Below are positions 1 through 64,000 of a stretch of DNA of 64,000 nt, piece by piece. Below the pieces are notes generated by a model, which made no database searches, was not told the DNA's origin, and was given only the letters and a program-made list of their open reading frames with translations. Within the stretch, counting starts at the first letter, position 1. Every line of letters begins with the position of its first letter. Source of the DNA: Thuidium tamariscinum (Eukaryota > Streptophyta > Bryopsida > Hypnales > Thuidiaceae); NCBI GenBank assembly GCA_947034885.2, contig OX344752.2, forward strand, positions 9,796,001 through 9,860,000, written 5' to 3'. Position numbers and translations under genes: made by a program.

Positions 1-872
1 ACGCTTTAGAATCACACGGATGTTTGACTAGACCATCCCCTCCTGCTTGGTTGCTTCGATTCTCCGCATGCCACACCATGAGTTTAGAAATAGTAGGGCT
101 CATGAACAATCGCTGAAGTCGTGGGATGACGGGAAAGTGACGAAGCACCTTCACTGGGAAACGCCGTCGTTCCTCATCTCTATATCTACGACCGCCACAC
201 TTTGGGCAACATACAGCATTCTCATGGGGTCCCCAGAAAAGAACGCACCCCCGCTCACACGCATGGATGGTATTGTACGTCAAACCCAACTTTGCTGTGA
301 GGGACTTCGCGGCAAAATGAGTTCTTGGCAAAGTATTGTTCTCAGGCAAGATGTGAGAATGCAGTAAGTTGAACAGTTCGTTCGCGCATTGATTGCTGAT
401 CCCGTGGACGGTGCACAAATTCATCAATAAGACAGTCGCCGCAAGCTGGCTGGACCGAGCCCCCTCATACAAGTGATGCAAAGAGTCCTCTAGTAGCCTA
501 CCTTGGAAATTTGGATCGCCGACGTCTTCGGCTGGAGCCAAGTCAGGAGCATGGTCAGAATCACGGCATTCTTCCTCCTCTGCACCATCACCATCACCCG
601 CTTCCATGAACTCTTCGTGAGTCGAATCTGCTATGGCAAAAGCGTCCCTGACTTCCTCTTGAACTCTCTCCGCAGAAGATGGTGAATCTGGACCCGGCCC
701 CAATGCTTGTTGAAGCATTCCACGAGTATCAACACCGGCATCCAATTCCTATGGCGCTTGTACATTCGGGCCCCAGAACTCCTGCTCCCACTCCTCATCC
801 GAAGAATCCCGTGCACCAGGACCTCTCCAAATCCTGCAATCAGGAGCCCTACCATTGCGGATGAGGTGCTCC
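1..872 (-). pseudogene. CACTA TNP2-like transposase, downstream part (runs off the window)
   Basis: Read on the minus strand from 872 to 1, one frame is open apart from a single TAG near position 755. It encodes the segment typical of En/Spm TNP2 transposases: an acidic linker, then a region with LPRTHFAAKSLTAKLGL, the cysteine pattern HACERGC..CCPKCG, and KVLRHFP..RLQRLFMS..WHAENR, which matches the conserved stretch just before the Transposase_21 catalytic region. The frame is still open at base 1, so the catalytic part lies outside the window. Its missing N-terminus is on the plus strand at 23570-23741: both pieces meet in frame at the 5-bp ggagc/gctcc flank of the 3.9-kb copies, giving VREHLIRNG across the join. 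The stop could be a CAG-to-TAG change. Family assignment is firm; that the gene is dead is likely. Confidence 0.85.
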
Positions 873-2139
873 TGTCGTAGCACAGGAAAGCACAATTCCT
901 TCTCTAAGGCTTTAGAATGCACTAAATTAGCCTTAAAGTGACTCGTGTATCGTTCCCAAGAGATTTGGTCGAAAGTTGACGAAAGACCGGAATACGTTAG
1001 TGGTTATCACAACAAAACCCAAGCAAAAGACTGATCCGGTCTGGGTCTCCAACGTTCCTAAGATTTCCTTGGACCTGATTACCAGATCAATCCTTTATCC
1101 TTCCAAACTAAGTCTATCTATCTATACCCGTATGTTCACCACCTTGATGCTTACGCTTACTAGATATGGGACTAAAGACCGGATACTAGTAGCTGGTCCA
1201 ATCCCTAGTATAGTAACCAAGTGTAAGTTTTACCTCGATAACAAGAGGGATCTGCTTGTTTGGGCGTTTAGGAAGGAAGCTTACCCCTACCCTTCAAGTT
1301 TTAAAGTGTCAGAAGTTCCACTTATAAGTAAAAAGAAACTACTACTGCAAACAGACCGGAATACCTCACAACTGGACCGGGACTAATCCGACCCAGCAGG
1401 TCACGCAAGCACTCCTGCCTAATCCTAACAAAGACTACAACGACGGAATAACCAGTTAGTCTAATCCCTGGTAGAATAAGGGCGGTAGCTTATGCAAGAG
1501 AGCTGAATTTCCTCACTTAGTCCTTCTTTCTTCTACAGAGACCGGATCACCATTCAGTTGGCATTTGGCCGGACGCTCCCGATCTCAAACCCAGACTCTA
1601 CAAGTGTCTATCTTTGTCAAATACTCCCTAGACCTGTTCCAGAAAGCACTGTGGGATCCTACACAAATTCCCTATCAAAACCGAATTCACTTTAAGTCTA
1701 GAGACCGGATAAACTGAACATCCGGGCACACACTTATCCACACAAGGTTGCAATCCTAACCATCACCATAAGACTTTGACAAGGTCCCATGCACACAGTC
1801 CACTTCAGAGTGAATCAGAAAGGTTCTGACTTGTATTTGCAACACAAAAACTTGTGAAAGTAAGATAACATAATGCGCGCCCGGATTCAATTACGAACCG
1901 GGTTTAAATACTAAACTGCAAGAAAACCTAAAAGTGCAAATGGAATCAACACCAGCCGCCAAGAATGCCACATCATATTCCTCTACAACTTGGGCAGGTT
2001 GACTTCCACAAAACTACAAAAATACCAACAAAATAGGATCACAGATCCTACATATCTGGATCCGGTCTAAGTTCAAAAATTCCTAACCTAAATATAACTT
2101 GGTTTAGCCGCCTTCCTATCTACCTGTAATTAATGCCCC

Positions 2140-3273
2140 CTATTTCCTCGCCTTCTTGAGAGGCGACGCACCTTTCCGGGCTGGCTGCTTCTTCGGAGAC
2201 CGGTACATCTTGATGGGCTTGGGTTTCGGTTTGGTCTTACCCCGCGCCCTGGCCCTGGTCTTCGTGGTTTCTGCCAATGCCTGGTCCGCATCTGAGTACT
2301 GTTCCGACTCATCACCGGAGTCGGTCTTTTCCTCCGAGTCCTCATCTTCCTCATCTGACTCTTCTTCCTCTTCATCCCGGGCCTTCCGCTTCACCTTGGA
2401 TGTCTCCGCGGTCTTCTTCTTGAATCTGGTGATGGGCGGGTGGTGCACTATCTTGCTTTGCGGGGTCTGCTCTCCCACTTTCTCGGCAGTCCGGGCTGGT
2501 CCCTTGCTAGGTGACCCGGATCCAGATCCGGTCTTCAGTATAGAGCGGACCTGCACCGTTGCCTTCGCTTCCCCTCCGGTCTTTGGTTGTGTGATGACCG
2601 TGGGTGATGACTTGCTTGGAGAATCATCCAACAAGGTGATGAACTTGGTCTTCTCCCTTGGTGGTGTAGTTCCCCGGATTATCTCCCTCAACACAATCGG
2701 CTCGGGTTCCGGCTCCTTGGTCTTCTCGGGTTGAGAAACCCTGGGCTCTTCAATCCGGGCCGGTGGGATAGGTTCCTCCTCCACTGCGTCGGTCCTGGTT
2801 CCCTCTTCCTTCGCTGGTTCAGATATGCCGACTTCTACCTCGACAGCTGCTGGTGGTGGCTGATCCTTCGGTTGCTCCTCCTCCATCTTTGGCTCTTCCG
2901 GTCCTGAGACCGGAGCAGAACTAGCTTGGACCTCCGTGACTACTGACCGCCACTTCTCCAGCGCTGCCTCCATTTTCTTGTTGTAGGCCACCAGAGCTGT
3001 AAGCATTTGAGGACCCACCATCTTGCCTGCTTCCAAGACCTTCCTGTCGAAAAGCATGGCTTTGTTGACGACTTCGCCCGGATGCGTGATGAACTCTCGG
3101 ATTTCTCCGAGTGTGTTTCGGGCCTGCGTGGTGAGGCGTCTCTCTTCATCCAGCTCCTCCTGAGTGTGATGGAGCTCCCTCCTCAGGGCTGAGACTTGAT
3201 TTGTTAGCCGGAGTACCTCCTCTCTGTCCCGACTATCATGAGCCTCCTGAATCAATTCTCCCAACACCTCCAT
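2140..3273 (-). CDS. Element ORF2: coiled-coil, acidic/lysine-rich protein
   Basis: A 377-residue frame in the left LTR-type copy. The first 130 residues are strongly helical with heptad-like Leu/Glu/Arg spacing (about residues 8-60 suit a coiled coil). The middle is Pro/Glu-rich and disordered. The C-terminus has an acidic Glu/Asp/Ser run (about residues 298-320) and then a basic Lys/Arg/Pro tail. The ORF begins about 120 bases after ORF1 on the same strand. No enzymatic domain is visible. It could be a nucleic-acid-binding or structural accessory protein of the retroelement, but I do not recognise the family. The same frame is present at 25255-26388 in the other copy. Confidence 0.6.
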   Translation of the reverse strand: MEVLGELIQEAHDSRDREEVLRLTNQVSALRRELHHTQEELDEERRLTTQARNTLGEIREFITHPGEVVNKAMLFDRKVLEAGKMVGPQMLTALVAYNKKMEAALEKWRSVVTEVQASSAPVSGPEEPKMEEEQPKDQPPPAAVEVEVGISEPAKEEGTRTDAVEEEPIPPARIEEPRVSQPEKTKEPEPEPIVLREIIRGTTPPREKTKFITLLDDSPSKSSPTVITQPKTGGEAKATVQVRSILKTGSGSGSPSKGPARTAEKVGEQTPQSKIVHHPPITRFKKKTAETSKVKRKARDEEEEESDEEDEDSEEKTDSGDESEQYSDADQALAETTKTRARARGKTKPKPKPIKMYRSPKKQPARKGASPLKKARK

Positions 3274-3396
3274 GATCTTGGAGGGGGGAATAGAGCCTAA
3301 GGCTTAGCTTATGGCCCGCAATAACCCTCTCTCCTCTAGGTGGTGCTTTCTGAAATCCTCCAGGTCTCGCAGGATCCTTAGCAAGGGATCCTGTTC

Positions 3397-4236
3397 CTAG
3401 ACCGGATCTAACCTCTGGGCTTCCCCGGCTACTACAGGGGTTTCTAGAGGTGGATCCTCTCTTCCTACCTCTGGAACCTCATCTACCTCCTGTGTGCCTC
3501 CTTGATGCCCCTCCTGACTCTCATCCTCGGAGTCCTCCTCATCCTGGTCATTTTCAGCTTCCGGGTCTGCAATCTCATACTCTATCAATGCAGCCCCTAC
3601 CTCGTAAGCTTCCATCTCCTTCTCTCTCAAGAGGTCTAACGAATGATACAGATGAAACAGGAATGGTGAAATGGGAGAGGGTTTAGATTTCCCAATTCCT
3701 TTCACCATTCGGTCCATCCGGTCCCTCATAACTAACCCCCAATCTATCTTCCTGTCTCCCGATAGTGCACCAAAGACGGTGTTGGCTACGGTGACCGTAA
3801 TCCTACTAGGTCTATCCGGGTTCAAGATCGCCATCATGAACCGCAGTAGCCTCTTGTGTCTAGCAGACACACACTCTGCTACCGTAAAGCCGTCCTTCGG
3901 GTTGGTGGGCCTGCGGAACTTCCCTTGGTGGAATTTGTCCATTCGGGTTCCCGTCGCGTCTCCTCCTTGCTCGAAGGCGTACACCTTGCGCCACATCGCC
4001 GCACTCCACTCCTTTGGCAGCGCTCGGACCGTCCCTTTCCACTCGTTGGTCTGGCCGGCCAGTAGCTCCTCCACCATCGCCTCATCCTTCAGGTTCCAGG
4101 GATGAGCCATGAACCCCTCGCAGCCCATCTGCCTAAGGTCTTCCTCCAGCTCCTTCTTGTCTTGTGCGTCAGTTGGCACGACCGGATTCACATTTCGGAA
4201 GGCTAGAATCCTTCCTTCCTGCACCTCTTCTGCCAT
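3397..4236 (-). CDS. Element ORF1: plant-transposon-like protein
   Basis: A 279-residue frame in the left LTR-type copy, starting at an ATG 230 bases after the TATA-like box. Residues about 60-200 hold a conserved-looking globular part (KWRKVYAFEQG-like start, HKRLLRFMMAILNPDRPSR, then VFGALSGDRKIDWG). Its layout recalls the 'putative plant transposon protein' domain found in Athila-type retroelements, but this is an impression, not a proven match. The last 60 residues are acidic (Asp/Glu) and low complexity. ORF2 follows on the same strand. The function is unknown; a gag-like or accessory role is possible. Confidence 0.5.
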   Translation of the reverse strand: MAEEVQEGRILAFRNVNPVVPTDAQDKKELEEDLRQMGCEGFMAHPWNLKDEAMVEELLAGQTNEWKGTVRALPKEWSAAMWRKVYAFEQGGDATGTRMDKFHQGKFRRPTNPKDGFTVAECVSARHKRLLRFMMAILNPDRPSRITVTVANTVFGALSGDRKIDWGLVMRDRMDRMVKGIGKSKPSPISPFLFHLYHSLDLLREKEMEAYEVGAALIEYEIADPEAENDQDEEDSEDESQEGHQGGTQEVDEVPEVGREDPPLETPVVAGEAQRLDPV

Positions 4237-4792
4237 CTCTCACTTGACGCCTACACAATCTAGGCGCGGTCCAACTTAACTAAACCTCCCGCGCTCAAGA
4301 ACCTGCCAGCTAGCGTAGTGCTACTCGCTCAACTATGTGACAGACCGGATTGACAGTTTATTTATCCCTTCTCTCTGTCTGTAGACCGAATACTCTATCT
4401 CTGGCCGGAAACCCTTTCTCGAACTGCGTGCAAGAAAGTGGCAGGACCTGGCCCTGCTTCCCTGGTCTTATACTTTTTCCCCCGGCATTAATTACTGACT
4501 GTTAGGTTTAAACCAGTCTGGTCACGTGGGAGAGATCTCGACGATCTCTAGACTCGGTAGCCACTCATTACCTATCCGGTCTCGGTTGCTAGGTGGGCGG
4601 AATCCGGGATTTCATACGCTGTCCCTTAACGTAGTTTCTGGTTTACGGTCTAGGGTTTTCCGGTTTACGGTCTTGGTCCCAATTATGCGTAAAAACTAAG
4701 AAAACAACAAAAAAAATGGGGATTGAATAGATCCCTCTTCCCGTATTTTGCTTAAGAACCTGCTTAGGTGAATTCTAGGTTGCCACACTAGC

Positions 4793-5130
4793 CTAACGAA
4801 TAACTTGATGCAAATCTCGCTGACTGATTACTACCAATGTTGAAATGGATACTGTACGTTACAGCATAACCTTGAGATGGGTCAAGTGCGCACAAGCAAC
4901 CCTGCATTCTAACAGTGCAGGAACTATAGACTACGAGTGACCCTGCTCTGTGAAATGGCCGGGGAGAGAGCAAGACCGATGTGAACTCAATCGCTTGATC
5001 GAAGTGAAATCAATTCTGTGCTTCTTCTTCATTTATAGGTTCCAATTTCCATTCTGCAGAGGCATGATCAACTGCCTTGGGACCCACTCTACACATTTGG
5101 TTAGTATCTTAATTTTTGAATGTTCCAAGA
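4793..5130. other. Intergenic stretch, no feature seen
   Basis: No coding frame or recognisable repeat is visible. This is the DNA that, before the proposed inversion, lay next to what is now 27661 onward, since both border gctag copies. Confidence 0.5.
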
Positions 5131-5606
5131 GTACGATTTCAAGACTGGGTTCATGGAGTTTATACGAACCAACAAAAATTCATCCAATTCATTTTACTTT
5201 CTATACATTTACTTAATATCTTGGTTCTTGAACGTTCGAAGAGACTACGATTTCAAGACTGGGTTCATGGAATTAATATGAACCAACAAAAATTCATCCA
5301 TTTGTGAACCTTCCAAGAGAGGGAGTAGCGGGACGAACCTGGTGGAGGGAGGCTGGGGGGCGTGCCTATGTCAAAAGAGAAGAACTACGATTTCAAGACT
5401 GGGTTTATGGAATCTATAGGAACCAACAAAAATTCATCCAATTCCTTTTACTTTCCATCCATTTGGTTAATATCTTGATTCTTGAACGTTCAAAGAGACT
5501 ACAATTTCAAGATTGGGTTCATGGAGTTTATACAAACCAATAAAAATTCATCCAATTCATTTTATTTCCCATCCATTTTATTAATATCTTGATTCTTGAC
5601 CATTAA
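5131..5606. repeat. Tandem repeat, about 114-bp unit, four copies
   Basis: Units begin near 5131, 5245, 5386 and 5500 with TACGATTTCAAGACTGGG and share the later string CAACAAAAATTCATCCA. The second unit is altered: its 3' part is replaced by a GC-richer segment (about 5305-5385). The others are roughly 85-90% alike by eye. Short open frames here are by-products of the repeat. Confidence 0.85.
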
Positions 5607-5939
5607 TGAATTTTGCATACAATATCCAAATCTTATGTTCTTTGGTATGTTGGAACATGTTTTCACTTTACATTTGAAAAGAAACCCTCCTCAAATTCGG
5701 TCAAACTATCTAGACACAATGCTGATCTTGAAAATTTAACATCATAGATCCTAGAGTATATTTTGAATAAACCTACTTTTATCCCTTTTAAAGTTCATAG
5801 TTTATTCATATAAGGTCTAAAATAAGATTCTAAAGAATCTAAAATCTCCTTTTGACTATCAACAAAAGACCAAGAAAATTTCTAGTTTACCAAGAAGAAG
5901 AATACTTAAATCCTTGTTTATATGATTTCAAATGTTGTT
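5607..5939. other. AT-rich spacer with a diverged copy of part of the 27.8-kb MITE
   Basis: Bases 5604-5668 resemble the reverse complement of about 27867-27934 (shared TATCCAAATC..GTTCTTTGG..GTTGGAACATG). No gene is visible. Confidence 0.4.
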
Positions 5940-6434
5940 CCCTGATTGAGTTCTTTGATTCTGTTTTAACAAGAAACGTTCTAACACTACCATTTCTAAT
6001 ATATGTATCAAACTTTAGCAAAATAACATTTTTTGACATATCTAATTGTAGAATCTTGTAGCACAATGGATTAGGAAAGATGTTGAAATTTTTTTAGAAA
6101 TTTCTACCATGTGGATTGCAATATATTAGTATTTGAATTGACCAAAATCCTTTTTTTGGTTGTGTGAAAAATCAAGTAGTTGCACTTTGCAAAGTCACAT
6201 TTGTATAAAAAACTATCTATATTGTTGGCCCTTCTTTGGATTTGTTTATTGAGTCAAGTAGGCTACATGCTCAAAAAATTTCAAATATATAGGACAAAAT
6301 AGTAAGTGAATTAGTCAAAAATTGTAAAGAATTTACTTATGAAATTGAAAAATGTCAATTCCAATGGTTATAATGTTGTGATAAACAATCTACACCCAAT
6401 GGTTTTATTGTTTTCAAAAATATATAAAATTGAT

Positions 6435-7332
6435 TTAACCCCTCTAAGACCAATAGGTCATAATATATCTTCTTTAAATTTTTAATGGAAAATTCTCAAT
6501 AGGGTGAAATAGATCTCAATATTTTATAAACTAGGATCTTTTAGAATAATAAGTTTACATACTTGTTGCATTTTCTAATTTTCAAAATTTGAATGTGAGA
6601 AGTTAAGTAAAAATTTATTTAGGAAATGTAGTTGACCATATAAAAAAGGGAGCATATATAATGTTTTCCCAATGAAAGAAGTAGTAGAGATGGAAAAAAA
6701 AGCATTTTTTGGATGTTTCTCGTTTCCACACTACACAAATAAACAAAGTTGAGAATTTTTTTTCAAAATTTTATTATCAACAATTTTAAAAATAAAAGAC
6801 TCAATTTTGTATGATTAAAAATACAAAATAATTAGAATGATTCCAAATTTTTTGAAGATGTTCCAAACAATTTAATAATAATATCGAGTGCTAAACTTCA
6901 AAAATTTATACATATATGAATTGTTTAAATTTATATAGGATCCAATTTGGTCAGTTTTGGCTTTCTACTCTTTATATTAGAAAATGTATACAAATAAGAG
7001 AGAGTTTTTTATTTTTCAAATTTTTAAATAAAGTAATAATAAATTTGCCTTAGATTCCAAGACAAATTTTTTTGGAGAGGGGTATAACAAAAGTATTATC
7101 CATCTTTAATAAAAAAAATTCTTCAATATTTGTATTTTATACCTATGCAATTGAGCATCCAAAATTGTTATAATGTAAAAATCCAATGGTCAAAACTAGA
7201 CAAAGTAATCTTTACTTTCATATGGTTGAAATAAAAAATTTCAAGCACATCTATGTGCAAAAAAGATATCAAAGTGACACAATTCATTAAAAACCTTTAT
7301 TATCAAAAAGTCATTGGGTCTTGAGGGGTTAA
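6435..7332. mobile_element. Nested TTAA element A
   Basis: TTAA (6435-6438), CCCCTCTAAGACC at the left, GGGTCTTGAGGGG at the right, TTAA (7329-7332). The interior is 890 bp and AT-rich with no coding frame. TTAA targets with C-rich terminal repeats are the piggyBac signature. It lies inside the older element at 5940-8605. Confidence 0.75.
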
Positions 7333-7562
7333 ATAAAAGACCTCATCCTATAACTCTTCATAACTTTTGTCTTATAAATTACAATGGAATGATTCAAAGC
7401 TTTCTAATTATATATCAATACAGAAAATCATTCTCAAATTTTTATTTCTAAATAAAATGATTTTTCAATATTTGCTTGCATTATGAGAGTTAAAAAAGAG
7501 ACAACATATCATGCAATAACTTTTGAACTATGTAGTCAAAAGTTATGATTATTGTTGGGCAT

Positions 7563-8484
7563 TTAAATCCTAAAGGACTGAGGCATTTTTTAGCTTGAAA
7601 ACCACTCAAAACTGCCATGTTTGCAACTTCCTCCCCCCCCCCAAAAAAACAATTTTTTTAGAATCTAATCATAGGATCTTGTAAATTACTTGCTTGAGAT
7701 CATGTGGTAAGAATGTCATGAAGTTTGACCATATGGATTGGAAGATATTAGCAATCAAAGTTAGAAAAAAAAGTTTTTTTGAACTCTGACTTGCAATTTC
7801 AGATGACTTTGATTGCCATTTGTTGAATTATTTTGCACTATGGACCATGAAGTTAAAGTTTTTTATGTTGAACATTTGAATTGAAAATTAGGGAAAAAAA
7901 TTTGAAGGGAAAGACTACTTGATTTTCATTCATTAAAAAATTGTTAAATAGAAGTAGGTCCAAGATTGAACAAAACATTAAGTTGTTAATAACTTTAAGA
8001 TGTAATTGGAAAACCATGATCACAATGGTGAGCTTTTTTTTGTAAACATCCTAAACCCTATCAAAAAAGAAGATTTTAAAATTTTTAAAAATTGCATTCA
8101 AAAATGAATTCTATAAGTTATTTTTTGAAGAAGGTGCTTAGATTGCCCAAAATATAAGGTTGTTTGTAACTTTCTCATTATTAGTCGAAATAAAATTAAC
8201 CAAAGCTTCAAATGTAGAACAAAATATAATCTTTGAGATAAAAAATAAAAAAATAATTTTTTTGTGTTTTTTTTTTCTGCTCAGAGAACTATTTTTTGGA
8301 CTTAGAATGGCATAACTTTTGCTTCCAAGCACCAATTGAAATAAACATTATATTTTTGGAAAGCTAATCTGATTTTCTATCTTCAAAAAAAGGTTTCAAA
8401 AAATCATAGCAAAAATTCAGGTCACACAAGCTTGCCTGAAATTCCAAGTGTCCCTTAAGGGGACTTTAGTCCATTAGGGGTTAA
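7563..8484. mobile_element. Nested TTAA element B
   Basis: TTAA (7563-7566) then ATCCTAAAGGACT; right end CCATTAGGGG then TTAA (8481-8484). The interior is 914 bp. It resembles 43412-44075 (shared AACCACTCA.AACTG.CAT and TAGGATCTTGTA). It is inserted in the same host element as A, restoring its order when removed. Confidence 0.75.
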
Positions 8485-8601
8485 GATATACCTCTTCCAC
8501 ATGATGTCTAAAAATTTCAAAGAAGAAGAACGAAATCTCCATTACATGTGTGTGCCTAAAATTTCTATATTGCCATAAAATGCAAGTTGGTCCTTTAGAG
8601 A

Positions 8602-9251
8602 TTAACCCCCAACTGCCCATGACACGAGAATCTAGTGTTTGCAAAATTTTGAAGTTAAATAAAACTTAATCAAGTTGCTATTCTTAGTAGTGTTTTTGAA
8701 AAGTTATTCTAAAAGTCTAGTTTTAGTGTCAAAAATATGACCTGGAAAATTAATGATATTGATTTTTCTATACAAGATTTTATGCAAGGGTACCCTTGCA
8801 ATCTTGACTTTCCGTAGTATTGAGAGTTGTTGAAAATGAGCCTTAAATACACTAGATCTTGGAGAAAGAATCACATTCAAAATTCATTTACAAATATTGT
8901 AGAGTAGATTTTGAGGAGCCATAAATTAATTGGAGTTATGCATATTAGGCCCTTTCACCTTATCATTTTTTGGTCATCAATTTTTTAGATTTAACTTGTA
9001 AGAAGAGGATAGAAACACTTTACATCACTTTTGTAATTTTAACAACCTCACAGTCAAACATTAGAATCTTTCACTTTATAATAGCTATTGTTGTGTTTTC
9101 TTTTCCTATGCAATCTCTAACATGTCTAGTTTAAATTTGTATGGTTACAATTCAAAAAAAATTGATACAACTCATCAAAATGTTGGCATTTTGTTCAACT
9201 TAGAGCAAATTCCAAGAAGCTTAAAACAAGCCTTGGGCACTTAGGGGTTAA
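8602..9251. mobile_element. TTAA element adjoining the previous one
   Basis: It shares the TTAA at 8602-8605 with the element on its left and ends CACTTAGGGG-TTAA (9248-9251). The left end CCCCCAACTGCCC is less typical. The interior is 642 bp and noncoding. It may be a shorter or deleted member of the family. Confidence 0.5.
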
Positions 9252-10095
9252 TATTGTTCTCATTGAACATAGATGACATTTTCAACCAAAGAATTAATCA
9301 AAGTTGATGAAATTGATACGAGAGGTTTCTTAAAATAAAAAATTCTACAAAATTTATTTATTTCACACAAAATTTATAAATAAATAATTTTATTTCTATA
9401 ATTTCTATTGCTAATATTCTCATATATACGTAGTACGGAGTATCATCTTGAAATTTAATAATCATAATAGTTATGCAATGCAATGGCAAGCCCTAATTTT
9501 TTTGGGGAATAATAATTCCCCTTCACTATTTTGGCATTTCATAGTTAAATTTTTTTCATAAATATATTTTTTTCCCAACCTTGACCACCGGATACGGTCC
9601 CTTCTGCCCAAACCCTAATTTCGGACTTTTCTTGACGTTCTCCAAAACCCTACAAGTCACCAACAGAATAGAAGAGCCTGTCCTATCTCGGATTAGTGAT
9701 TTTGGGGTTTGTGTTTCCATGATCGGATTGTCATCACCATTGTTGTGTTCAAATCGTTCCCTGAATTTTTGAGAGGTTTAGGAAAGCATGGCGATGGCGA
9801 AATTGGTGGCGGATTGATCAAGACCCGGATATGTCGGTGCTTCTGTCGCAGTTGCATAATCTTTGCGTTCTCTGTAAGGCAAGGGCACATGAGTTTTGCG
9901 ATCTGAGGTTTTGGCGGTCATTGCCATTTTTCTCCTTGCTGTGTGAGGACACTTTTCCCGGATGATCGAAGCGTATTCCAATTGTGCTATTTTGCCAAGC
10001 CAGAAGAATTGATCCTTTACTGAGCTCTAGGGTTTGATTTTAATTCTCTGTTTTTCTTACAGCTATTTTTCCTTCCTTTGCTTTGATGGAAGAGG
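9252..10095. other. AT-rich to mixed DNA, possible 5' remnant of a gene
   Basis: 9252-9580 is AT-rich and empty. From about 9590 the base composition becomes gene-like, with short open frames but no recognised product. It may be the leader of the remnant at 10096-11515. Confidence 0.3.
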
Positions 10096-10565
10096 ATGAT
10101 GAGTGCTAGTCTCTTCGTGGAATCTTGGAAGAGAGATGTTTGGATACGAAATTTTGAAGCAGGAGACGTCAAAAAATGGGTGGATGTTGGCTTTAAGATG
10201 GAAAGTTGTTTTGCGGAAGTGAACAAGGAGTTATTGAGCCTCCTTCTTCCTGCACGAGATGTCGTGGTGAACGTGATCTTTCAGGCATTCCGTCACCCTC
10301 AAGGTATGTTTTTGTTTTCTTTTGCCAACCCAGTGGCTGTATTTGTGTCTAAAAGTGCATCTTAGGGTCTTCCTTTTACACATCTTTCTTCTCTGATTTA
10401 TTGTGTCTTTTTGTTTTGCAGGTAGTCTTAGATGGCTAGGTTTCTTCCCCAACCCAGTGTGTCTGTAGTTGTGTCTGAGAGTGCGTCAGAGGGTCTTCTT
10501 TTAACGCTTCTCTCCTCTCTAGTTTCTCGTGTTTATTTGATCTGCAGGTCCTCTTAGACGGCTAG
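10096..10565 (+). pseudogene. Exon-like remnant and 122-bp tandem duplication of an intron/exon edge
   Basis: 10096-10301 reads as an exon-like frame (MSASLFVESWKRD...) ending before a GTATGT donor-like site. About 10323-10445 and 10446-10565 are two copies of a roughly 122-bp unit, each ending in a pyrimidine-rich tract, TGCAG or CTGCAG and a CTCTTAGA-like exon start. This looks like a duplicated acceptor region of a gene that was later damaged. The product is not recognised. Confidence 0.35.
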
Positions 10566-10575
10566 CGTGGCTAAA

Positions 10576-10778
10576 CACTACAAGAGAAAGGGGTGTTTTA
10601 AGTAGTGTCCTAGACATCACGTCTTTTAAGTAACATCTTTTAAGTAAGGTTTTAAGTAAAATTTTACTAAAAAGACAGTCTTTTTAGTAAATTTTTATTT
10701 AAAACCTTACTTAAAAGACGTTACTTAAAAGACGTGATGTCTAGGACACTACTTAAAACACCCCTTTCTCTTGTAGTG
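10576..10778. mobile_element. CACTA-type foldback MITE 1
   Basis: Starts CACTACAAGAGAAAGGGG and ends with the exact complement. Almost the whole 203 bp folds back on itself around a short centre. taaa flanks both sides (10572-10575, 10779-10782). Related copies are at 53265-53478 and 54258-55378. It lies inside the remnant gene 10096-11515. Confidence 0.88.
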
Positions 10779-10859
10779 TAAAGTAGAAGTTGCTACCCCA
10801 GCCTTGTCTATGGCAGTAGCCGTGTCTCCAGTTCGCTTAAGTTACGATAAAACACATAT

Positions 10860-11515
10860 TTGCATTGGTCGGACTCTACTAAGCTTTGGGATCTTTCGCG
10901 AAATGTGGATGAGTACATTGCCGATGCAGCTACTAAGGATTCTTACCACAAACCCATTGACATGGAAGACGAGGTGGGGACTCTTCGATTGTGTAATGAA
11001 GCTGGCTCCCAATCCGTATACACCTCGCTATTGATAAAAGTAGGTCTCGCCTTATTAGGTGAGTCATTCGAGTGGCAACGAGGATTGTTATTCAGGTCGT
11101 CGTCTTCTTCGAATCAACAGAGAGGAGAAGCGACCATCGCAACAGTCGCGAATGCTATTCATTTAGCTTCAGACTATTATGTTGACATCACACTGCAGCT
11201 TCGAAGTCGAGAGTTCTTGTTAGTGGAAATGAAGAAGCCTTCTTTCTTCGAAAAAACTCCAGAAGCCTTTTCCAGATTTGGTAGTGGCTTATGGGCACAG
11301 GCATGACACCCATGTTGATGAAAACAGATATCCTATTTTTACACAGGTCGTTAACCAGCTATTCACGTACATGTTTACAAGCAGAGTCAATTATGGCATA
11401 ATCTCTTCTACAGATCTGTCCTATTTTGTGTGGTCCTGGAGTGATGCCCTCCACACAGGGTTGTTCTGCCGGACATTGCAACATCGTGACAGACAGACAT
11501 CACACAACGTCTAGT
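10860..11515 (+). pseudogene. PD-(D/E)XK nuclease-like domain remnant (Crinkler-like architecture possible)
   Basis: The frame encodes a stretch with VDITLQL..REFLLVEMKKPS, fitting the D..ExK core of restriction-endonuclease-fold proteins, followed by a helix containing QVVNQLFTYM and a strand like NYGIISSTD. This order (Asp, Glu-x-Lys, Gln-helix, YGIIS strand) is what nuclease domains of Crinkler-like proteins show, but the assignment is by motif only. The gene is broken, lacks a convincing start and is preceded by a MITE insertion. No kinase part follows it here. Confidence 0.45.
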
Positions 11516-12109
11516 AGAGCCCTCGTGACGTCTCATGGACTAAAAATCAAGTTGACTTAAAAATAAATCATTAGAAATTTAAAATTTTGACATATATAAG
11601 TTGAGTTTCAATTAAGTGTTTCAATTTTATGAATACATATTACATTCTTCATCTAGGTTCATAGTAATAGTAAGATTTTCATTTTTTTGAGCTACTGAAA
11701 ATGGACTTTCGCAACGAGGTGGGACGCCCTTCGTAACAAGTTGTCACCGTGACACGCGACGTTGGACGTCGTACACAACACCCAAACCCAAAAATATGTT
11801 CAACAAAACAAAACAACCCTTTAGAAATGTGGAGGGGTGTAGAATGGCAAGATGAGAAATTTGTAGCAATGTTGTCCTATTTTCTCGAAAAGGCAGCAAA
11901 GGACTCTACTGAGTTTTTGGGAAAGGAGGAGGGTAAATGGCCAACCTTAACGTTTTAATTATATTTGTTATTGCATTTGAATTGTATTTTGTTACTTATT
12001 CTTTAGATTTTTTTTGACAATGTTTATGTGTAGGGCATGAATCTTCACGAGACAATGAGTGTACCTTTGAAGGAAGTGATGATGATCCCATGAGTGACCA
12101 CAAAGATGA
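11516..12109. other. Intergenic, nothing recognised
   Basis: Mixed-composition DNA after the nuclease-like remnant. One short frame at 11749-11958 has no recognisable features. Confidence 0.4.
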
Positions 12110-12800
12110 TAATTTAAGAAAATGCATGTTTTATGACTGCAAAATATGACTACAATGAGTCATAAAATCTCAAAATATGACTCATGCTAAAATTACTATA
12201 GATGCCGCGGGATATGACTAGGTTTAGTCGTTACCGACAAGTCGTTTTGGACATGAGTCATATTTACAGTCATATACATTAGGGGGTATAATTAGCCATA
12301 ATTAGCCTCTTTTTTTTGCCAATGTGGCATGTACGTTGACTATTCTTAAAGGCTTGACCTTCTCTTGAGCTGCCCGAGCAAAAAAAAATCCTACGTGGCA
12401 TATGACTTGATGTAATCATATATTTTGCTGACATGGCATATGACTGGATAGAGTTATACTTTGGTGGACATAGCATATGACTAGATAGAGTCATATTTTG
12501 GCGGACATGGCATATGACTTTGTATTGTCATATTTTCTAATGATATGAAAGGTGACTCTTGTAAATTATATTTTTAATGTTGTAGAAAATGACTTGTAGG
12601 TCATATTTTTTGTTGATGTAAAAAATGACCCTTATAAATCGTATTTTTTGTTGATTTAAAATATAACTTATGTGAGTCATATTTTTTGCTAATTTCAAAA
12701 ATAACCCTTGTGAGTTGTGTTTTTTGTTGATGTGAAATATGACTCATGTGAGTCATATTTTTGGATGATGTGAATTATGACTCATGTGAATCATATTTTG
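12110..12800. repeat. Degenerate tandem repeat rich in ATGACTCATGTGAGTCAT-type palindromes
   Basis: Roughly 50-bp units recur, most regularly from 12410 to 12800. Each centres on a short palindrome (TATGACTC..GAGTCATA) followed by TTTTTTG. Units are poorly conserved. It could be an old satellite-like array or the eroded terminus of a CACTA element whose motif is TGACT. Confidence 0.6.
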
Positions 12801-12828
12801 AATGATGTGGTAATTCATATGAAATGCG

Positions 12829-13728
12829 GCACTGCTAATTGAAGGCCAACGGAATGCATGAAAAGATGAGGTGCTATTTTTTCTCGTTGAGTAAGTAATA
12901 TGGCACCACATATTTTCATATTGATTTTGAACAACCTAATTGGCAGGATGATCCGCTGCCCACAACACTTGTTCAGGTGCGTTTTCTGTCTTTTCCTTTT
13001 GTAGCACTTCTTTTTGATGTGCTATTTAAGTTAGAGGATACTCCGTCCATCTAATTATACAGTTCAATCAATATTCAAGAGTATGCCTTCATTGGGAGAT
13101 CACTACGGACTGTAGAGCCAAATTCTATTGAGATCAAATTTGTATCACTACCTTCTTATGCCATCGTTCAAAAGGGGTGGGGGTGAGGCACTATAAGAAA
13201 CTTGTGTTTTAGATGACGAATTTTAGGTGACATCCAATGATGCAACCCGTGTTTTTAGGTCCAAACTAACGTCCACCATAACATCTTGATGTTATGGTGG
13301 ACATTAGTTTGGACCTAAAAACACGGGTTGCATCATTGGATGTCACCTAAAATTTGTCATCTAAAACACAAGTTTCTTATAGTGATGAGAGGTTATAGAC
13401 CATTGTTGAGTGAAAATGGGGTTGTAGACCATTTTCATTCAAGGCCATAATATTCAGCCAGCCCATACTTACACCACTGCTAATTGAAGGCCAACGGAAT
13501 GCATGAAAAGATGAGGTGCTATTTTTTCTCGTTGAGTAAATAATATGGCACCACATATTTTCATATTGATTTTGAACAACCTAATCGGCAGGATGATCCA
13601 CTGCCCACAACACTTCTTCAGGTGCGCTTTCTGTCTTTTTCTTTTGTAGTACTTCTTTTTGATGTGTTATTTAAGTTAGAGGATACTCCGTCCGTCTAAT
13701 TATACAGTTCAATCAATATTCAATATAA
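12829..13728. repeat. 645-bp tandem duplication, second copy cut by the CACTA end
   Basis: About 250 bases starting CACTGCTAATTGAAGGCC at 12829 recur at 13474 with a few differences. The first copy continues into unique DNA at about 13079, while the second stops at 13724-13728 where CACTACAAAAAATGG begins. A MITE (13189-13384) lies between them. Confidence 0.75.
13189..13384. mobile_element. CACTA-type foldback MITE, different family
   Basis: A 196-bp near-perfect palindrome from CACTATAAGAAACTTG to its complement, with arms of about 97 bp differing at only one or two bases by eye. Such high arm identity suggests a recent origin or conversion. No clear target duplication was found. Confidence 0.85.
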
Positions 13729-14830
13729 CACTACAAAAAATGGGGGGTATATATGACTCCAGTAAATGACTGTTTTGGAGTCATTTAGGACAAAAATGAC
13801 TGTACAGTGACTCAGGTCCCCCGAGTCATTGTGGACAAGTCATTCTTCATATGACTCCGTTTGTATTATCACCATCCAGTTTTCACTTGGATGAAAAAAG
13901 CAATTGCCGGTCTACGTGGCAAAGGACAATTTGGGGCAGTTTTGATGAGAAGGGCGGGCATCTGCCCATTTTCACTGAAAATTTTGGACTTGGGCGTCCA
14001 CGTCACCGAATTCTGCAGTCATTGAGGAGTTGCATGGAAGTGGAAGTAGTGCTTATGTGGACAACCACGTCAGCCTAATTTGGAGTCATTCCATAGTCGC
14101 AATGCAGTCCGCAAAAAGCTGACGTGGACTGCCATCTCAACAATTTGTGCTGTCATTTCACAGTCATTCTGTATTTCACTTGCTGTATTTGGAAGGAGGG
14201 TGCTGTACGTATTTCCAGTACTGCTGTAGTCGCATCTCAATTATTCATATGTTGGTTTGGAGGATTGCGCTTAGTCATGCGTGAGTCGTACAGGAGTGTT
14301 TATGCTGACCTACATTACGTTGCTAAGTGGGACCAGCTCTTGCCATTGAAGTCATTTAAAAGACAAATTGAAGTCCATCCAAAGTGATTTAGAACTCAAC
14401 AATCGCAAAGAACAAAACGACTAGTATCATCGTGGGCACTTAACACACAGTCAAGAAGTATGACAGCGTCCACATGGTTCTTAAGTAGAAATGGATCACT
14501 CAGCTTTCACTACCTCGGCGCTACCACATGAGCTGCGGTATCCCTACATTCAATACAGGAGGCCACTGAAAAACTCCATGTCTACCTAGTGTATTGCCAT
14601 CAGAACTAAAAATTCAAGGCTACCTAGTGCAACATACATTACACACCATAAAGTGGGACATACTTTATACAAAATGGCAAATGATCATGGCCCCTAAGAT
14701 AGGGAAAGCCAGAAGCCCACATTAATGTCAATATTGGAAAAAACATTGGAATCAAGTTTGAATGCCCACAATGCACAGCGTCCCTACCTAGGGCAGATTT
14801 CATATCTGCCGTAAGGAACCCTAAACCAAA

Positions 14831-15145
14831 TTAGGTCATCTTCAAGTACTTCTGGTCCCACATTGTAGAGCTCCCCTTGCAATGATCGATTATGGTTTGC
14901 GAATCCTCATCATTTGGGAACATGAGCGCCACTTCCGGCTGCAAAACTTTAATGACGTCAACCTTGAACCATGTCTCGGGAATGTCCACGAAGTGAAACT
15001 TGTGCTTCCCAGGCAGCCCGCTAATCTTTCCCACCGCCACTTTCTGCCTTGTTGCGCGCGGATTTATGAGATACACTTCGTCTCCGCATCGATACTGTAC
15101 ATTGTGCACAAGTCCAAGATCCACAATGATTGCAGGATGTCAGTA
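14831..15145 (-). pseudogene. DUF8039-like C-terminal exon of the CACTA protein
   Basis: The minus-strand frame encodes VDLGLVHNVQYRCGDEVYL, a short beta-rich stretch (VAVGKISGLPGKHKFHF) and VDVIKVLQPEVALMFPNDEDSQ. The order and spacing recall the DUF8039-type domain that follows TNPA-like regions in plant CACTA proteins. An acceptor-like CAG lies near 15146 but a TGA follows it in frame, so the exon edge is uncertain or the gene is damaged. Confidence 0.45.
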
Positions 15146-15794
15146 CTCTGCGTGTTTGGGTTCGATGCACAGTAATGACTTCTGTTTACTGACCTATGAC
15201 TTTGAGGTGACTAACGTGTGACTTCATTTCTACTTCTTCATGACTTCAACTTAGAAGTGACTTCAACTTCACTAACGCCTGACTCCAAGACACATGGGGA
15301 GGTATTTCTTCTCAGTGTAGAAGGTACAACATAAGGAGTGCCAACAACACAATGTACCTGAGGTCCTACAAACAAGTTCGGAGTACCTAATGCTATGACA
15401 CTCATTTTCATGTCTTCTTGTCCACGGCATTTTTCCCTTCAGAGTGCATACCTTGACACAAATGCGACACTAATGCAAAGCCTAATGTGGTCTTACCTAT
15501 TTCAATCTACAAGAATAATGCAATGGGGAGGTGAAACCAAAATCTCCTAATTCTGAATGGTGGGTTCACTCATCTCCCCCCACGGGATTGCAGAATTAGA
15601 GCTTCCCGATAGGGTCAGCCACCCCAGCCTAGTTACAATGAATGACTGAACTAACACAGGACTGTCACTAAATTATGACTACAGTAGTCATTCTGTGGAT
15701 GCCACTGTCCACTAACTTCACGGCAACTATAAAACTACTTGGACCAACAATACATGCATCCTCACTCCAAATGAGGGTCTCGTACTTGGCGTAC

Positions 15795-17297
15795 CTGCTT
15801 GGAGGATGGTGCGGCAGCTTTTCTCTCCACTGCAGGTCGCGTGTTTGCCCTCTGCTCCTGCTTCTGTACCTTTCCCTGCACACAGATGCATACATGATCA
15901 GAAATGAAGAGAAGGGAAGGTGAGGGGACACCGTCACTTGTGCAATACCGTGGTATGCCAGCCCCCTCACCTTCCACAATGTCCAAGAACTCATATGAAT
16001 GTCCACTTCGTCGTCTGTGTATCATTTCAGACATTGATTCGTTGACAATTTTGGGGTATTGGGACCGAAAAGCAGCAATGTCTGGGCATGACTGAAAAGC
16101 CTCCAACATCAGCCATAGATACCGTTTCAAATACTCCTTGTCATCTGCCATTGTGCACATCCACTTCACATAGAAAGGTGTACTGATAATGACATTAGCT
16201 TTTGGATTACACTTGACCCTACTAGGTTTACTATCTATAATCAAAGTGTTTCCTGCACAAAAACGAGGCCACAAAGCATACACTAACTCTAATTGTTTAT
16301 TCCATTGTGGAGGGCACCCTTCTTCAAAATCTCTGACCCCACCGTGTTCTCCAGACCACTGAAACAGTGGGGCTGCCCTGATACCGTTCAACCCCCCTAA
16401 CACCGATGTCAATACGTCATCCATGTGCACGGCACTACCGCTGCCCCAAAAACCGATAGCAAAGGACTGAAAACAACGGAAAAGGAACTTCTTTAACCAT
16501 GGCCGAAAAACAATCCTCCTACTTGCTGTAGTAGTGCTAGTGCGAATTTTAGGATTTGGGTTTGCCTTCGTCAACATACTACTATCTAACAATGTCCCGT
16601 GCACATTGAACACAATTAACTTGTCAGGCCCATTGTCACGTAATCCACACATCAGCCAAGAATCACCAGAAGGTCTCACCTCACTCGACGTGCTTTGGCG
16701 AACGTCGGGTGGGGGAAATACCTTCAGCGGTGACTTCTTGGCTTTGCAAGACTTCTTCTGCGAGGGCGACGCTGCCTGCGCGACGGCTTCATGCGACTTC
16801 GGCTCCTCGGCCTCCTCATCCAACTCCTCCACCTGTGTCTCCACGGCATCTGGAGATTCTTCATTAGGCTGGACTGGAAGCTCGTGCGTCCCTTCATCTC
16901 CCGTGTCCACAGGTTTACCCTCTTCCTTCTCGTTGTTTGGAGATCCCGGACCACCACTATCGGGCGTACGCATGCCGTCTTCATCAAAAGAATGATCTTC
17001 AAGCACGATGGGGTCGACATTGGATTCCATAATATCTCGTCCCTTTGGACCGCCATCTTCCTTGGATCTCATTTGCGGCTCAACTGAAGGAACCTTTTTC
17101 GTAGGTGGGGGACTTGCTGAAACGGGTGGGACTGCTTGGGCGTTTGCACCGTGGATTGCCTTTGGATCCAACACCCCCTCTGTGGCAGTGCTGGCTCCAA
17201 TCTTCGCATTGGACTCCTTTTGGGACTCTAGAACGGGCTCCGAAGTAGTCCGCTCGGTTACCTTCCAGTCTGGAGTCACAGTCGTACGTGGATGCAA
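15795..17297 (-). pseudogene. FCP1/NIF (HAD phosphatase)-like region of the CACTA protein
   Basis: After about 190 disordered, acidic residues the frame shows LIVFNVHGTLLDSS (HAD motif I, with the usual first Asp replaced by Asn), RRIVFRPWLKKFLFRCF, IGFWGSGSAVHMDDVL, PLFQWSGEH and later NTLIIDSKPSRVKCNP..VIISTPFY (HAD motif III/IV-like). This is the layout of plant FCP1-like phosphatase domains. Loss of the nucleophile Asp suggests a binding rather than catalytic role. A probable intron separates 15971 from 15875. The frame joins the upstream TNPA-like exon across a run of eight Gs at about 17317-17324, where the frame changes by one base (a true frameshift or a sequencing error). Likely a captured host domain fused to a transposon protein. 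Confidence 0.65.
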
Positions 17298-17324
17298 AAT
17301 CGTAGTGTACTCGGGGGGGGATCT

Positions 17325-19740
17325 GGGTCCGAATCCGAGAAAGTGATGTCGCTGGGCTTAGCTGTGATCCGTGTCGGGTGCTTCTTACCCAGCCCTGAGG
17401 AGGTCCCTTTCTTGTCTTTCACAGAGCGGGAACCACCTCGGCTCTTCACGCCATCAATGGGGACGCCCCTTTTCTTCGAGGCTGGCATGACCCCTGCAAC
17501 TTCGGGCCGCTGCAACCCGCCAGATCCTTGGTTATCCAAGGCTGATTCTGTAATGGAAGGGCTACCTTCATGCACGTGATTCTGCTGGCCGATGATCTGC
17601 TGGAACATGCAACGCATTTCGTCCATAGCAGCCCTCTGTGTTGTTGAATTTGCTAGGAATTGACCGAACTTCACGTCCACGTCTTTCTTCCATACTTCCA
17701 TAGCTTCCCAACGAGCAGAATCCCCTGTCCCCACCTGTTGGCCACACCCGCAAACAAAATATTCAAAAAAGTCATTGAAAACTTACAAAGAAGTCACATA
17801 ATTTGACTTTGACATCTTTGCGACTGTAAAATAACTTCAGCGCGACTTCCCCAACAACTTTAGTGCAACTTTCCAGAACTACGGTATGACTTAACTTTGA
17901 GTTCATGGTGACTTCACAGCGACTTGGTGGCAACGTAATCCCGACTACATGGTAACTCCAATTTCACTAGACCACGACTGAAATCCAGGAGGATCACAGA
18001 CTAATGCCCAACATACCACGATTACACGAACGACGCACTTACACTTCAGACCAGACTGAAAAATTGAGAGCTCAAATTACATTGTGGGGGAATCGTCCTA
18101 CCTCTGCACTCATAGTTCTACCCTCCGCTGCACCCATGACGCCCGAACTTCTTTCATAGTTCTCTCTCTGTCAAGGAAGCCACACAATTGAATTAGCAAA
18201 TGCATTGTATAGAGTGTGGGCCACAACTTCTCTATGTATGTATCTTGAAACATATGCTACTGCCATTCAGTCTGTAGGTTTAATTTTGTAGTTCACTACA
18301 TTCATACCTGAGAAGCCTCCTTCCCAGCCTTCCCTCTCCTTCCCACCATTGCATTATTTTTCACACTCTGCCGAGCTATGGCCATCTTGTGCGACTTTAT
18401 TTTTTGAGCATCCGTGTTCCAATACTCCTTCAACCGCTCCCACTCTTCATCATCAATGTGAAGCGGACAAGTCTCGATGCCTTTCAACCATCGGCTCTTC
18501 AACCTGGAGCGCTCGGACTTCATGCACTTAGTGACAGCCACTCGGAAGCCGACCATGCTCAACGGAGTACCCAGGTATTCGAATTCGTTGTCTAAAGCGG
18601 CTCGTAGCTTCTTCAATGTATGCGGCTCGTGCTTGGACCACGAAACGACACTCATGTCCACACATTTCGGGACAAGATCACGCAGGGCCTCGTCCCAAGC
18701 ATTCTTGCCCTCGCAAGTTGCATCAACTTCCCCGCCAGGCAGTACGTAGATACGATTAGGTTTGACTCCCGCTGTGGCCCGCTGCCTGCTCCCAAGGTCG
18801 TACTCTATCTTGCGCTTCCGCCGAGAGCACCGGTCCTCACTGTCTTGTGCCACGAGAGCTGCATCTGGAACCACCAAAGTTGTCGATTGCCCAAGCCAAG
18901 GACATGGAACTGCTTGTGGTGGCATAGGAGCCCATTGGTTACCTGGTGGAGCGTTGTTGGGCATGTAATGGCCCGGAACCCACGACCAATTTGGCTGCGA
19001 GAAAGAGTTTGGGGGTGCTGAAGGAATAGGGGGCGGTAGCGGCTTTAGGGCCGCAGCTTGTGGAGGAGGGGGCTGAACCACTGCGGGTGCACTTCTCTTC
19101 TTCTTCGCTGCCCTCCTATCCACCAAGGGCTCATCCTCCTCTTCAAGATCCAACTCCAACTCCTCTTCGGACGAATCGTAAATTGCGCGCTCCTTTGCTG
19201 CATGCAAGAATCAAGGACATACAGGTCATCGCATAGAGAAATGCAAATAACCCCCTGCCAAGCATTGCCCAACTCACATGCGTGTGAAGAGAATTTCCAT
19301 TTTGGAGCACGAATTCCATGGCTAAGTTGAGAGAGGGTTCTGAATTTGTGATCAAGTGCAAGATTGCAAACACAGACTACCCGGAAACCCAAAAACCCTA
19401 AAGTAAACCCAAGAGCCCCAATGCAAAATGTTATATTACCTGCGGCGCAAGGCTCCTTCTCGGATTGCCGCATGAAATCTGTACAAGCAATAGCTAAGCA
19501 CATCATACCTGTGGCGATGGCCTCGTCATTGGATCGTATCGCCTTTGACGACGAATCCAACGCACTCATCTCGGGCTTGTAATCTGGATCAGAGTCGCTC
19601 CCTCGATTTTCTTCTTCCTTGTCGCTCTCAACCCGTCCTCGAAGGCCCCGCCTGACTCCAATCCGCGCCACTAGGAAACTCTCCTTCTTCCCCAATGCGC
19701 GCTCGGCAGCAAGCTTCTCCTTCGCGATTTGTTCCTCCCT
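17325..19740 (-). CDS. TNPA-like (Ptta/En/Spm) transposon protein, spliced
   Basis: Exons inferred from matching splice sites: about 19740-19512, a small one near 19480-19442, 19197-18308, 18167-18102 and 17734-17325. The third encodes acidic and proline-rich low-complexity sequence, then a conserved part: ALRDLVPKCVDMSVVSW, LRAALDNEFEYLG, SERSRLKSRWLKG, EEWERLKEYWNTDAQKIKSHKMA. This matches the DNA-binding plant transposase (Ptta/En/Spm) domain, although the usual HTxG motif is changed (NAMVGRRG). The next exons keep frame across both joins and end in a helical part (WKKDVDVKFGQFLA..MDEMRCMFQQI). The start codon is uncertain; an ATG at 19901 is possible. It probably continues into the FCP1-like region. 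Confidence 0.7.
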
Positions 19741-20099
19741 GCGCCGCCAAACGTCAATAACTCCGCGCCTTCACATTGGATTCAACAGCTGTTCATAGCA
19801 AAATGGAGCCACAAATGCGAAAGAAAATACACAAGGACGAAGTGCAATTGGGAAAACAGACGTTGGAAAGACTGCCTAGGGTTTCGGAGACGCAACGACA
19901 TGGTGGCCGTCACGGTCGTCCGTGTATGCCGTCCACGTGGCCCTTAAGGTAATTATGGTGGATTCGCATTCGGCCACTTCTGTGCGACTCACACTTCATC
20001 TCAGAGCGACTTCCGGGTGACTCAAAGTAAGTAGCGTACAAGTCACCAGTCATATAATATGACTTAGAACTCACTTTTTCACAACTTAGGAAACACTGA

Positions 20100-21660
20100 A
20101 GAGAAAGAGGAGGCCTCAGGCATGACTGTGGTGTGCCTAAACCCTAGAAATGCGCCGCCTTCTTGCGTTGAAAAGCGCGCCACTGGGAATTCAGGTGACT
20201 ATGACAAAATACAGCAAAACAATTGTGCTCATCCTTCTGTCCTTGGAACGACAAACGCTCAGACTTGGAAAGTGCGCCCTTGTCTTCATGCTCTCTATCC
20301 CACCACTCTGCACTATAGGACTACACATAATCGTCCTACAATCGAAGGCATGCTCATCATTGAAGACGCAAGTGTGCGAGGACCTCACCACTTCCGGGCT
20401 GCCGCCTCAGCAGGTGCAACCGCCTTGTGGACCTCCGCGACGTTCCGATCGCGGGCAAGCTCGTAAGCTGACTTCTCTGGCGGTGGACTCCCCATCGGTT
20501 CTTCCATACTACGTCAATGCACGGTGAGTGCACTCACTCTCTTCCTGTCTTGTGGATTGCGTTTCCCTTGACACTTGCAATGCCTTCAGTCACTCCAATT
20601 GCGAATCAGTGTCCAAGATGCGCGACGCTGTGTTGTAGAATTCGTGCCAACTCCGATGTACTGTACGCGTTCTGCTCTTCTAGCGCTAGTGAATGGAAAC
20701 ACAGTCTGCGAGATGAAAAGTGGAGGTAGGAGAAGGTGCTGTTAGCTTGAGGAAGCATGCAGCACCGTCCAATATGAGGTACGCAGGCTTTGGCGGCTGA
20801 GCATTAATTTTTGCATCCAGCAATAACTCATCCCTACCTCCAGAATTAGAAAACGTGCACTACGCATGATGAGAAGGTGATTTCCTTAGGATGCAATCTT
20901 CAAGTGATTTGGGGTAGAGTGCAATCTGCCCTGATTGGGGGTGTACAGCAATCCTTAGAACCCCTATTATTGCATAATGGAGTCATAATGCCCCCTTCAC
21001 CTTGGCTAAGGCATCAATTCTTTGGTTCGCGGTAAATTATGTCTCAGAGAAATTCATTCTCCTCATCTTCTGGTTTAGGGTCAAACTGAAGAACGTTCTC
21101 AAAGTTGGGCTCAGGGTTTAGGGCTTTATGCAACGGCAGCGACTTCCCAAGTTGCATACAATGACTTCTCGAAGTCTATTGGAAGTCATTTACTAGTGAT
21201 AGTCACTGAAGAATGACTTTAGAGTAACTGTTAACATGGTGGCCTACGGCATAAAAAACTTTCAGGGATTCATGTCGAATGTGCGTTCTTTACAACTCCA
21301 AGGCAGTTCCCGACCTTCGTAGATAGAATTTTAATTAAAATAAATTCAGTATCCCCTGTGAGATTATCTGAGGTGGGTTTAGGTTTTTTTTGGGTTATGT
21401 TTTCGGAAAATTGTCTTCAAGTTGCTTTTGAGATTGGATTCAATGTACTACAATGCGAAGACTAGGTGAGGTAGTGAAGGTGACAAGGATGATGGTTTGT
21501 TTTTCATAAACAATTAAAGCTTCCAATTTTCGAACACAATGGGGTTCTCTATTTCTGTTTGGGCCTTCATGCTCAGGCCTTCGTGCTCTCCAGTAGAATG
21601 AAATGACATAGTCGTCAAAAATGGCTTCTCGGTGACTTCACTACGACTTTGAAGTCAAAA
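20100..21660. other. CACTA internal noncoding region
   Basis: Upstream of the TNPA-like gene; TGACTT/AAGTCA motif clusters are at its edges. Short frames such as 20122-20466 show no domain and are likely chance. Confidence 0.4.
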
Positions 21661-22148
21661 TGAAGTGCCATATAAGTCATTTTTTAGTAGTGAGAGACAG
21701 TAATTTCTGTGAGGGACTTACATATGACTTATGTATGACATACATGGAAATGGGCTTTATTAGAAGAGAGAGAATTTGTATTCGGTCCAAGCTTATGTGG
21801 TGTTATTTGAATCACAACTTCGTAAGGCGTGGTTGTAAATTGAGCTGATAATGCAGAGAAGGTCGTACGTGGGTATCTTGTGAACGGGATTCATTATTAC
21901 AGGGAGGTAGGTCTTCTTTCTTAATAGTGCACGAGTAAGTGTGACTAATTAAATTTTCCCGCATTGGATTTCTATTCACTTAGCTTGTATATTCATACAT
22001 GGTGTTCACAGCTGGTAGTATGTGTTGCCTTCCTTTTCCTTTTCAGATACCATGTTAATGAAAAGTTGATAATGGGTTTAAATTTTCTTCCCATTTTTCG
22101 TTGTTGGACATCAGTGCACTTAACCCAAAAATTCACTTCAAGGATAAC

Positions 22149-22342
22149 ACATTTCATTCCCCATTTTTTTTCTTGTGATCACAGGCAGTGCATTTCATTC
22201 CCCATTTTTTTTTCTTGTGAGCATAGGTAGTGCATTTCATTCCCCATTTTTTTTTCTTGTGATCATAGATAGTGCATTTCATTCCCTAAACCTTTTTTTC
22301 CTTGTCATCATAGATAGTGCATTTCATTCCCCATTTTTTTTT
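22149..22342. repeat. Tandem repeat, 43-45-bp unit, about 4.5 copies
   Basis: Unit: CATTTCATTCCCCA, a T-run, CTTGTGATCATAG and a GTAGTG-like end. The T-run length varies. It lies between the provisional CACTA end and the TNP2 start. Confidence 0.88.
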
Positions 22343-22654
22343 GAGGATTATTGCTCCACTACAGGTCCCTTTTTGCCATCTTCATTGCTATTTGAAGGTT
22401 TAGGGTTGAATTCACTCAGATGGCTTACATGTGCCTTTTTCAATATTGCAGGTGAAACTTCAAATTCGGTGGTGATTCTCAGCAATTTAGGGTGAAGAAG
22501 TTACTGCCTCGGAGTATTGACTATACAAGGGCAAAGATGTTGCGCGTGATGACATAGCTTGTGAATGCCTTCAGGTATTCAGCCAGCTTTTCATGAATAC
22601 GTAGCATTCTAGGTACATGCGTCGTCAAAGAGTAAGCAGAAATTTCTTTTTACA

Positions 22655-22987
22655 ATGCTGAAGGAAAAAGTTCTTAGAGCCGCAGCTTTGTTCCGACGGA
22701 AGAGACGTAGGCTTCTGACCCCTGTTTCTGACGAGGAGGTAAATAGTAATGACATACCTAAACCACTTAGGAAACATAGATCTATGAATCACTGTACACC
22801 CTTAAACCTCACTCCACAGTCAGGGCATGAAACTCCTCAAGTCACTATGACAACAAATGTCACATGTGTCCCTGGAACGCCTGAACCACATAGCCCCGGG
22901 TCATCGATGAATGTAGAGCTAGACCGCCGCTTCAAAGTCTGGGTAGCTTTGGCACTAGGCTGCACTTCCCCTATGTCAGGCGAATAG
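22655..22987 (+). CDS. Hypothetical 110-residue ORF upstream of TNP2
   Basis: Starts ATG; the N-terminus is basic (FRRKRRRLL) and the rest is Ser/Thr/Pro-rich. It sits about 580 bases before the TNP2 start on the same strand. It may be a leader exon of the TNP2 transcript or a chance frame. No family recognised. Confidence 0.3.
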   Translation: MLKEKVLRAAALFRRKRRRLLTPVSDEEVNSNDIPKPLRKHRSMNHCTPLNLTPQSGHETPQVTMTTNVTCVPGTPEPHSPGSSMNVELDRRFKVWVALALGCTSPMSGE

Positions 22988-23569
22988 CGGAATACATCGT
23001 GTACTGCATTGACAGGGTCGTAGGGCTGTAGCACCAAATGCCTCCCACGTTTCAAATAGTTAGCTTCCACCAGGCACGCTGTAGGGAAAAAAAGCTTGGA
23101 AGGCCAACTTGTTCAGAATTTCCCATAAATGGAAAATTATCATTTTGTACGTGTTGAGGTTGCAGCATGTGGGAAGTATTTTACAGATGTGCATTCACAA
23201 AGGCTGCGTGTTTTATTCATGTCCCTGCGCCAAAGCTTTTGTGGCTTCATGGCTTATCATCTGGAATGATAGTGACAACAGGGAGAGTAATTTTTAAATT
23301 GCGTTCAGTACATTCATTTTCAGGGAGAGTGTCGTGGAAGGCCATTGTTCTCCGTCAATAAATGTCATATTTAAGTGAAATAACAGTCATTTACTTGTCA
23401 ATACATGTCATATTGCAGTGATGTACAAGTGGAAGATGCGTCTCCAACTGAAGTCATTTTACAGTGACAGAAGTCATTTGTCAGTCATGGAGAAGTCGAC
23501 ATAGTTACGTTTGGGCATCAAGGTACTTCAGGGAGTTCACAATGTGAATCTTGTGCGTATCGAGAGACG

Positions 23570-23741
23570 ATGATACCTACAAGACTACCACTGTCTGACA
23601 TTCAACAGCAACGACTAAGGGATGAGCGTCTCTGGACCAGGGAATTGCAAAGAGCCCGAGAACACAATGTCAAGAAATTGCACTGCCCGTGCAGTAATTG
23701 TCGGGGTCGAAAGCGACTCTTATTACGCAATGTACGGGAGC
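23570..23741 (+). pseudogene. CACTA TNP2-like transposase, N-terminal fragment
   Basis: The frame begins near 23570 and carries a helical start, then LHCPCSNCRGRKRLLLRNVRE: the CPC..C cysteine motif and following helix found at the N-terminus of TNP2 transposases. It is interrupted at 23741 by the right 3.9-kb LTR-type copy; the bases just before the junction are ggagc. The continuation lies on the opposite strand at 872-1, beginning immediately after its own ggagc copy. Upstream, 23370-23500 holds several AAGTCATT/GTCATT motifs shared with the CACTA element. Confidence 0.85.
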
Positions 23742-24292
23742 TGTGGCAACCTAGAATTCACCTAAGCAGGTTCTTAAGCAAAATACGGGAAGAGGGATCT
23801 ATTCAATCCCCATTTTTTTTGTTGTTTTCTTAGTTTTTACGCATAATTGGGACCAAGACCGGAAACCGGAAAACCCTAGACCGTAAACCAGAAACTACGT
23901 TAAGGGACAGCGTATGAAATCCCGGATTCCGCCCACCTAGCGACCGAGACCGGATAGGTAATGAGTGGCTACCGAGTCTAGAGATCGTCGGGATCTCTCC
24001 CACGTGACCAGACTGGTTTAAACCTAATGGTCAGTAATTAATGCCGGGGGAAAAAGTATAAGACTAGGGAAGCAGGGCCAGGTCCTGCCACTTTCTTGCA
24101 CGCAGTTCGAGAAAGGGTTTCCGGCCAGAGATAGAGTATTCGGTCTACAGACAGAGAGAAGGGATAAATAAACTGTCAATCCGGTCTGTCACATAGTTGA
24201 GCGAGTAGCACTACGCTAGCCGGCAGGTTCTTGAGCGCGGGAGGTTTAGTTAAGTTGGACCGCGCCTAGATTGTGTAGGCGTCAAGTGAGAG

Positions 24293-25131
24293 ATGGCAGA
24301 AGAGGTGTAGGAAGGAAGGATTCTAGCCTTCCGGAATGTGAATCCGGTCGTGCCAACTGACGCACAAGACAAGAGGGAGCTGGAGGAAGACCTCAGGCAG
24401 ATGGGCTGCGAGGGGTTCATGGCTCATCCCTGGAACCTGAAGGATGAGGCGATGGTGGAGGAGCTACTGGCCGGCCAGACCAACGAGTGGAAAGGGACGG
24501 TCCGAGCGCTACCAAAGGAGTGGAGTGCGGCGATGTGGCGCAAGGTGTACGCCTTCGAGCAAGGAGGAGATGCGATGGGCACCCGAACGGACAAATTCCA
24601 CCAAGGGAAGTTCCGCAGGCCCACCAACCCGAAGGACGGCTTTACGGTAGCAGAGTGTGTGTCTGCTAGACACAAGAGGCTACTGCGGTTCATGATGGCG
24701 ATCTTGAACCCGGATAGACCTAGTAGGATTACGGTCACCGTAGCCAACACCGTCTTTGGTGCACTGTCGGGAGACAGGAAGATAGATTGGGGTTAGTTAT
24801 GAGGGACCGGATGGACCGAATGGTGAAAGGAATTGGGAAATCTAAACCCTCTCCCATTTCACCATTCCTGTTTCATCTGTATCATTCGTTAGACCTCTTG
24901 AGAGAGAAGGAGATGGAAGCTTACGAGGTAGGGGCTGCATTGATAGAGTATGAGATTGCAGACCCGGAAGCTGAAAATGACCAGGATGAGGAGGACTCCG
25001 AGGATGAGAGTCAGGAGGGGCATCAAGGAGGCACACAGGAGGTAGATGAGGTTCCAGAGGTAGGAAGAGAGGATCCACCTCTAGAAACCCCTGTAGTAGC
25101 CGGGGAAGCCCAGAGGTTAGATCCGGTCTAG
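24293..25131 (+). pseudogene. Element ORF1, right copy, broken
   Basis: Same protein as 3397-4236, about two breaks; otherwise almost identical. Family not firmly recognised (see the left copy). Confidence 0.6.
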
Positions 25132-25254
25132 GAACAGGATCCCTTGCTAAGGATCCTGCGAGACCTGGAGGATTTCAGAAAGCACCACCTAGAGGAGAGA
25201 GGGTTATTGCGGGCCATAAGCTAAGCCTTAGGCTCTATTCCCCCCTCCAAGATC

Positions 25255-26388
25255 ATGGAGGTGTTGGGAGAATTGATTCAGGAGGCTCATGATAGTCGGG
25301 ACAGAGAGGAGGTACTCCGACTAACAAATCAAGTCTCAGCCCTGAGGAGGGAGCTCCATCACACTCAAGAGGAGCTGGATGAAGAGAGACGCCTCACCAC
25401 GCAAGCCCGAAACACACTCGGAGAAATCCGAGAGTTCATCACGCATCCGGGTGAAGTCGTCAACAAAGCCATGCTTTTCGACAGGAAGGTCTTGGAAGCA
25501 GGCAAGATGGTGGGTCCTCAAATGCTTACAGCTCTGGTGGCCTACAACAAGAAAATGGAGGCAGCGCTGGAGAAGTGGCGGTCAGTAGTCACGGAGGTCC
25601 AAGCTAGTTCTGCTCCGGTCTCAGGACCGGAAGAGCCAAAGATGGAGGAGGAGCAACCGAAGGATCAGCCACCACCAGCAGCTGTCGAGGTAGAAGTCGG
25701 CATATCTGAACCAGCGAAGGAAGAGGGAACCAGGACCGACGCAGTGGAGGAGGAACCTGTCCCACCGGCCCGGATTGAAGAGCCCAGGGTTTCTCAACCC
25801 GAGAAGACCAAGGAGCCGGAACCCGAGCCGATTGTGTTGAGGGAGATAATCCGGGGAACTACACCACCAAGGGAGAAGACCAAGTTCATCACCTTGTTGG
25901 ATGATTCTCCAAGCAAGTCATCACCCACGGTCATCACACAACCAAAGACCGGAGGGGAAGCGAAGGCAACGGTGCAGGTCCGCTCTATACTGAAGACCGG
26001 ATCTGGATCCGGGTCACCTAGCAAGGGACCAGCCCGGACTGCCGAGAAAGTGGGAGAGCAGACCCCGCAAAGCAAGATAGTGCACCACCCGCCCATCACC
26101 AGATTCAAGAAGAAGACCGCGGAGACATCCAAGGTGAAGCGGAAGGCCCGGGATGAAGAGGAAGAAGAGTCAGATGAGGAAGATGAGGACTCGGAGGAAA
26201 AGACCGACTCCGGTGATGAGTCGGAACAGTACTCAGATGCGGACCAGGCATTGGCAGAAACCACGAAGACCAGGGCCAGGGCGCGGGGTAAGACCAAACC
26301 GAAACCCAAGCCCATCAAGATGTACCGGTCTCCGAAGAAGCAGCCAGCCCGGAAAGGTGCGTCGCCTCTCAAGAAGGCGAGGAAATAG
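25255..26388 (+). CDS. Element ORF2, right copy
   Basis: A 377-residue frame matching 2140-3273 almost residue for residue (I noticed one Ile/Val difference): N-terminal coiled coil, disordered middle, acidic run, basic tail. It appears whole. Function unknown. Confidence 0.6.
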   Translation: MEVLGELIQEAHDSRDREEVLRLTNQVSALRRELHHTQEELDEERRLTTQARNTLGEIREFITHPGEVVNKAMLFDRKVLEAGKMVGPQMLTALVAYNKKMEAALEKWRSVVTEVQASSAPVSGPEEPKMEEEQPKDQPPPAAVEVEVGISEPAKEEGTRTDAVEEEPVPPARIEEPRVSQPEKTKEPEPEPIVLREIIRGTTPPREKTKFITLLDDSPSKSSPTVITQPKTGGEAKATVQVRSILKTGSGSGSPSKGPARTAEKVGEQTPQSKIVHHPPITRFKKKTAETSKVKRKARDEEEEESDEEDEDSEEKTDSGDESEQYSDADQALAETTKTRARARGKTKPKPKPIKMYRSPKKQPARKGASPLKKARK

Positions 26389-27773
26389 GGGGCATTAATT
26401 ACAGGTAGATAGGAAGGCGGCTAAACCAAGTTATATTTAGGTTAGGAATTTTTGAACTTAGACCGGATCCAGATATGTAGGATCTGTGATCCTATTTTGT
26501 TGGTATTTTTGTAGTTTTGTGGAAGTCAACCTGCCCAAGTTGTAGAGGAATATGATGTGGCATTCTTGGCGGCTGGTGTTGATTCCATTTGCACTTTTAG
26601 GTTTTCTTGCAGTTTAGTATTTAAACCCGGTTCGTAATTGAATCCGGGCGCGCATTATGTTATCTTACTTTCACAAGTTTTTGTGTTGCAAATACAAGTC
26701 AGAACCTTTCTGATTCACTCTGAAGTGGACTGTGTGCATGGGACCTTGTCAAAGTCTTATGGTGATGGTTAGGATTGCAACCTTGTGTGGATAAGTGTGT
26801 GCCCGGATGTTCAGTTTATCCGGTCTCTAGACTTAAAGTGAATTCGGTTTTGATAGGGAATTTGTGTAGGATCCCACAGTGCTTTCTGGAACAGGTCTAG
26901 GGAGTATTTGACAAAGATAGACACTTGTAGAGTCTGGGTTTGAGATCGGGAGCGTCCGGCCAAATGCCAACTGAATGGTGATCCGGTCTCTGTAGAAGAA
27001 AGAAGGACTAAGTGAGGAAATTCAGCTCTCTTGCATAAGCTACCGCCCTTATTCTACCAGGGATTAGACTAACTGGTTATTCCGTCGTTGTAGTCTTTGT
27101 TAGGATTAGGCAGGAGTGCTTGCGTGACCTGCTGGGTCGGATTAGTCCCGGTCCAGTTGTGAGGTATTCCGGTCTGTTTGCAGTAGTAGTTTCTTTTTAC
27201 TTATAAGTGGAACTTCTGACACTTTAAAACTTGAAGGGTAGGGGTAAGCTTCCTTCCTAAACGCCCAAACAAGCAGATCCCTCTTGTTATCGAGGTAAAA
27301 CTTACACTTGGTTACTATACTAGGGATTGGACCAGCTACTAGTATCCGGTCTTTAGTCCCATATCTAGTAAGCGTAAGCATCAAGGTGGTGAACATACGG
27401 GTATAGATAGATAGACTTAGTTTGGAAGGATAAAGGATTGATCTGGTAATCAGGTCCAAGGAAATCTTAGGAACGTTGGAGACCCAGACCGGATCAGTCT
27501 TTTGCTTGGGTTTTGTTGTGATAACCACTAACGTATTCCGGTCTTTCGTCAACTTTCGACCAAATCTCTTGGGAACGATACACGAGTCACTTTAAGGCTA
27601 ATTTAGTGCATTCTAAAGCCTTAGAGAAGGAATTGTGCTTTCCTGTGCTACGACAGCTAGACATCGACAAGGGTTTGCTAAAGAAACTTTAATTTGGCCA
27701 CGTTTCCTTTGAGTTCTAGTTTCCCATCTAGATGCATTTCTGTGGCTACAAGGAAGCTTGAGCCCAAAGCAAC

Positions 27774-28050
27774 TAAGGTAGGTACACCTAAAAGCGCCAC
27801 TTTTTCATACTGAGCCTAGTTCCTGATATTAATGAGTTCAAATTTTTATGTAGTCTTGTTGGCAAGTAAAAGCATGTTCCAACGCACCAAAGAACGCAGG
27901 ATTTGGATACTATATGCAAAAGTTATTAACAGTCAAAGTCTGTTTCTGAAAGCGCCATCTACAGTCTGTGAACATGACTGATTTCAAAAATGTATGTGCA
28001 CTGTAGATGGCGCTTTTAGGAACAGGGCGCTTTTGGGTGTACCCACCTTA
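27774..28050. mobile_element. MITE with TAAGGTRGGTACACC inverted ends
   Basis: Left end TAAGGTAGGTACACCTAAAA and right end, read inward, TAAGGTGGGTACACCCAAAA, about 25 bp of inverted repeat running into GCGCC. The outer TA could be the target duplication, as in Tc1/mariner-type elements. A diverged piece is at 5604-5668. Confidence 0.7.
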
Positions 28051-28361
28051 CTATGACAAGCACGGAGGTGACAATGTGCCCTCGACCAGATTGCCCCAAT
28101 TCTACTCTTCACATTGCGAAGTCAGGAGCCAAGTACCACTGCATTGGATGCTGGCGTCAATTTACACAATTCAAGCATAGTGGAAAATTCTGAGTTGTAC
28201 AACAGAAGCCGCCACCGAAACGTTGGCTGCGTAAATATTCACCAGAGTGATTGCATGGTCCGCCACCAAAACTCGTCGATATGAAACTCACAATTCCTCT
28301 CCGTTTAAGCCCTACAAGGAGGGAACCCTCGACGCCACCACCATAGTATTCAATTGCAGCA

Positions 28362-28937
28362 GTGCATACCGATTCATTTCTAGTCGCTTCAATTGCGATG
28401 AAGAATGATGATTCATATACTATGATATCGGTTTCGGCAACTTCATCTAAAGACAAAGAAGATGATGATATTTCAACGGCTCGATACGATGGAGCGACTC
28501 ACCCTTCATCTGCATATTCCCCATATGCCACAGGGCCAAGTAGCAAATTCAGGTCTCCATCATCTCCGGACATCAACGAATTCCCAGCTTGGTACTCCGG
28601 AGCGACTTGTCCTACAGACACGATGTTTTCATACATTGCGGATTCCTGATATGTGGTAGGGCTCGGGCCAAGCAGAAAATCGAGGTCCCTGTCAATTGCA
28701 ACTCCGGCCATGGGCCCGAACGTCAATTATCCGCAGTTTGGTTTCTCACCACCCACGACGATCACCGTCCGTGACAAGGATTGTGAAAGTAACGGAAGTT
28801 CTCTGGATCCGAGTGAGGTGATTCCGGCTGGGTCAAGCATTATTCGAGCTCTGAAGCTCATACATGGAAGGAGGAAGTTCACAGTGTGTTGCGGAAGATC
28901 GATTGGAATAAGAAATGGCGTGATGATATGCGTGTGA
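28362..28937 (+). pseudogene. Unrecognised ORF with one in-frame TGA
   Basis: One frame runs from 28362 to 28937 with a single TGA at about 28647-28649. The product is Ser/Pro/Thr-rich and low complexity, without a domain I know. The local base composition is more gene-like than its surroundings. It could be a decayed host or transposon gene, or chance. Confidence 0.25.
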
Positions 28938-30636
28938 CGAATGAACTAAGTGTCTCAGACTCATGAAAAGCATGGCGCACTTTGCTTGCTAGCTTTTAAT
29001 TCGACAGAAAAAGCCTTGTTACCTTAACTTGGAGGGTCTTCCATTTTCGAGGTCAGCGGGTACTTCTGATCGATCAGTCGGCCATTCATCTCGTGCACGT
29101 ATGTTGTATGCATAACTATATTATTATCTTGTTGGCACACCAGATTCAATTTTGTTCCTGGGTGGGTTTGTATATGCCCCGATATTCGCTTCCTTGTGCA
29201 AATACCAGAAGATATACAACTTGAGTAATAATGTAATAGGGTTAACTAGGTGATACATTCATGAACTCATAGATTGTGTGAAGATGGATCATGTAAGATA
29301 TATAGAAGCAAGGTGCATTCCTCTTGATTAGTGGTCACAGTTCCAATTGGAGTTGCATGTTGAGGGTTGCATGTCCAACCGGGGCTTTTTTTTCCGATTG
29401 CTTTCTTTTCATTATTTATGAAGTGGCACAGTGGTTACATGGCATATGTTACACTGGTGCTTCAAATTTCAACATTCATTCACATATTGGGTTGGATATA
29501 TCACATTCGTTGTACGTAGCATATATCCATAATTCTATTTTCATCTATAATCTAGCAATTTTATCTAAGAATTTTTTTTTAATTCAAAGTTTTTCTAGCA
29601 AAAAACTTCACACTTTGTTTCCAATTTTTAGCCCAATAGTTTTTCTCTAATGCAATCTGGTACTTTGAAAGAAGAAAGAAAAACCTTGCGTCCAATACTA
29701 TGATAGTCGTTAATTGAATTGGTGCAAATCGTGCAATTCTGGATCCCAGTTCTAAAACTGTAACAGTTCTATGAAAAACTCTAAAAATTAGGGTTGACAA
29801 CCCCGAAATGTCCAAGAGGTTCACAACACCACTTGGTGCGCTGATCACCATATTCTTTTAAATGACAGAATTCAAATAAAATTGGCACTTCTCCGGATGC
29901 CATGTGACCTCAGATCTAAACTTTTAAGAGTTTCAGTGTGCATTATTTAAGATCAATTTCATTAAATTGGTGATATTTTAGAAGCCACAAATTGTGACAA
30001 ATATTTTTACAAAGGTCTTATTTCACGCTACAGATGAGGACAAGTATAGATTTTGGGTTTAAGCCTAAACCAAACCAAAGTAACAGAATTTTGTCAATTA
30101 GTCCAAAAACATGAAGGCAGACATTTTGCGTTTGATGGATGGTAGAAAGAATCTTTCTAAGTAAGGTAGAAGTGCAACTATTCATCCTTTTGTGTGAAAA
30201 AGGGAGATCTTTTACAGGAATTTAACTTCCAATGAGCACTCTTTGATTTTTATAAATCAATGATTCCCATGATATCAAAATGGATGACATTAGAGGGAAT
30301 TTGAGGCCTCCAAAGGGCTGTTTGGGGGTTGTTCCTCGAAACTATTCCCGTAACTACTAGCCGTTGACAAGCTAGCATTTATCCAAAAAATTAAAAAAAT
30401 TAAAAATTGGGGGGGTCCAGAAATATGAAAAAAAGACCCAAAAAAAATTTTAAAAAAAATTAATGATGTGGCACTCTCTTGACCACATAAGATTCCTGTT
30501 CACGTAGCAAAAACTATGTTCCTGCAATCCGGGAACTCATATTCTTCCAATGGCCTCAAAAATCCCCTAATATTTCCACAGTCCCTACTGCATTCCATTA
30601 GGATTAACAAAATTGACGTCAGCCACAGTTTTGGCA
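28938..30636. other. AT-rich intergenic DNA
   Basis: No supported gene. TAAGGTAGAAGTGC near 30161 resembles the end motif of the 44538 MITE but no partner end was found. The giant hAT element starts at its right edge. Confidence 0.5.
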
Positions 30637-30644
30637 CTCTGAAA
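30637..30644. repeat. 8-bp target duplication (ctctgaaa), left side of the giant hAT element
   Basis: Identical to 52855-52862. The 8-bp length is diagnostic of the hAT superfamily. Confidence 0.93.
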
Positions 30645-31027
30645 CAGGGTTGTGCGGACTCTACGTCTTTTGGGAAATTACGCCCAAAATCCGGACGTCC
30701 GGACGCAGCGGGCCGCAGCGGACGTGCGGATGGCCAAATTACCGTAGCGGACGGTGTTTTTCCCAGCGGACGGGCTATCGGACGTTAAATACGGGGAAGC
30801 GGGACGGTCGGGGGGCCATTGAATTTGCACGGACGGCGGGCAGACGGGGTATATTGTGGCGGACGGCAGGAATTTTGGCGGATGGGAGGACTGACAGGCG
30901 GACGCGATGGCGGACGGGAGGACGGCGTGGCGGACGGGACGGCGGAATGGGCGGACGGGCGGGCCTTTGGCGGACGGGATGGCGAACGGGGCGAGGGAAT
31001 GGGCGGATGGCGGACGGCTTTAGACGG
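30645..31027. repeat. Left subterminal CGGAC-rich island
   Basis: A very GC-rich 380 bases in an AT-rich region, made of many irregularly spaced CGGAC/GTCCG motifs, mostly GGCGGACGG. It starts with the terminal repeat itself. Likely transposase-binding subterminal repeats. Open frames here are repeat translations, not genes. Confidence 0.85.
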
Positions 31028-31145
31028 ACCCCTTTTTATTTTTCAACCCTCGACCTCGGGTCTTAGGGGGGTTCATAGTGTTCTTTAACATTCACATATT
31101 TATTGGGATTCAGGTTCGTGTACCTACAACGTCCTAAGGGAATAT

Positions 31146-32102
31146 TTAACCCCTAAATGTACTTGACTATGTTTTGCCAAAAACACTTCAAAACTGCCAC
31201 TTCTAGTACAACAGCAAAATCTTTTTTTTAAAACATTTTAAGACAAATGTAACCGTAGGATCTTATAGTAAACTTGTTTGAGAATATGTGGAAAAAATTT
31301 CAGAAATTTCCACCGTATAGATTGCAAGATAATAGTGTTTGAATTGTCAAAAATGCTTTTTTTGTCCCTGCGAAAATCCGGGCAGCTGCACTTCAGTAGT
31401 TCACTTTTGTATGAAAAAAAGTCCAAAATGGTTGTTACTCTTTTGATTCATTCTTTTAGTCAAGTAAGCTACATGCCTAAAAAATTTCAAATCATTTGGA
31501 GTTCTACAACATGTAGAAAACAATTAGTAAGTAGAAAGAGGTAGAAAATGAATCAAAATATTAAAATAATAATAATTAATTTTTGAAATTGAAAATTTCC
31601 AATCCCAATGGTTGTAATGTTGTAATAGACAATCTTCACCTAATGTGTTTATTCTTTTTCAAAAATATTAAAAATTGAGTAAAATAATGGACTTCAAAGT
31701 TTATTTTGGAGTAGAGATTCCATAACTTCCCACAAACTACCTTCAAACTAAAACTCCCATAACTTTCATTTCACAAATCAAAATGGAATAATTAAAAGCT
31801 TTCTAAGTAGATAAAAATCTAAAGAATGAATTTCAAATTTCAAATTTCAAATTTTTGAAAAAGTGATTTTTGAAGAAGTTTTCAGCTGCCCGGGTTGCCC
31901 GCCGAGCAAAAAAAATCACATATCATGCAATAACTTTTTATTTATGTTGTCAAAAGTTATGAAAATTGTTGGGCCTTAAAGCTACTCCTCGAACACACGT
32001 TGTATGAGAATTTCAAAGAAAAAAAATAAAAACTCCATTCTTAGTGAGCTGCCCAAAATTGCTATGTTGCCAAAAAACGCAGTTTGGGCGTTTAGGGGTT
32101 AA
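31146..32102 (+). mobile_element. TTAA element inside the giant hAT (C)
   Basis: TTAA (31146-31149) then CCCCTAAATG; right end GTTTAGGGG then TTAA (32099-32102). 949-bp interior, same order of segments as 54444-55357. Confidence 0.8.
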
Positions 32103-32239
32103 ACATTTCAATGTTTCTTTAGGTTCCCATTCATGAACCTACAACCCCTTAACCACACATTTAAACATTTCAATATTGAAATTGAATTAGGATTTGTGAA
32201 CCTACAACCCCTTAGGTTTTAGGCAAATATTTATACATT

Positions 32240-33186
32240 TTAACCCCTAAAGGACCAACATGCGTTTTTTGGCCGTATAGAAATTTTGGGCAAGTACTTG
32301 TGATTGGAAATTTGAATATTTTGGGCTGAAATTTTAATAGAAGGTAGGGCGAGGAATATTTTCATGTGTATCAAATTTCATGACATTTGGAAATATGACT
32401 CAAAAGTTATGGCCTAATATGTTGCTTTTTTTGGTAAGTGGGCAGTTCGGGTCTTCGGGACTTCGGGCAGATCAGAAAAAATCACTTTTTTAAAAAATGA
32501 AAATTTTAAACTGGTTTTCTACATGTATATATAAGTGGAAAGCTTTGAATCATTCCATTTCAATCAAAGAGTCAAAAGTTATGAGTTTTTTTTGTTTGCG
32601 GGCAGTAATGGATTCTCCACTATCAAAGAAACTTTGAAGTTGTTTATTTCACTCAATTTTCAATATTTTTGTAAAAAAATAAAACCCTAGGATGTAGATT
32701 GATTATTACAACATTACAACCATTGGGATTGTCATTTTCTAATTCTATAATTAAATTCTTAACAATTTAGTATTATGAATCATTCTATACTTCTTTTTAC
32801 TTACTATTTTTTTCCTATATGTTGTACAATTCCAAATGACATGAAATTTTTTGAGCATATCTCCATCTTGTTTAGGAAACTGAATTCAAAGAGGCACCAC
32901 CATTTTCAACATTTTTTCCTTGAGAAGTGAGCTTGTGAAGTATAGCTGCCCAATTCTTTGCAGGACTGAAAAAATGGTTTAAGGGAATTTGAATGCTTAT
33001 ATCTTTTGATCCACATGGTGGAATTTTCTGAAATTTTTACCACATGTTTTGTAGACACTATACTACAAGATCCTATGGTTACATGTATCAAAAAATGTTT
33101 TTATCAAGGAAATTGGTAGTTGTACTAGAAATGGTAGTTTTCGAGCGTTTTTGGGGAATACATAGTCATGGAACTTTAGGGGTTTA
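32240..33186 (-). mobile_element. TTAA element, opposite orientation (D)
   Basis: TTAA (32240-32243) then CCCCTAAAGGACC; right end AACTTTAGGGG then TTTA (33183-33186, one base off TTAA). The body is the reverse complement of the family, so C and D form an inverted pair about 140 bp apart downstream of the transposase gene. Confidence 0.75.
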
Positions 33187-33404
33187 GGTTTTCTTCGATT
33201 CCCATTCGTGAAACTACAATCCCTTAAGCGCACATTTAAACATTCATATTGCATTTGATGTCCAATACTCCGATTTAGCAAAGATGTTGTACCATTCATA
33301 AAAGACAAAAACAAACCTTGTTTATTAAAGTCTTCCTCAACAACAAATGGTAATCACCTACTCTTGGTATATATGAGCATCTAAAGCCCTAAGCTTACAT
33401 CCCT

Positions 33405-33902
33405 TCAATTAGAAGGACAATAATCATCATCTCCTTTCACCTCTGCCCCACTACTCTCGCATCCTCGTCTGTATCCTACGTCTTCATCGCTCGATGTGTT
33501 CTCCATACCATCTGATGAAGATCCTGCACCTTCTACTTGTTTACTTCTCTTTGCTTTCCTTCGCTTGATTGGCTTCTTGTATTCCTCTTTTACTTTCAAT
33601 ATGGCTTTGCTCATTTCTTCCCTAGAATTTAGACACGCGACCGGTTTCATTTTCCTCTTCGCAACAGGTAGGCATGTATAAAGGGGGGTTCTACCTGCAT
33701 TCAATTTCTTCACTGGTGAAACCGCGAAAGGCTGTATAGGTCTTTTTTTATTACCTTCATTGCCTACTTTGACCTCTAATTTCACTGCCTGGGGACATCC
33801 ATGAACGATTATGTTTGTGGCCCTCGAAGATTGCGGTGGAGAGGTTGCTGATTTCAGATTGCATCGTGGCGGTGCGGTGTGCAAAGCTAAATTACGTTTC
33901 AT
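33405..33902 (-). CDS. Basic/acidic tail ORF following the hAT transposase
   Basis: 165 residues in the same frame as the transposase and beginning with the codon right after its TAG stop. It has a basic KKPIKRRKAKRSK stretch (possible nuclear localisation signal) and an acidic Ser/Asp-rich end. Most simply the C-terminus of a once longer transposase. Confidence 0.5.
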   Translation of the reverse strand: MKRNLALHTAPPRCNLKSATSPPQSSRATNIIVHGCPQAVKLEVKVGNEGNKKRPIQPFAVSPVKKLNAGRTPLYTCLPVAKRKMKPVACLNSREEMSKAILKVKEEYKKPIKRRKAKRSKQVEGAGSSSDGMENTSSDEDVGYRRGCESSGAEVKGDDDYCPSN

Positions 33903-36665
33903 CTATGCCAATGTCACATCTCCATCATCATCGGTGGATGATAATACAGTGGCAGTAAATTCGATGCAAGGCTGCTTTGCCTTGCCAACATTAACAAGCC
34001 GATGTCCAAGCCCTAAACTCCTTGAACCGTCCGGATTTTGGCTACTAGTTCCAAATATGGCACCCGGTGCACCGCTCCGAGGTGGTTTTGGGGAATCTTG
34101 CATGAGCTCTTCTCTACGTTTGAGTGTATTGCCAAAGCTTGGACTCTCGGCCTCTTCTACACGTTCAATACCATTTTCCTTTACTGCAATTGTATTGATC
34201 GGGACCTCGTCATTGTCCGTACAACCCCTTTCTCCATCATTTTCTTCATCATTATCCTTTTCTTGAACCCCTCCTGTGGATGGAGATTGACAAATACGAA
34301 TGCCTTCATTCGTGCCACCATCCCCACCATCGGGAAGTGTTGTCCCATCCACCTCCGCTATCTCTACAAAAGCGTCCTCCTTCTGCGATAGAATAGATTC
34401 GCTATTCAAAAACCCGGATCCATCCACGAATCTTGCTATACGAGGTTCATCTTCACCATACCCATCATTCTCCTCATCGGAATGAAAGTCATAGATGCTT
34501 GTATTATTACCTCTCCACCCACCATTCATTGGACTAGGACTACGGTACGTTTCGTCATACAAATTGTCCATGTCATTGTCCTCGTCACCTTCATCCCGTT
34601 GGTCAAGTGGATGAAGTCCATCATCAATGTCTTCCGCATCGCTTCCTGCATCGGAGGACTCGTAGTCCACATTGTCTCTGTACCATTTCTTCTCATCCTT
34701 GTTCTTCGATGCGCCCACAACTTTTGAATTGGTGTACACATACACCAAGTCTGCTGCCCGGGTTGTTGCCAATTTGTTCCGAGATTTGTTGTGAACATAA
34801 GAGTAGTTACTCCAATTTCGTTCGCATGCAGATGATGACACCGGTTGGGCTAAAATCCTCTTGGCAATGGGAGCAATTAGCTTCCCACATGCACCTTCAA
34901 AATCCCACCAAGCATGGGCCGACAACATTTGTTCTTGTGGCTCCAACATGGTATCGAATGGAGGTTCCCTATAGCGGAAGGCTACAAATTCCTTCACCAC
35001 CTTCGCGTACTCTTCAATAGAACATATTTTTGTTAGAACGTTCTTGCATCTCTCTGTTGCATCTTGATCGTCGGCTAGTTCTTTGTCGTGGAGAAGATAC
35101 GGATTCAAAAGAGCGCCTGCATAATGGAGGTCTGTCTCCCCCATCTTTCGTCGTTTTACGAAGGACTCCTCCAGTGGTATTGCTCGGTCAAGGTCCAAAC
35201 AAAAAGGTGCTCTTCGTAGACCAAACACATGTTTTTCTAAATTCCGCATAATATGCAATACCTTCCCCATGCACGGCGTCTTTGCATCCAAATCACGTAG
35301 ACCAAATACAACTGGGGCAGTTAGTTCCCGCACATTGGTCAACCGGTCCCAAAAATGCTCATCCACAACTGTATTGTACACGTTCCTTGACTGCGATCGT
35401 GATTTGCCTTTGTCTCTATCATCCAATGTGTTCACGTATGCCACCCATTGTGGATCCACCACACTCTGCTTCAACGCATCCTTCACTTCCAACAAGCGGT
35501 CAATCATGATGAAATAAGAAGCAAACCTTGTTTCCAACGGCTTCAACAAACTGAACCTCCTCTCGTATTTCCGAAATATGGCAAGTGGCATGTGCCTCTT
35601 CCTGAAGAATTTGACAACGACCTCGGCAGCCTTCACGTAATCTTTGATCCATGGCTGCTTCGCCCAATCCTTAAGCAACAAGTTCAAGGCATGCACCACA
35701 CATCCTTGAAAATATATGTGTGGATATTTATGGGACACCAAATTCCATGCTGCGGGATTTGTATTGGTATTATCCGCAGTCACTTGCACTACATTCTTGG
35801 GGCCCACTTGCTCTATGAATTCTTCCAAGATAGAAGCCACATACGGTGCTGTCTTCTTCTGTCCACTCGTATCCACCGATCCAAGGAATTGTTCACCTGC
35901 TGAAGATATGAGCATTGCATTTATTAATGGACGGTTCGTCACCGAGCTCCATCCATCAAAAGACAGTGTTGCTCCGAACTTCCTCACACTGTCTTCAGTC
36001 CTCAGAAGCAACTTCGTTTGAATATCTGACTTCGTTTGCTCAAGCAATTTATGTCGTAGATCATTATATGATGGAGGAGTGTAGGACTTTTTAAACTCAG
36101 CCGTCAACTTCACCGCTTCCCGAAAGGCTGGATTCCGAGCTACTGAAAATGGTATATTCGCCAAATAAAAAAAATTAGCCCACGTTGCATGTAATTTGCG
36201 TTTGTTGACTTCATCAAATCCATCCACTAGCCTACTTTGTATTGCAGGCCTACTGCTTGATGCCCTCGAAGTATGCCGATTACCACCTGATTCTGTATTT
36301 GGAGTTATTTGCGAACCCACAGCGACCACTTCTTCCGGTGCGGTGCATGAATCTTCTTGCGTAGAACACGGCGTGCCCCTATCATTCAAAAGATTGCTTG
36401 TGGACATTGGCATGTCGTTGCCATCCGTTCCGTCCGCAACAAGCCTTTTGGGAAACAACCCTTGGCAATTAACAAATAAGGATTTTGTTCTGGATGTCAA
36501 CTGCGAGCACAAGCCGATGCCCCTATCACGTTGTCCCGTAGGGCCTTCATATCCCAAGTGGCTCAACATACGGCTAGTTTTTCAGGCGAACACACACTTG
36601 CAAGCCTTGCATTGTATTTTGTTTGTTTCCGGGATCGTGTACCAAGTGGTGAAGTCTTTGCTCAT
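33903..36665 (-). pseudogene. hAT transposase (BED finger, DUF659, hAT C-terminal dimerisation)
   Basis: The minus-strand frame starts at ATG 36665: MSKDFTTWYTIPE, then KIQCKACKCVFA, one in-frame TGA, KTSRMLSHLGYEG..C, which together make a BED zinc finger. After it come the RNase-H-like parts: LSFDGWSSVTNRPL (first Asp), VVQVTADNTNTNPAAW (second Asp), FQGCVVHALNLLLKDW (the C..H region), and the C-terminal hAT motif AHAWWDFEGACGKL..A.RILAQPVSSSACERNWSNYSYVHNKSRNKL. About 290 residues of acidic low-complexity tail follow. A TAG at 33903-33905 is directly followed by an ATG in the same frame (33405-33902, basic tail of 165 residues), so the ancestral protein may have been longer. The TGA in the finger makes loss of function likely unless translation starts at ATG 36569. 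Confidence 0.88.
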
Positions 36666-36893
36666 ATTGAATTCTTTTTCCCTTCAATTGTAATTGGTAA
36701 CGTTAGCACTGTGTTGTAAAAGTCCACAATCAAATAAGCACTGAGTGCAAAAAGCCTTCAAAATGAAAGCCCCCCCTTCCACCAAACTATGCATTACCAA
36801 GCAAGGGACACAAATAAATTTGCAACGCCTAGCCCTTGGAAATCTTAGTGTTCAGTTCATCAGGAGTGCTTACAAATGACTTCTCTTAGTCTA

Positions 36894-37030
36894 CTTATAG
36901 TAAACTGAGCGCAGCTGACCATTGGGGCGGACAGTCAAATACCCGTTGCAATAGTCGTTGAATCGAAGCGGACGCCCAGTTCAGTTGGGGCGGACGGCGA
37001 CTTCGGTCCAGGCGGACTGGCCGTGCGTAA
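36894..37030 (-). promoter_or_regulatory. Promoter island of the hAT transposase gene
   Basis: A TATAAG box (36899-36894 on the minus strand) stands 229 bases before ATG 36665. Just upstream of it, to about 37030, lie several GCGGAC motifs (GGGGCGGACAG, AAGCGGACGCC, GGGGCGGACGG, AGGCGGACTGG). Confidence 0.65.
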
Positions 37031-38015
37031 AACATATACAGTAAGGTCTACTTCATTTACGAATTCTTGCTGTCACATGGAAAAAAAATCCCCTGCTGCT
37101 ACCATCTTTGACGCCCTCCCTAGGGCTCAAAAATTGTTATTTTTACATTTAATTTTCTGCACAAGATTGTCTCTATGTTCATAACACATGCGTCAAATTT
37201 CAAGGCCAAAAGATTTGCCCGGAAAAAGATTTTTCAAAATCTACGTATATGTGTGGTTGTGTCTAAAACTCCAATGCTACCAACTTTGACACCCTCCCAA
37301 AGAAGCAGAGATTGAGAAATTAAAATTTGGCCATGAAATTCTTGGCATGAGATCATCTCAGTGTTGATAATATGTATGCCAAATTTCAGGTTCTAAGGAT
37401 TTGCTCATACAAAGCAACTTCAAATCTACCGACGGAAGTAGTTCTTAGAAATTTTTTGACAACTATACATGTTTACTGAAAATAATATTTTATTGAAAAC
37501 ACCTCTAGTGTTTACCCATAAATGTCCAAGGCCTATTTTGAGCTTCGACGAATTTGTTCAAATTGAACAAACAACAAACATTTTTATAAGTTGTATATTT
37601 CTTTTTTTGCATGGTAACCGTGCCAATTGAAACTAGGCATATTAGAGATCATATACAAAAACAAAACAAATCAAAATCAATTAAGAATTCAAAGATTATA
37701 ATATTCAATCATAATTTCTTACATCCAATACCATGCCTCTAATAGCATACATTCCACATCAAAAAGTATTGTGCATAGTGAATATGTACATTGACTAATT
37801 GATACATACATAAATAGATAAATAAATGAATAGATAGATAAATAATTCCATATATATGTTCATATTAAAAACCGATAATAAGTCAAAGCATATTCCGTGT
37901 ACGTTTACCTAGTATTGCTCTATCCTTCTAAAATCCACATCACCATCTAACCATCCATAGTCCATACAATACGATGGTTCAATCAAAAACTCATACAAGA
38001 CGTATAGGTCCATGT
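37031..38015. other. AT-rich spacer between the hAT transposase promoter and the RING gene
   Basis: No gene or clear repeat. It separates the upstream side of one minus-strand gene from the 3' end of the next. Confidence 0.5.
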
Positions 38016-41000
38016 CTACTTTGTTTTACTACTACTACCCTCTCCTGAACCACGAGACGATTCATCTTTAGTGCGTCGAGCTGCACTTCTTAGACTTTCT
38101 CGACAAGCTTGGGCCTCAGGGCTTTCAGCCGTTTCAGGGCCAGCTAGTCGTGCGGATTTGTTAGTCCGCTCAACTACTTTGAATGCTTTTGCCGTGTCCA
38201 CTGTATAATCATCATCATCTTCCAACTTCCGTTTCTTCTCTCTTTTGGGAGTCAAATCCACAGACTTCAACTTCAAGGCTGACAAAGTAGACTGCAATCG
38301 AAGTAAGACCTTGTCTACCACTTTGTTGGCCACTTCAAATGAGAATTCATTCAATGATTTTTCGGTTGTACATCCTTCGAATAGAAGTGTCCTCCACTAC
38401 TTTATGATTTCCCCAACCCGCCGATCAAACGCCTCCACCACCTCCACCATTGGTTCGCTTGTGTTCCATTCCGCATCTATGTCCACGGAAGCACGATATT
38501 CGGCAGCTTCTTCCAACTTTGACAACAACAAGGCCCGACCTATCAAACCGTGGTCGTATGCCGCATATTGTTCCTTGAATTCTTCTGAATCCTCCACGAC
38601 AACCCATTCTCCACCTTCCATTTTCTCCACGTGCTTCTCTGGAAACCGGAAGAACTTATTACGTTGCACGCTCCAATGCCCCCCCATGTTGCGACAAAAC
38701 AATTCACGACCCTCATCATCGTCAATTGAACGGGCACGTATTTCCACCTTGTTCGTTTGGGTCATCCAATTGAAAGCATCCACTGGACCACGGACGTCAT
38801 CGTACAATGCATGCTTCCGTTCTGTTGGGTTCCATTGTAGAGGTTTGCTCCAATGCTTATAATTCACAAATTTTTATGGCCCTTGGTCCAATGGAAGGGT
38901 CCACCTGTTGTATTCCTGGCCGGGGGGCATAACATCTAAGAGTCCAAACAATTCATAAAACCTAGGACTCAAAGGAGAACGACATTCGGCACAAACTGAG
39001 CTAAACATTGATGCTTTAATGATGCACCGCACGTGAAAAGTGTGGCCACAATGGCCCAAGGTTATGGCTCCTTCAGGTCCAAAACCTTATTGGCAAATTG
39101 TACAAATACCATCCAACATTTTATGACCTGCATCAAAATTATGCATAACACGCTTCTCCTTGTTGTTGATGTGTGCTGAAAGCGTTTGGTAAGGGACCCA
39201 TCCTTCCTCTACTTCCAAGGCCCAATTGATATTTCCACCCTCCGTTTTCTTTGTGTGGTTCAAGCGCTCCATCATAGCATCTGTGTTTCCCCAACATGTG
39301 ATTGAAGCACTCTCAATTGGATGGCGATCCACCTCGCTCTCGAACTTCTTCAAATGTTTCTCGACGGCATTGCATTCATCGTTACCCTTCAATGCAATCG
39401 TACGAAGCTTGTTCATTTCTCGAGCTGCTAACAAGGGTGGGTCTTGAAGTTTTTGTACCCATCCCAACCAACGAGACTCCGATCCGCTCCTAGGCAAATA
39501 TTCATCCATGGCCTGCACTCGTATCATTTGATCCAACTTGGACTGAAGAAGGGCTTTTTCGGCATTGGACTGGTCCAGTTCTTTTTGTAAGTCAAGCCAA
39601 CTTTTACGGCCAATCGGCAAAGTTCGTTGGTCTGGCTCGACATGAGCTTTGCCCTTGTCCATTGGAAGAGAGAGTTGATCGCTACCTTGAGTCCCTTGAC
39701 TTGGCTCAATACATTTCAATGATTCAGCCATCCTTTGAATCCTGTCCGCGCGTTTCTCTTCTTCAAGTTCCATGGTGAGCGCAGTCCTCAACCGTATAAT
39801 ATCTCTTCCTCTTTCTTTTAGCTCCTGCCTCAATTGAGCGTGACCTTCTTCACAATGAATCGCGGACGTGAGAATTGGTAACATTTGATCGGTGAAGTGC
39901 AGGAAAGCCGTCGCACTGCTCAATAGTGTAGGAGCTAGGGACGCTAATTCATCGGCAAACGCACCAACCCTTGGAGCCAATTCATCTATCCATGTGGCAG
40001 TTCTTGTCAATGCCAGAGCGGCATGTGGAAAGTCAGCGGGTTTATATACTTTCTTCGGTGGAGTACTGCTTTCCGGCTCGTTCTGCTGAGTCCGTTGCTC
40101 AAATGGAAACAAACGTTCTTCAACTGTCTTCCACTTCATACTAAGGTCAAGCAAGCCTTCCAAATGCAGAATCTGTGGCATTGCAACAAGATTCTTGAAG
40201 CTAGTCGAGTCTAAACTTGACAAATGTGGATACTTTTTTATAAACTCATATGTATCCACTGTCACATTCGTCTTTGCAACATTGGGTTGTTGCACATTTG
40301 TTCTTGACAGGTCCTCTTGAGTGATTGGAGTACACAATGGGCTCTCCGATGTTGGCAACTGTGGATTTGGAGCTGCATATTCCAAACTATCTAAAACACC
40401 GTTGTCTACATAATGTCCAATTGTGACATTGGCCCCTGCAACCTCTTCGTCCGTGGGGTCCGTCTTCGGAGAAGACAAGCCATCATTTTTGTTGACGAGC
40501 TCTTCCCGGTTGGGAGATTTGTTTTGGTCATTCACATGAACCGCAGAAACGTCCATAACTTTCGATGTTGTCTCCCTCGAATCCAACTGCGGTTTCGCAC
40601 ATGCGCTTGCTGAGGCCATCGTTGTAGGCGTTGCTGGATTTTGTAAGCTTGGTTGTACCCTCTGCGCCGTCGTTGGCCAGGAATCAGGAATATCCTTTTG
40701 ATTTTGCTACAGTAGTAGAGGATTCTTCTTTGTTGTTTGGAACGTGCTCCAATCCACCTTGCGTTTCAATCTCAGTTCTGCATACACCATGGACGCCAAG
40801 CTGTAGTTGATGTACCCTTTAGACATTGGTTTAGGGCCAAACATGGCCCCCCACACCTCTGTCGCTCGATGGACAAAGTGCGGGTCAATGCAACCGTGTG
40901 GTTTACAGTTGAAATCCGCAGTCTGGCGTGCATGTGCATCCGAGGCCACAACTTGTTGATGTGGTACATTTTAACGTACTGCTTACATAGTTTGGAGGTC

Positions 41001-41164
41001 CAATAATCTGCGGTCTCATTTTCCCAACCGCTCTCTGCTATGATGTTCAGATCATCCAAAATTTCATAGTGTAGTCCATGTGTAGTCCCCTTCGCTTTAT
41101 TTCGCTTTTTCTGGTCACCTCCTGAATTCATCCCATCAGTACCTGCACCGCTGTCTGTAGCCAT
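38016..41164 (-). pseudogene. Giant-hAT cargo gene B: shared N-terminal domain, coiled coil, RING finger
   Basis: About 1,045 codons from ATG 41164. Except for one frame change near 40950 a single frame runs to 38016, interrupted by four stops (about 40709, 39089, 38876, 38397), each of which could derive from a Gln codon. Order of parts: a conserved N-terminal domain (WTSKLCKQYVKMYHINKLW ... HFVHRATEVW ... NYSLASMVYAEL...KVDWSTF) shared with gene C; a long helical middle with coiled coils (LRQELKERGRDIIRLRTAL, LDLQKELDQSNAEKALLQSKL); a RING-type finger (CTIC..GHCGHTFHVRCI..CAEC); then about 280 mostly charged residues with a basic PKREKKRKLE stretch. A RING domain suggests ubiquitin-ligase activity; its role in the transposon is unknown. 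The whole protein matches nothing I know. The frame being so long despite the stops says it was selected until recently. Confidence 0.7.
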
Positions 41165-41390
41165 GATAGAGAATCCGAATTTACAAGCCCTTGCAAATCA
41201 AAATTCTGTGAACCGGAGGGTATGAAACGTGTCTTTGTAATACAATCGGTCAAAGCTTCGACGTGAAAAAGTAGTGACCCCTTCTCTCCACCAAGTAGGA
41301 GCAACTAGCACCACGCACTCATACGTGGCAATAAGCAGCACATCCGACTTGGGTCACTTCGTGAGGAGAGAAGAAGTGAGGGAAAATGAA

Positions 41391-41635
41391 GGGGCCGTCC
41401 GACCATATACCCGTCCGCCGCCAGACCTAGACAGGTCCGGCACCGGACTGGCGGACGGCCAGTGCGGACCGTCGCCGGACGGGGCGTCCGCCTCGAGTCG
41501 TCCGACGACAGGCCCGTCTGGCGGACCTGTCGTCCGACCGCCCCGCTAGCCATCCGCCCGTTCGCTCTGCCGACCGCCCTTCGGCCCTACCCGTCCGCCT
41601 TGACGACCGACAAAGGCGTCCGCCCTGCCGACCGC
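41391..41635 (-). promoter_or_regulatory. Promoter island of cargo gene B
   Basis: GC-rich stretch crowded with CGTCCG/CGGACG; a TATA-like GTATATGG (41410-41403 on the minus strand) is on the gene side, about 240 bases from ATG 41164. Confidence 0.65.
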
Positions 41636-41716
41636 TCAGATTTCAAGTCCAAACTGAACATTGGATTCCACAAGTCCAAAGTGAACATTGGGTTCTCCAG
41701 AAGTCATATTTAAAGC

Positions 41717-42719
41717 TTGAACCCTTAAAGGACCATCAATATACTTTCACCAAAAGCGCTCCAATTGCCTCCAAAAAACCAAAACTGCCATTTCTAGTAC
41801 AAGTACCAAAATCTTTGGAAAAAAACTTTTTTTGACATATCTGATCGTAGGATATTGTATTGTATAGTATCAAAATCATGTGGTAAAAATTTCAAACATT
41901 TCCACCGAGTGGATTACAAGATATAAGCATTCAAATTAACTGAAATCATTTTTTTTACACTGCGAAAGCCGAAAAGCAAGGCAGCTGCACTTCCCAAGCT
42001 CACATTTCTATGAAAAAATGACCTAAATGGTCGTGCTTCTTTGGATTTGTTTTCCTACAGAAGTTGGGCACATGCTTAAAAATTTTCAAATCATTTGGAA
42101 TAGTACAACGTATACGAAAAAATTAGTAAATATGTAGTAGTAGAGAATGATAAAACGCACTACATTATTTACAGTTGAAATATGGAATTGAAAATTCCCA
42201 ATCCCAAATTTCCAATGGTTGCAAATTTGAAATGTTGTAATAATGTATCTACATCCTACGATTTTATTTTTGTCCAAAAATATTGGAAGTTGGGTAAGAT
42301 AAAGGATTTCAAAGTTTATTTTAGAGTAGGAAATCCAAAATTACCCGGAAACAGAAAATCCACATCACTTTTGACTCATTCATCAAAATGGAATGATTCA
42401 AAACTTCACGCGTATCCAGAACTCTAGAAAAAGAATTTGTGGAATTCTTGTTTATGAAATAAGTGATTTTCTCTGATTTGCATGAAATGCCCTGTTACAA
42501 AAAAAAAGTAACATATTAGGCTATAACCTTTGACCGGTATTTTCAAATGCCATGAAAATTTGGTGCATATGACAGATCTTCCTCACCCCCACATTGGTCA
42601 ATTGACTCAATTCCATTCAAATTTTAGCCTCAAATCTGGATATCCCCGCTCGTAAATAGTAGGTACCTACCCAAAATTTCTATACATCCCAAAAAAAAAG
42701 TGCGGGCTTTTAGGGGTAA
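41717..42719 (+). mobile_element. TTAA element, ends eroded (E)
   Basis: Left end TTGA-ACCCTTAAAGGACC, right end CTTTTAGGGG-TAAA. The interior matches the family order. Altered target bases suggest greater age than the copy at 54444. Confidence 0.65.
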
Positions 42720-42881
42720 AAATGGGAAGGGTTGGAAAAAGCATCCAATGTTCAATGTATTATGTATGTGTGAAATTGAGTTTCATTCTGCACATTAAAT
42801 TTTTTAAAGAAAGTAAGTCCTCAACCCTACACCCTATCCGAATAGCATCGACGTCCACTTTTGTAGAGTGTAGACAAGCCC

Positions 42882-42918
42882 AAACCCTAAACCTTAAACC
42901 CTAGAACCTAAACCCTAG
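42882..42918. repeat. Interstitial telomere-like tract (CCCTAAA)n
   Basis: About five degenerate CCCTAAA/CCTTAAA units just right of the TTAA element. This is the plant (Arabidopsis-type) telomere unit; here probably a short interstitial relic. Confidence 0.7.
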
Positions 42919-43411
42919 CTTCTTCATCATTTTTGCATTATGGGAATATGGGTGTCATATAAAATAATAAATAGTGAAAATAAATTGATGAATGATTCAA
43001 GGATCCAACACATTATTAATTTAAAAAATGTATGCACCCTACTTTAATAGAGAAAACATATACTCTTTACATATTTCTAAATGCAAACCAGTAAGGCAGT
43101 AAGGGGTAAAATCATTTGAAGTACACTCCTTCATATTTACATTCACTTACATTGAAATGAAGGATTCTATAATTTTTCAAATTTTGAAATCTTTTTTCAA
43201 GTATAATTGCATCATTTTCAAATTTCACTCATCCTCTAATGCAATCATGAATGTCACCATCTTCCAACTGTAGAATTGTAGAAAGTATGGTGATACATTT
43301 ATCTAATTTGTTTAGAAATTGTTATATTAGGCCCTTACAAGTTAGAACTTGAGAGTTGAGAATGTCTTGCAATAAAATATGGTTATAAAATATAAATCTC
43401 TCCCTTTATTG
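42919..43411. other. AT-rich spacer
   Basis: No gene or repeat recognised. Confidence 0.4.
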
Positions 43412-44075
43412 TTAACCCTTAAAGGACCAAGGCCATTTTTTTGTTACAAACCACTCAGAACTGTCATTTCTGCTGCGTTCACTATAAGAAAACCAAGAAA
43501 ATACTTTTCTTTGGATCTAACCTTAGGATCTTGTACTTTACTTATCTAGGAAAAAGTGGCAAAAATATCAGATGACTTTGATCGCTATTCGTGGAATTTT
43601 TTGGAACTATGGAGTACGGAGTATGGACCTTGAATTAAAATTTTTGAAGGAATTTGAAGAACTTGGATGGGAGTTGAAAGTCTAAGGCAAAAATTTCAAG
43701 AAAAATAGGCTTGATTTTCATTATTCAAAAAATTCTTAAGTACAAGTAAGTCCAAGATTGAAAGAAAAACTAAATCATTAATAGCTCTAACATGGGATTG
43801 AAACACAATAATCTCAATGGTGAGATTGTTCTAGTTTTTTTCAACCCCCCATCCCTTATTTTCAATATTTTGAGTTCATTGGATCATAGATGTTGTTATT
43901 GGGAATCAATTGTGAAAAAAATTACATTCCATGGAAGTTAATCAATTTTTTTATCTTTTGAAGAAGTTTTTAAAAACTAAAAACAAGGATCGAATTTGAA
44001 ATTTCAGCCCGCAGGTACTACCACAAATCCCATGTTTCCCCACAAGGGCCAAAAGTGAATGATCCTTTAGGATTC
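43412..44075 (+). mobile_element. TTAA element, right end degenerate (F)
   Basis: TTAA (43412-43415) followed by CCCTTAAAGGACC. The interior resembles element B (7563-8484). The right end is only recognisable as GATCCTTTAGGA near 44060-44071. Confidence 0.55.
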
Positions 44076-44537
44076 CAACTTTCAATTGGAATTTCATTAA
44101 ATTTGAATATTCCTTTGTCAATTGTCATAGAAGGTGTGTTACTATGTTTGGAACAATTTGAATCACCTGAATTTCAACAAATGATATTGACAATTTCCAA
44201 TATTTAAGACTAGTATCATTATAATTTCCTAGAATTACAAATTCTTCCAAAAGAAATTAATTTCTGTTGAAATTGAAAACGTACTACGGTAATATAAATC
44301 ATTCCTCTCTATCAGGTCCTAAGGTGAATTTTGGATACATATAATTTGAACATTGAAACCTAAAGTCATAGTTATTCCATGAAGTGTTCAAATTCCCCAA
44401 AATGCATGCAAATTGCAAAGAGAATCTAGCATTTATTTCTGATTTTCGAGAAGATTTAACATCAACTTGGCTGGTTTCAGAACCTAAACCAATGTAACAT
44501 GCTTACTCAATGAATTTCAAGAATTCAAGTATCGATG

Positions 44538-44896
44538 TAAGGTAGAAGCACCCATTATTTTCAGTGTATCCATAGTTTGACATTAGAGTTTCTTACAAAG
44601 TGTCCCCACTAGTACCTTGAAACTTTAGTTGTGCTTGGTGGGTTCTGATTATTTTAGATTTTGGTGTGAGAATCTAGGCAGATTTACTAGGAGTGCAGAT
44701 TTAGGTGCTCTACTAAGTCCTACTTTGAAAATTCACAGAAATTAGATGCCTCGTCCAAAAATTCTAATTTTTTTTTTGAAATTCATGATTTTCAGTTGCC
44801 AATACTACAAAAATATTCTTTATAGGAAAAGGTGCCTCCAACTATGCTGAAACTGCTAACTAACTAACTTCAGCTGTAATAGGTGCTTCTACCTTA
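44538..44896. mobile_element. MITE with TAAGGTAGAAGCACC inverted ends
   Basis: TAAGGTAGAAGCACCCATTA at the left and its near complement (TAATAGGTGCTTCTACCTTA) at the right; 359 bp, TA at both outer edges (Tc1/mariner-like target). Single-ended look-alikes occur near 30161 and 50485. Confidence 0.75.
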
Positions 44897-44917
44897 GGTC
44901 TTTGAGGGTTTCAAACC

Positions 44918-45200
44918 CCCCGCCCGTCCGTCCACTCTTCCGTCGGTGCCCCCGTCCGCCCCTCTTTGCCCCCGTCCGCCCGTCGGTCCGTCCGTCCCTG
45001 CGTCCGCCCCCGACGGGCGCCGTCCGCGTCGTCTGTCCCTCGGTGAGTCCGCCCGATGTCCGTGCGATCCAGCGGACGCCGATTTCTGTCCGCTGGATTC
45101 TGCCGTCCGCCTCTCGGCCGTCGGATGAGCATCTGGCCGTCCGCCTCGGTGGGGGGTGGACGGCTCAGTATAAGAAGCGGGGCGGACGGCTCATTTGGCC
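44918..45200 (+). promoter_or_regulatory. Promoter island of cargo gene C
   Basis: GTCCG-rich GC island; TATAAG at 45169-45174 near its gene-side edge, about 300 bases before ATG 45471. Frames reading through it are Pro/Arg/Ser-rich artefacts. Confidence 0.7.
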
Positions 45201-45470
45201 ACAACCGTTTCCCTTCGGAGTGGACGATCTAGTGCCTGATTTTAATCTGTGGCTCTGCGCGCCCCTTCCGACATTGTGTGCAAACGGTTGTGCTTCATTA
45301 ATCATCACTAAAATGCTTCACGAACTTTAGTTGAAGTAATGATCAAGCTCTGAGGGACTACAACTTCATCTAAACTGCATCGCATTGTAACTTTGAAGCA
45401 TTTTGATTTCTTATTGCTGGAATTAGTGTGAACGAAGTCATCAGTTGCTCTCATTTTAGTCAACGCCACC

Positions 45471-46544
45471 ATGCCTCGTGATGAAAACAAGAAAAACAAG
45501 GGGAAATCCCAAAGCATAAATTGGGATGATTGGAATGATCCAATGTGTGTTCGTGAACCCGAATGGGAGAGTGAACCAAAGAAAGTTTGGACCGCCACTA
45601 CATGCAAGAAGTACGTGAAAATGACGTACATTGCCAAATTGTGGGCATCGGACCGTGCAGCGCAACAAGTTCGCCGTTGGGAAGGGCAAACATCCACGTG
45701 TCTCAGTAGGCACTTTGTTCACTGATACGATGAAGTGACGCGTAATGCTGGTATACGTGACTCCAAACCAAATGTCATGAATTATACGAACATGGCCATG
45801 GTCTGGGTAGAGATTGTACTTCACAAAGATGTTGATTGGCGCACAATATATGGAAAAGATGTGGCGACTCTCAATCGCAACGAAGCAGTCATTTATACAA
45901 GCTGGACTAATGCAAGCGATTGCATGCCCGAATGGTCCAATCGAGGCCAATTTGGATTTCCTGCAACAGTGATGCCGGATGCAGAGGAGCCCGTCCCAGA
46001 TGATGATGATGATGTTGAAGAGGCTACTGCACCCGTGGCCGGTGGAGAGAGGCATGAACGTAGAGAAGCTCGAGAGGACATTCAATATGAGCATGAAATG
46101 CGTGAGGCAATGCGGAGAAGCACAGAAGATCGTGGTCCACAATATGGTTACGATGGGTACTATGGACGTGAATGTGGTACACATGACCCACGAGGTGGGC
46201 AAAGTCGTTCTCAAATCGTAGGAGGAAGCCGCGGAACCGCGCACAATGCTCCTTCTACCCAAGAAGGCTCCCAATACCATTCGAGGTCTAGTGGAGGTGG
46301 TTCATATGGAAATTATGGGCATCATGGAGGGTCTTACCATGGCCGTTCAAATGAAGGAGGCTCCTACTATGGAGATTCAGTTCCTCCTCCAACCTTTGGA
46401 GGGCCTCATTACGGGAACTATGGACAAGGAGGAGCGGAAAGCGGAGTAAGAGACGTGTACGGTGGAGGACCATATATGGGGGTGTATGGATCTAGTTCTG
46501 TAGGCCATAGTCAGAGAGATGATACCGACTCAGATTCTGAGTGA
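45471..46544 (+). pseudogene. Giant-hAT cargo gene C: shared domain plus Gly/Tyr/Ser-rich tail
   Basis: A single frame of 357 codons from ATG 45471 to TGA 46544 with one in-frame TGA at 45723-45725. The first 130 residues match gene B in order: WTATTCKKYVKMTYIAKLW, HFVH-stop-YDEV, NYTNMAMVWVEI...DVDWRTI. Gene B has Arg where gene C has the TGA, so CGA-to-TGA is the simplest history. After an acidic run (DDDDDVEE) and a charged helical part, the last 120 residues are a Gly/Tyr/Ser/His low-complexity tail (SGGGSYGNYGHHGGSYHGRS and similar), the kind found in RNA-binding and condensate-forming proteins. No catalytic motif. The clean frame around the one stop suggests recent loss. Confidence 0.7.
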
Positions 46545-47235
46545 AGTACAACAAAAAAACTACACTCTTGTAGTGGCTAGTCCGCACTACGGTGTAATGA
46601 TTGTAATCCACTGCCATGTATCGTAGGTGGTGGCAAGCATGGTATTGTAATGTTGGTGAGGGGTACTCACGAACCTATAAGTATTTATGAAAATACAAAT
46701 TTTTGAAATGCGTGAGTACAATATTGGATCTATGGATAGGACCTTTGACCTGTAGTATTAAATTTAACCAATGTGTAGCTATTGTTATTATTTAAATATG
46801 AATATTGCATCGGAATGTTTTCCCCTCTTTTCTAGTACTCCGGTTACAATGCCTCCTCGAACATATATTTGAAACATAGTTTTAACAACTTAGAATTGTG
46901 AAGTAGAATTTAATAAGCTAAAAACTTGATTGGGGTTATGCTTGTTATGCCTTTGAACCTAATATTATTTTGATGACCCATTTTGAAAATTGTCAAAATT
47001 GTCAAGGCAATACTTGGTCATTTGGGGGTTAAAAGAAATAGAAGACTTACATGTTAGTTTATTTAAGTTTAGGAGAATAAAATAAGAGAGGCCCTAATTC
47101 CTCATCCATAGTCCAAAGAGGTTGAATGAAACTTTCACGTGTTTTTTTTCCCCTATGTGATCTCTAGCATGTCTATTTAGAATTTTTATGAGAATAAAAT
47201 AAGAGAGGCCCTAATTCCTCATCCGTAGTCAAAAT
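46545..47235. other. Spacer with one TTAA-element right end
   Basis: A right end CATTTGGGGG-TTAA is at 47020-47032 and the sequence before it resembles the right part of 8602-9251. The left end was not found. No gene. Confidence 0.45.
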
Positions 47236-48180
47236 TCAATGACATTCCAACCTCTCCATATTTTTCTTGGCCCGTCTTCACGTGAAATTTGAAATGAATA
47301 GGCCATTTACAAAGTAGACCCAAAAATGGCTACGTGGCGTATTTTTTGAAATAAAATCAAAACTAGACAATTTCAAATGTGGAATGGAAATTAGTCATAG
47401 AACATAAATGTCCTATGACATTTGAACTTCTCCATATTTTTGTCGTCCCCTTTTCACGTGAAATTTTAAGTGAATAGGGCACTTAGCAAAAAACTCCAAA
47501 TATCGCAATGTAGCCTATTTTTTGGAATCTCACAAAAAATAGGCAATTTCAATTTCCAAATAGAAATTTGTCATAGAACACAAATGTTCTATGACATTCC
47601 AACCTCTCCATATTTTTCTTGGCCCGTCTTCACATGAAATTTGAAATGAATAGGCCATTTACAAAGTAGACCCAAAAATGGCTACGTGGAGTATTTTTTG
47701 AAATAAAATCAAAACTAGACAATTTCAAATGTGGAATGGAAATTAGTCATAGAACATAAATGTCCTATGACATTCCAACCTCTCCATATTTTTTTGGGCC
47801 CGTCTTCACGTGAAATTTGAAATGAATAGGCCATTTACAAAGTAGACCCAAAAATGGCTACGTGGCGTATTTTTTGAAATAAAATCAAAACTAGAGAATT
47901 TCAAATGTGGAATGGAAATTAGTCATAGAAAATAAATGTCCTATGACATTCGAACTTCTCCATATTTTTGTCGGCCCCTTTTCACGTGAAATTTCAAATG
48001 AATAGGGCACTTAGCAAAAAACTCCAAATATCGCAAGGGAGCCTATTTTTTGGAATCTCACAAAAAATAGGCAAATTTGTCATAGAACACAAATGTTCTA
48101 AGAAATTTCAACCTCTCCATATTTTTTTGGCCCTTCTTCACGTGAAATTTCAAATGAAGGCCTTCTACAAAGTAGACCAT
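47236..48180. repeat. Tandem repeat, 176-bp unit, about 5.4 copies
   Basis: Units start at about 47236, 47411, 47588, 47764, 47940 and 48099 with (C/A)TATGACATTCCAACCTCTCC-like sequence. Two versions alternate as A-B-A-A-B-A. The array ends directly at the CGGAC island of gene D. Confidence 0.85.
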
Positions 48181-48186
48181 TGGATT

Positions 48187-48490
48187 AGGCGGACGGCACC
48201 CGCCCAATCATGGTCGTCCGTCGGATCGATCGGACGGCGGACTTCCCATCCGCCCGATCGAGCGGACGCGTTTCCGACGTGCATTGCGTCAGCGGACAGA
48301 ATGCTGCCGTCCGACGAGGCGGACGCATATCCGTCCGCCCGTCCGCGGCCGTCCGATCGTGTGGACGCCCGATCACGCGGACGCATGCGCGCCGTCCGAT
48401 CGATCGGACGGCGGACAGTGCCTCGTCGGGTCGGCCGCACAGGTTTAGGGCGTCCGCCAAGGTATAAGAGGGGCGGTTTAGGCCGTCCGC
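48187..48490 (+). promoter_or_regulatory. Promoter island of cargo gene D (kinase)
   Basis: Dense GGACG/CGTCC motifs, including GATCGATCGGACGGCGGAC-type palindromic clusters. TATAAG at 48463-48468, about 180 bases before ATG 48647. Confidence 0.7.
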
Positions 48491-48646
48491 CCTCACTCTT
48501 GTTTTCTCCCTTGCATTTTGCAAGCGTGGAGTGGAAAGCTTGGTGGCTTCTTAAGTCTCCATTGGTTCCCCTCCTAGGGAAAGCAAGGGTGACATTATTG
48601 GGGCCCCCTTGTTGCTTTTTTTCGAAGTTTTGACGTGATTTTTATC

Positions 48647-50150
48647 ATGATGGGACGAACAAAGAAGGCGGGTAAAAGGAAACTGGAGGAGGTGGCAGGT
48701 CCATCTAAAGAGGAGGCAAAAGCAAACAAGCCCTCTGAAGCATTGAATAATATGATGATTAAAGTGATCGTGGACTTCTACGAATCGGAGAGCACGATGT
48801 CCTTGCAGATGAAGTATGTTCGCTACAATGAGGACTGTCCTAAAAAATTCAAGGACGACATGTGGCAACGGTTGATGGATGCGGTTTTTGTTCCACAATG
48901 GCACAGTGAAATGGATAAGAGTGGCTTTGAGCAGTTATTGAAAAATAAGGTGCATGACGGGGTTGTGGAATGCAAAGGCCATCTTAACGAAGTATGGGAA
49001 GTTTCACCGTGAACATGATGCTGCATTTCAGCAAGTCATTCTAAGGGCTGAATTGTTTGTCGGCCGATGTGCTCTATTCGCGTCTACCAGGAATAGACGA
49101 GGATCTATGGGTTGGTGGAAAACCAATGATGGAATGGTTGAATTGACGGAAGGCAGGAAGCATCTAATAGCACTTCCAGACACGGCGACCGTGATTTATT
49201 GTAATGATGTCGTGACCAAAGGCGGGTACGCAACAATTTGGAGGGTGAAAATTTGGGGATGCCGTAAAATACCTGAGTATTGGGAGTTTGCAGCAAAGCT
49301 ATCTAATGTACAGCAGATGCTACCTCATCTTGCAAAGGTGAAATACCAAAACGAGTCCATGGCGGTGCGGATTGGCCATCCCGGAGTGATACGGTTTTAT
49401 GCAGTTCATGCAAGGAGGAATGAAGGATATCCATATTGGTGGAATGGCGGGACCTTGCGGAAGATGATGCATTTGGATAGAACTTATCCAGACAACATAC
49501 GTATGCACTTGCAATATAGCTCGCCAACGGATGCGGATGTCATTGTCGCGGGTCATCTTGCACGATTTCGGAAGAAACGTACGGAGCTAGCATGGGCGTT
49601 GTTGCATATCATGCATGCGGTGCACGATGCAGAATATTTGCACAATGATATTTCACTGGACAACATTATGTTGCACTTTCCCGCGGACGAGTCACGCGTA
49701 TACATTGGAGTGTGTGATTGGGGCATGACTTCGTACGTTACAGAACCACCGAAGTCATTGTACGTGTTCACATCCAAACAAGAGATGGATGCTGCTTTGC
49801 AAAACCGTTGGTGGGTGACCTCGAAGATTGCATATTTGCACGAAAAAGACAAAAATGTGCAAGTAATTCCAAGTTTATCCATTGCAACGGAGGAGTACGC
49901 GGTGTGCAAAATAGCCATGACAATTAACAGGAATTGCATGTCAGAGGAGTACCACAAGTTGAACATGGAAACGGCAAGCATGAGCAAATTTGATCACCAA
50001 GCGTTGGCAATGTCATTTCGTGCGTACTTGGAGCGCCCTTGCAAAGACGGCCTGGAGAATGCGGGCGGTTTGGCACGCATCATCAATCGTTGGACCAGTA
50101 CTTTCAACTGGCCTATTCCCAATGAACACTTTCGGCGTTCGTATGAATAG
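48647..50150 (+). pseudogene. Giant-hAT cargo gene D: divergent protein kinase
   Basis: Start ATGATGGGACGA at 48647, a basic N-terminus (GRTKKAGKRKLEE) and a helical region; one frame change between about 48930 and 49000 leads to the main frame, open to TAG 50150 (about 500 codons in all). Kinase features in order: a glycine loop KGGYATIWRVKI, AAKLSN (ATP-binding Lys), HPGVIRFYAVH, NGGTLRKMM, the catalytic loop YLHNDISLDNIML, and VCDWGMTSY for the metal-binding DFG (here DWG). Asp and Asn of the catalytic loop are kept, but the Lys of HRDxKxxN is Ser, as in FunK1-like or transposon-associated kinases. It may be active or a pseudokinase; substrate unknown. Apart from the frame change the gene looks well preserved. 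Confidence 0.75.
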
Positions 50151-52570
50151 ATCGGCATAGTATAGTAGCATATGTAAGTATAGAATGATATGTAGTCTAT
50201 GTTATAGAGAGAATATACACGTGCGGCATATATAATACGTAGTATATATACGGAGCACCAATGTATGGCAACCCAAATGAAATCTATTATATTTTTTGAA
50301 TTACTGAAAGCATTTGAAAATTTCAGCTATTAATGTTTATGATCTTTGATACTTGATAGGCAAACGTATTCAGGGGGGGGGGAAATGAGATCAATAGTAT
50401 TTATTGTTGGTAGATGTTGTTGTGCACATAGATACTTGATAAGGTTGTGTAACAATTTGCATGATGTATAAGGTCTAAGTAGTAAGTAAGGTAGAAGTAC
50501 CTATTAGCGCCTTGACTTGCAATCTGAGTATATTAGGGTGAACTTCAAGAGAGTTATATATTTTTCAGAGGTGTACAAACATTTCACAAATGAAATTCAA
50601 ATGACAAAATTCTTTTTGCGGAGCTCTGAGAAATTTATGGCAATTTTAAATAAAATCATGACATGGACAAATCATGATTCAAAATTCGAAAATGCCATTA
50701 ACCCCAAAAGGATTCGTGCCTCAAATGCACTTCAAAATACTAAAAACTTGTCCCGAAAGGAATGTCAAAAATCAAAATCTTTATGATTAAATTTTTTTTA
50801 AGAAAACCAACTTGTCGATCTTTTTGTTAACTTGTTCAAGTAATAGGGTACATTGTTCCAAAATTTTATTGTGAATTTCCCCACCAATTAATATTTGCAA
50901 CTAAAAAGATGACTAAAATTTCTCTCAAAATCATTTGAATTTCCTCATAGTGATATAAAATTTATAGTTTCAAGTAATAAAAATATAAGATTGATGTTTG
51001 AACAAAATAAGATATGCTTATTTTAGCTTAAGGATGATATTTGACCAAATGGAATAGAAACTATGAATTTTATCAATATAAAATTTATATTTTGGTTTCA
51101 ATTGATTTTGTGCCGATTTTTAATTGAAACAAAAATAACAAAATCAATTGAAACAAAAATTTGATTGAAACAATAGTTGATTATCAATTGAACCAAAAAT
51201 GGGAGCAATTGATTTTGAGAAAAATTCTAATCGTTATCATTTTTTTACAAAAATTAAAAATAAATATAAGAAAACTAGCAGAAAAAATCCGAAATACTTT
51301 CAATTTCTTCCAAAGGTACAAGTATAAATGGAGATCACTATATATAATTTTCAATTTGCCTTTAAAAAATTTTGAACCCTAAACTACAATAACAAAGACC
51401 TCAAAGTCAAATTTGGCTATTAAAGAAAATTAAATTTTTGATTTTATACATTATCAAGAGAAATTCTATTGTAAAATTCTACTTTCTACATATTCTATTT
51501 TTCTACAAATTGCTTGATGAAAACTACATATTATTGTAATAATTTAAAAGTAAAAAGTTAAGAAAATTATATCAATTATACTATATATTGGAATAGTTTG
51601 AAATTTTCACCATTAATGAATGTTAAATGGAAAACTGAATATTGCAATTGAAATTAAGGATTGATCTTAAAACGAATAAATATGAATGAAAAAGACAATG
51701 TATTGTGTTTGACGGATTTCAACACATAGAACTTGCAATTGCAATAAATTTTTCAATTCTTGGAATTTTTCAAAATTTTAAGTTCAAATAAAAAGAAAAG
51801 TTTTCAAGCTTCATTTTCTTATTTTAAGTCAAATACCAAAATGGCTATATTGAAAGTTAGAATCAAAGTTGAACAAGGCACATCCACTTTTTTTATGCCT
51901 AAATTTTAGAGGTTAATGTGGAATCAATGTAACCACATAAAGATGTTGTTTTCAAGATTATTATTATTTTATTATTTTCATCATTATTTTAAAATTATTT
52001 TAATACTACTTAATATTCAATGTTTTTACTAGTAAAATTTAAATTTCTTGAATTTAGAAACAAAATTATTAATTTTTTTAGTATCAGTTTAATAGGGTCA
52101 TTTGCCATCATTGATGACTACTGACTATTAACGCCTAAAGGAATTATAAAATCAAAATCTTCATCATTAATTTTTTTTTGGGAAAACCAACTTGTTGATC
52201 TTCTTGTTAACTTGTTCAAGTAATCAAGTACATTGTTCCAAAAATTAATTATGAATTTCCCCACCAATTGCAAGTTCAATGCGCCTAAAACCGCCTACTT
52301 TCACTACTTGTACATGTTGCTTTTTGTAGCCTTCAGCAATGTACAAAGGGTGTACATTGCAGGGGTGGGCGTTTTCAAAGCCCTATGCCCTTTCAACTTC
52401 AAAAATTCATAACTAATTCCACAAAACTTCAAAAATTATAAAACAATTTCGGTTAGATGTCAATTCCACTTGTCTTTCAAAGGCAATTTACTGGAAAATA
52501 TTTTAAGACGTTTCCCCTCCCCAAAATTCAATTTCAGCTCTTAAATTGACTAGTTACCTTATACGGTGAA
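50151..52570. other. AT-rich region of the giant hAT with a 125-bp direct repeat
   Basis: No gene. About 50767-50893 and 52143-52270 are roughly 85% alike (AAAACCAACTTGT.GATC, GTTAACTTGTTCAAGTAAT). Each follows a TTAAC-CC-AAAGGA-like string (50699, 52132), so both may be left ends of TTAA elements. Confidence 0.5.
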
Positions 52571-52599
52571 AAGTTTTAATTTTTTTTTCAGACATTCTC

Positions 52600-52854
52600 A
52601 TCAGGGTAGATGCGGACGCCATCACGGACGCGTGGCGGACGCGCTCGGTCGGAGCGGATGGGATCGCTTTCGTGGCGGACGCTGGCGGTCGGGGCGGACA
52701 GGCGGTCGGACGGGACCTCCGACGCCGGCTGCCGAGGCGGCCGTCCGCCTCTGTATTTTATCGGGCGCACTAAATTTCGAAATTGAAATGTCACAGGACG
52801 TCCGCGGGGTGCCGGACGCTGGACGCTGGACGTCCGGACGTCCGCACAGCCCTG
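52600..52854. repeat. Right subterminal CGGAC-rich island
   Basis: Dense GCGGAC/GGACG motifs ending in the terminal repeat at 52854, matching the left end in composition. CAGGGTAGATGCGGACG at about 52603 imitates the terminal sequence and may be an internal duplicate of the end. Confidence 0.82.
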
Positions 52855-52862
52855 CTCTGAAA
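52855..52862. repeat. 8-bp target duplication (ctctgaaa), right side
   Basis: Exact copy of 30637-30644. Confidence 0.93.
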
Positions 52863-53264
52863 CTGGCCAGTAGGATATTCCAATGTTAGGAAACACACTT
52901 AATTGGTGGCTTTGTTAATTAGAATCTGATGTGGAGATTGATTGCTGCAAATTTATGAGAGAAACGCTCCATTTGAATACATATACATGAAGGCATAGGC
53001 TGCAAATATGAGAATTTGCATGTGTGCAGAGTAGAACTTTGGTAGTTGCCTTCATAGATGAAAGTACTTGGCAAAAGAGCATGTTTCAAAACATCAAATT
53101 TCAAGTACAAAAGTCTTCAAGCATTTGGACTTAAAAGTTAAAACTAGAATTCTGAGGTTTCAATTGGGTACTTAGGAGCCTTGACAAGTTTTTAAAATAA
53201 TTTTTTAGCCATCATGCCTCAAAGTGAAAGAAGTGATGTCCATTGTGTTCAAAATGTTTACAAG

Positions 53265-53478
53265 CACTATAAGAGAAAGGGGTGTTTTAAGTATAGTCCT
53301 AGAGATAAGATTTTAAATAATGACCTTTTTAGGTGAGATTTTAAGTAAGAAATACATGTCTTTCTGGTAAAATTTTACTAAAAAGACATGTATTTCTTAC
53401 TTTAAATCTCTTAAAAAGGTCATTATTTAAAATCTTATCTCTAGGACTATACTTAAAACACCCCTTTCTCTTGTAGTG
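53265..53478. mobile_element. CACTA-type foldback MITE 2
   Basis: CACTATAAGAGAAAGGGGTG at the left and its complement at the right; nearly the full 214 bp forms a hairpin. aag at both flanks (53262-53264, 53479-53481) is the 3-bp duplication of the CACTA superfamily. Same family as 10576-10778. Confidence 0.9.
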
Positions 53479-54257
53479 AAGGGCACATTGCCAATGGTTT
53501 CTTTTTTTTGTACAATCAACTTGATGAGTCCAAGCCTATGGAAGATGGTGCTATAAGTTAGTTTGTCACAGTAAAATCAATTCTATTAATAGTATACTTT
53601 GTAATCATATGCATACTTGAAGAAATTAACACTAAGCAAAATGAGGTTAAAGTGTAGGAAGGGCATCATTGAGATTTCTTTTAATTTTTCAAAACGAATA
53701 GGATTCTATTGCAAAACACAATGTACAAAGCAGCCAAGCCAACCACGCTAGACAAAAGCAAAGCAAAGAAAGAAGCTAGATGAAATAACCATTGAGAGAT
53801 TCAAGACATTGTTTTCCAATGTGGTCAAGATCAATCAATTCTTTCTACATCATTGATGCCCCTTCCATTGAATCAAATTGCCTTTTATGGCTCCGGAACC
53901 AAGTCCAATCCTTCAATCGATTGATAATTCCCCATTCATTTAGCTAGGCATAATAGAGCTAATCATAAAAAAAATCCTAGTTTGAAAAAGGGGTGTCAAA
54001 AGGAGGTTTATTTCTTAAAAGGCAAGCCTATAAGTTAACCATTGATTTTAAGCCTCAATGCCATCACGCAATTTGTTGCCATTTTTGAACTAGATATGTA
54101 TGAAGTTGTTTTTTTAACTTATTTTTTAGAAATGAAGCTACACGTCTTCTTCACTTCACAAAATATTTAGATTTTTTTTGACGAAAATTGATTTTTATGA
54201 GATTTTTAAAAAATTTGAAAATAAATCTTATCATATAGAAAATTAGTTTAAGAAATA

Positions 54258-55378
54258 CATTACAAGAAAAAGGGGTGTTTTAAGTATAGTCCTAGAAATA
54301 ATATTTTAAGAAATAACCTTTTTAAGAGATTTTAAGTAAGAAAAAATTGTCTTTCTAATAAAAATTTACTAGAATGACAATTTTTTCTTACTTAAAGTCT
54401 CCTAAAAAGGTCATTTCTTAGAATGTTATTTCTAGGACTATACTTAACCCCTAAAGGACCGCAACTATGTTTCCACCAAAACTACTCCAAAATTGTCATT
54501 TCTAAGATAGCTACCAAATTTCACAAAAAAAACATTTTTTGACAAATGTAACCATAGGATCTCTTAGTGAAATATTTTGAAAATATGTAGAAAAATTTTC
54601 AGAAATTTCCACCGTGTAGATTGCAAGATATAAGTGTTTGAAGTTACAAAAATCCTTTTTTTACCACTGCGAAAATCTGGGCAGCTTCACTTCAGAAGGC
54701 CACATTTGTATGAAAAATGTCCAAAATGGTTGCAACTCTTTGAATTCATTCTCCAATTCAAGTTGGCTTCATGCTTGAAAATTTTCATATCATTTGGAAT
54801 TGTACAACATGTAAAAAAAATAGTAAGTAGAAAAAAGTAGAGAATGATTCAAAATACAAAAATGATAACAATTTATTTATTACCCAATGGTTCAAATGTT
54901 GTAATAAACAATCTACACCCAATGTTTTTAATTTTTTTCAAAAATATTGAAAAATTGAGTAAAATAAAGGATTTCAAAGTTTATTTTAGAATAGAGAATC
55001 CATAACTACCCGCAAACTAAAATTCTTCATAACTTTTGACTCTTTAATCCAAATGGAATGATTCAAAGCTTTCCACGTATATCTAAATCTATAAAACCAA
55101 TTTCAAATTTTGATTTCCAAAAGAAATGATTTTTTCTTATCTGCCCAAACTTCTCGAATTGAGAAAGAAACAGCATATTATACAATAACTTTTTCACCAT
55201 GCAGTCAAAAGTCACGAAAATTGTTGGACTTTAAAGATATTCCTTGTCCACACCTTCTATTAAAGTTTGATTCCAAAATATGAAAATTTCTAGTCACACG
55301 TACCTGTCCAAAATTATTATGTTGCCAAAAAATGCACTTTGGTCCTTTAGGGGTTAAAACACCCCTTTTCTTGTAGTG
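54258..55378. mobile_element. CACTA-type foldback MITE 3, split by a TTAA element
   Basis: Starts CATTACAAGAAAAAGGGG and ends CCCCTTTTCTTGTAGTG. Without the 910-bp insertion at 54444-55357 it is about 210 bp, like copies 1 and 2. Confidence 0.85.
54444..55357 (+). mobile_element. TTAA element, cleanest copy (piggyBac-type MITE)
   Basis: TTAA (54444-54447), CCCCTAAAGGACC ... GGTCCTTTAGGGG, TTAA (55354-55357): perfect 13-bp inverted ends and exact TTAA duplication, 906-bp noncoding interior. It sits in the stem of MITE 3, whose own sequence is continuous around one TTAA, giving an unambiguous insertion record. Confidence 0.92.
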
Positions 55379-55613
55379 ATGTGAAAATTACAACATGGGT
55401 GTAAATTACAGGGACAAACATGATGATATGAACTCAAATTCCATGTCATTTCATAATTAGAGTATAAAAGACATCAAAAATATATCCAAAGTTCAAATTG
55501 CAATAAAATATTCAATATCACTGATTTTCCCAAAATTTTGATTGGAGCTAAAACTGGAATAGGTGACCCATAACATTCAGTAACAACCTATCACACTGCC
55601 TCCCAGCAGATGA

Positions 55614-55670
55614 AATGGTGTGGAATATCCCACACCATTCCATCCACCACCAATGGTATTCCATACCATT
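55614..55670. repeat. Two adjacent short palindromes
   Basis: AATGGTGTGG..CCACACCATT (55614-55639) and AATGGTAT..ATACCATT (55652-55670), both with perfect arms. Possibly the end of an unknown element. Confidence 0.5.
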
Positions 55671-55679
55671 CAATAACTA

Positions 55680-56169
55680 AAGTTGCAACTCCAAGAAATG
55701 TCAAATGAAATTAGATGATGGGGACTTCACCAAGGGAAAGGTAGTCCTTCCATGGGCTACTGAATGTTATGCCTTCTTTCTGTTAGTTGGGCTGATATTC
55801 AAAAATTATCATTTTTATGAAGAAATTTCAGATTTAGAGGAAGGAACCACCAATCCCCCAAAGACTCTGAGAATAGCATATGTTGGGATCCATTCTTTTT
55901 ACTATTTTTTTATTCACATGGAAACAAACATTGACAAGACTATAGAGTGAATTATCTTTTATAATTAAGGTATTATTATAAATTTAGTCAAGAATGTAAA
56001 AAATGTGCTTTTAGAAAGAAGCACTTGTGATTAAATGTAGTTATCTTAGACCAACTCTTGACCCTTGCAACCTTCAACTTTTTAAAGAAGTGTATATTTT
56101 TGATGTACATAAAGGATACTTGTTTTATTTTTTAAAGACACTAATATAGTGATAGCATTAAAATTACTC
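55680..56169. other. AT-rich spacer
   Basis: A small frame at 55705-55950 has no recognised domain and is probably chance. Confidence 0.35.
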
Positions 56170-56690
56170 TTAACCCCTACAAGACCAATTTTTTTTCTTG
56201 GCAATGTAGAATTATTAGATAGCTCACTACAAATGGAATTTTTTTTTTCTTTGAAATTTTCAAACAACATGTGGATAAAGAATATCTTTGAGGCGCAACA
56301 ACTTTCATAATTTTTTTAAATGTAATAAAAAATTATTGTATAATATGGGGTTTTTCCCTAGCTAGGTAATTTGAATGAATAAAAAGATCATTTTTATTAT
56401 AAACAAAATTTTGATATTGGTTTTATAGATTCATATATATGGAGCATGGAAAGCTTTGAGTCGTTCCATTTTGGTTTATAAAATGAAAGTTATGAAGAGT
56501 GTTAGTTTGTGAGCAATTCTAGATCCCCTACGTTTAGGGAAAAAAAAGTTGAAGTCCTTTATCTAACTCATTTTTCAATATTTTTTGAAAAAATTAAGTT
56601 GTAGGATTTAAATTATTTATTATAACATTACAACCATTTGGGTTGGCATTTTTCAATTCTATACCTAAATTACCAGAAAATATCATCACA
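56170..56690 (-). mobile_element. TTAA element fragment, reverse orientation
   Basis: TTAA (56170-56173) followed by CCCCTACAAGACC, then the reverse complement of the family's right part. Similarity fades after about 56690. It lies about 1.3 kb upstream of the piggyBac-like transposase frame and might be an end of that larger element. Confidence 0.5.
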
Positions 56691-57239
56691 ACAAAAAAAT
56701 TCATCAAAATATTATTAAATTTCAATCCAAAAGAAAAACTAGAATAAGATGATTTCTTTAACTTTTCAATAAAAATTGAATAGTAAATACAAAACAAAAT
56801 TTTCAATATTGCCTAATTTGAATTGTATACTTAGAGTTTGCAACTCAAAAAAATTTGAACTTTAAGACTTTTTGGAATAAAATACATATTTACAATGTTG
56901 GCATAAAAGTTATTCTTAATTCTAATTAGATAGATGCATAAAATCAAAAATTTAATAGCCATAATTGAGTTTGGTTGTGGTGCTTCTAATTTTTTTGATG
57001 TATTAAGGCCATGGGCATGTAGGACTTAAACTCTTATGATTTTTTTTGGAATTAGTCGTTAGAGCCCTATGGATGTTGTTATTATAAGAATAGAATAAGA
57101 AAACCTAAAGTTGCGTCAACATTCTAGGTTCATCTACCTTTCATTGTTAAAAAATTTGTAAATAGTAGAGAATTTCTAATTTTTGCCGCTTAGAACAAAG
57201 AAATATTTGAATTATACTCCCTACTTCCTATATATGACA

Positions 57240-58620
57240 ATGAAGCAACCTGTTGTTGTATTCCAATGTTGGTAGGGAGCAAAGAGGTGTGCTTGAATGA
57301 AAAAAGGCTATGGCATATTTACCTTTGTCTAATGAAGAAAATCCTTCCACCTCCAATACATCTATGGTAGCAGAGATGACATCCATCAGGGAAATAAAAA
57401 GGCATATGCAACATGAGTAGCAATTGATTTCTTCTAAAACTAGAGTGGAAATGAAGGGATTTAATAACAGATGTTCTTTTAGAAAAGAAGGACATGTACC
57501 TACAAGAACCTCAACTCAAAATTTAGGAAAAGGGAAGTTTGGAAATTGCAGAAGATCCTTACAAAATATGCCTATTGAGGTGGAACTTCTCACTACCATT
57601 CAAGTGAGAAATACGTACCCAGGCTTAGAAATTATTTGAACCATCCCTTAAGCTTTTGAGGTGTTGAACCAAGTTGCACAATTCCATTTCTTGAATTGCC
57701 TACATGTCTTTATTTGTTCAAAAGATATTGGACTCCGAGGACTTTGGTAAAAATTGTGTGAGAAACAAACTGTTATACTTGAACAATAGTTTTGGATGAA
57801 GAGACAAGACAAATCAATGGTGGACTAGATTGGATCCCATTAGAATACCGCAAATTTTGTCCATATTTTAGAGTTTTATTATATATGGTAGTGAAGTTGG
57901 TCAAAATAGGTCATGTATGTTGGCTACACAAAGCTATATGAGTCTGTTGTAAGAATTTGTGGAGGCCTAATCAACAAGTCACCATTGATGAGTCCATGGT
58001 GAGATATAAAGGTCAGTATTGTCGTGTGAGGTAGTACATGCCAGCCAAATCAATTCATTTTGATATCAAAGTTTGGACATTGGCAGATGCTGTCATAAAA
58101 TACATTTGGACTTTCAAAGTCTATTGTGGAAAAGATCCTATAACAAATGTTTTATCCAATAATTGTGTAGAATTTGGAAAAATAGACTCTATGGCCAAAA
58201 AAGAAAAAGGAACAAGAATGCAAGGGGATTAAGTTGTGATGAATCTCAAGCAAAGTTTACAAGGCCAAGGTCACATTGAAACTACCAATAGTTTTTTCAC
58301 TTTGGTGCCTTTATTTTTGAAATTATTAGACCAAGGTACCATGGCAACTAGAACATTGAAGTCAAATCAAAAGTATGTTCTCAGGGAAATGCGGAATAAA
58401 AAGGTAACAAAAATGAAAGAATTGGGATGGAAGAATCCAAGGATGCATATTTCTTGAAGGATTTGTTGTGCAGTTTGGAAAGATAGTGTTCTAATGTTGC
58501 TTTTATCAATGCATGCAAAAGCTATAACACCTAACAAAGAAGAATTAACTGAAAAGAGGAAGGATAAAGGTGGGAAGAAGCTAGTGCCAACATGTCTTAT
58601 GCATTTATACAAAGAGTGAT
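57240..58620 (+). pseudogene. piggyBac-like transposase, decayed
   Basis: From 57975 to 58617 one frame shows the DDE_Tnp_1_7 (piggyBac) core: VTIDESMVRYKGQYCRVR-stop-YMPAKSIHFDIKVWTLAD, KVYCGKDP, then NLKQSLQGQGHIETTNSFFTLVPLF, GTMATRTLKSN, ICCAVWKDSVLMLLLS. These match the conserved DES-M.-.KGR, QYMP.KP.K.GIK.W, NFFTS and WKD..V..LS blocks. The first catalytic Asp is present (DES); the second is replaced (TTNSFF where DNFF is expected). Four stops interrupt the frame (58035-58037 TAG, near 58230 TAA, 58455 TGA, 58617 TGA). Upstream to about 57240 the N-terminal half is only partly recognisable. This is a plausible source family for the TTAA elements here. Confidence 0.75.
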
Positions 58621-58771
58621 ATTATAAAAATAATGTAGTTGTTGCAATGAAGGTGATATTAAAGAGGATCCACATGAAGATATAATAGAGGTAGCAAATC
58701 CCTGGTTTTCTTGGCTTACCGCTTCTTTAAGCTTCTATGATTTAGTACTTCTGTGAGATTTGAGCTTTCAT

Positions 58772-59510
58772 GATATCGGTCATTGCAAGAAACACCAGTC
58801 CTATTTTGTGTCACAACGCGAACCACTTTTTTGTTTTTTACTATAACTTTTGGAGATTAAGTCCAATGAACATAAATTTTTTATTGAACATACCTAACTT
58901 GAAGTTTATTAGATCCCATATTTTCAGAAATAAAAAAATCATTTTATATTTAAAAAACATTTTTGTTGAGCTGTCACAAAATTAGGTTTATGGTTATCAT
59001 TACGTTCGCAATGTCTAAATTTAATGATTTGAAGACGAAACTTTCATGGTATATTTACATAGGTGTAAAATCTATAAATTCCAAATAAAAATCTAAAAAT
59101 ATGTTTTTTTATGTCCTCCACATGAGTACAAATTTTTTCCCGTGGCACGTAAGTTTTGAACATTGATGATGGTTCTAAGATCGTTCTTTTAGTCAAATTT
59201 CATCAAAATCAACTTTCCTCAAATGTACAATTTTTAGTTTTTCTTAAAATTGATTTCTCTATTTTTTACAAATTAAAATGTGGAAGTACTAATTTTCATG
59301 AGATTTTGCACTTTTCTGGATTTCCTACTCAGAGATTTTTCCTATGCCTTTCCTTTCTAGGATACTTTCTTTTTAAAGGTTTATACGTGAAATATATTTT
59401 TTACTTTTTTTTTAAAAAAAATTCTAATTTTAAAGTACTCCCGGAAAAAAAAAGACTACGTTTGAAAACGCTATGCTTTTTGCACGGTGTTTCTTGCAAT
59501 GACCCATATC
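58772..59510. mobile_element. 739-bp element with 25-bp GATATNGGTCATTGC inverted ends
   Basis: The left end GATATCGGTCATTGCAAG and the right end read inward GATATGGGTCATTGCAAG continue to AAACACC. The interior is AT-rich and noncoding. No convincing target duplication, so the superfamily is open. Confidence 0.7.
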
Positions 59511-59909
59511 AATTTTCTATATTCTAATGATGATTGCATAGTATAGCAAGCACCAACCACTAGAAATATATATAAAAAGTGAACACACTAGGCCTGCAAA
59601 CTTGCTTTGAAAGTTTGTGGAACTGCATTCCTTGATTAATTCAACATGTTTTCCTACAAAATTTGTTGCAATCTCTTATTACAAGTTTGATTTTCTCATA
59701 AACTACAAATGTTGTTTTAAAGACTCAAACAACCTTTATATATGTTTCAATTAGTAGAAAGAATTTAAGCCTTCAAAGTACACCTCAAGAATTAATATGC
59801 AAAGCTATTTTAATTATTGAAGGCTAGAAATGATAGCCTATGTATACAACTTTCTTTTGTTTTAGCAAATTTTTGGATATCCTTAAGGCATGGGAGTTGC
59901 ATTTGTTTA

Positions 59910-60116
59910 CACTAGAAGAAAATTGCGTTTTTTTCAACATAGCTGTGTCAAGTGGATTATGTTGAAAACTACATTGTAAATGCTGTGAAAATGCATAAAA
60001 ACGCAGAATTTGCATTTATCTACGTTTTCATTGCATTTGCAACATAGTTTTCAACATAATTCACTTGACATGGTTATGTTGAAAAAAACGTAGTTTCGGC
60101 CAATTTTCTTCTAGTG
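59910..60116. mobile_element. Foldback MITE with CACTAGAAGAAAATTG ends
   Basis: CACTAGAAGAAAATTG and its complement bound 207 bp. Long internal arms include TTCAACATA and AAAACTACATTG-type complementary stretches. CACTA-like, distinct from the 10576 and 13189 families. Confidence 0.8.
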
Positions 60117-60900
60117 TAATTAAAGAAGTAAAGAGACCCTTGCCTTTTGAAATTCTTGAATATTTTTGCCTATCACTTAGAAGTTTGACTTTTCATTTTG
60201 AAAGTCTATTTTTTTTCTTGCTTTAATGGCATTGTACACAAACTAACTCCCTTTAAAACTCTAATATTTGCTTGCATCTAGTTTATGAACACTTAGATGC
60301 TAATGAATTAACATAGCTAGTTCTAGCGAAAAATTTAAGTTTTGTTGTTTTAATTTTTAATTTTTGATTTTGATTTGGTTGTCAAGATTCAATGGTAATG
60401 TTAGGTACAAGATGAAAAATTAGATTTCAAAATCTACACCATTGTTACATACTAAGAACTTATAACCATCTTATTCATCATTTTGTTGATTACTCAAATT
60501 AGTGTGAAATTTCATGAAAATATAGTGTGCAATAACCTACCAAGAGTATTTCACGTATGAAGCAGTGTTTTTTTCCTAGCGATTTGGTGCAAAATTGCAC
60601 CAATATTTTAGGCCTGGTACTAAGCATATAAAAAATAAATTGTAAAATTTTGGATGAAATCGCCAATAAACTTCAATTTTTTTTAAATATTGGATGAAAT
60701 CACCAAATAATGGATGAAAATAAAATGATAGATACTATATGTATTTTGTGCTAGTATGATATTTTCTTTCCAATACATAGATGAATGTTGAGGTTTGAAA
60801 CTCCACAACAAAATGAAGCATCGCCACTTTGGCACTTCATAAGAAATGAAAAAAAAACACTGTTACGAAGGCCACAGTGTAATGTCTTACAAACGGGTAT
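60117..60900. other. AT-rich spacer upstream of the MYB gene
   Basis: No gene seen. Confidence 0.4.
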
Positions 60901-61675
60901 CAATCCGAGGAATATACCTTGGGGACGGGTTTCAATCGAAATGTAGCAAAAGATAATTCGATTCAGATAAGATACTTATATGCGGGTAACTCAATACCCG
61001 GGGGGTTTGCGAGGGTATCAGCAGTGGGAAGTTCTCGTTCGCCTTTGGAAGGATAGTGAGAGTGGCCGGAGCTGTGAAGCTGGAGCTTTGGTTGTGCAGG
61101 TCTTTCCGTGGAGGTGTGCGAGGAATGATCTTGTCGATGATTCTTAGGGTTTGAAGCACACGAAGTATTTGTGCGGAGTTTACGAGGCTTCGTTGTTCAG
61201 TTGCCCTCAAGTTTCCTTTCTGTCTCCTGTGACGGATTCGCAATGTCCTTTTTTTTGGACGAAATCGGTTGGCGGTGATTTGTTTGCGTCCGATTTCGGT
61301 CATGTCGCGTGTTAGCGTCGGGAATCTTGACACCCGCTCCAGGAAACTTGAAGACGAAGGAATAACGACGAGCAGGTTTGTTTGCTCTCGCGCTACAGAG
61401 GATTTTTTCACTTTTATTCTTTTTGCAGGCGGGGTTTGGATTCTAATTCCCGCACAGGGAAAGTAGAATAAAGTCGGACAGTTTTTCTCGCGGTTTATGA
61501 AACTACAGGCAGTTGATAGTCATTCGCATGGTAATTTAGGAGATTTTTTGTTTGTGGAAACAGATTTGGCTTTTTTTTCTTTTTTCCTGAGAGGTTCGGG
61601 CTCAAACTGTGGCTGCAGGTCTTAGGAGAATTCGGTGACGCTTAGATTTGGAATAGGGAAGGAATACACCAAGCT
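60901..61675 (+). promoter_or_regulatory. Promoter and 5' leader region of the MYB gene
   Basis: Base composition turns GC-richer from about 60900. A pyrimidine-rich tract followed by TTTTTGCAG near 61421-61429 could be the acceptor of a leader intron. No unambiguous TATA box is seen. Confidence 0.4.
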
Positions 61676-63216
61676 ATGGCAGAATCTCAGTCGTCTCTCA
61701 CGACGACTTCAGGCTCAGTATGGACACGGGAGCAGGACAAGGAGTTTGAGAATGCACTGAATGTCTTCGATCAAGACAACCCGAATCGGTGGGAGCAAAT
61801 TGCAGGAGCGGTGACTGGGAAGGACGCAGCGGAGGTGAAGAGGCATTATGAAATATTGCAGGAAGATATTAATTCGATAGACGCAGGACGAATCGCGCTT
61901 CCTAATTACAGTTTATCGTCACTCTCATTGTCCGAGGAAGGTCCAGCATCCGACACTCCGGGAGCCAAGAAGGGAGCGTCGTTCTCAGGTCAAGCATCCG
62001 GGCCTGGCGCGAATGCAAATGGCAATGGAGTTGCTGCTTTGGGTGGCAAGGGCATGTCATCAAAGTCTGCCGATCAGGAGCGGAGAAAGGGCATCCCTTG
62101 GTCAGAGGAGGAACATAGGTACTGGGATGTCAATCAAGCGATTACATTTTCTGCATGTGCTACGAGAGTTTTTCATTTAAAATTTCGCTCGTTTGTGTTT
62201 TCAATTTCTCTTTGTTTTCTACTGCTTTCTCCAGTTTTTCTTTCCTTTTTTTTTCTCCTTTTTTTACTTTTCGCTAGGGTGGCACCAAGAATTTGGTTGA
62301 GGTCATCCATTCTGTTGAATTATTATTATCATTTTTGTTATTCTGGTAGCTGCAAAACAGTTTCTGGCGGTTTAAACCGAACTTTCATAAAAGAAATCGG
62401 CGAAACTATTCCATTTTCTACCGTAAATTTTCATTAGGCTTGTAGCTAGACCAAAAAAATTTGTTGAAGGCTGGCGATATTTAGCCCAGAGAAGAATGAT
62501 TGGTTGAATACATAAAAGGGCTACAGTGATAACGGAGGGTACGGTAGATTACGGTCATTAATAAACCGTGAATCACGGAACATGACGTAGCTGTGTGGTA
62601 TTGTTTACTGGATTGGAATTTGTATGCTATTCACACTTTCTGAGTTTATTGAGCATTTCTTTTCTGCCTGATTGATTCCCTCTTTTTTGTCTTCGCCAGA
62701 CTGAAGTTACGAATGTGTGAACCTAATTATAACAGATGTGATCAACTCGATATGTGCAGGTTGTTTTTGTTAGGGTTAGCCAAATTTGGGAAGGGTGACT
62801 GGCGCAGTATATCTCGAAATTTTGTAATTTCAAGAACTCCTACACAAGTAGCAAGCCATGCTCAAAAGTATTTCATAAGGTTGAATTCCATCAACAAGGA
62901 TAAGCGAAGGTCCAGTATCCATGACATCACAAGCGTGAATAACGGAGATGCTGCACAACAAGGGCAAGGCCCGATTACTGGCCAACCGGGACCTGGAGCG
63001 GCCACAGGACAACCGATACAAGGGCAAATGCAGCCTGGAATGTACCCCGGTCAGCAAATGATCGGGCAACCTCCAGCTGTGGGCGCACCCGTCATGCTAC
63101 CCCCTGGGCACGTTCAATATGGCCCTCCCGGAGGACACCTCCCCAGGCCTGTGATGCGTATGGGCTCGGCTCCGCACATGTCCTACCCGATGTCACAGCC
63201 AGGTATGCATCATTGA
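61676..63216 (+). CDS. DIVARICATA-type MYB-related transcription factor (SHAQKYF), two exons
   Basis: Exon 1 is 61676-62118 and exon 2 62760-63216, joined at AG|GTACTG ... TGTGCAG|G, giving 299 residues. Residues about 14-60 are a SANT/MYB-like repeat ([29 protein letters not shown]). After a Ser/Gly-rich linker comes the second repeat, [50 protein letters not shown], with the SHAQKYF signature of 1R/DIV-type factors. The C-terminus is Gly/Pro/Gln-rich. Members bind I-box/GATA-like sites and act in development and growth in land plants. Unlike everything else here, no stop or frame change is present. The intron (641 bp) is longer than the shortest plant introns. Which family member this is cannot be told. 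Confidence 0.92.
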
Positions 63217-63414
63217 TACCACAGCCGCAATTGAATGGGGTCTGTTTCCAAATTTCTCTCTGTTCGTGGAGCCCTTGTTATGACGTGAGAGAAACACATA
63301 GTGTGCTCACGTTTGTATTTGTACTGTACATCAGTTTGTGGCCCATGGAGCAGTTGGTTTGTTGTAGGTGGTCAAAGAATCAGGGCCGCCTTGTAATATA
63401 GTTTCTTCACATGC

Positions 63415-63420
63415 AATAAA
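63415..63420 (+). terminator. AATAAA polyadenylation signal of the MYB gene
   Basis: AATAAA about 200 bases after the stop codon, in a T-rich 3' region; a suitable end for the transcript. Confidence 0.55.
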
Positions 63421-63440
63421 AATATAGCCAGCAGTGCTTA

Positions 63441-64000
63441 CAATCAGGATTGGTGCCTCTTGAGAGTTGTTTTGTAGTCCCCTGTTTTTGCTTGAATGTT
63501 GCTTGGAACTATATTGTGTGTCTGTGAATCCCTTTTTCCCAGCTTTCATTTGCTTGATTCTCTGCTTAGAGGCTTGTTGAATGTTTGGAACCTTGCTTGT
63601 CATCCCCGTGACAAGTGATTGTCTCGGATTCAGACCCACATGAATGAGCTTACGAGGTCACCATATTGGGACAGTAAGAGTAGATCAACTCTGAACGGAT
63701 CATGTCCTTATCATCTTAGTGGGAGCCGATTATTGATCAGACATGGATACCTCTTTAATCTTACCAATTTTCTCACTATTGACTTAGCTTAAATGTTTGA
63801 AAAATTTTACTTTAGTGAGTGATATCGTGGCAAGTGTGTAGGATATTTCTAGAATGTCAATCACATCTGAATTTATCCAATTGAGAATTATCACATGATC
63901 GTTTTACTGCTCTTATAAGGATGGAAAATGTACCATTCATCAGTGTAATGAAGCCTCGGCCAGTATCAATTACGTGTAACGCCTGGCCTATGACCAAGCC
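63441..64000. other. Intergenic DNA
   Basis: No gene or repeat recognised. Confidence 0.4.

Follow-up and report, generated by a model that had tools for sequence, protein, structure and literature searches.

The 22-kb interval examined here, part of a window of 64,000 nucleotides from the moss Thuidium tamariscinum, raises the question of whether a hAT transposase and three other genes lying between a pair of short, matching ends form one mobile unit, and whether those three genes are passengers or part of the machinery of the element. The element body occupies window positions 30645–52854 (22,210 bp) and is bounded by 15-bp inverted repeats that differ at one C/T position: the left (T-type) repeat CAGGGTTGTGCGGAC on the transposase side (30645–30659, forward strand) and the right (C-type) repeat CAGGGCTGTGCGGAC on the kinase side (52840–52854, reverse strand). 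A scan of the whole window found this to be the sole mismatch-free pair for the 15-bp end pattern, with seven matches at three or fewer mismatches where 1.19 were expected. Across the 363-Mb genome the 15-mer end occurs 182 times and the reversed pattern not once. The ends are flanked by the target-site duplication CTCTGAAA (30637–30644 on the left and 52855–52862, directly outside the right end). By itself this 8-mer is unremarkable, with 3 occurrences in the window against 3.84 expected, so it is its position flush with both ends that carries weight. A paralogous empty site of the insertion (E1; C2:19621071–19621281) contains a single copy of CTCTGAAA and is 90% identical across the junction. 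A genome match runs unbroken across the junction for four of the eight insertions tested (E1, E2 and S1, as well as E3 along a shorter length), the sequence having been read for the E1 site only. Together, the genome counts, the empty site and the colinear copies described below rule out chance ends or a chance duplication.

Dozens of copies of the 22-kb element (family 1) and of a related family are dispersed across this genome. Six further family-1 copies were selected by two exact ends approximately 22 kb apart, giving a set of seven that includes the window copy. These are colinear, share 95.7–97.7% identity, and all contain the transposase, RING-H2, Gly/Tyr-rich and kinase genes. The 8-bp duplications are exact and mutually different in five of the seven copies, while E4 matches at 7 of 8 positions and E6 has none; exact duplications also flank both short derivatives. 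The 7–8-kb derivatives have none of the four genes yet have moved, indicating that the genes are not required in cis. Additionally, an exact inward-facing end lies 1.8–5 kb downstream of 37 of the 74 family-1 kinases (1,000 random placements: mean 0.07, maximum 2). At least one hallmark of the element (an exact inward-facing end, or a Gly/Tyr, RING or transposase neighbour) is found in the expected order and strand at 61 of the 74 kinase places, where randomly chosen places give 0.31 on average. The defined ends, the 8-bp duplications, the empty site and the many copies show the element to be one unit. This bears out an initial sequence-only reading of the locus, which proposed a multi-gene mobile unit and suggested looking for other copies with the same genes and ends but different duplications. 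That reading also held that genes present only here, or outside such ends, would speak against it; the 61 places with hallmarks largely dispose of this concern, while the 13 without any hallmark nearby retain it in part.

The window copy is defective: when set against copies in which the frame is open, each of its four genes is interrupted by in-frame stops, frame breaks or both. The transposase gene (33405–36683, reverse strand, upper boundary approximate) has two in-frame stops where other copies have an open frame of 1092 amino acids. Family-1 transposases score above the Pfam cut-offs for DUF659 (7e-35 to 1e-34) and Dimer_Tnp_hAT (4e-8 to 6e-8), while a BED-like finger falls below its cut-off (0.0018) and the match to the solved structure of Hermes is weak (E 0.4). 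The RING-H2 gene (38016–41197, reverse strand) is broken in the window copy, and its 1058-residue frame has no listed stops in other copies; the best structural match of the RING domain is RNF24 (E 3e-4). The Gly/Tyr-rich gene (45432–46544, forward strand, start approximate) has one in-frame stop in a frame of 370 residues that is open elsewhere. It is followed by a block of 176-bp tandem repeats (47212–48133), where alignments between copies of the element are gapped and fall into several registers. The kinase gene (48593–50150, forward strand) has a frame break, its 518-residue frame being open in other copies, and its best matches among solved structures, VRK1 and casein kinase 1, have E values no better than 0.009–0.06. 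Every one of the seven family-1 copies has at least one broken gene, so that no copy combines four intact frames.

The RING and Gly/Tyr-rich proteins have a common N-terminal domain, and tblastn gives cross-matches in each other's frame. AlphaFold models of this domain (mean pLDDT 49.5) and of the kinase (33) were too poor for use. Regular expressions for the RING and BED ligands gave no match but were too narrowly written, and the RING assignment consequently stands on Pfam. We infer the functions of the kinase, RING and Gly/Tyr-rich proteins discussed below. A viral source of the kinase was considered and rejected: viral contigs, scanned once and for the kinase protein only, gave 183 pattern matches to the kinase alignment, of which none was a relative by tblastn. 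Elsewhere in the window, a Myb gene (61646–63216) contains the SHAQKYF motif, in keeping with a host that is presumably a land plant or one of its near kin.

The second family offers insight into the role of the additional genes. Family 2 is 22,518 bp long and has different ends and the same four genes, although the order and direction of the kinase and Gly/Tyr genes are not the same as in family 1. Its left junction, predicted beforehand, is present at the expected place, and one copy has all four frames open. A Gly/Tyr gene lies within 40 kb of 47 of the 51 family-2 transposases, in the expected direction and strand, and 34 of these 47 pairs are spaced 15.8–16.2 kb apart. Amino acid identity between the families is 44–61%: the RING protein is the least conserved (44%), while the kinase (56%) and Gly/Tyr-rich protein (61%) equal or exceed the transposase (53%) in conservation. 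Values of dN/dS between the families are 0.26 for the transposase, 0.28 for RING (from a 934-residue part of the family-1 protein), 0.22 for Gly/Tyr and 0.18 for the kinase, with synonymous sites near saturation (dS 1.3–1.95). As judged from these sequence comparisons, the four genes have been maintained by purifying selection in two diverged families. Within family 1 the reduction of nonsynonymous relative to synonymous changes, compared with neutrality, is mild (transposase 0.55, RING 0.77, Gly/Tyr 0.79, kinase 0.72). Changes common to several copies give 1.03 for RING and 0.99 for Gly/Tyr, the latter on 8 sites, and RING stops occur at 0.92 of the neutral frequency, i.e., close to it. Because the within-family test is weak, reliance is placed on the comparison between families.

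Repeats common to the element ends and the gene starts also bear on this question. CGGAC/GTCCG motifs are concentrated in five islands, which make up 1,904 of the 22,210 bp of the window element but hold 73 of its 90 motifs. Two islands are subterminal, at 30645–31040 (17 motifs; shuffle mean 1.2, maximum 5) and at the kinase-side end, 52600–52854 (12; mean 1.1, maximum 5). The others lie 5' of the RING gene (41240–41700; 13 motifs, mean 1.6, maximum 7), the Gly/Tyr-rich gene (44860–45300; 14 motifs, mean 1.6, maximum 7) and the kinase gene (48150–48500; 17 motifs, mean 1.4, maximum 5). These figures are to be read with the islands having been picked after the clustering was seen, against mononucleotide shuffles that preserve base content only. 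Taken together, the conserved gene set in family 2, the end repeats at the gene starts and the common N-terminal domain point to core genes that serve the element, and the additional genes look like a conserved module rather than swappable host cargo. The window element is probably a defective copy of a four-gene, 22-kb hAT transposon that spread by cut-and-paste, with the additional genes as core accessory functions and not passengers.

Alternative explanations differ mainly in what they make of the three additional genes. It is rather improbable that movement requires the transposase alone, with the RING, Gly/Tyr-rich and kinase genes having been captured from the host, to which they are beneficial or neutral, and carried in the manner of a Starship. 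The transposition of gene-less derivatives does show the genes to be dispensable in cis, the domains of the kinase and RING proteins belong to types that are general among eukaryotes, and selection on RING and Gly/Tyr inside family 1 is weak. However, the gene set does not vary between the families, the kinase and Gly/Tyr-rich protein keep pace with the transposase in conservation (RING being lower), two of the three additional proteins have a common N-terminal domain, and the end repeats recur at the gene starts. The genome protein scans scored best matches only, a setting in which host paralogs below the family level are invisible. The label of cargo given in the sequence-only reading is not supported: the three additional genes are a fixed set that is conserved in the diverged family 2, at dN/dS values of 0.18–0.28.

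A hAT element of the usual few kilobases that was swollen by chance insertions, or unrelated ends that both happen to be flanked by CTCTGAAA, can be given almost no credence. Among 18 kinases with both ends listed, the ends are 29–69 kb apart in eight, where some are perhaps mispaired or hold nested insertions. Such a composite is refuted by the seven colinear copies at different sites and the empty site of the window insertion, and the identical gene set of the second family also argues against it. An account that overlaps with the core-module reading, possible but doubtful, is that the kinase and RING protein mainly counter host silencing in an otherwise standard, single-protein hAT element. 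E3 ligases and kinases are frequent regulators, a need in trans only would fit, and VANC of VANDAL21 is a precedent for an anti-silencing gene in a plant transposon. Nevertheless, repeats common to the ends and promoters point at least equally to self-regulation of the element.

The core-module reading suggests the following mechanism. The hAT transposase would cut at the CAGGG ends, and the CGGAC islands at the ends and gene starts would be putative binding sites of element proteins, candidate binders being the transposase, or the RING and Gly/Tyr-rich proteins via their common N-terminal domain. If islands are bound at both locations, one recognition code would link transposition with the module's expression. 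Possible targets of the kinase and RING ligase, acting in trans, are the transposase or else host factors of silencing and replication. The additional genes would then be conceptually similar to TnpA in En/Spm or mudrB in MuDR. The fuller proposal, of a hAT lineage dependent on a four-protein module in which a single CGGAC code serves termini and promoters and either the transposase or host silencing is controlled by the kinase and RING protein, is one on which we are evenly divided.

Membership in the hAT superfamily is indicated by the DUF659 and dimerisation domains, the short CAGGG-type inverted ends and 8-bp duplications that favour T at position 2. The family-2 transposase is likewise above the Pfam cut-offs (DUF659 3e-35, Dimer_Tnp_hAT 8e-10). 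Candidate motifs for the catalytic acidic residues are FDGW, TADN and CERNW in the family-1 transposase and ADN and CERNW, without FDGW, in that of family 2. A total of 19 distinct exact 8-bp duplications was collected: seven from full copies and short derivatives, one from family 2 and 11 from the kinase/end scan. In a raw count over both strands, position 2 is T in 21 of 38, and A at position 7 necessarily has the same count; Ac-like elements prefer to insert at nTnnnnAn. The sequence-only description of a 22-kb hAT-type element with near-identical ends and an exact CTCTGAAA duplication is therefore confirmed in its ends, duplication and DUF659/Dimer_Tnp_hAT domains. In contrast to hAT elements such as Ac, Hermes, Tol2 and the plant DUF659-type transposases, which are usually a few kilobases long and move by single-protein cut-and-paste, this element is 22 kb long, with three additional conserved genes and repeat islands before genes and at its ends.

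Other systems resemble the element in part. En/Spm (TnpA/TnpD), MuDR (mudrA/mudrB) and Harbinger (Myb-like partner) have a conserved accessory protein, which in En/Spm binds subterminal repeats, but these belong to other superfamilies and have one accessory gene and no kinase or RING protein. Fungal Starships, to which the locus was initially compared, are also large multi-gene DNA transposons that move as a unit. The comparison does not hold further, as this element has a DUF659/hAT transposase, an 8-bp duplication and a gene set fixed between families, and Pfam identifies no recombinase among the other three genes. The captain of Starships is a tyrosine recombinase, according to PMC12506042. 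Pack-TYPE elements are plant DNA transposons that also have gene sequence inside; PMC8903248 describes them as non-autonomous and capturing coding DNA, whereas this element has a transposase and its additional genes are full length and conserved between families. The 14-kb fungal ToxhAT/ToxTA has been reported as a hAT element with another gene aboard. In PMC12506042, ToxhAT is proposed to be a likely non-autonomous, single-copy Tc1/mariner-type element with a TA duplication, and the present element gains weight since this published candidate for a hAT with cargo has been proposed for another superfamily.

Among the matches listed from open-licence PMC literature, there was no multi-gene plant hAT element. 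If a four-protein-dependent lineage is correct, we know of no earlier hAT with conserved multi-gene machinery. The family-2 copy with all frames open may provide a system for probing phosphorylation and ubiquitination of transposition by element-encoded proteins. The existence of a 22-kb hAT lineage of four genes, present as two families in many copies and with an open family-2 copy, shows that the superfamily is able to carry and retain a multi-gene programme.

Exact matches to CAGGGYTGTGCGGAC in the window are confined to the two ends of the 22-kb hAT element (E1, window 30645-52854), and CTCTGAAA adjoins both ends directly on the outer side, bearing out the claim of the sequence-only reading that near-identical ends carry the same 8 bp outside both. 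The genome searched comprises 363 Mb in 19 contigs, with the window at C4:9796001-9860000. The 15-mer end occurs 182 times, with position 6 being T in 115 (the T type, at the transposase side of E1) and C in 67 (the C type, at the kinase side), and its pattern read backwards has no occurrence in the 363 Mb. Further long copies (E2-E7) were picked by two exact ends about 22 kb apart, making this a sample selected for completeness. E1-E7 measure 21,535-23,063 bp and align end to end with pairwise identities of 95.7-97.7%. The expectation that other copies would carry the same gene set between different 8-bp duplications was confirmed, as all four genes (hAT transposase, RING-H2, Gly/Tyr-rich and kinase) are held by seven of the seven long copies, and the duplications are exact and each different in E1, E2, E3, E5 and E7. 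The duplication of E4 matches at 7 of 8 positions, and no 8-bp duplication flanks E6. This last copy (L021-L023) is full-length with both ends present, the right one of the T type, and unlike 8-bp flanks; perhaps it is a recombinant of two copies.

Exact 8-bp duplications also flank two short elements, 7.0 and 7.8 kb long and chosen by end spacing; none of the four genes was detected in either, and both retain a segment resembling window 41.6-44.3 kb. Within the window element, an AT-rich non-coding segment occurs as direct and inverted copies diverged to about 70% (window 31148-33184 and 41781-42724), and the gene-less derivatives L027 and L028 keep a similar segment. A 176-bp tandem repeat lies upstream of the kinase (window 47212-48133); several registers align between element copies, so the repeat number probably varies.

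Empty sites were sought for eight insertions by joining 110 bp from each side with one copy of the duplication and querying the genome. For E1, one place spans the junction (C2:19621071-19621281, 90%); this site, the one read among all the junction-spanning places, holds a single CTCTGAAA with flanks aligning on both sides. The short derivative S1 likewise has one junction-spanning place (C3:26518252, 93%). The junction of E2 is spanned at 31 places (best C7:22169690 at 95%, others 86-88%), indicating that E2 lies in a repeat. For E3, 15 of 16 places span the junction, reaching 43-53 bases past it; the repeat that holds E3 has an inverted arm. No junction-spanning match for E4, E5, E7 or the short derivative S2 was among the 49 matches listed (40 of 2,001 candidates scored), which does not imply absence.

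The four genes were characterized by running Pfam on open copies. The 1092-aa transposase matches DUF659 and Dimer_Tnp_hAT, with a BED finger below cut-off, upholding the earlier identification of a hAT transposase inside the element. The zf-RING_2 match of the RING protein barely exceeds the cut-off, the kinase match falls under its curated cut-off (4e-6, 26.8 vs 31.7 bits), and the family-1 Gly/Tyr protein matched no Pfam family. The kinases of both families carry the kinase motifs GGYAT, FAAK, HND..N and DWG. In each of E1-E7 a stop or frame break interrupts one or more of the genes, and all four are broken in the window copy; stop-free frames of each gene are listed elsewhere in the genome.

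Gene counts are lower bounds from the best candidates scored. The kinase has at least 104 matches: 74 family-1 places (80-94% identity, the window itself 100%), 29 of the diverged family 2 (58-59%) and one second piece of a listed gene. There are at least 56 transposase matches, at 51 places, and at least 49 RING matches. An exact inward-facing end lies 1.8-5 kb downstream of 37 of the 74 family-1 kinases, compared with a random mean of 0.07 and maximum of 2 in 1,000 placements (lengths of contigs 9 and 10 approximated); this test takes exact ends only, with 100 of the 115 T-type ends, and misses altered ends. At least one hallmark (an end, or a neighbouring Gly/Tyr, RING or transposase gene whose order and strand fit the element) accompanies 61 of the 74 and at least two accompany 37, the random expectation being a mean of 0.31 and a maximum of 3 in 500; the other 13 have none of the hallmarks nearby. 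For 30 of the 51 transposases, a RING gene in the same orientation lies no more than 15 kb upstream. Transposase and kinase are both in the expected geometry for 27 of the 49 RING matches and neither is for five, one of them inside E7. In the end lists, both ends were found for 18 of the 74 kinases, spaced 21.5-23.4 kb apart in eight, 25-26 kb in two and 29-69 kb in eight; the last group possibly consists of mispaired ends or pairs holding nested insertions.

Family 2 was sampled as two copies of the 58% kinase with their downstream side. These are 99.4% identical across 7.7 kb and diverge just past CCCTG; their Gly/Tyr and kinase genes lie on opposite strands, a difference from family 1. Upstream in one copy are RING (1194 aa) and transposase (1118 aa) frames, and all four of its frames are open. 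The left junction predicted from the right flank, GTGGACCT followed by CAGGG, is a 13-mer with three genome occurrences vs six for the pattern read backwards, an ordinary number. The evidence comes instead from position, as one match (C2:13395178) lies 2.1 kb past the transposase, on the expected side, giving an element of 22,518 bp. Of 51 family-2 transposases, 47 have a same-strand Gly/Tyr gene no more than 40 kb away, at 15.8-16.2 kb in 34 of these cases, and a listed kinase is also present for 20 of the 51 (29 family-2 kinases scored). Downstream of 24 of the 29 kinases, at 4.2-4.9 kb, lies a Gly/Tyr gene on the opposite strand, a comparison that drew on 50 of the 81 Gly/Tyr places. The near end of this family occurs 152 times. 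Of 30 such loci read, 11 hold short elements of 341-586 bp flanked by exact 8-bp duplications (L031, L033, L034, L036, L037, L041, L042, L043, L047, L054 and L059), perhaps moved by the family-2 transposase; the other 19 showed no second end with an exact duplication within 1.5 kb.

Between families, dN/dS (NG86, dS 1.3-1.95) is 0.26 for the transposase (1,050 codons, 53% amino-acid identity), 0.28 for RING (930, 44%), 0.22 for Gly/Tyr (356, 61%) and 0.18 for the kinase (499, 56%), indicating that the three other genes have been kept long-term about as strictly as the transposase. Within family 1, changes relative to neutral expectation are 0.55 for transposase, 0.77 for RING, 0.79 for Gly/Tyr and 0.72 for kinase; stops relative to expectation are 0.39, 0.92, 0.74 and 0.19, respectively, and shared variants relative to neutral are 1.03 for RING and 0.99 for Gly/Tyr. 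Judged from these sequences, present family-1 copies are mostly decaying.

The surroundings of the window element contain two inverted 3.9-kb arms (window 872-4787 and 23742-27656), 99.4% identical and 19 kb apart, with frames of 387 and 280 aa in the left arm and 387 and 161 aa in the right. The left-arm frames had no Pfam match above cut-off and the outer borders of the arms showed no common duplication; the arms may bound a second large element or may have arisen by recent inverted duplication. A 531-aa frame between them (window 15762-17357) has an NLI-interacting-factor-like phosphatase domain (PF03031, 2e-8). A Myb-type host gene with SHAQKYF (window 61646-63216; two Myb matches, one above the Pfam cut-off) lies 8.8 kb right of the element.

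Among the literature matches listed, ToxhAT is the closest published hAT with cargo; PMC12506042 reports a TA duplication for it and calls it likely Tc1/mariner. According to the same paper, Starships use a tyrosine recombinase (PMC12506042), in contrast to the hAT transposase of the window element. The papers listed, in several cases the top matches of long result lists, included none on a multi-gene hAT element of plants.

In the window element, 73 of 90 CGGAC/GTCCG motifs fall in five islands totalling 1,904 bp, one at each element end and one 5' of each of the RING, Gly/Tyr and kinase genes. These islands were picked post hoc from clusters already seen; mononucleotide shuffles of the islands averaged 1.1-1.6 motifs and reached at most 5-7, and the window beyond the element has 31 motifs in 41,774 bp. 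A weaker cluster, with 4 motifs in 250 bp, lies 5' of the transposase. All four genes of the family-2 copy are preceded by clusters, and that of Gly/Tyr extends into the right element end. At their N-termini the RING and Gly/Tyr proteins share a domain in which C, C, H and H are conserved, and it is also seen as cross-hits. The element proteins may therefore read a single code at ends and promoters.

A mechanism can be proposed around the observed unit, with its ends, duplications, empty site, gene set and conservation; past the domain matches, the functions of all four proteins are predictions. Most likely, the transposase carries out hAT cut-and-paste. The accessory proteins would most likely bind the CGGAC islands, coupling expression with synapsis of the ends, and the kinase and RING ligase would most likely modify the transposase or host factors.
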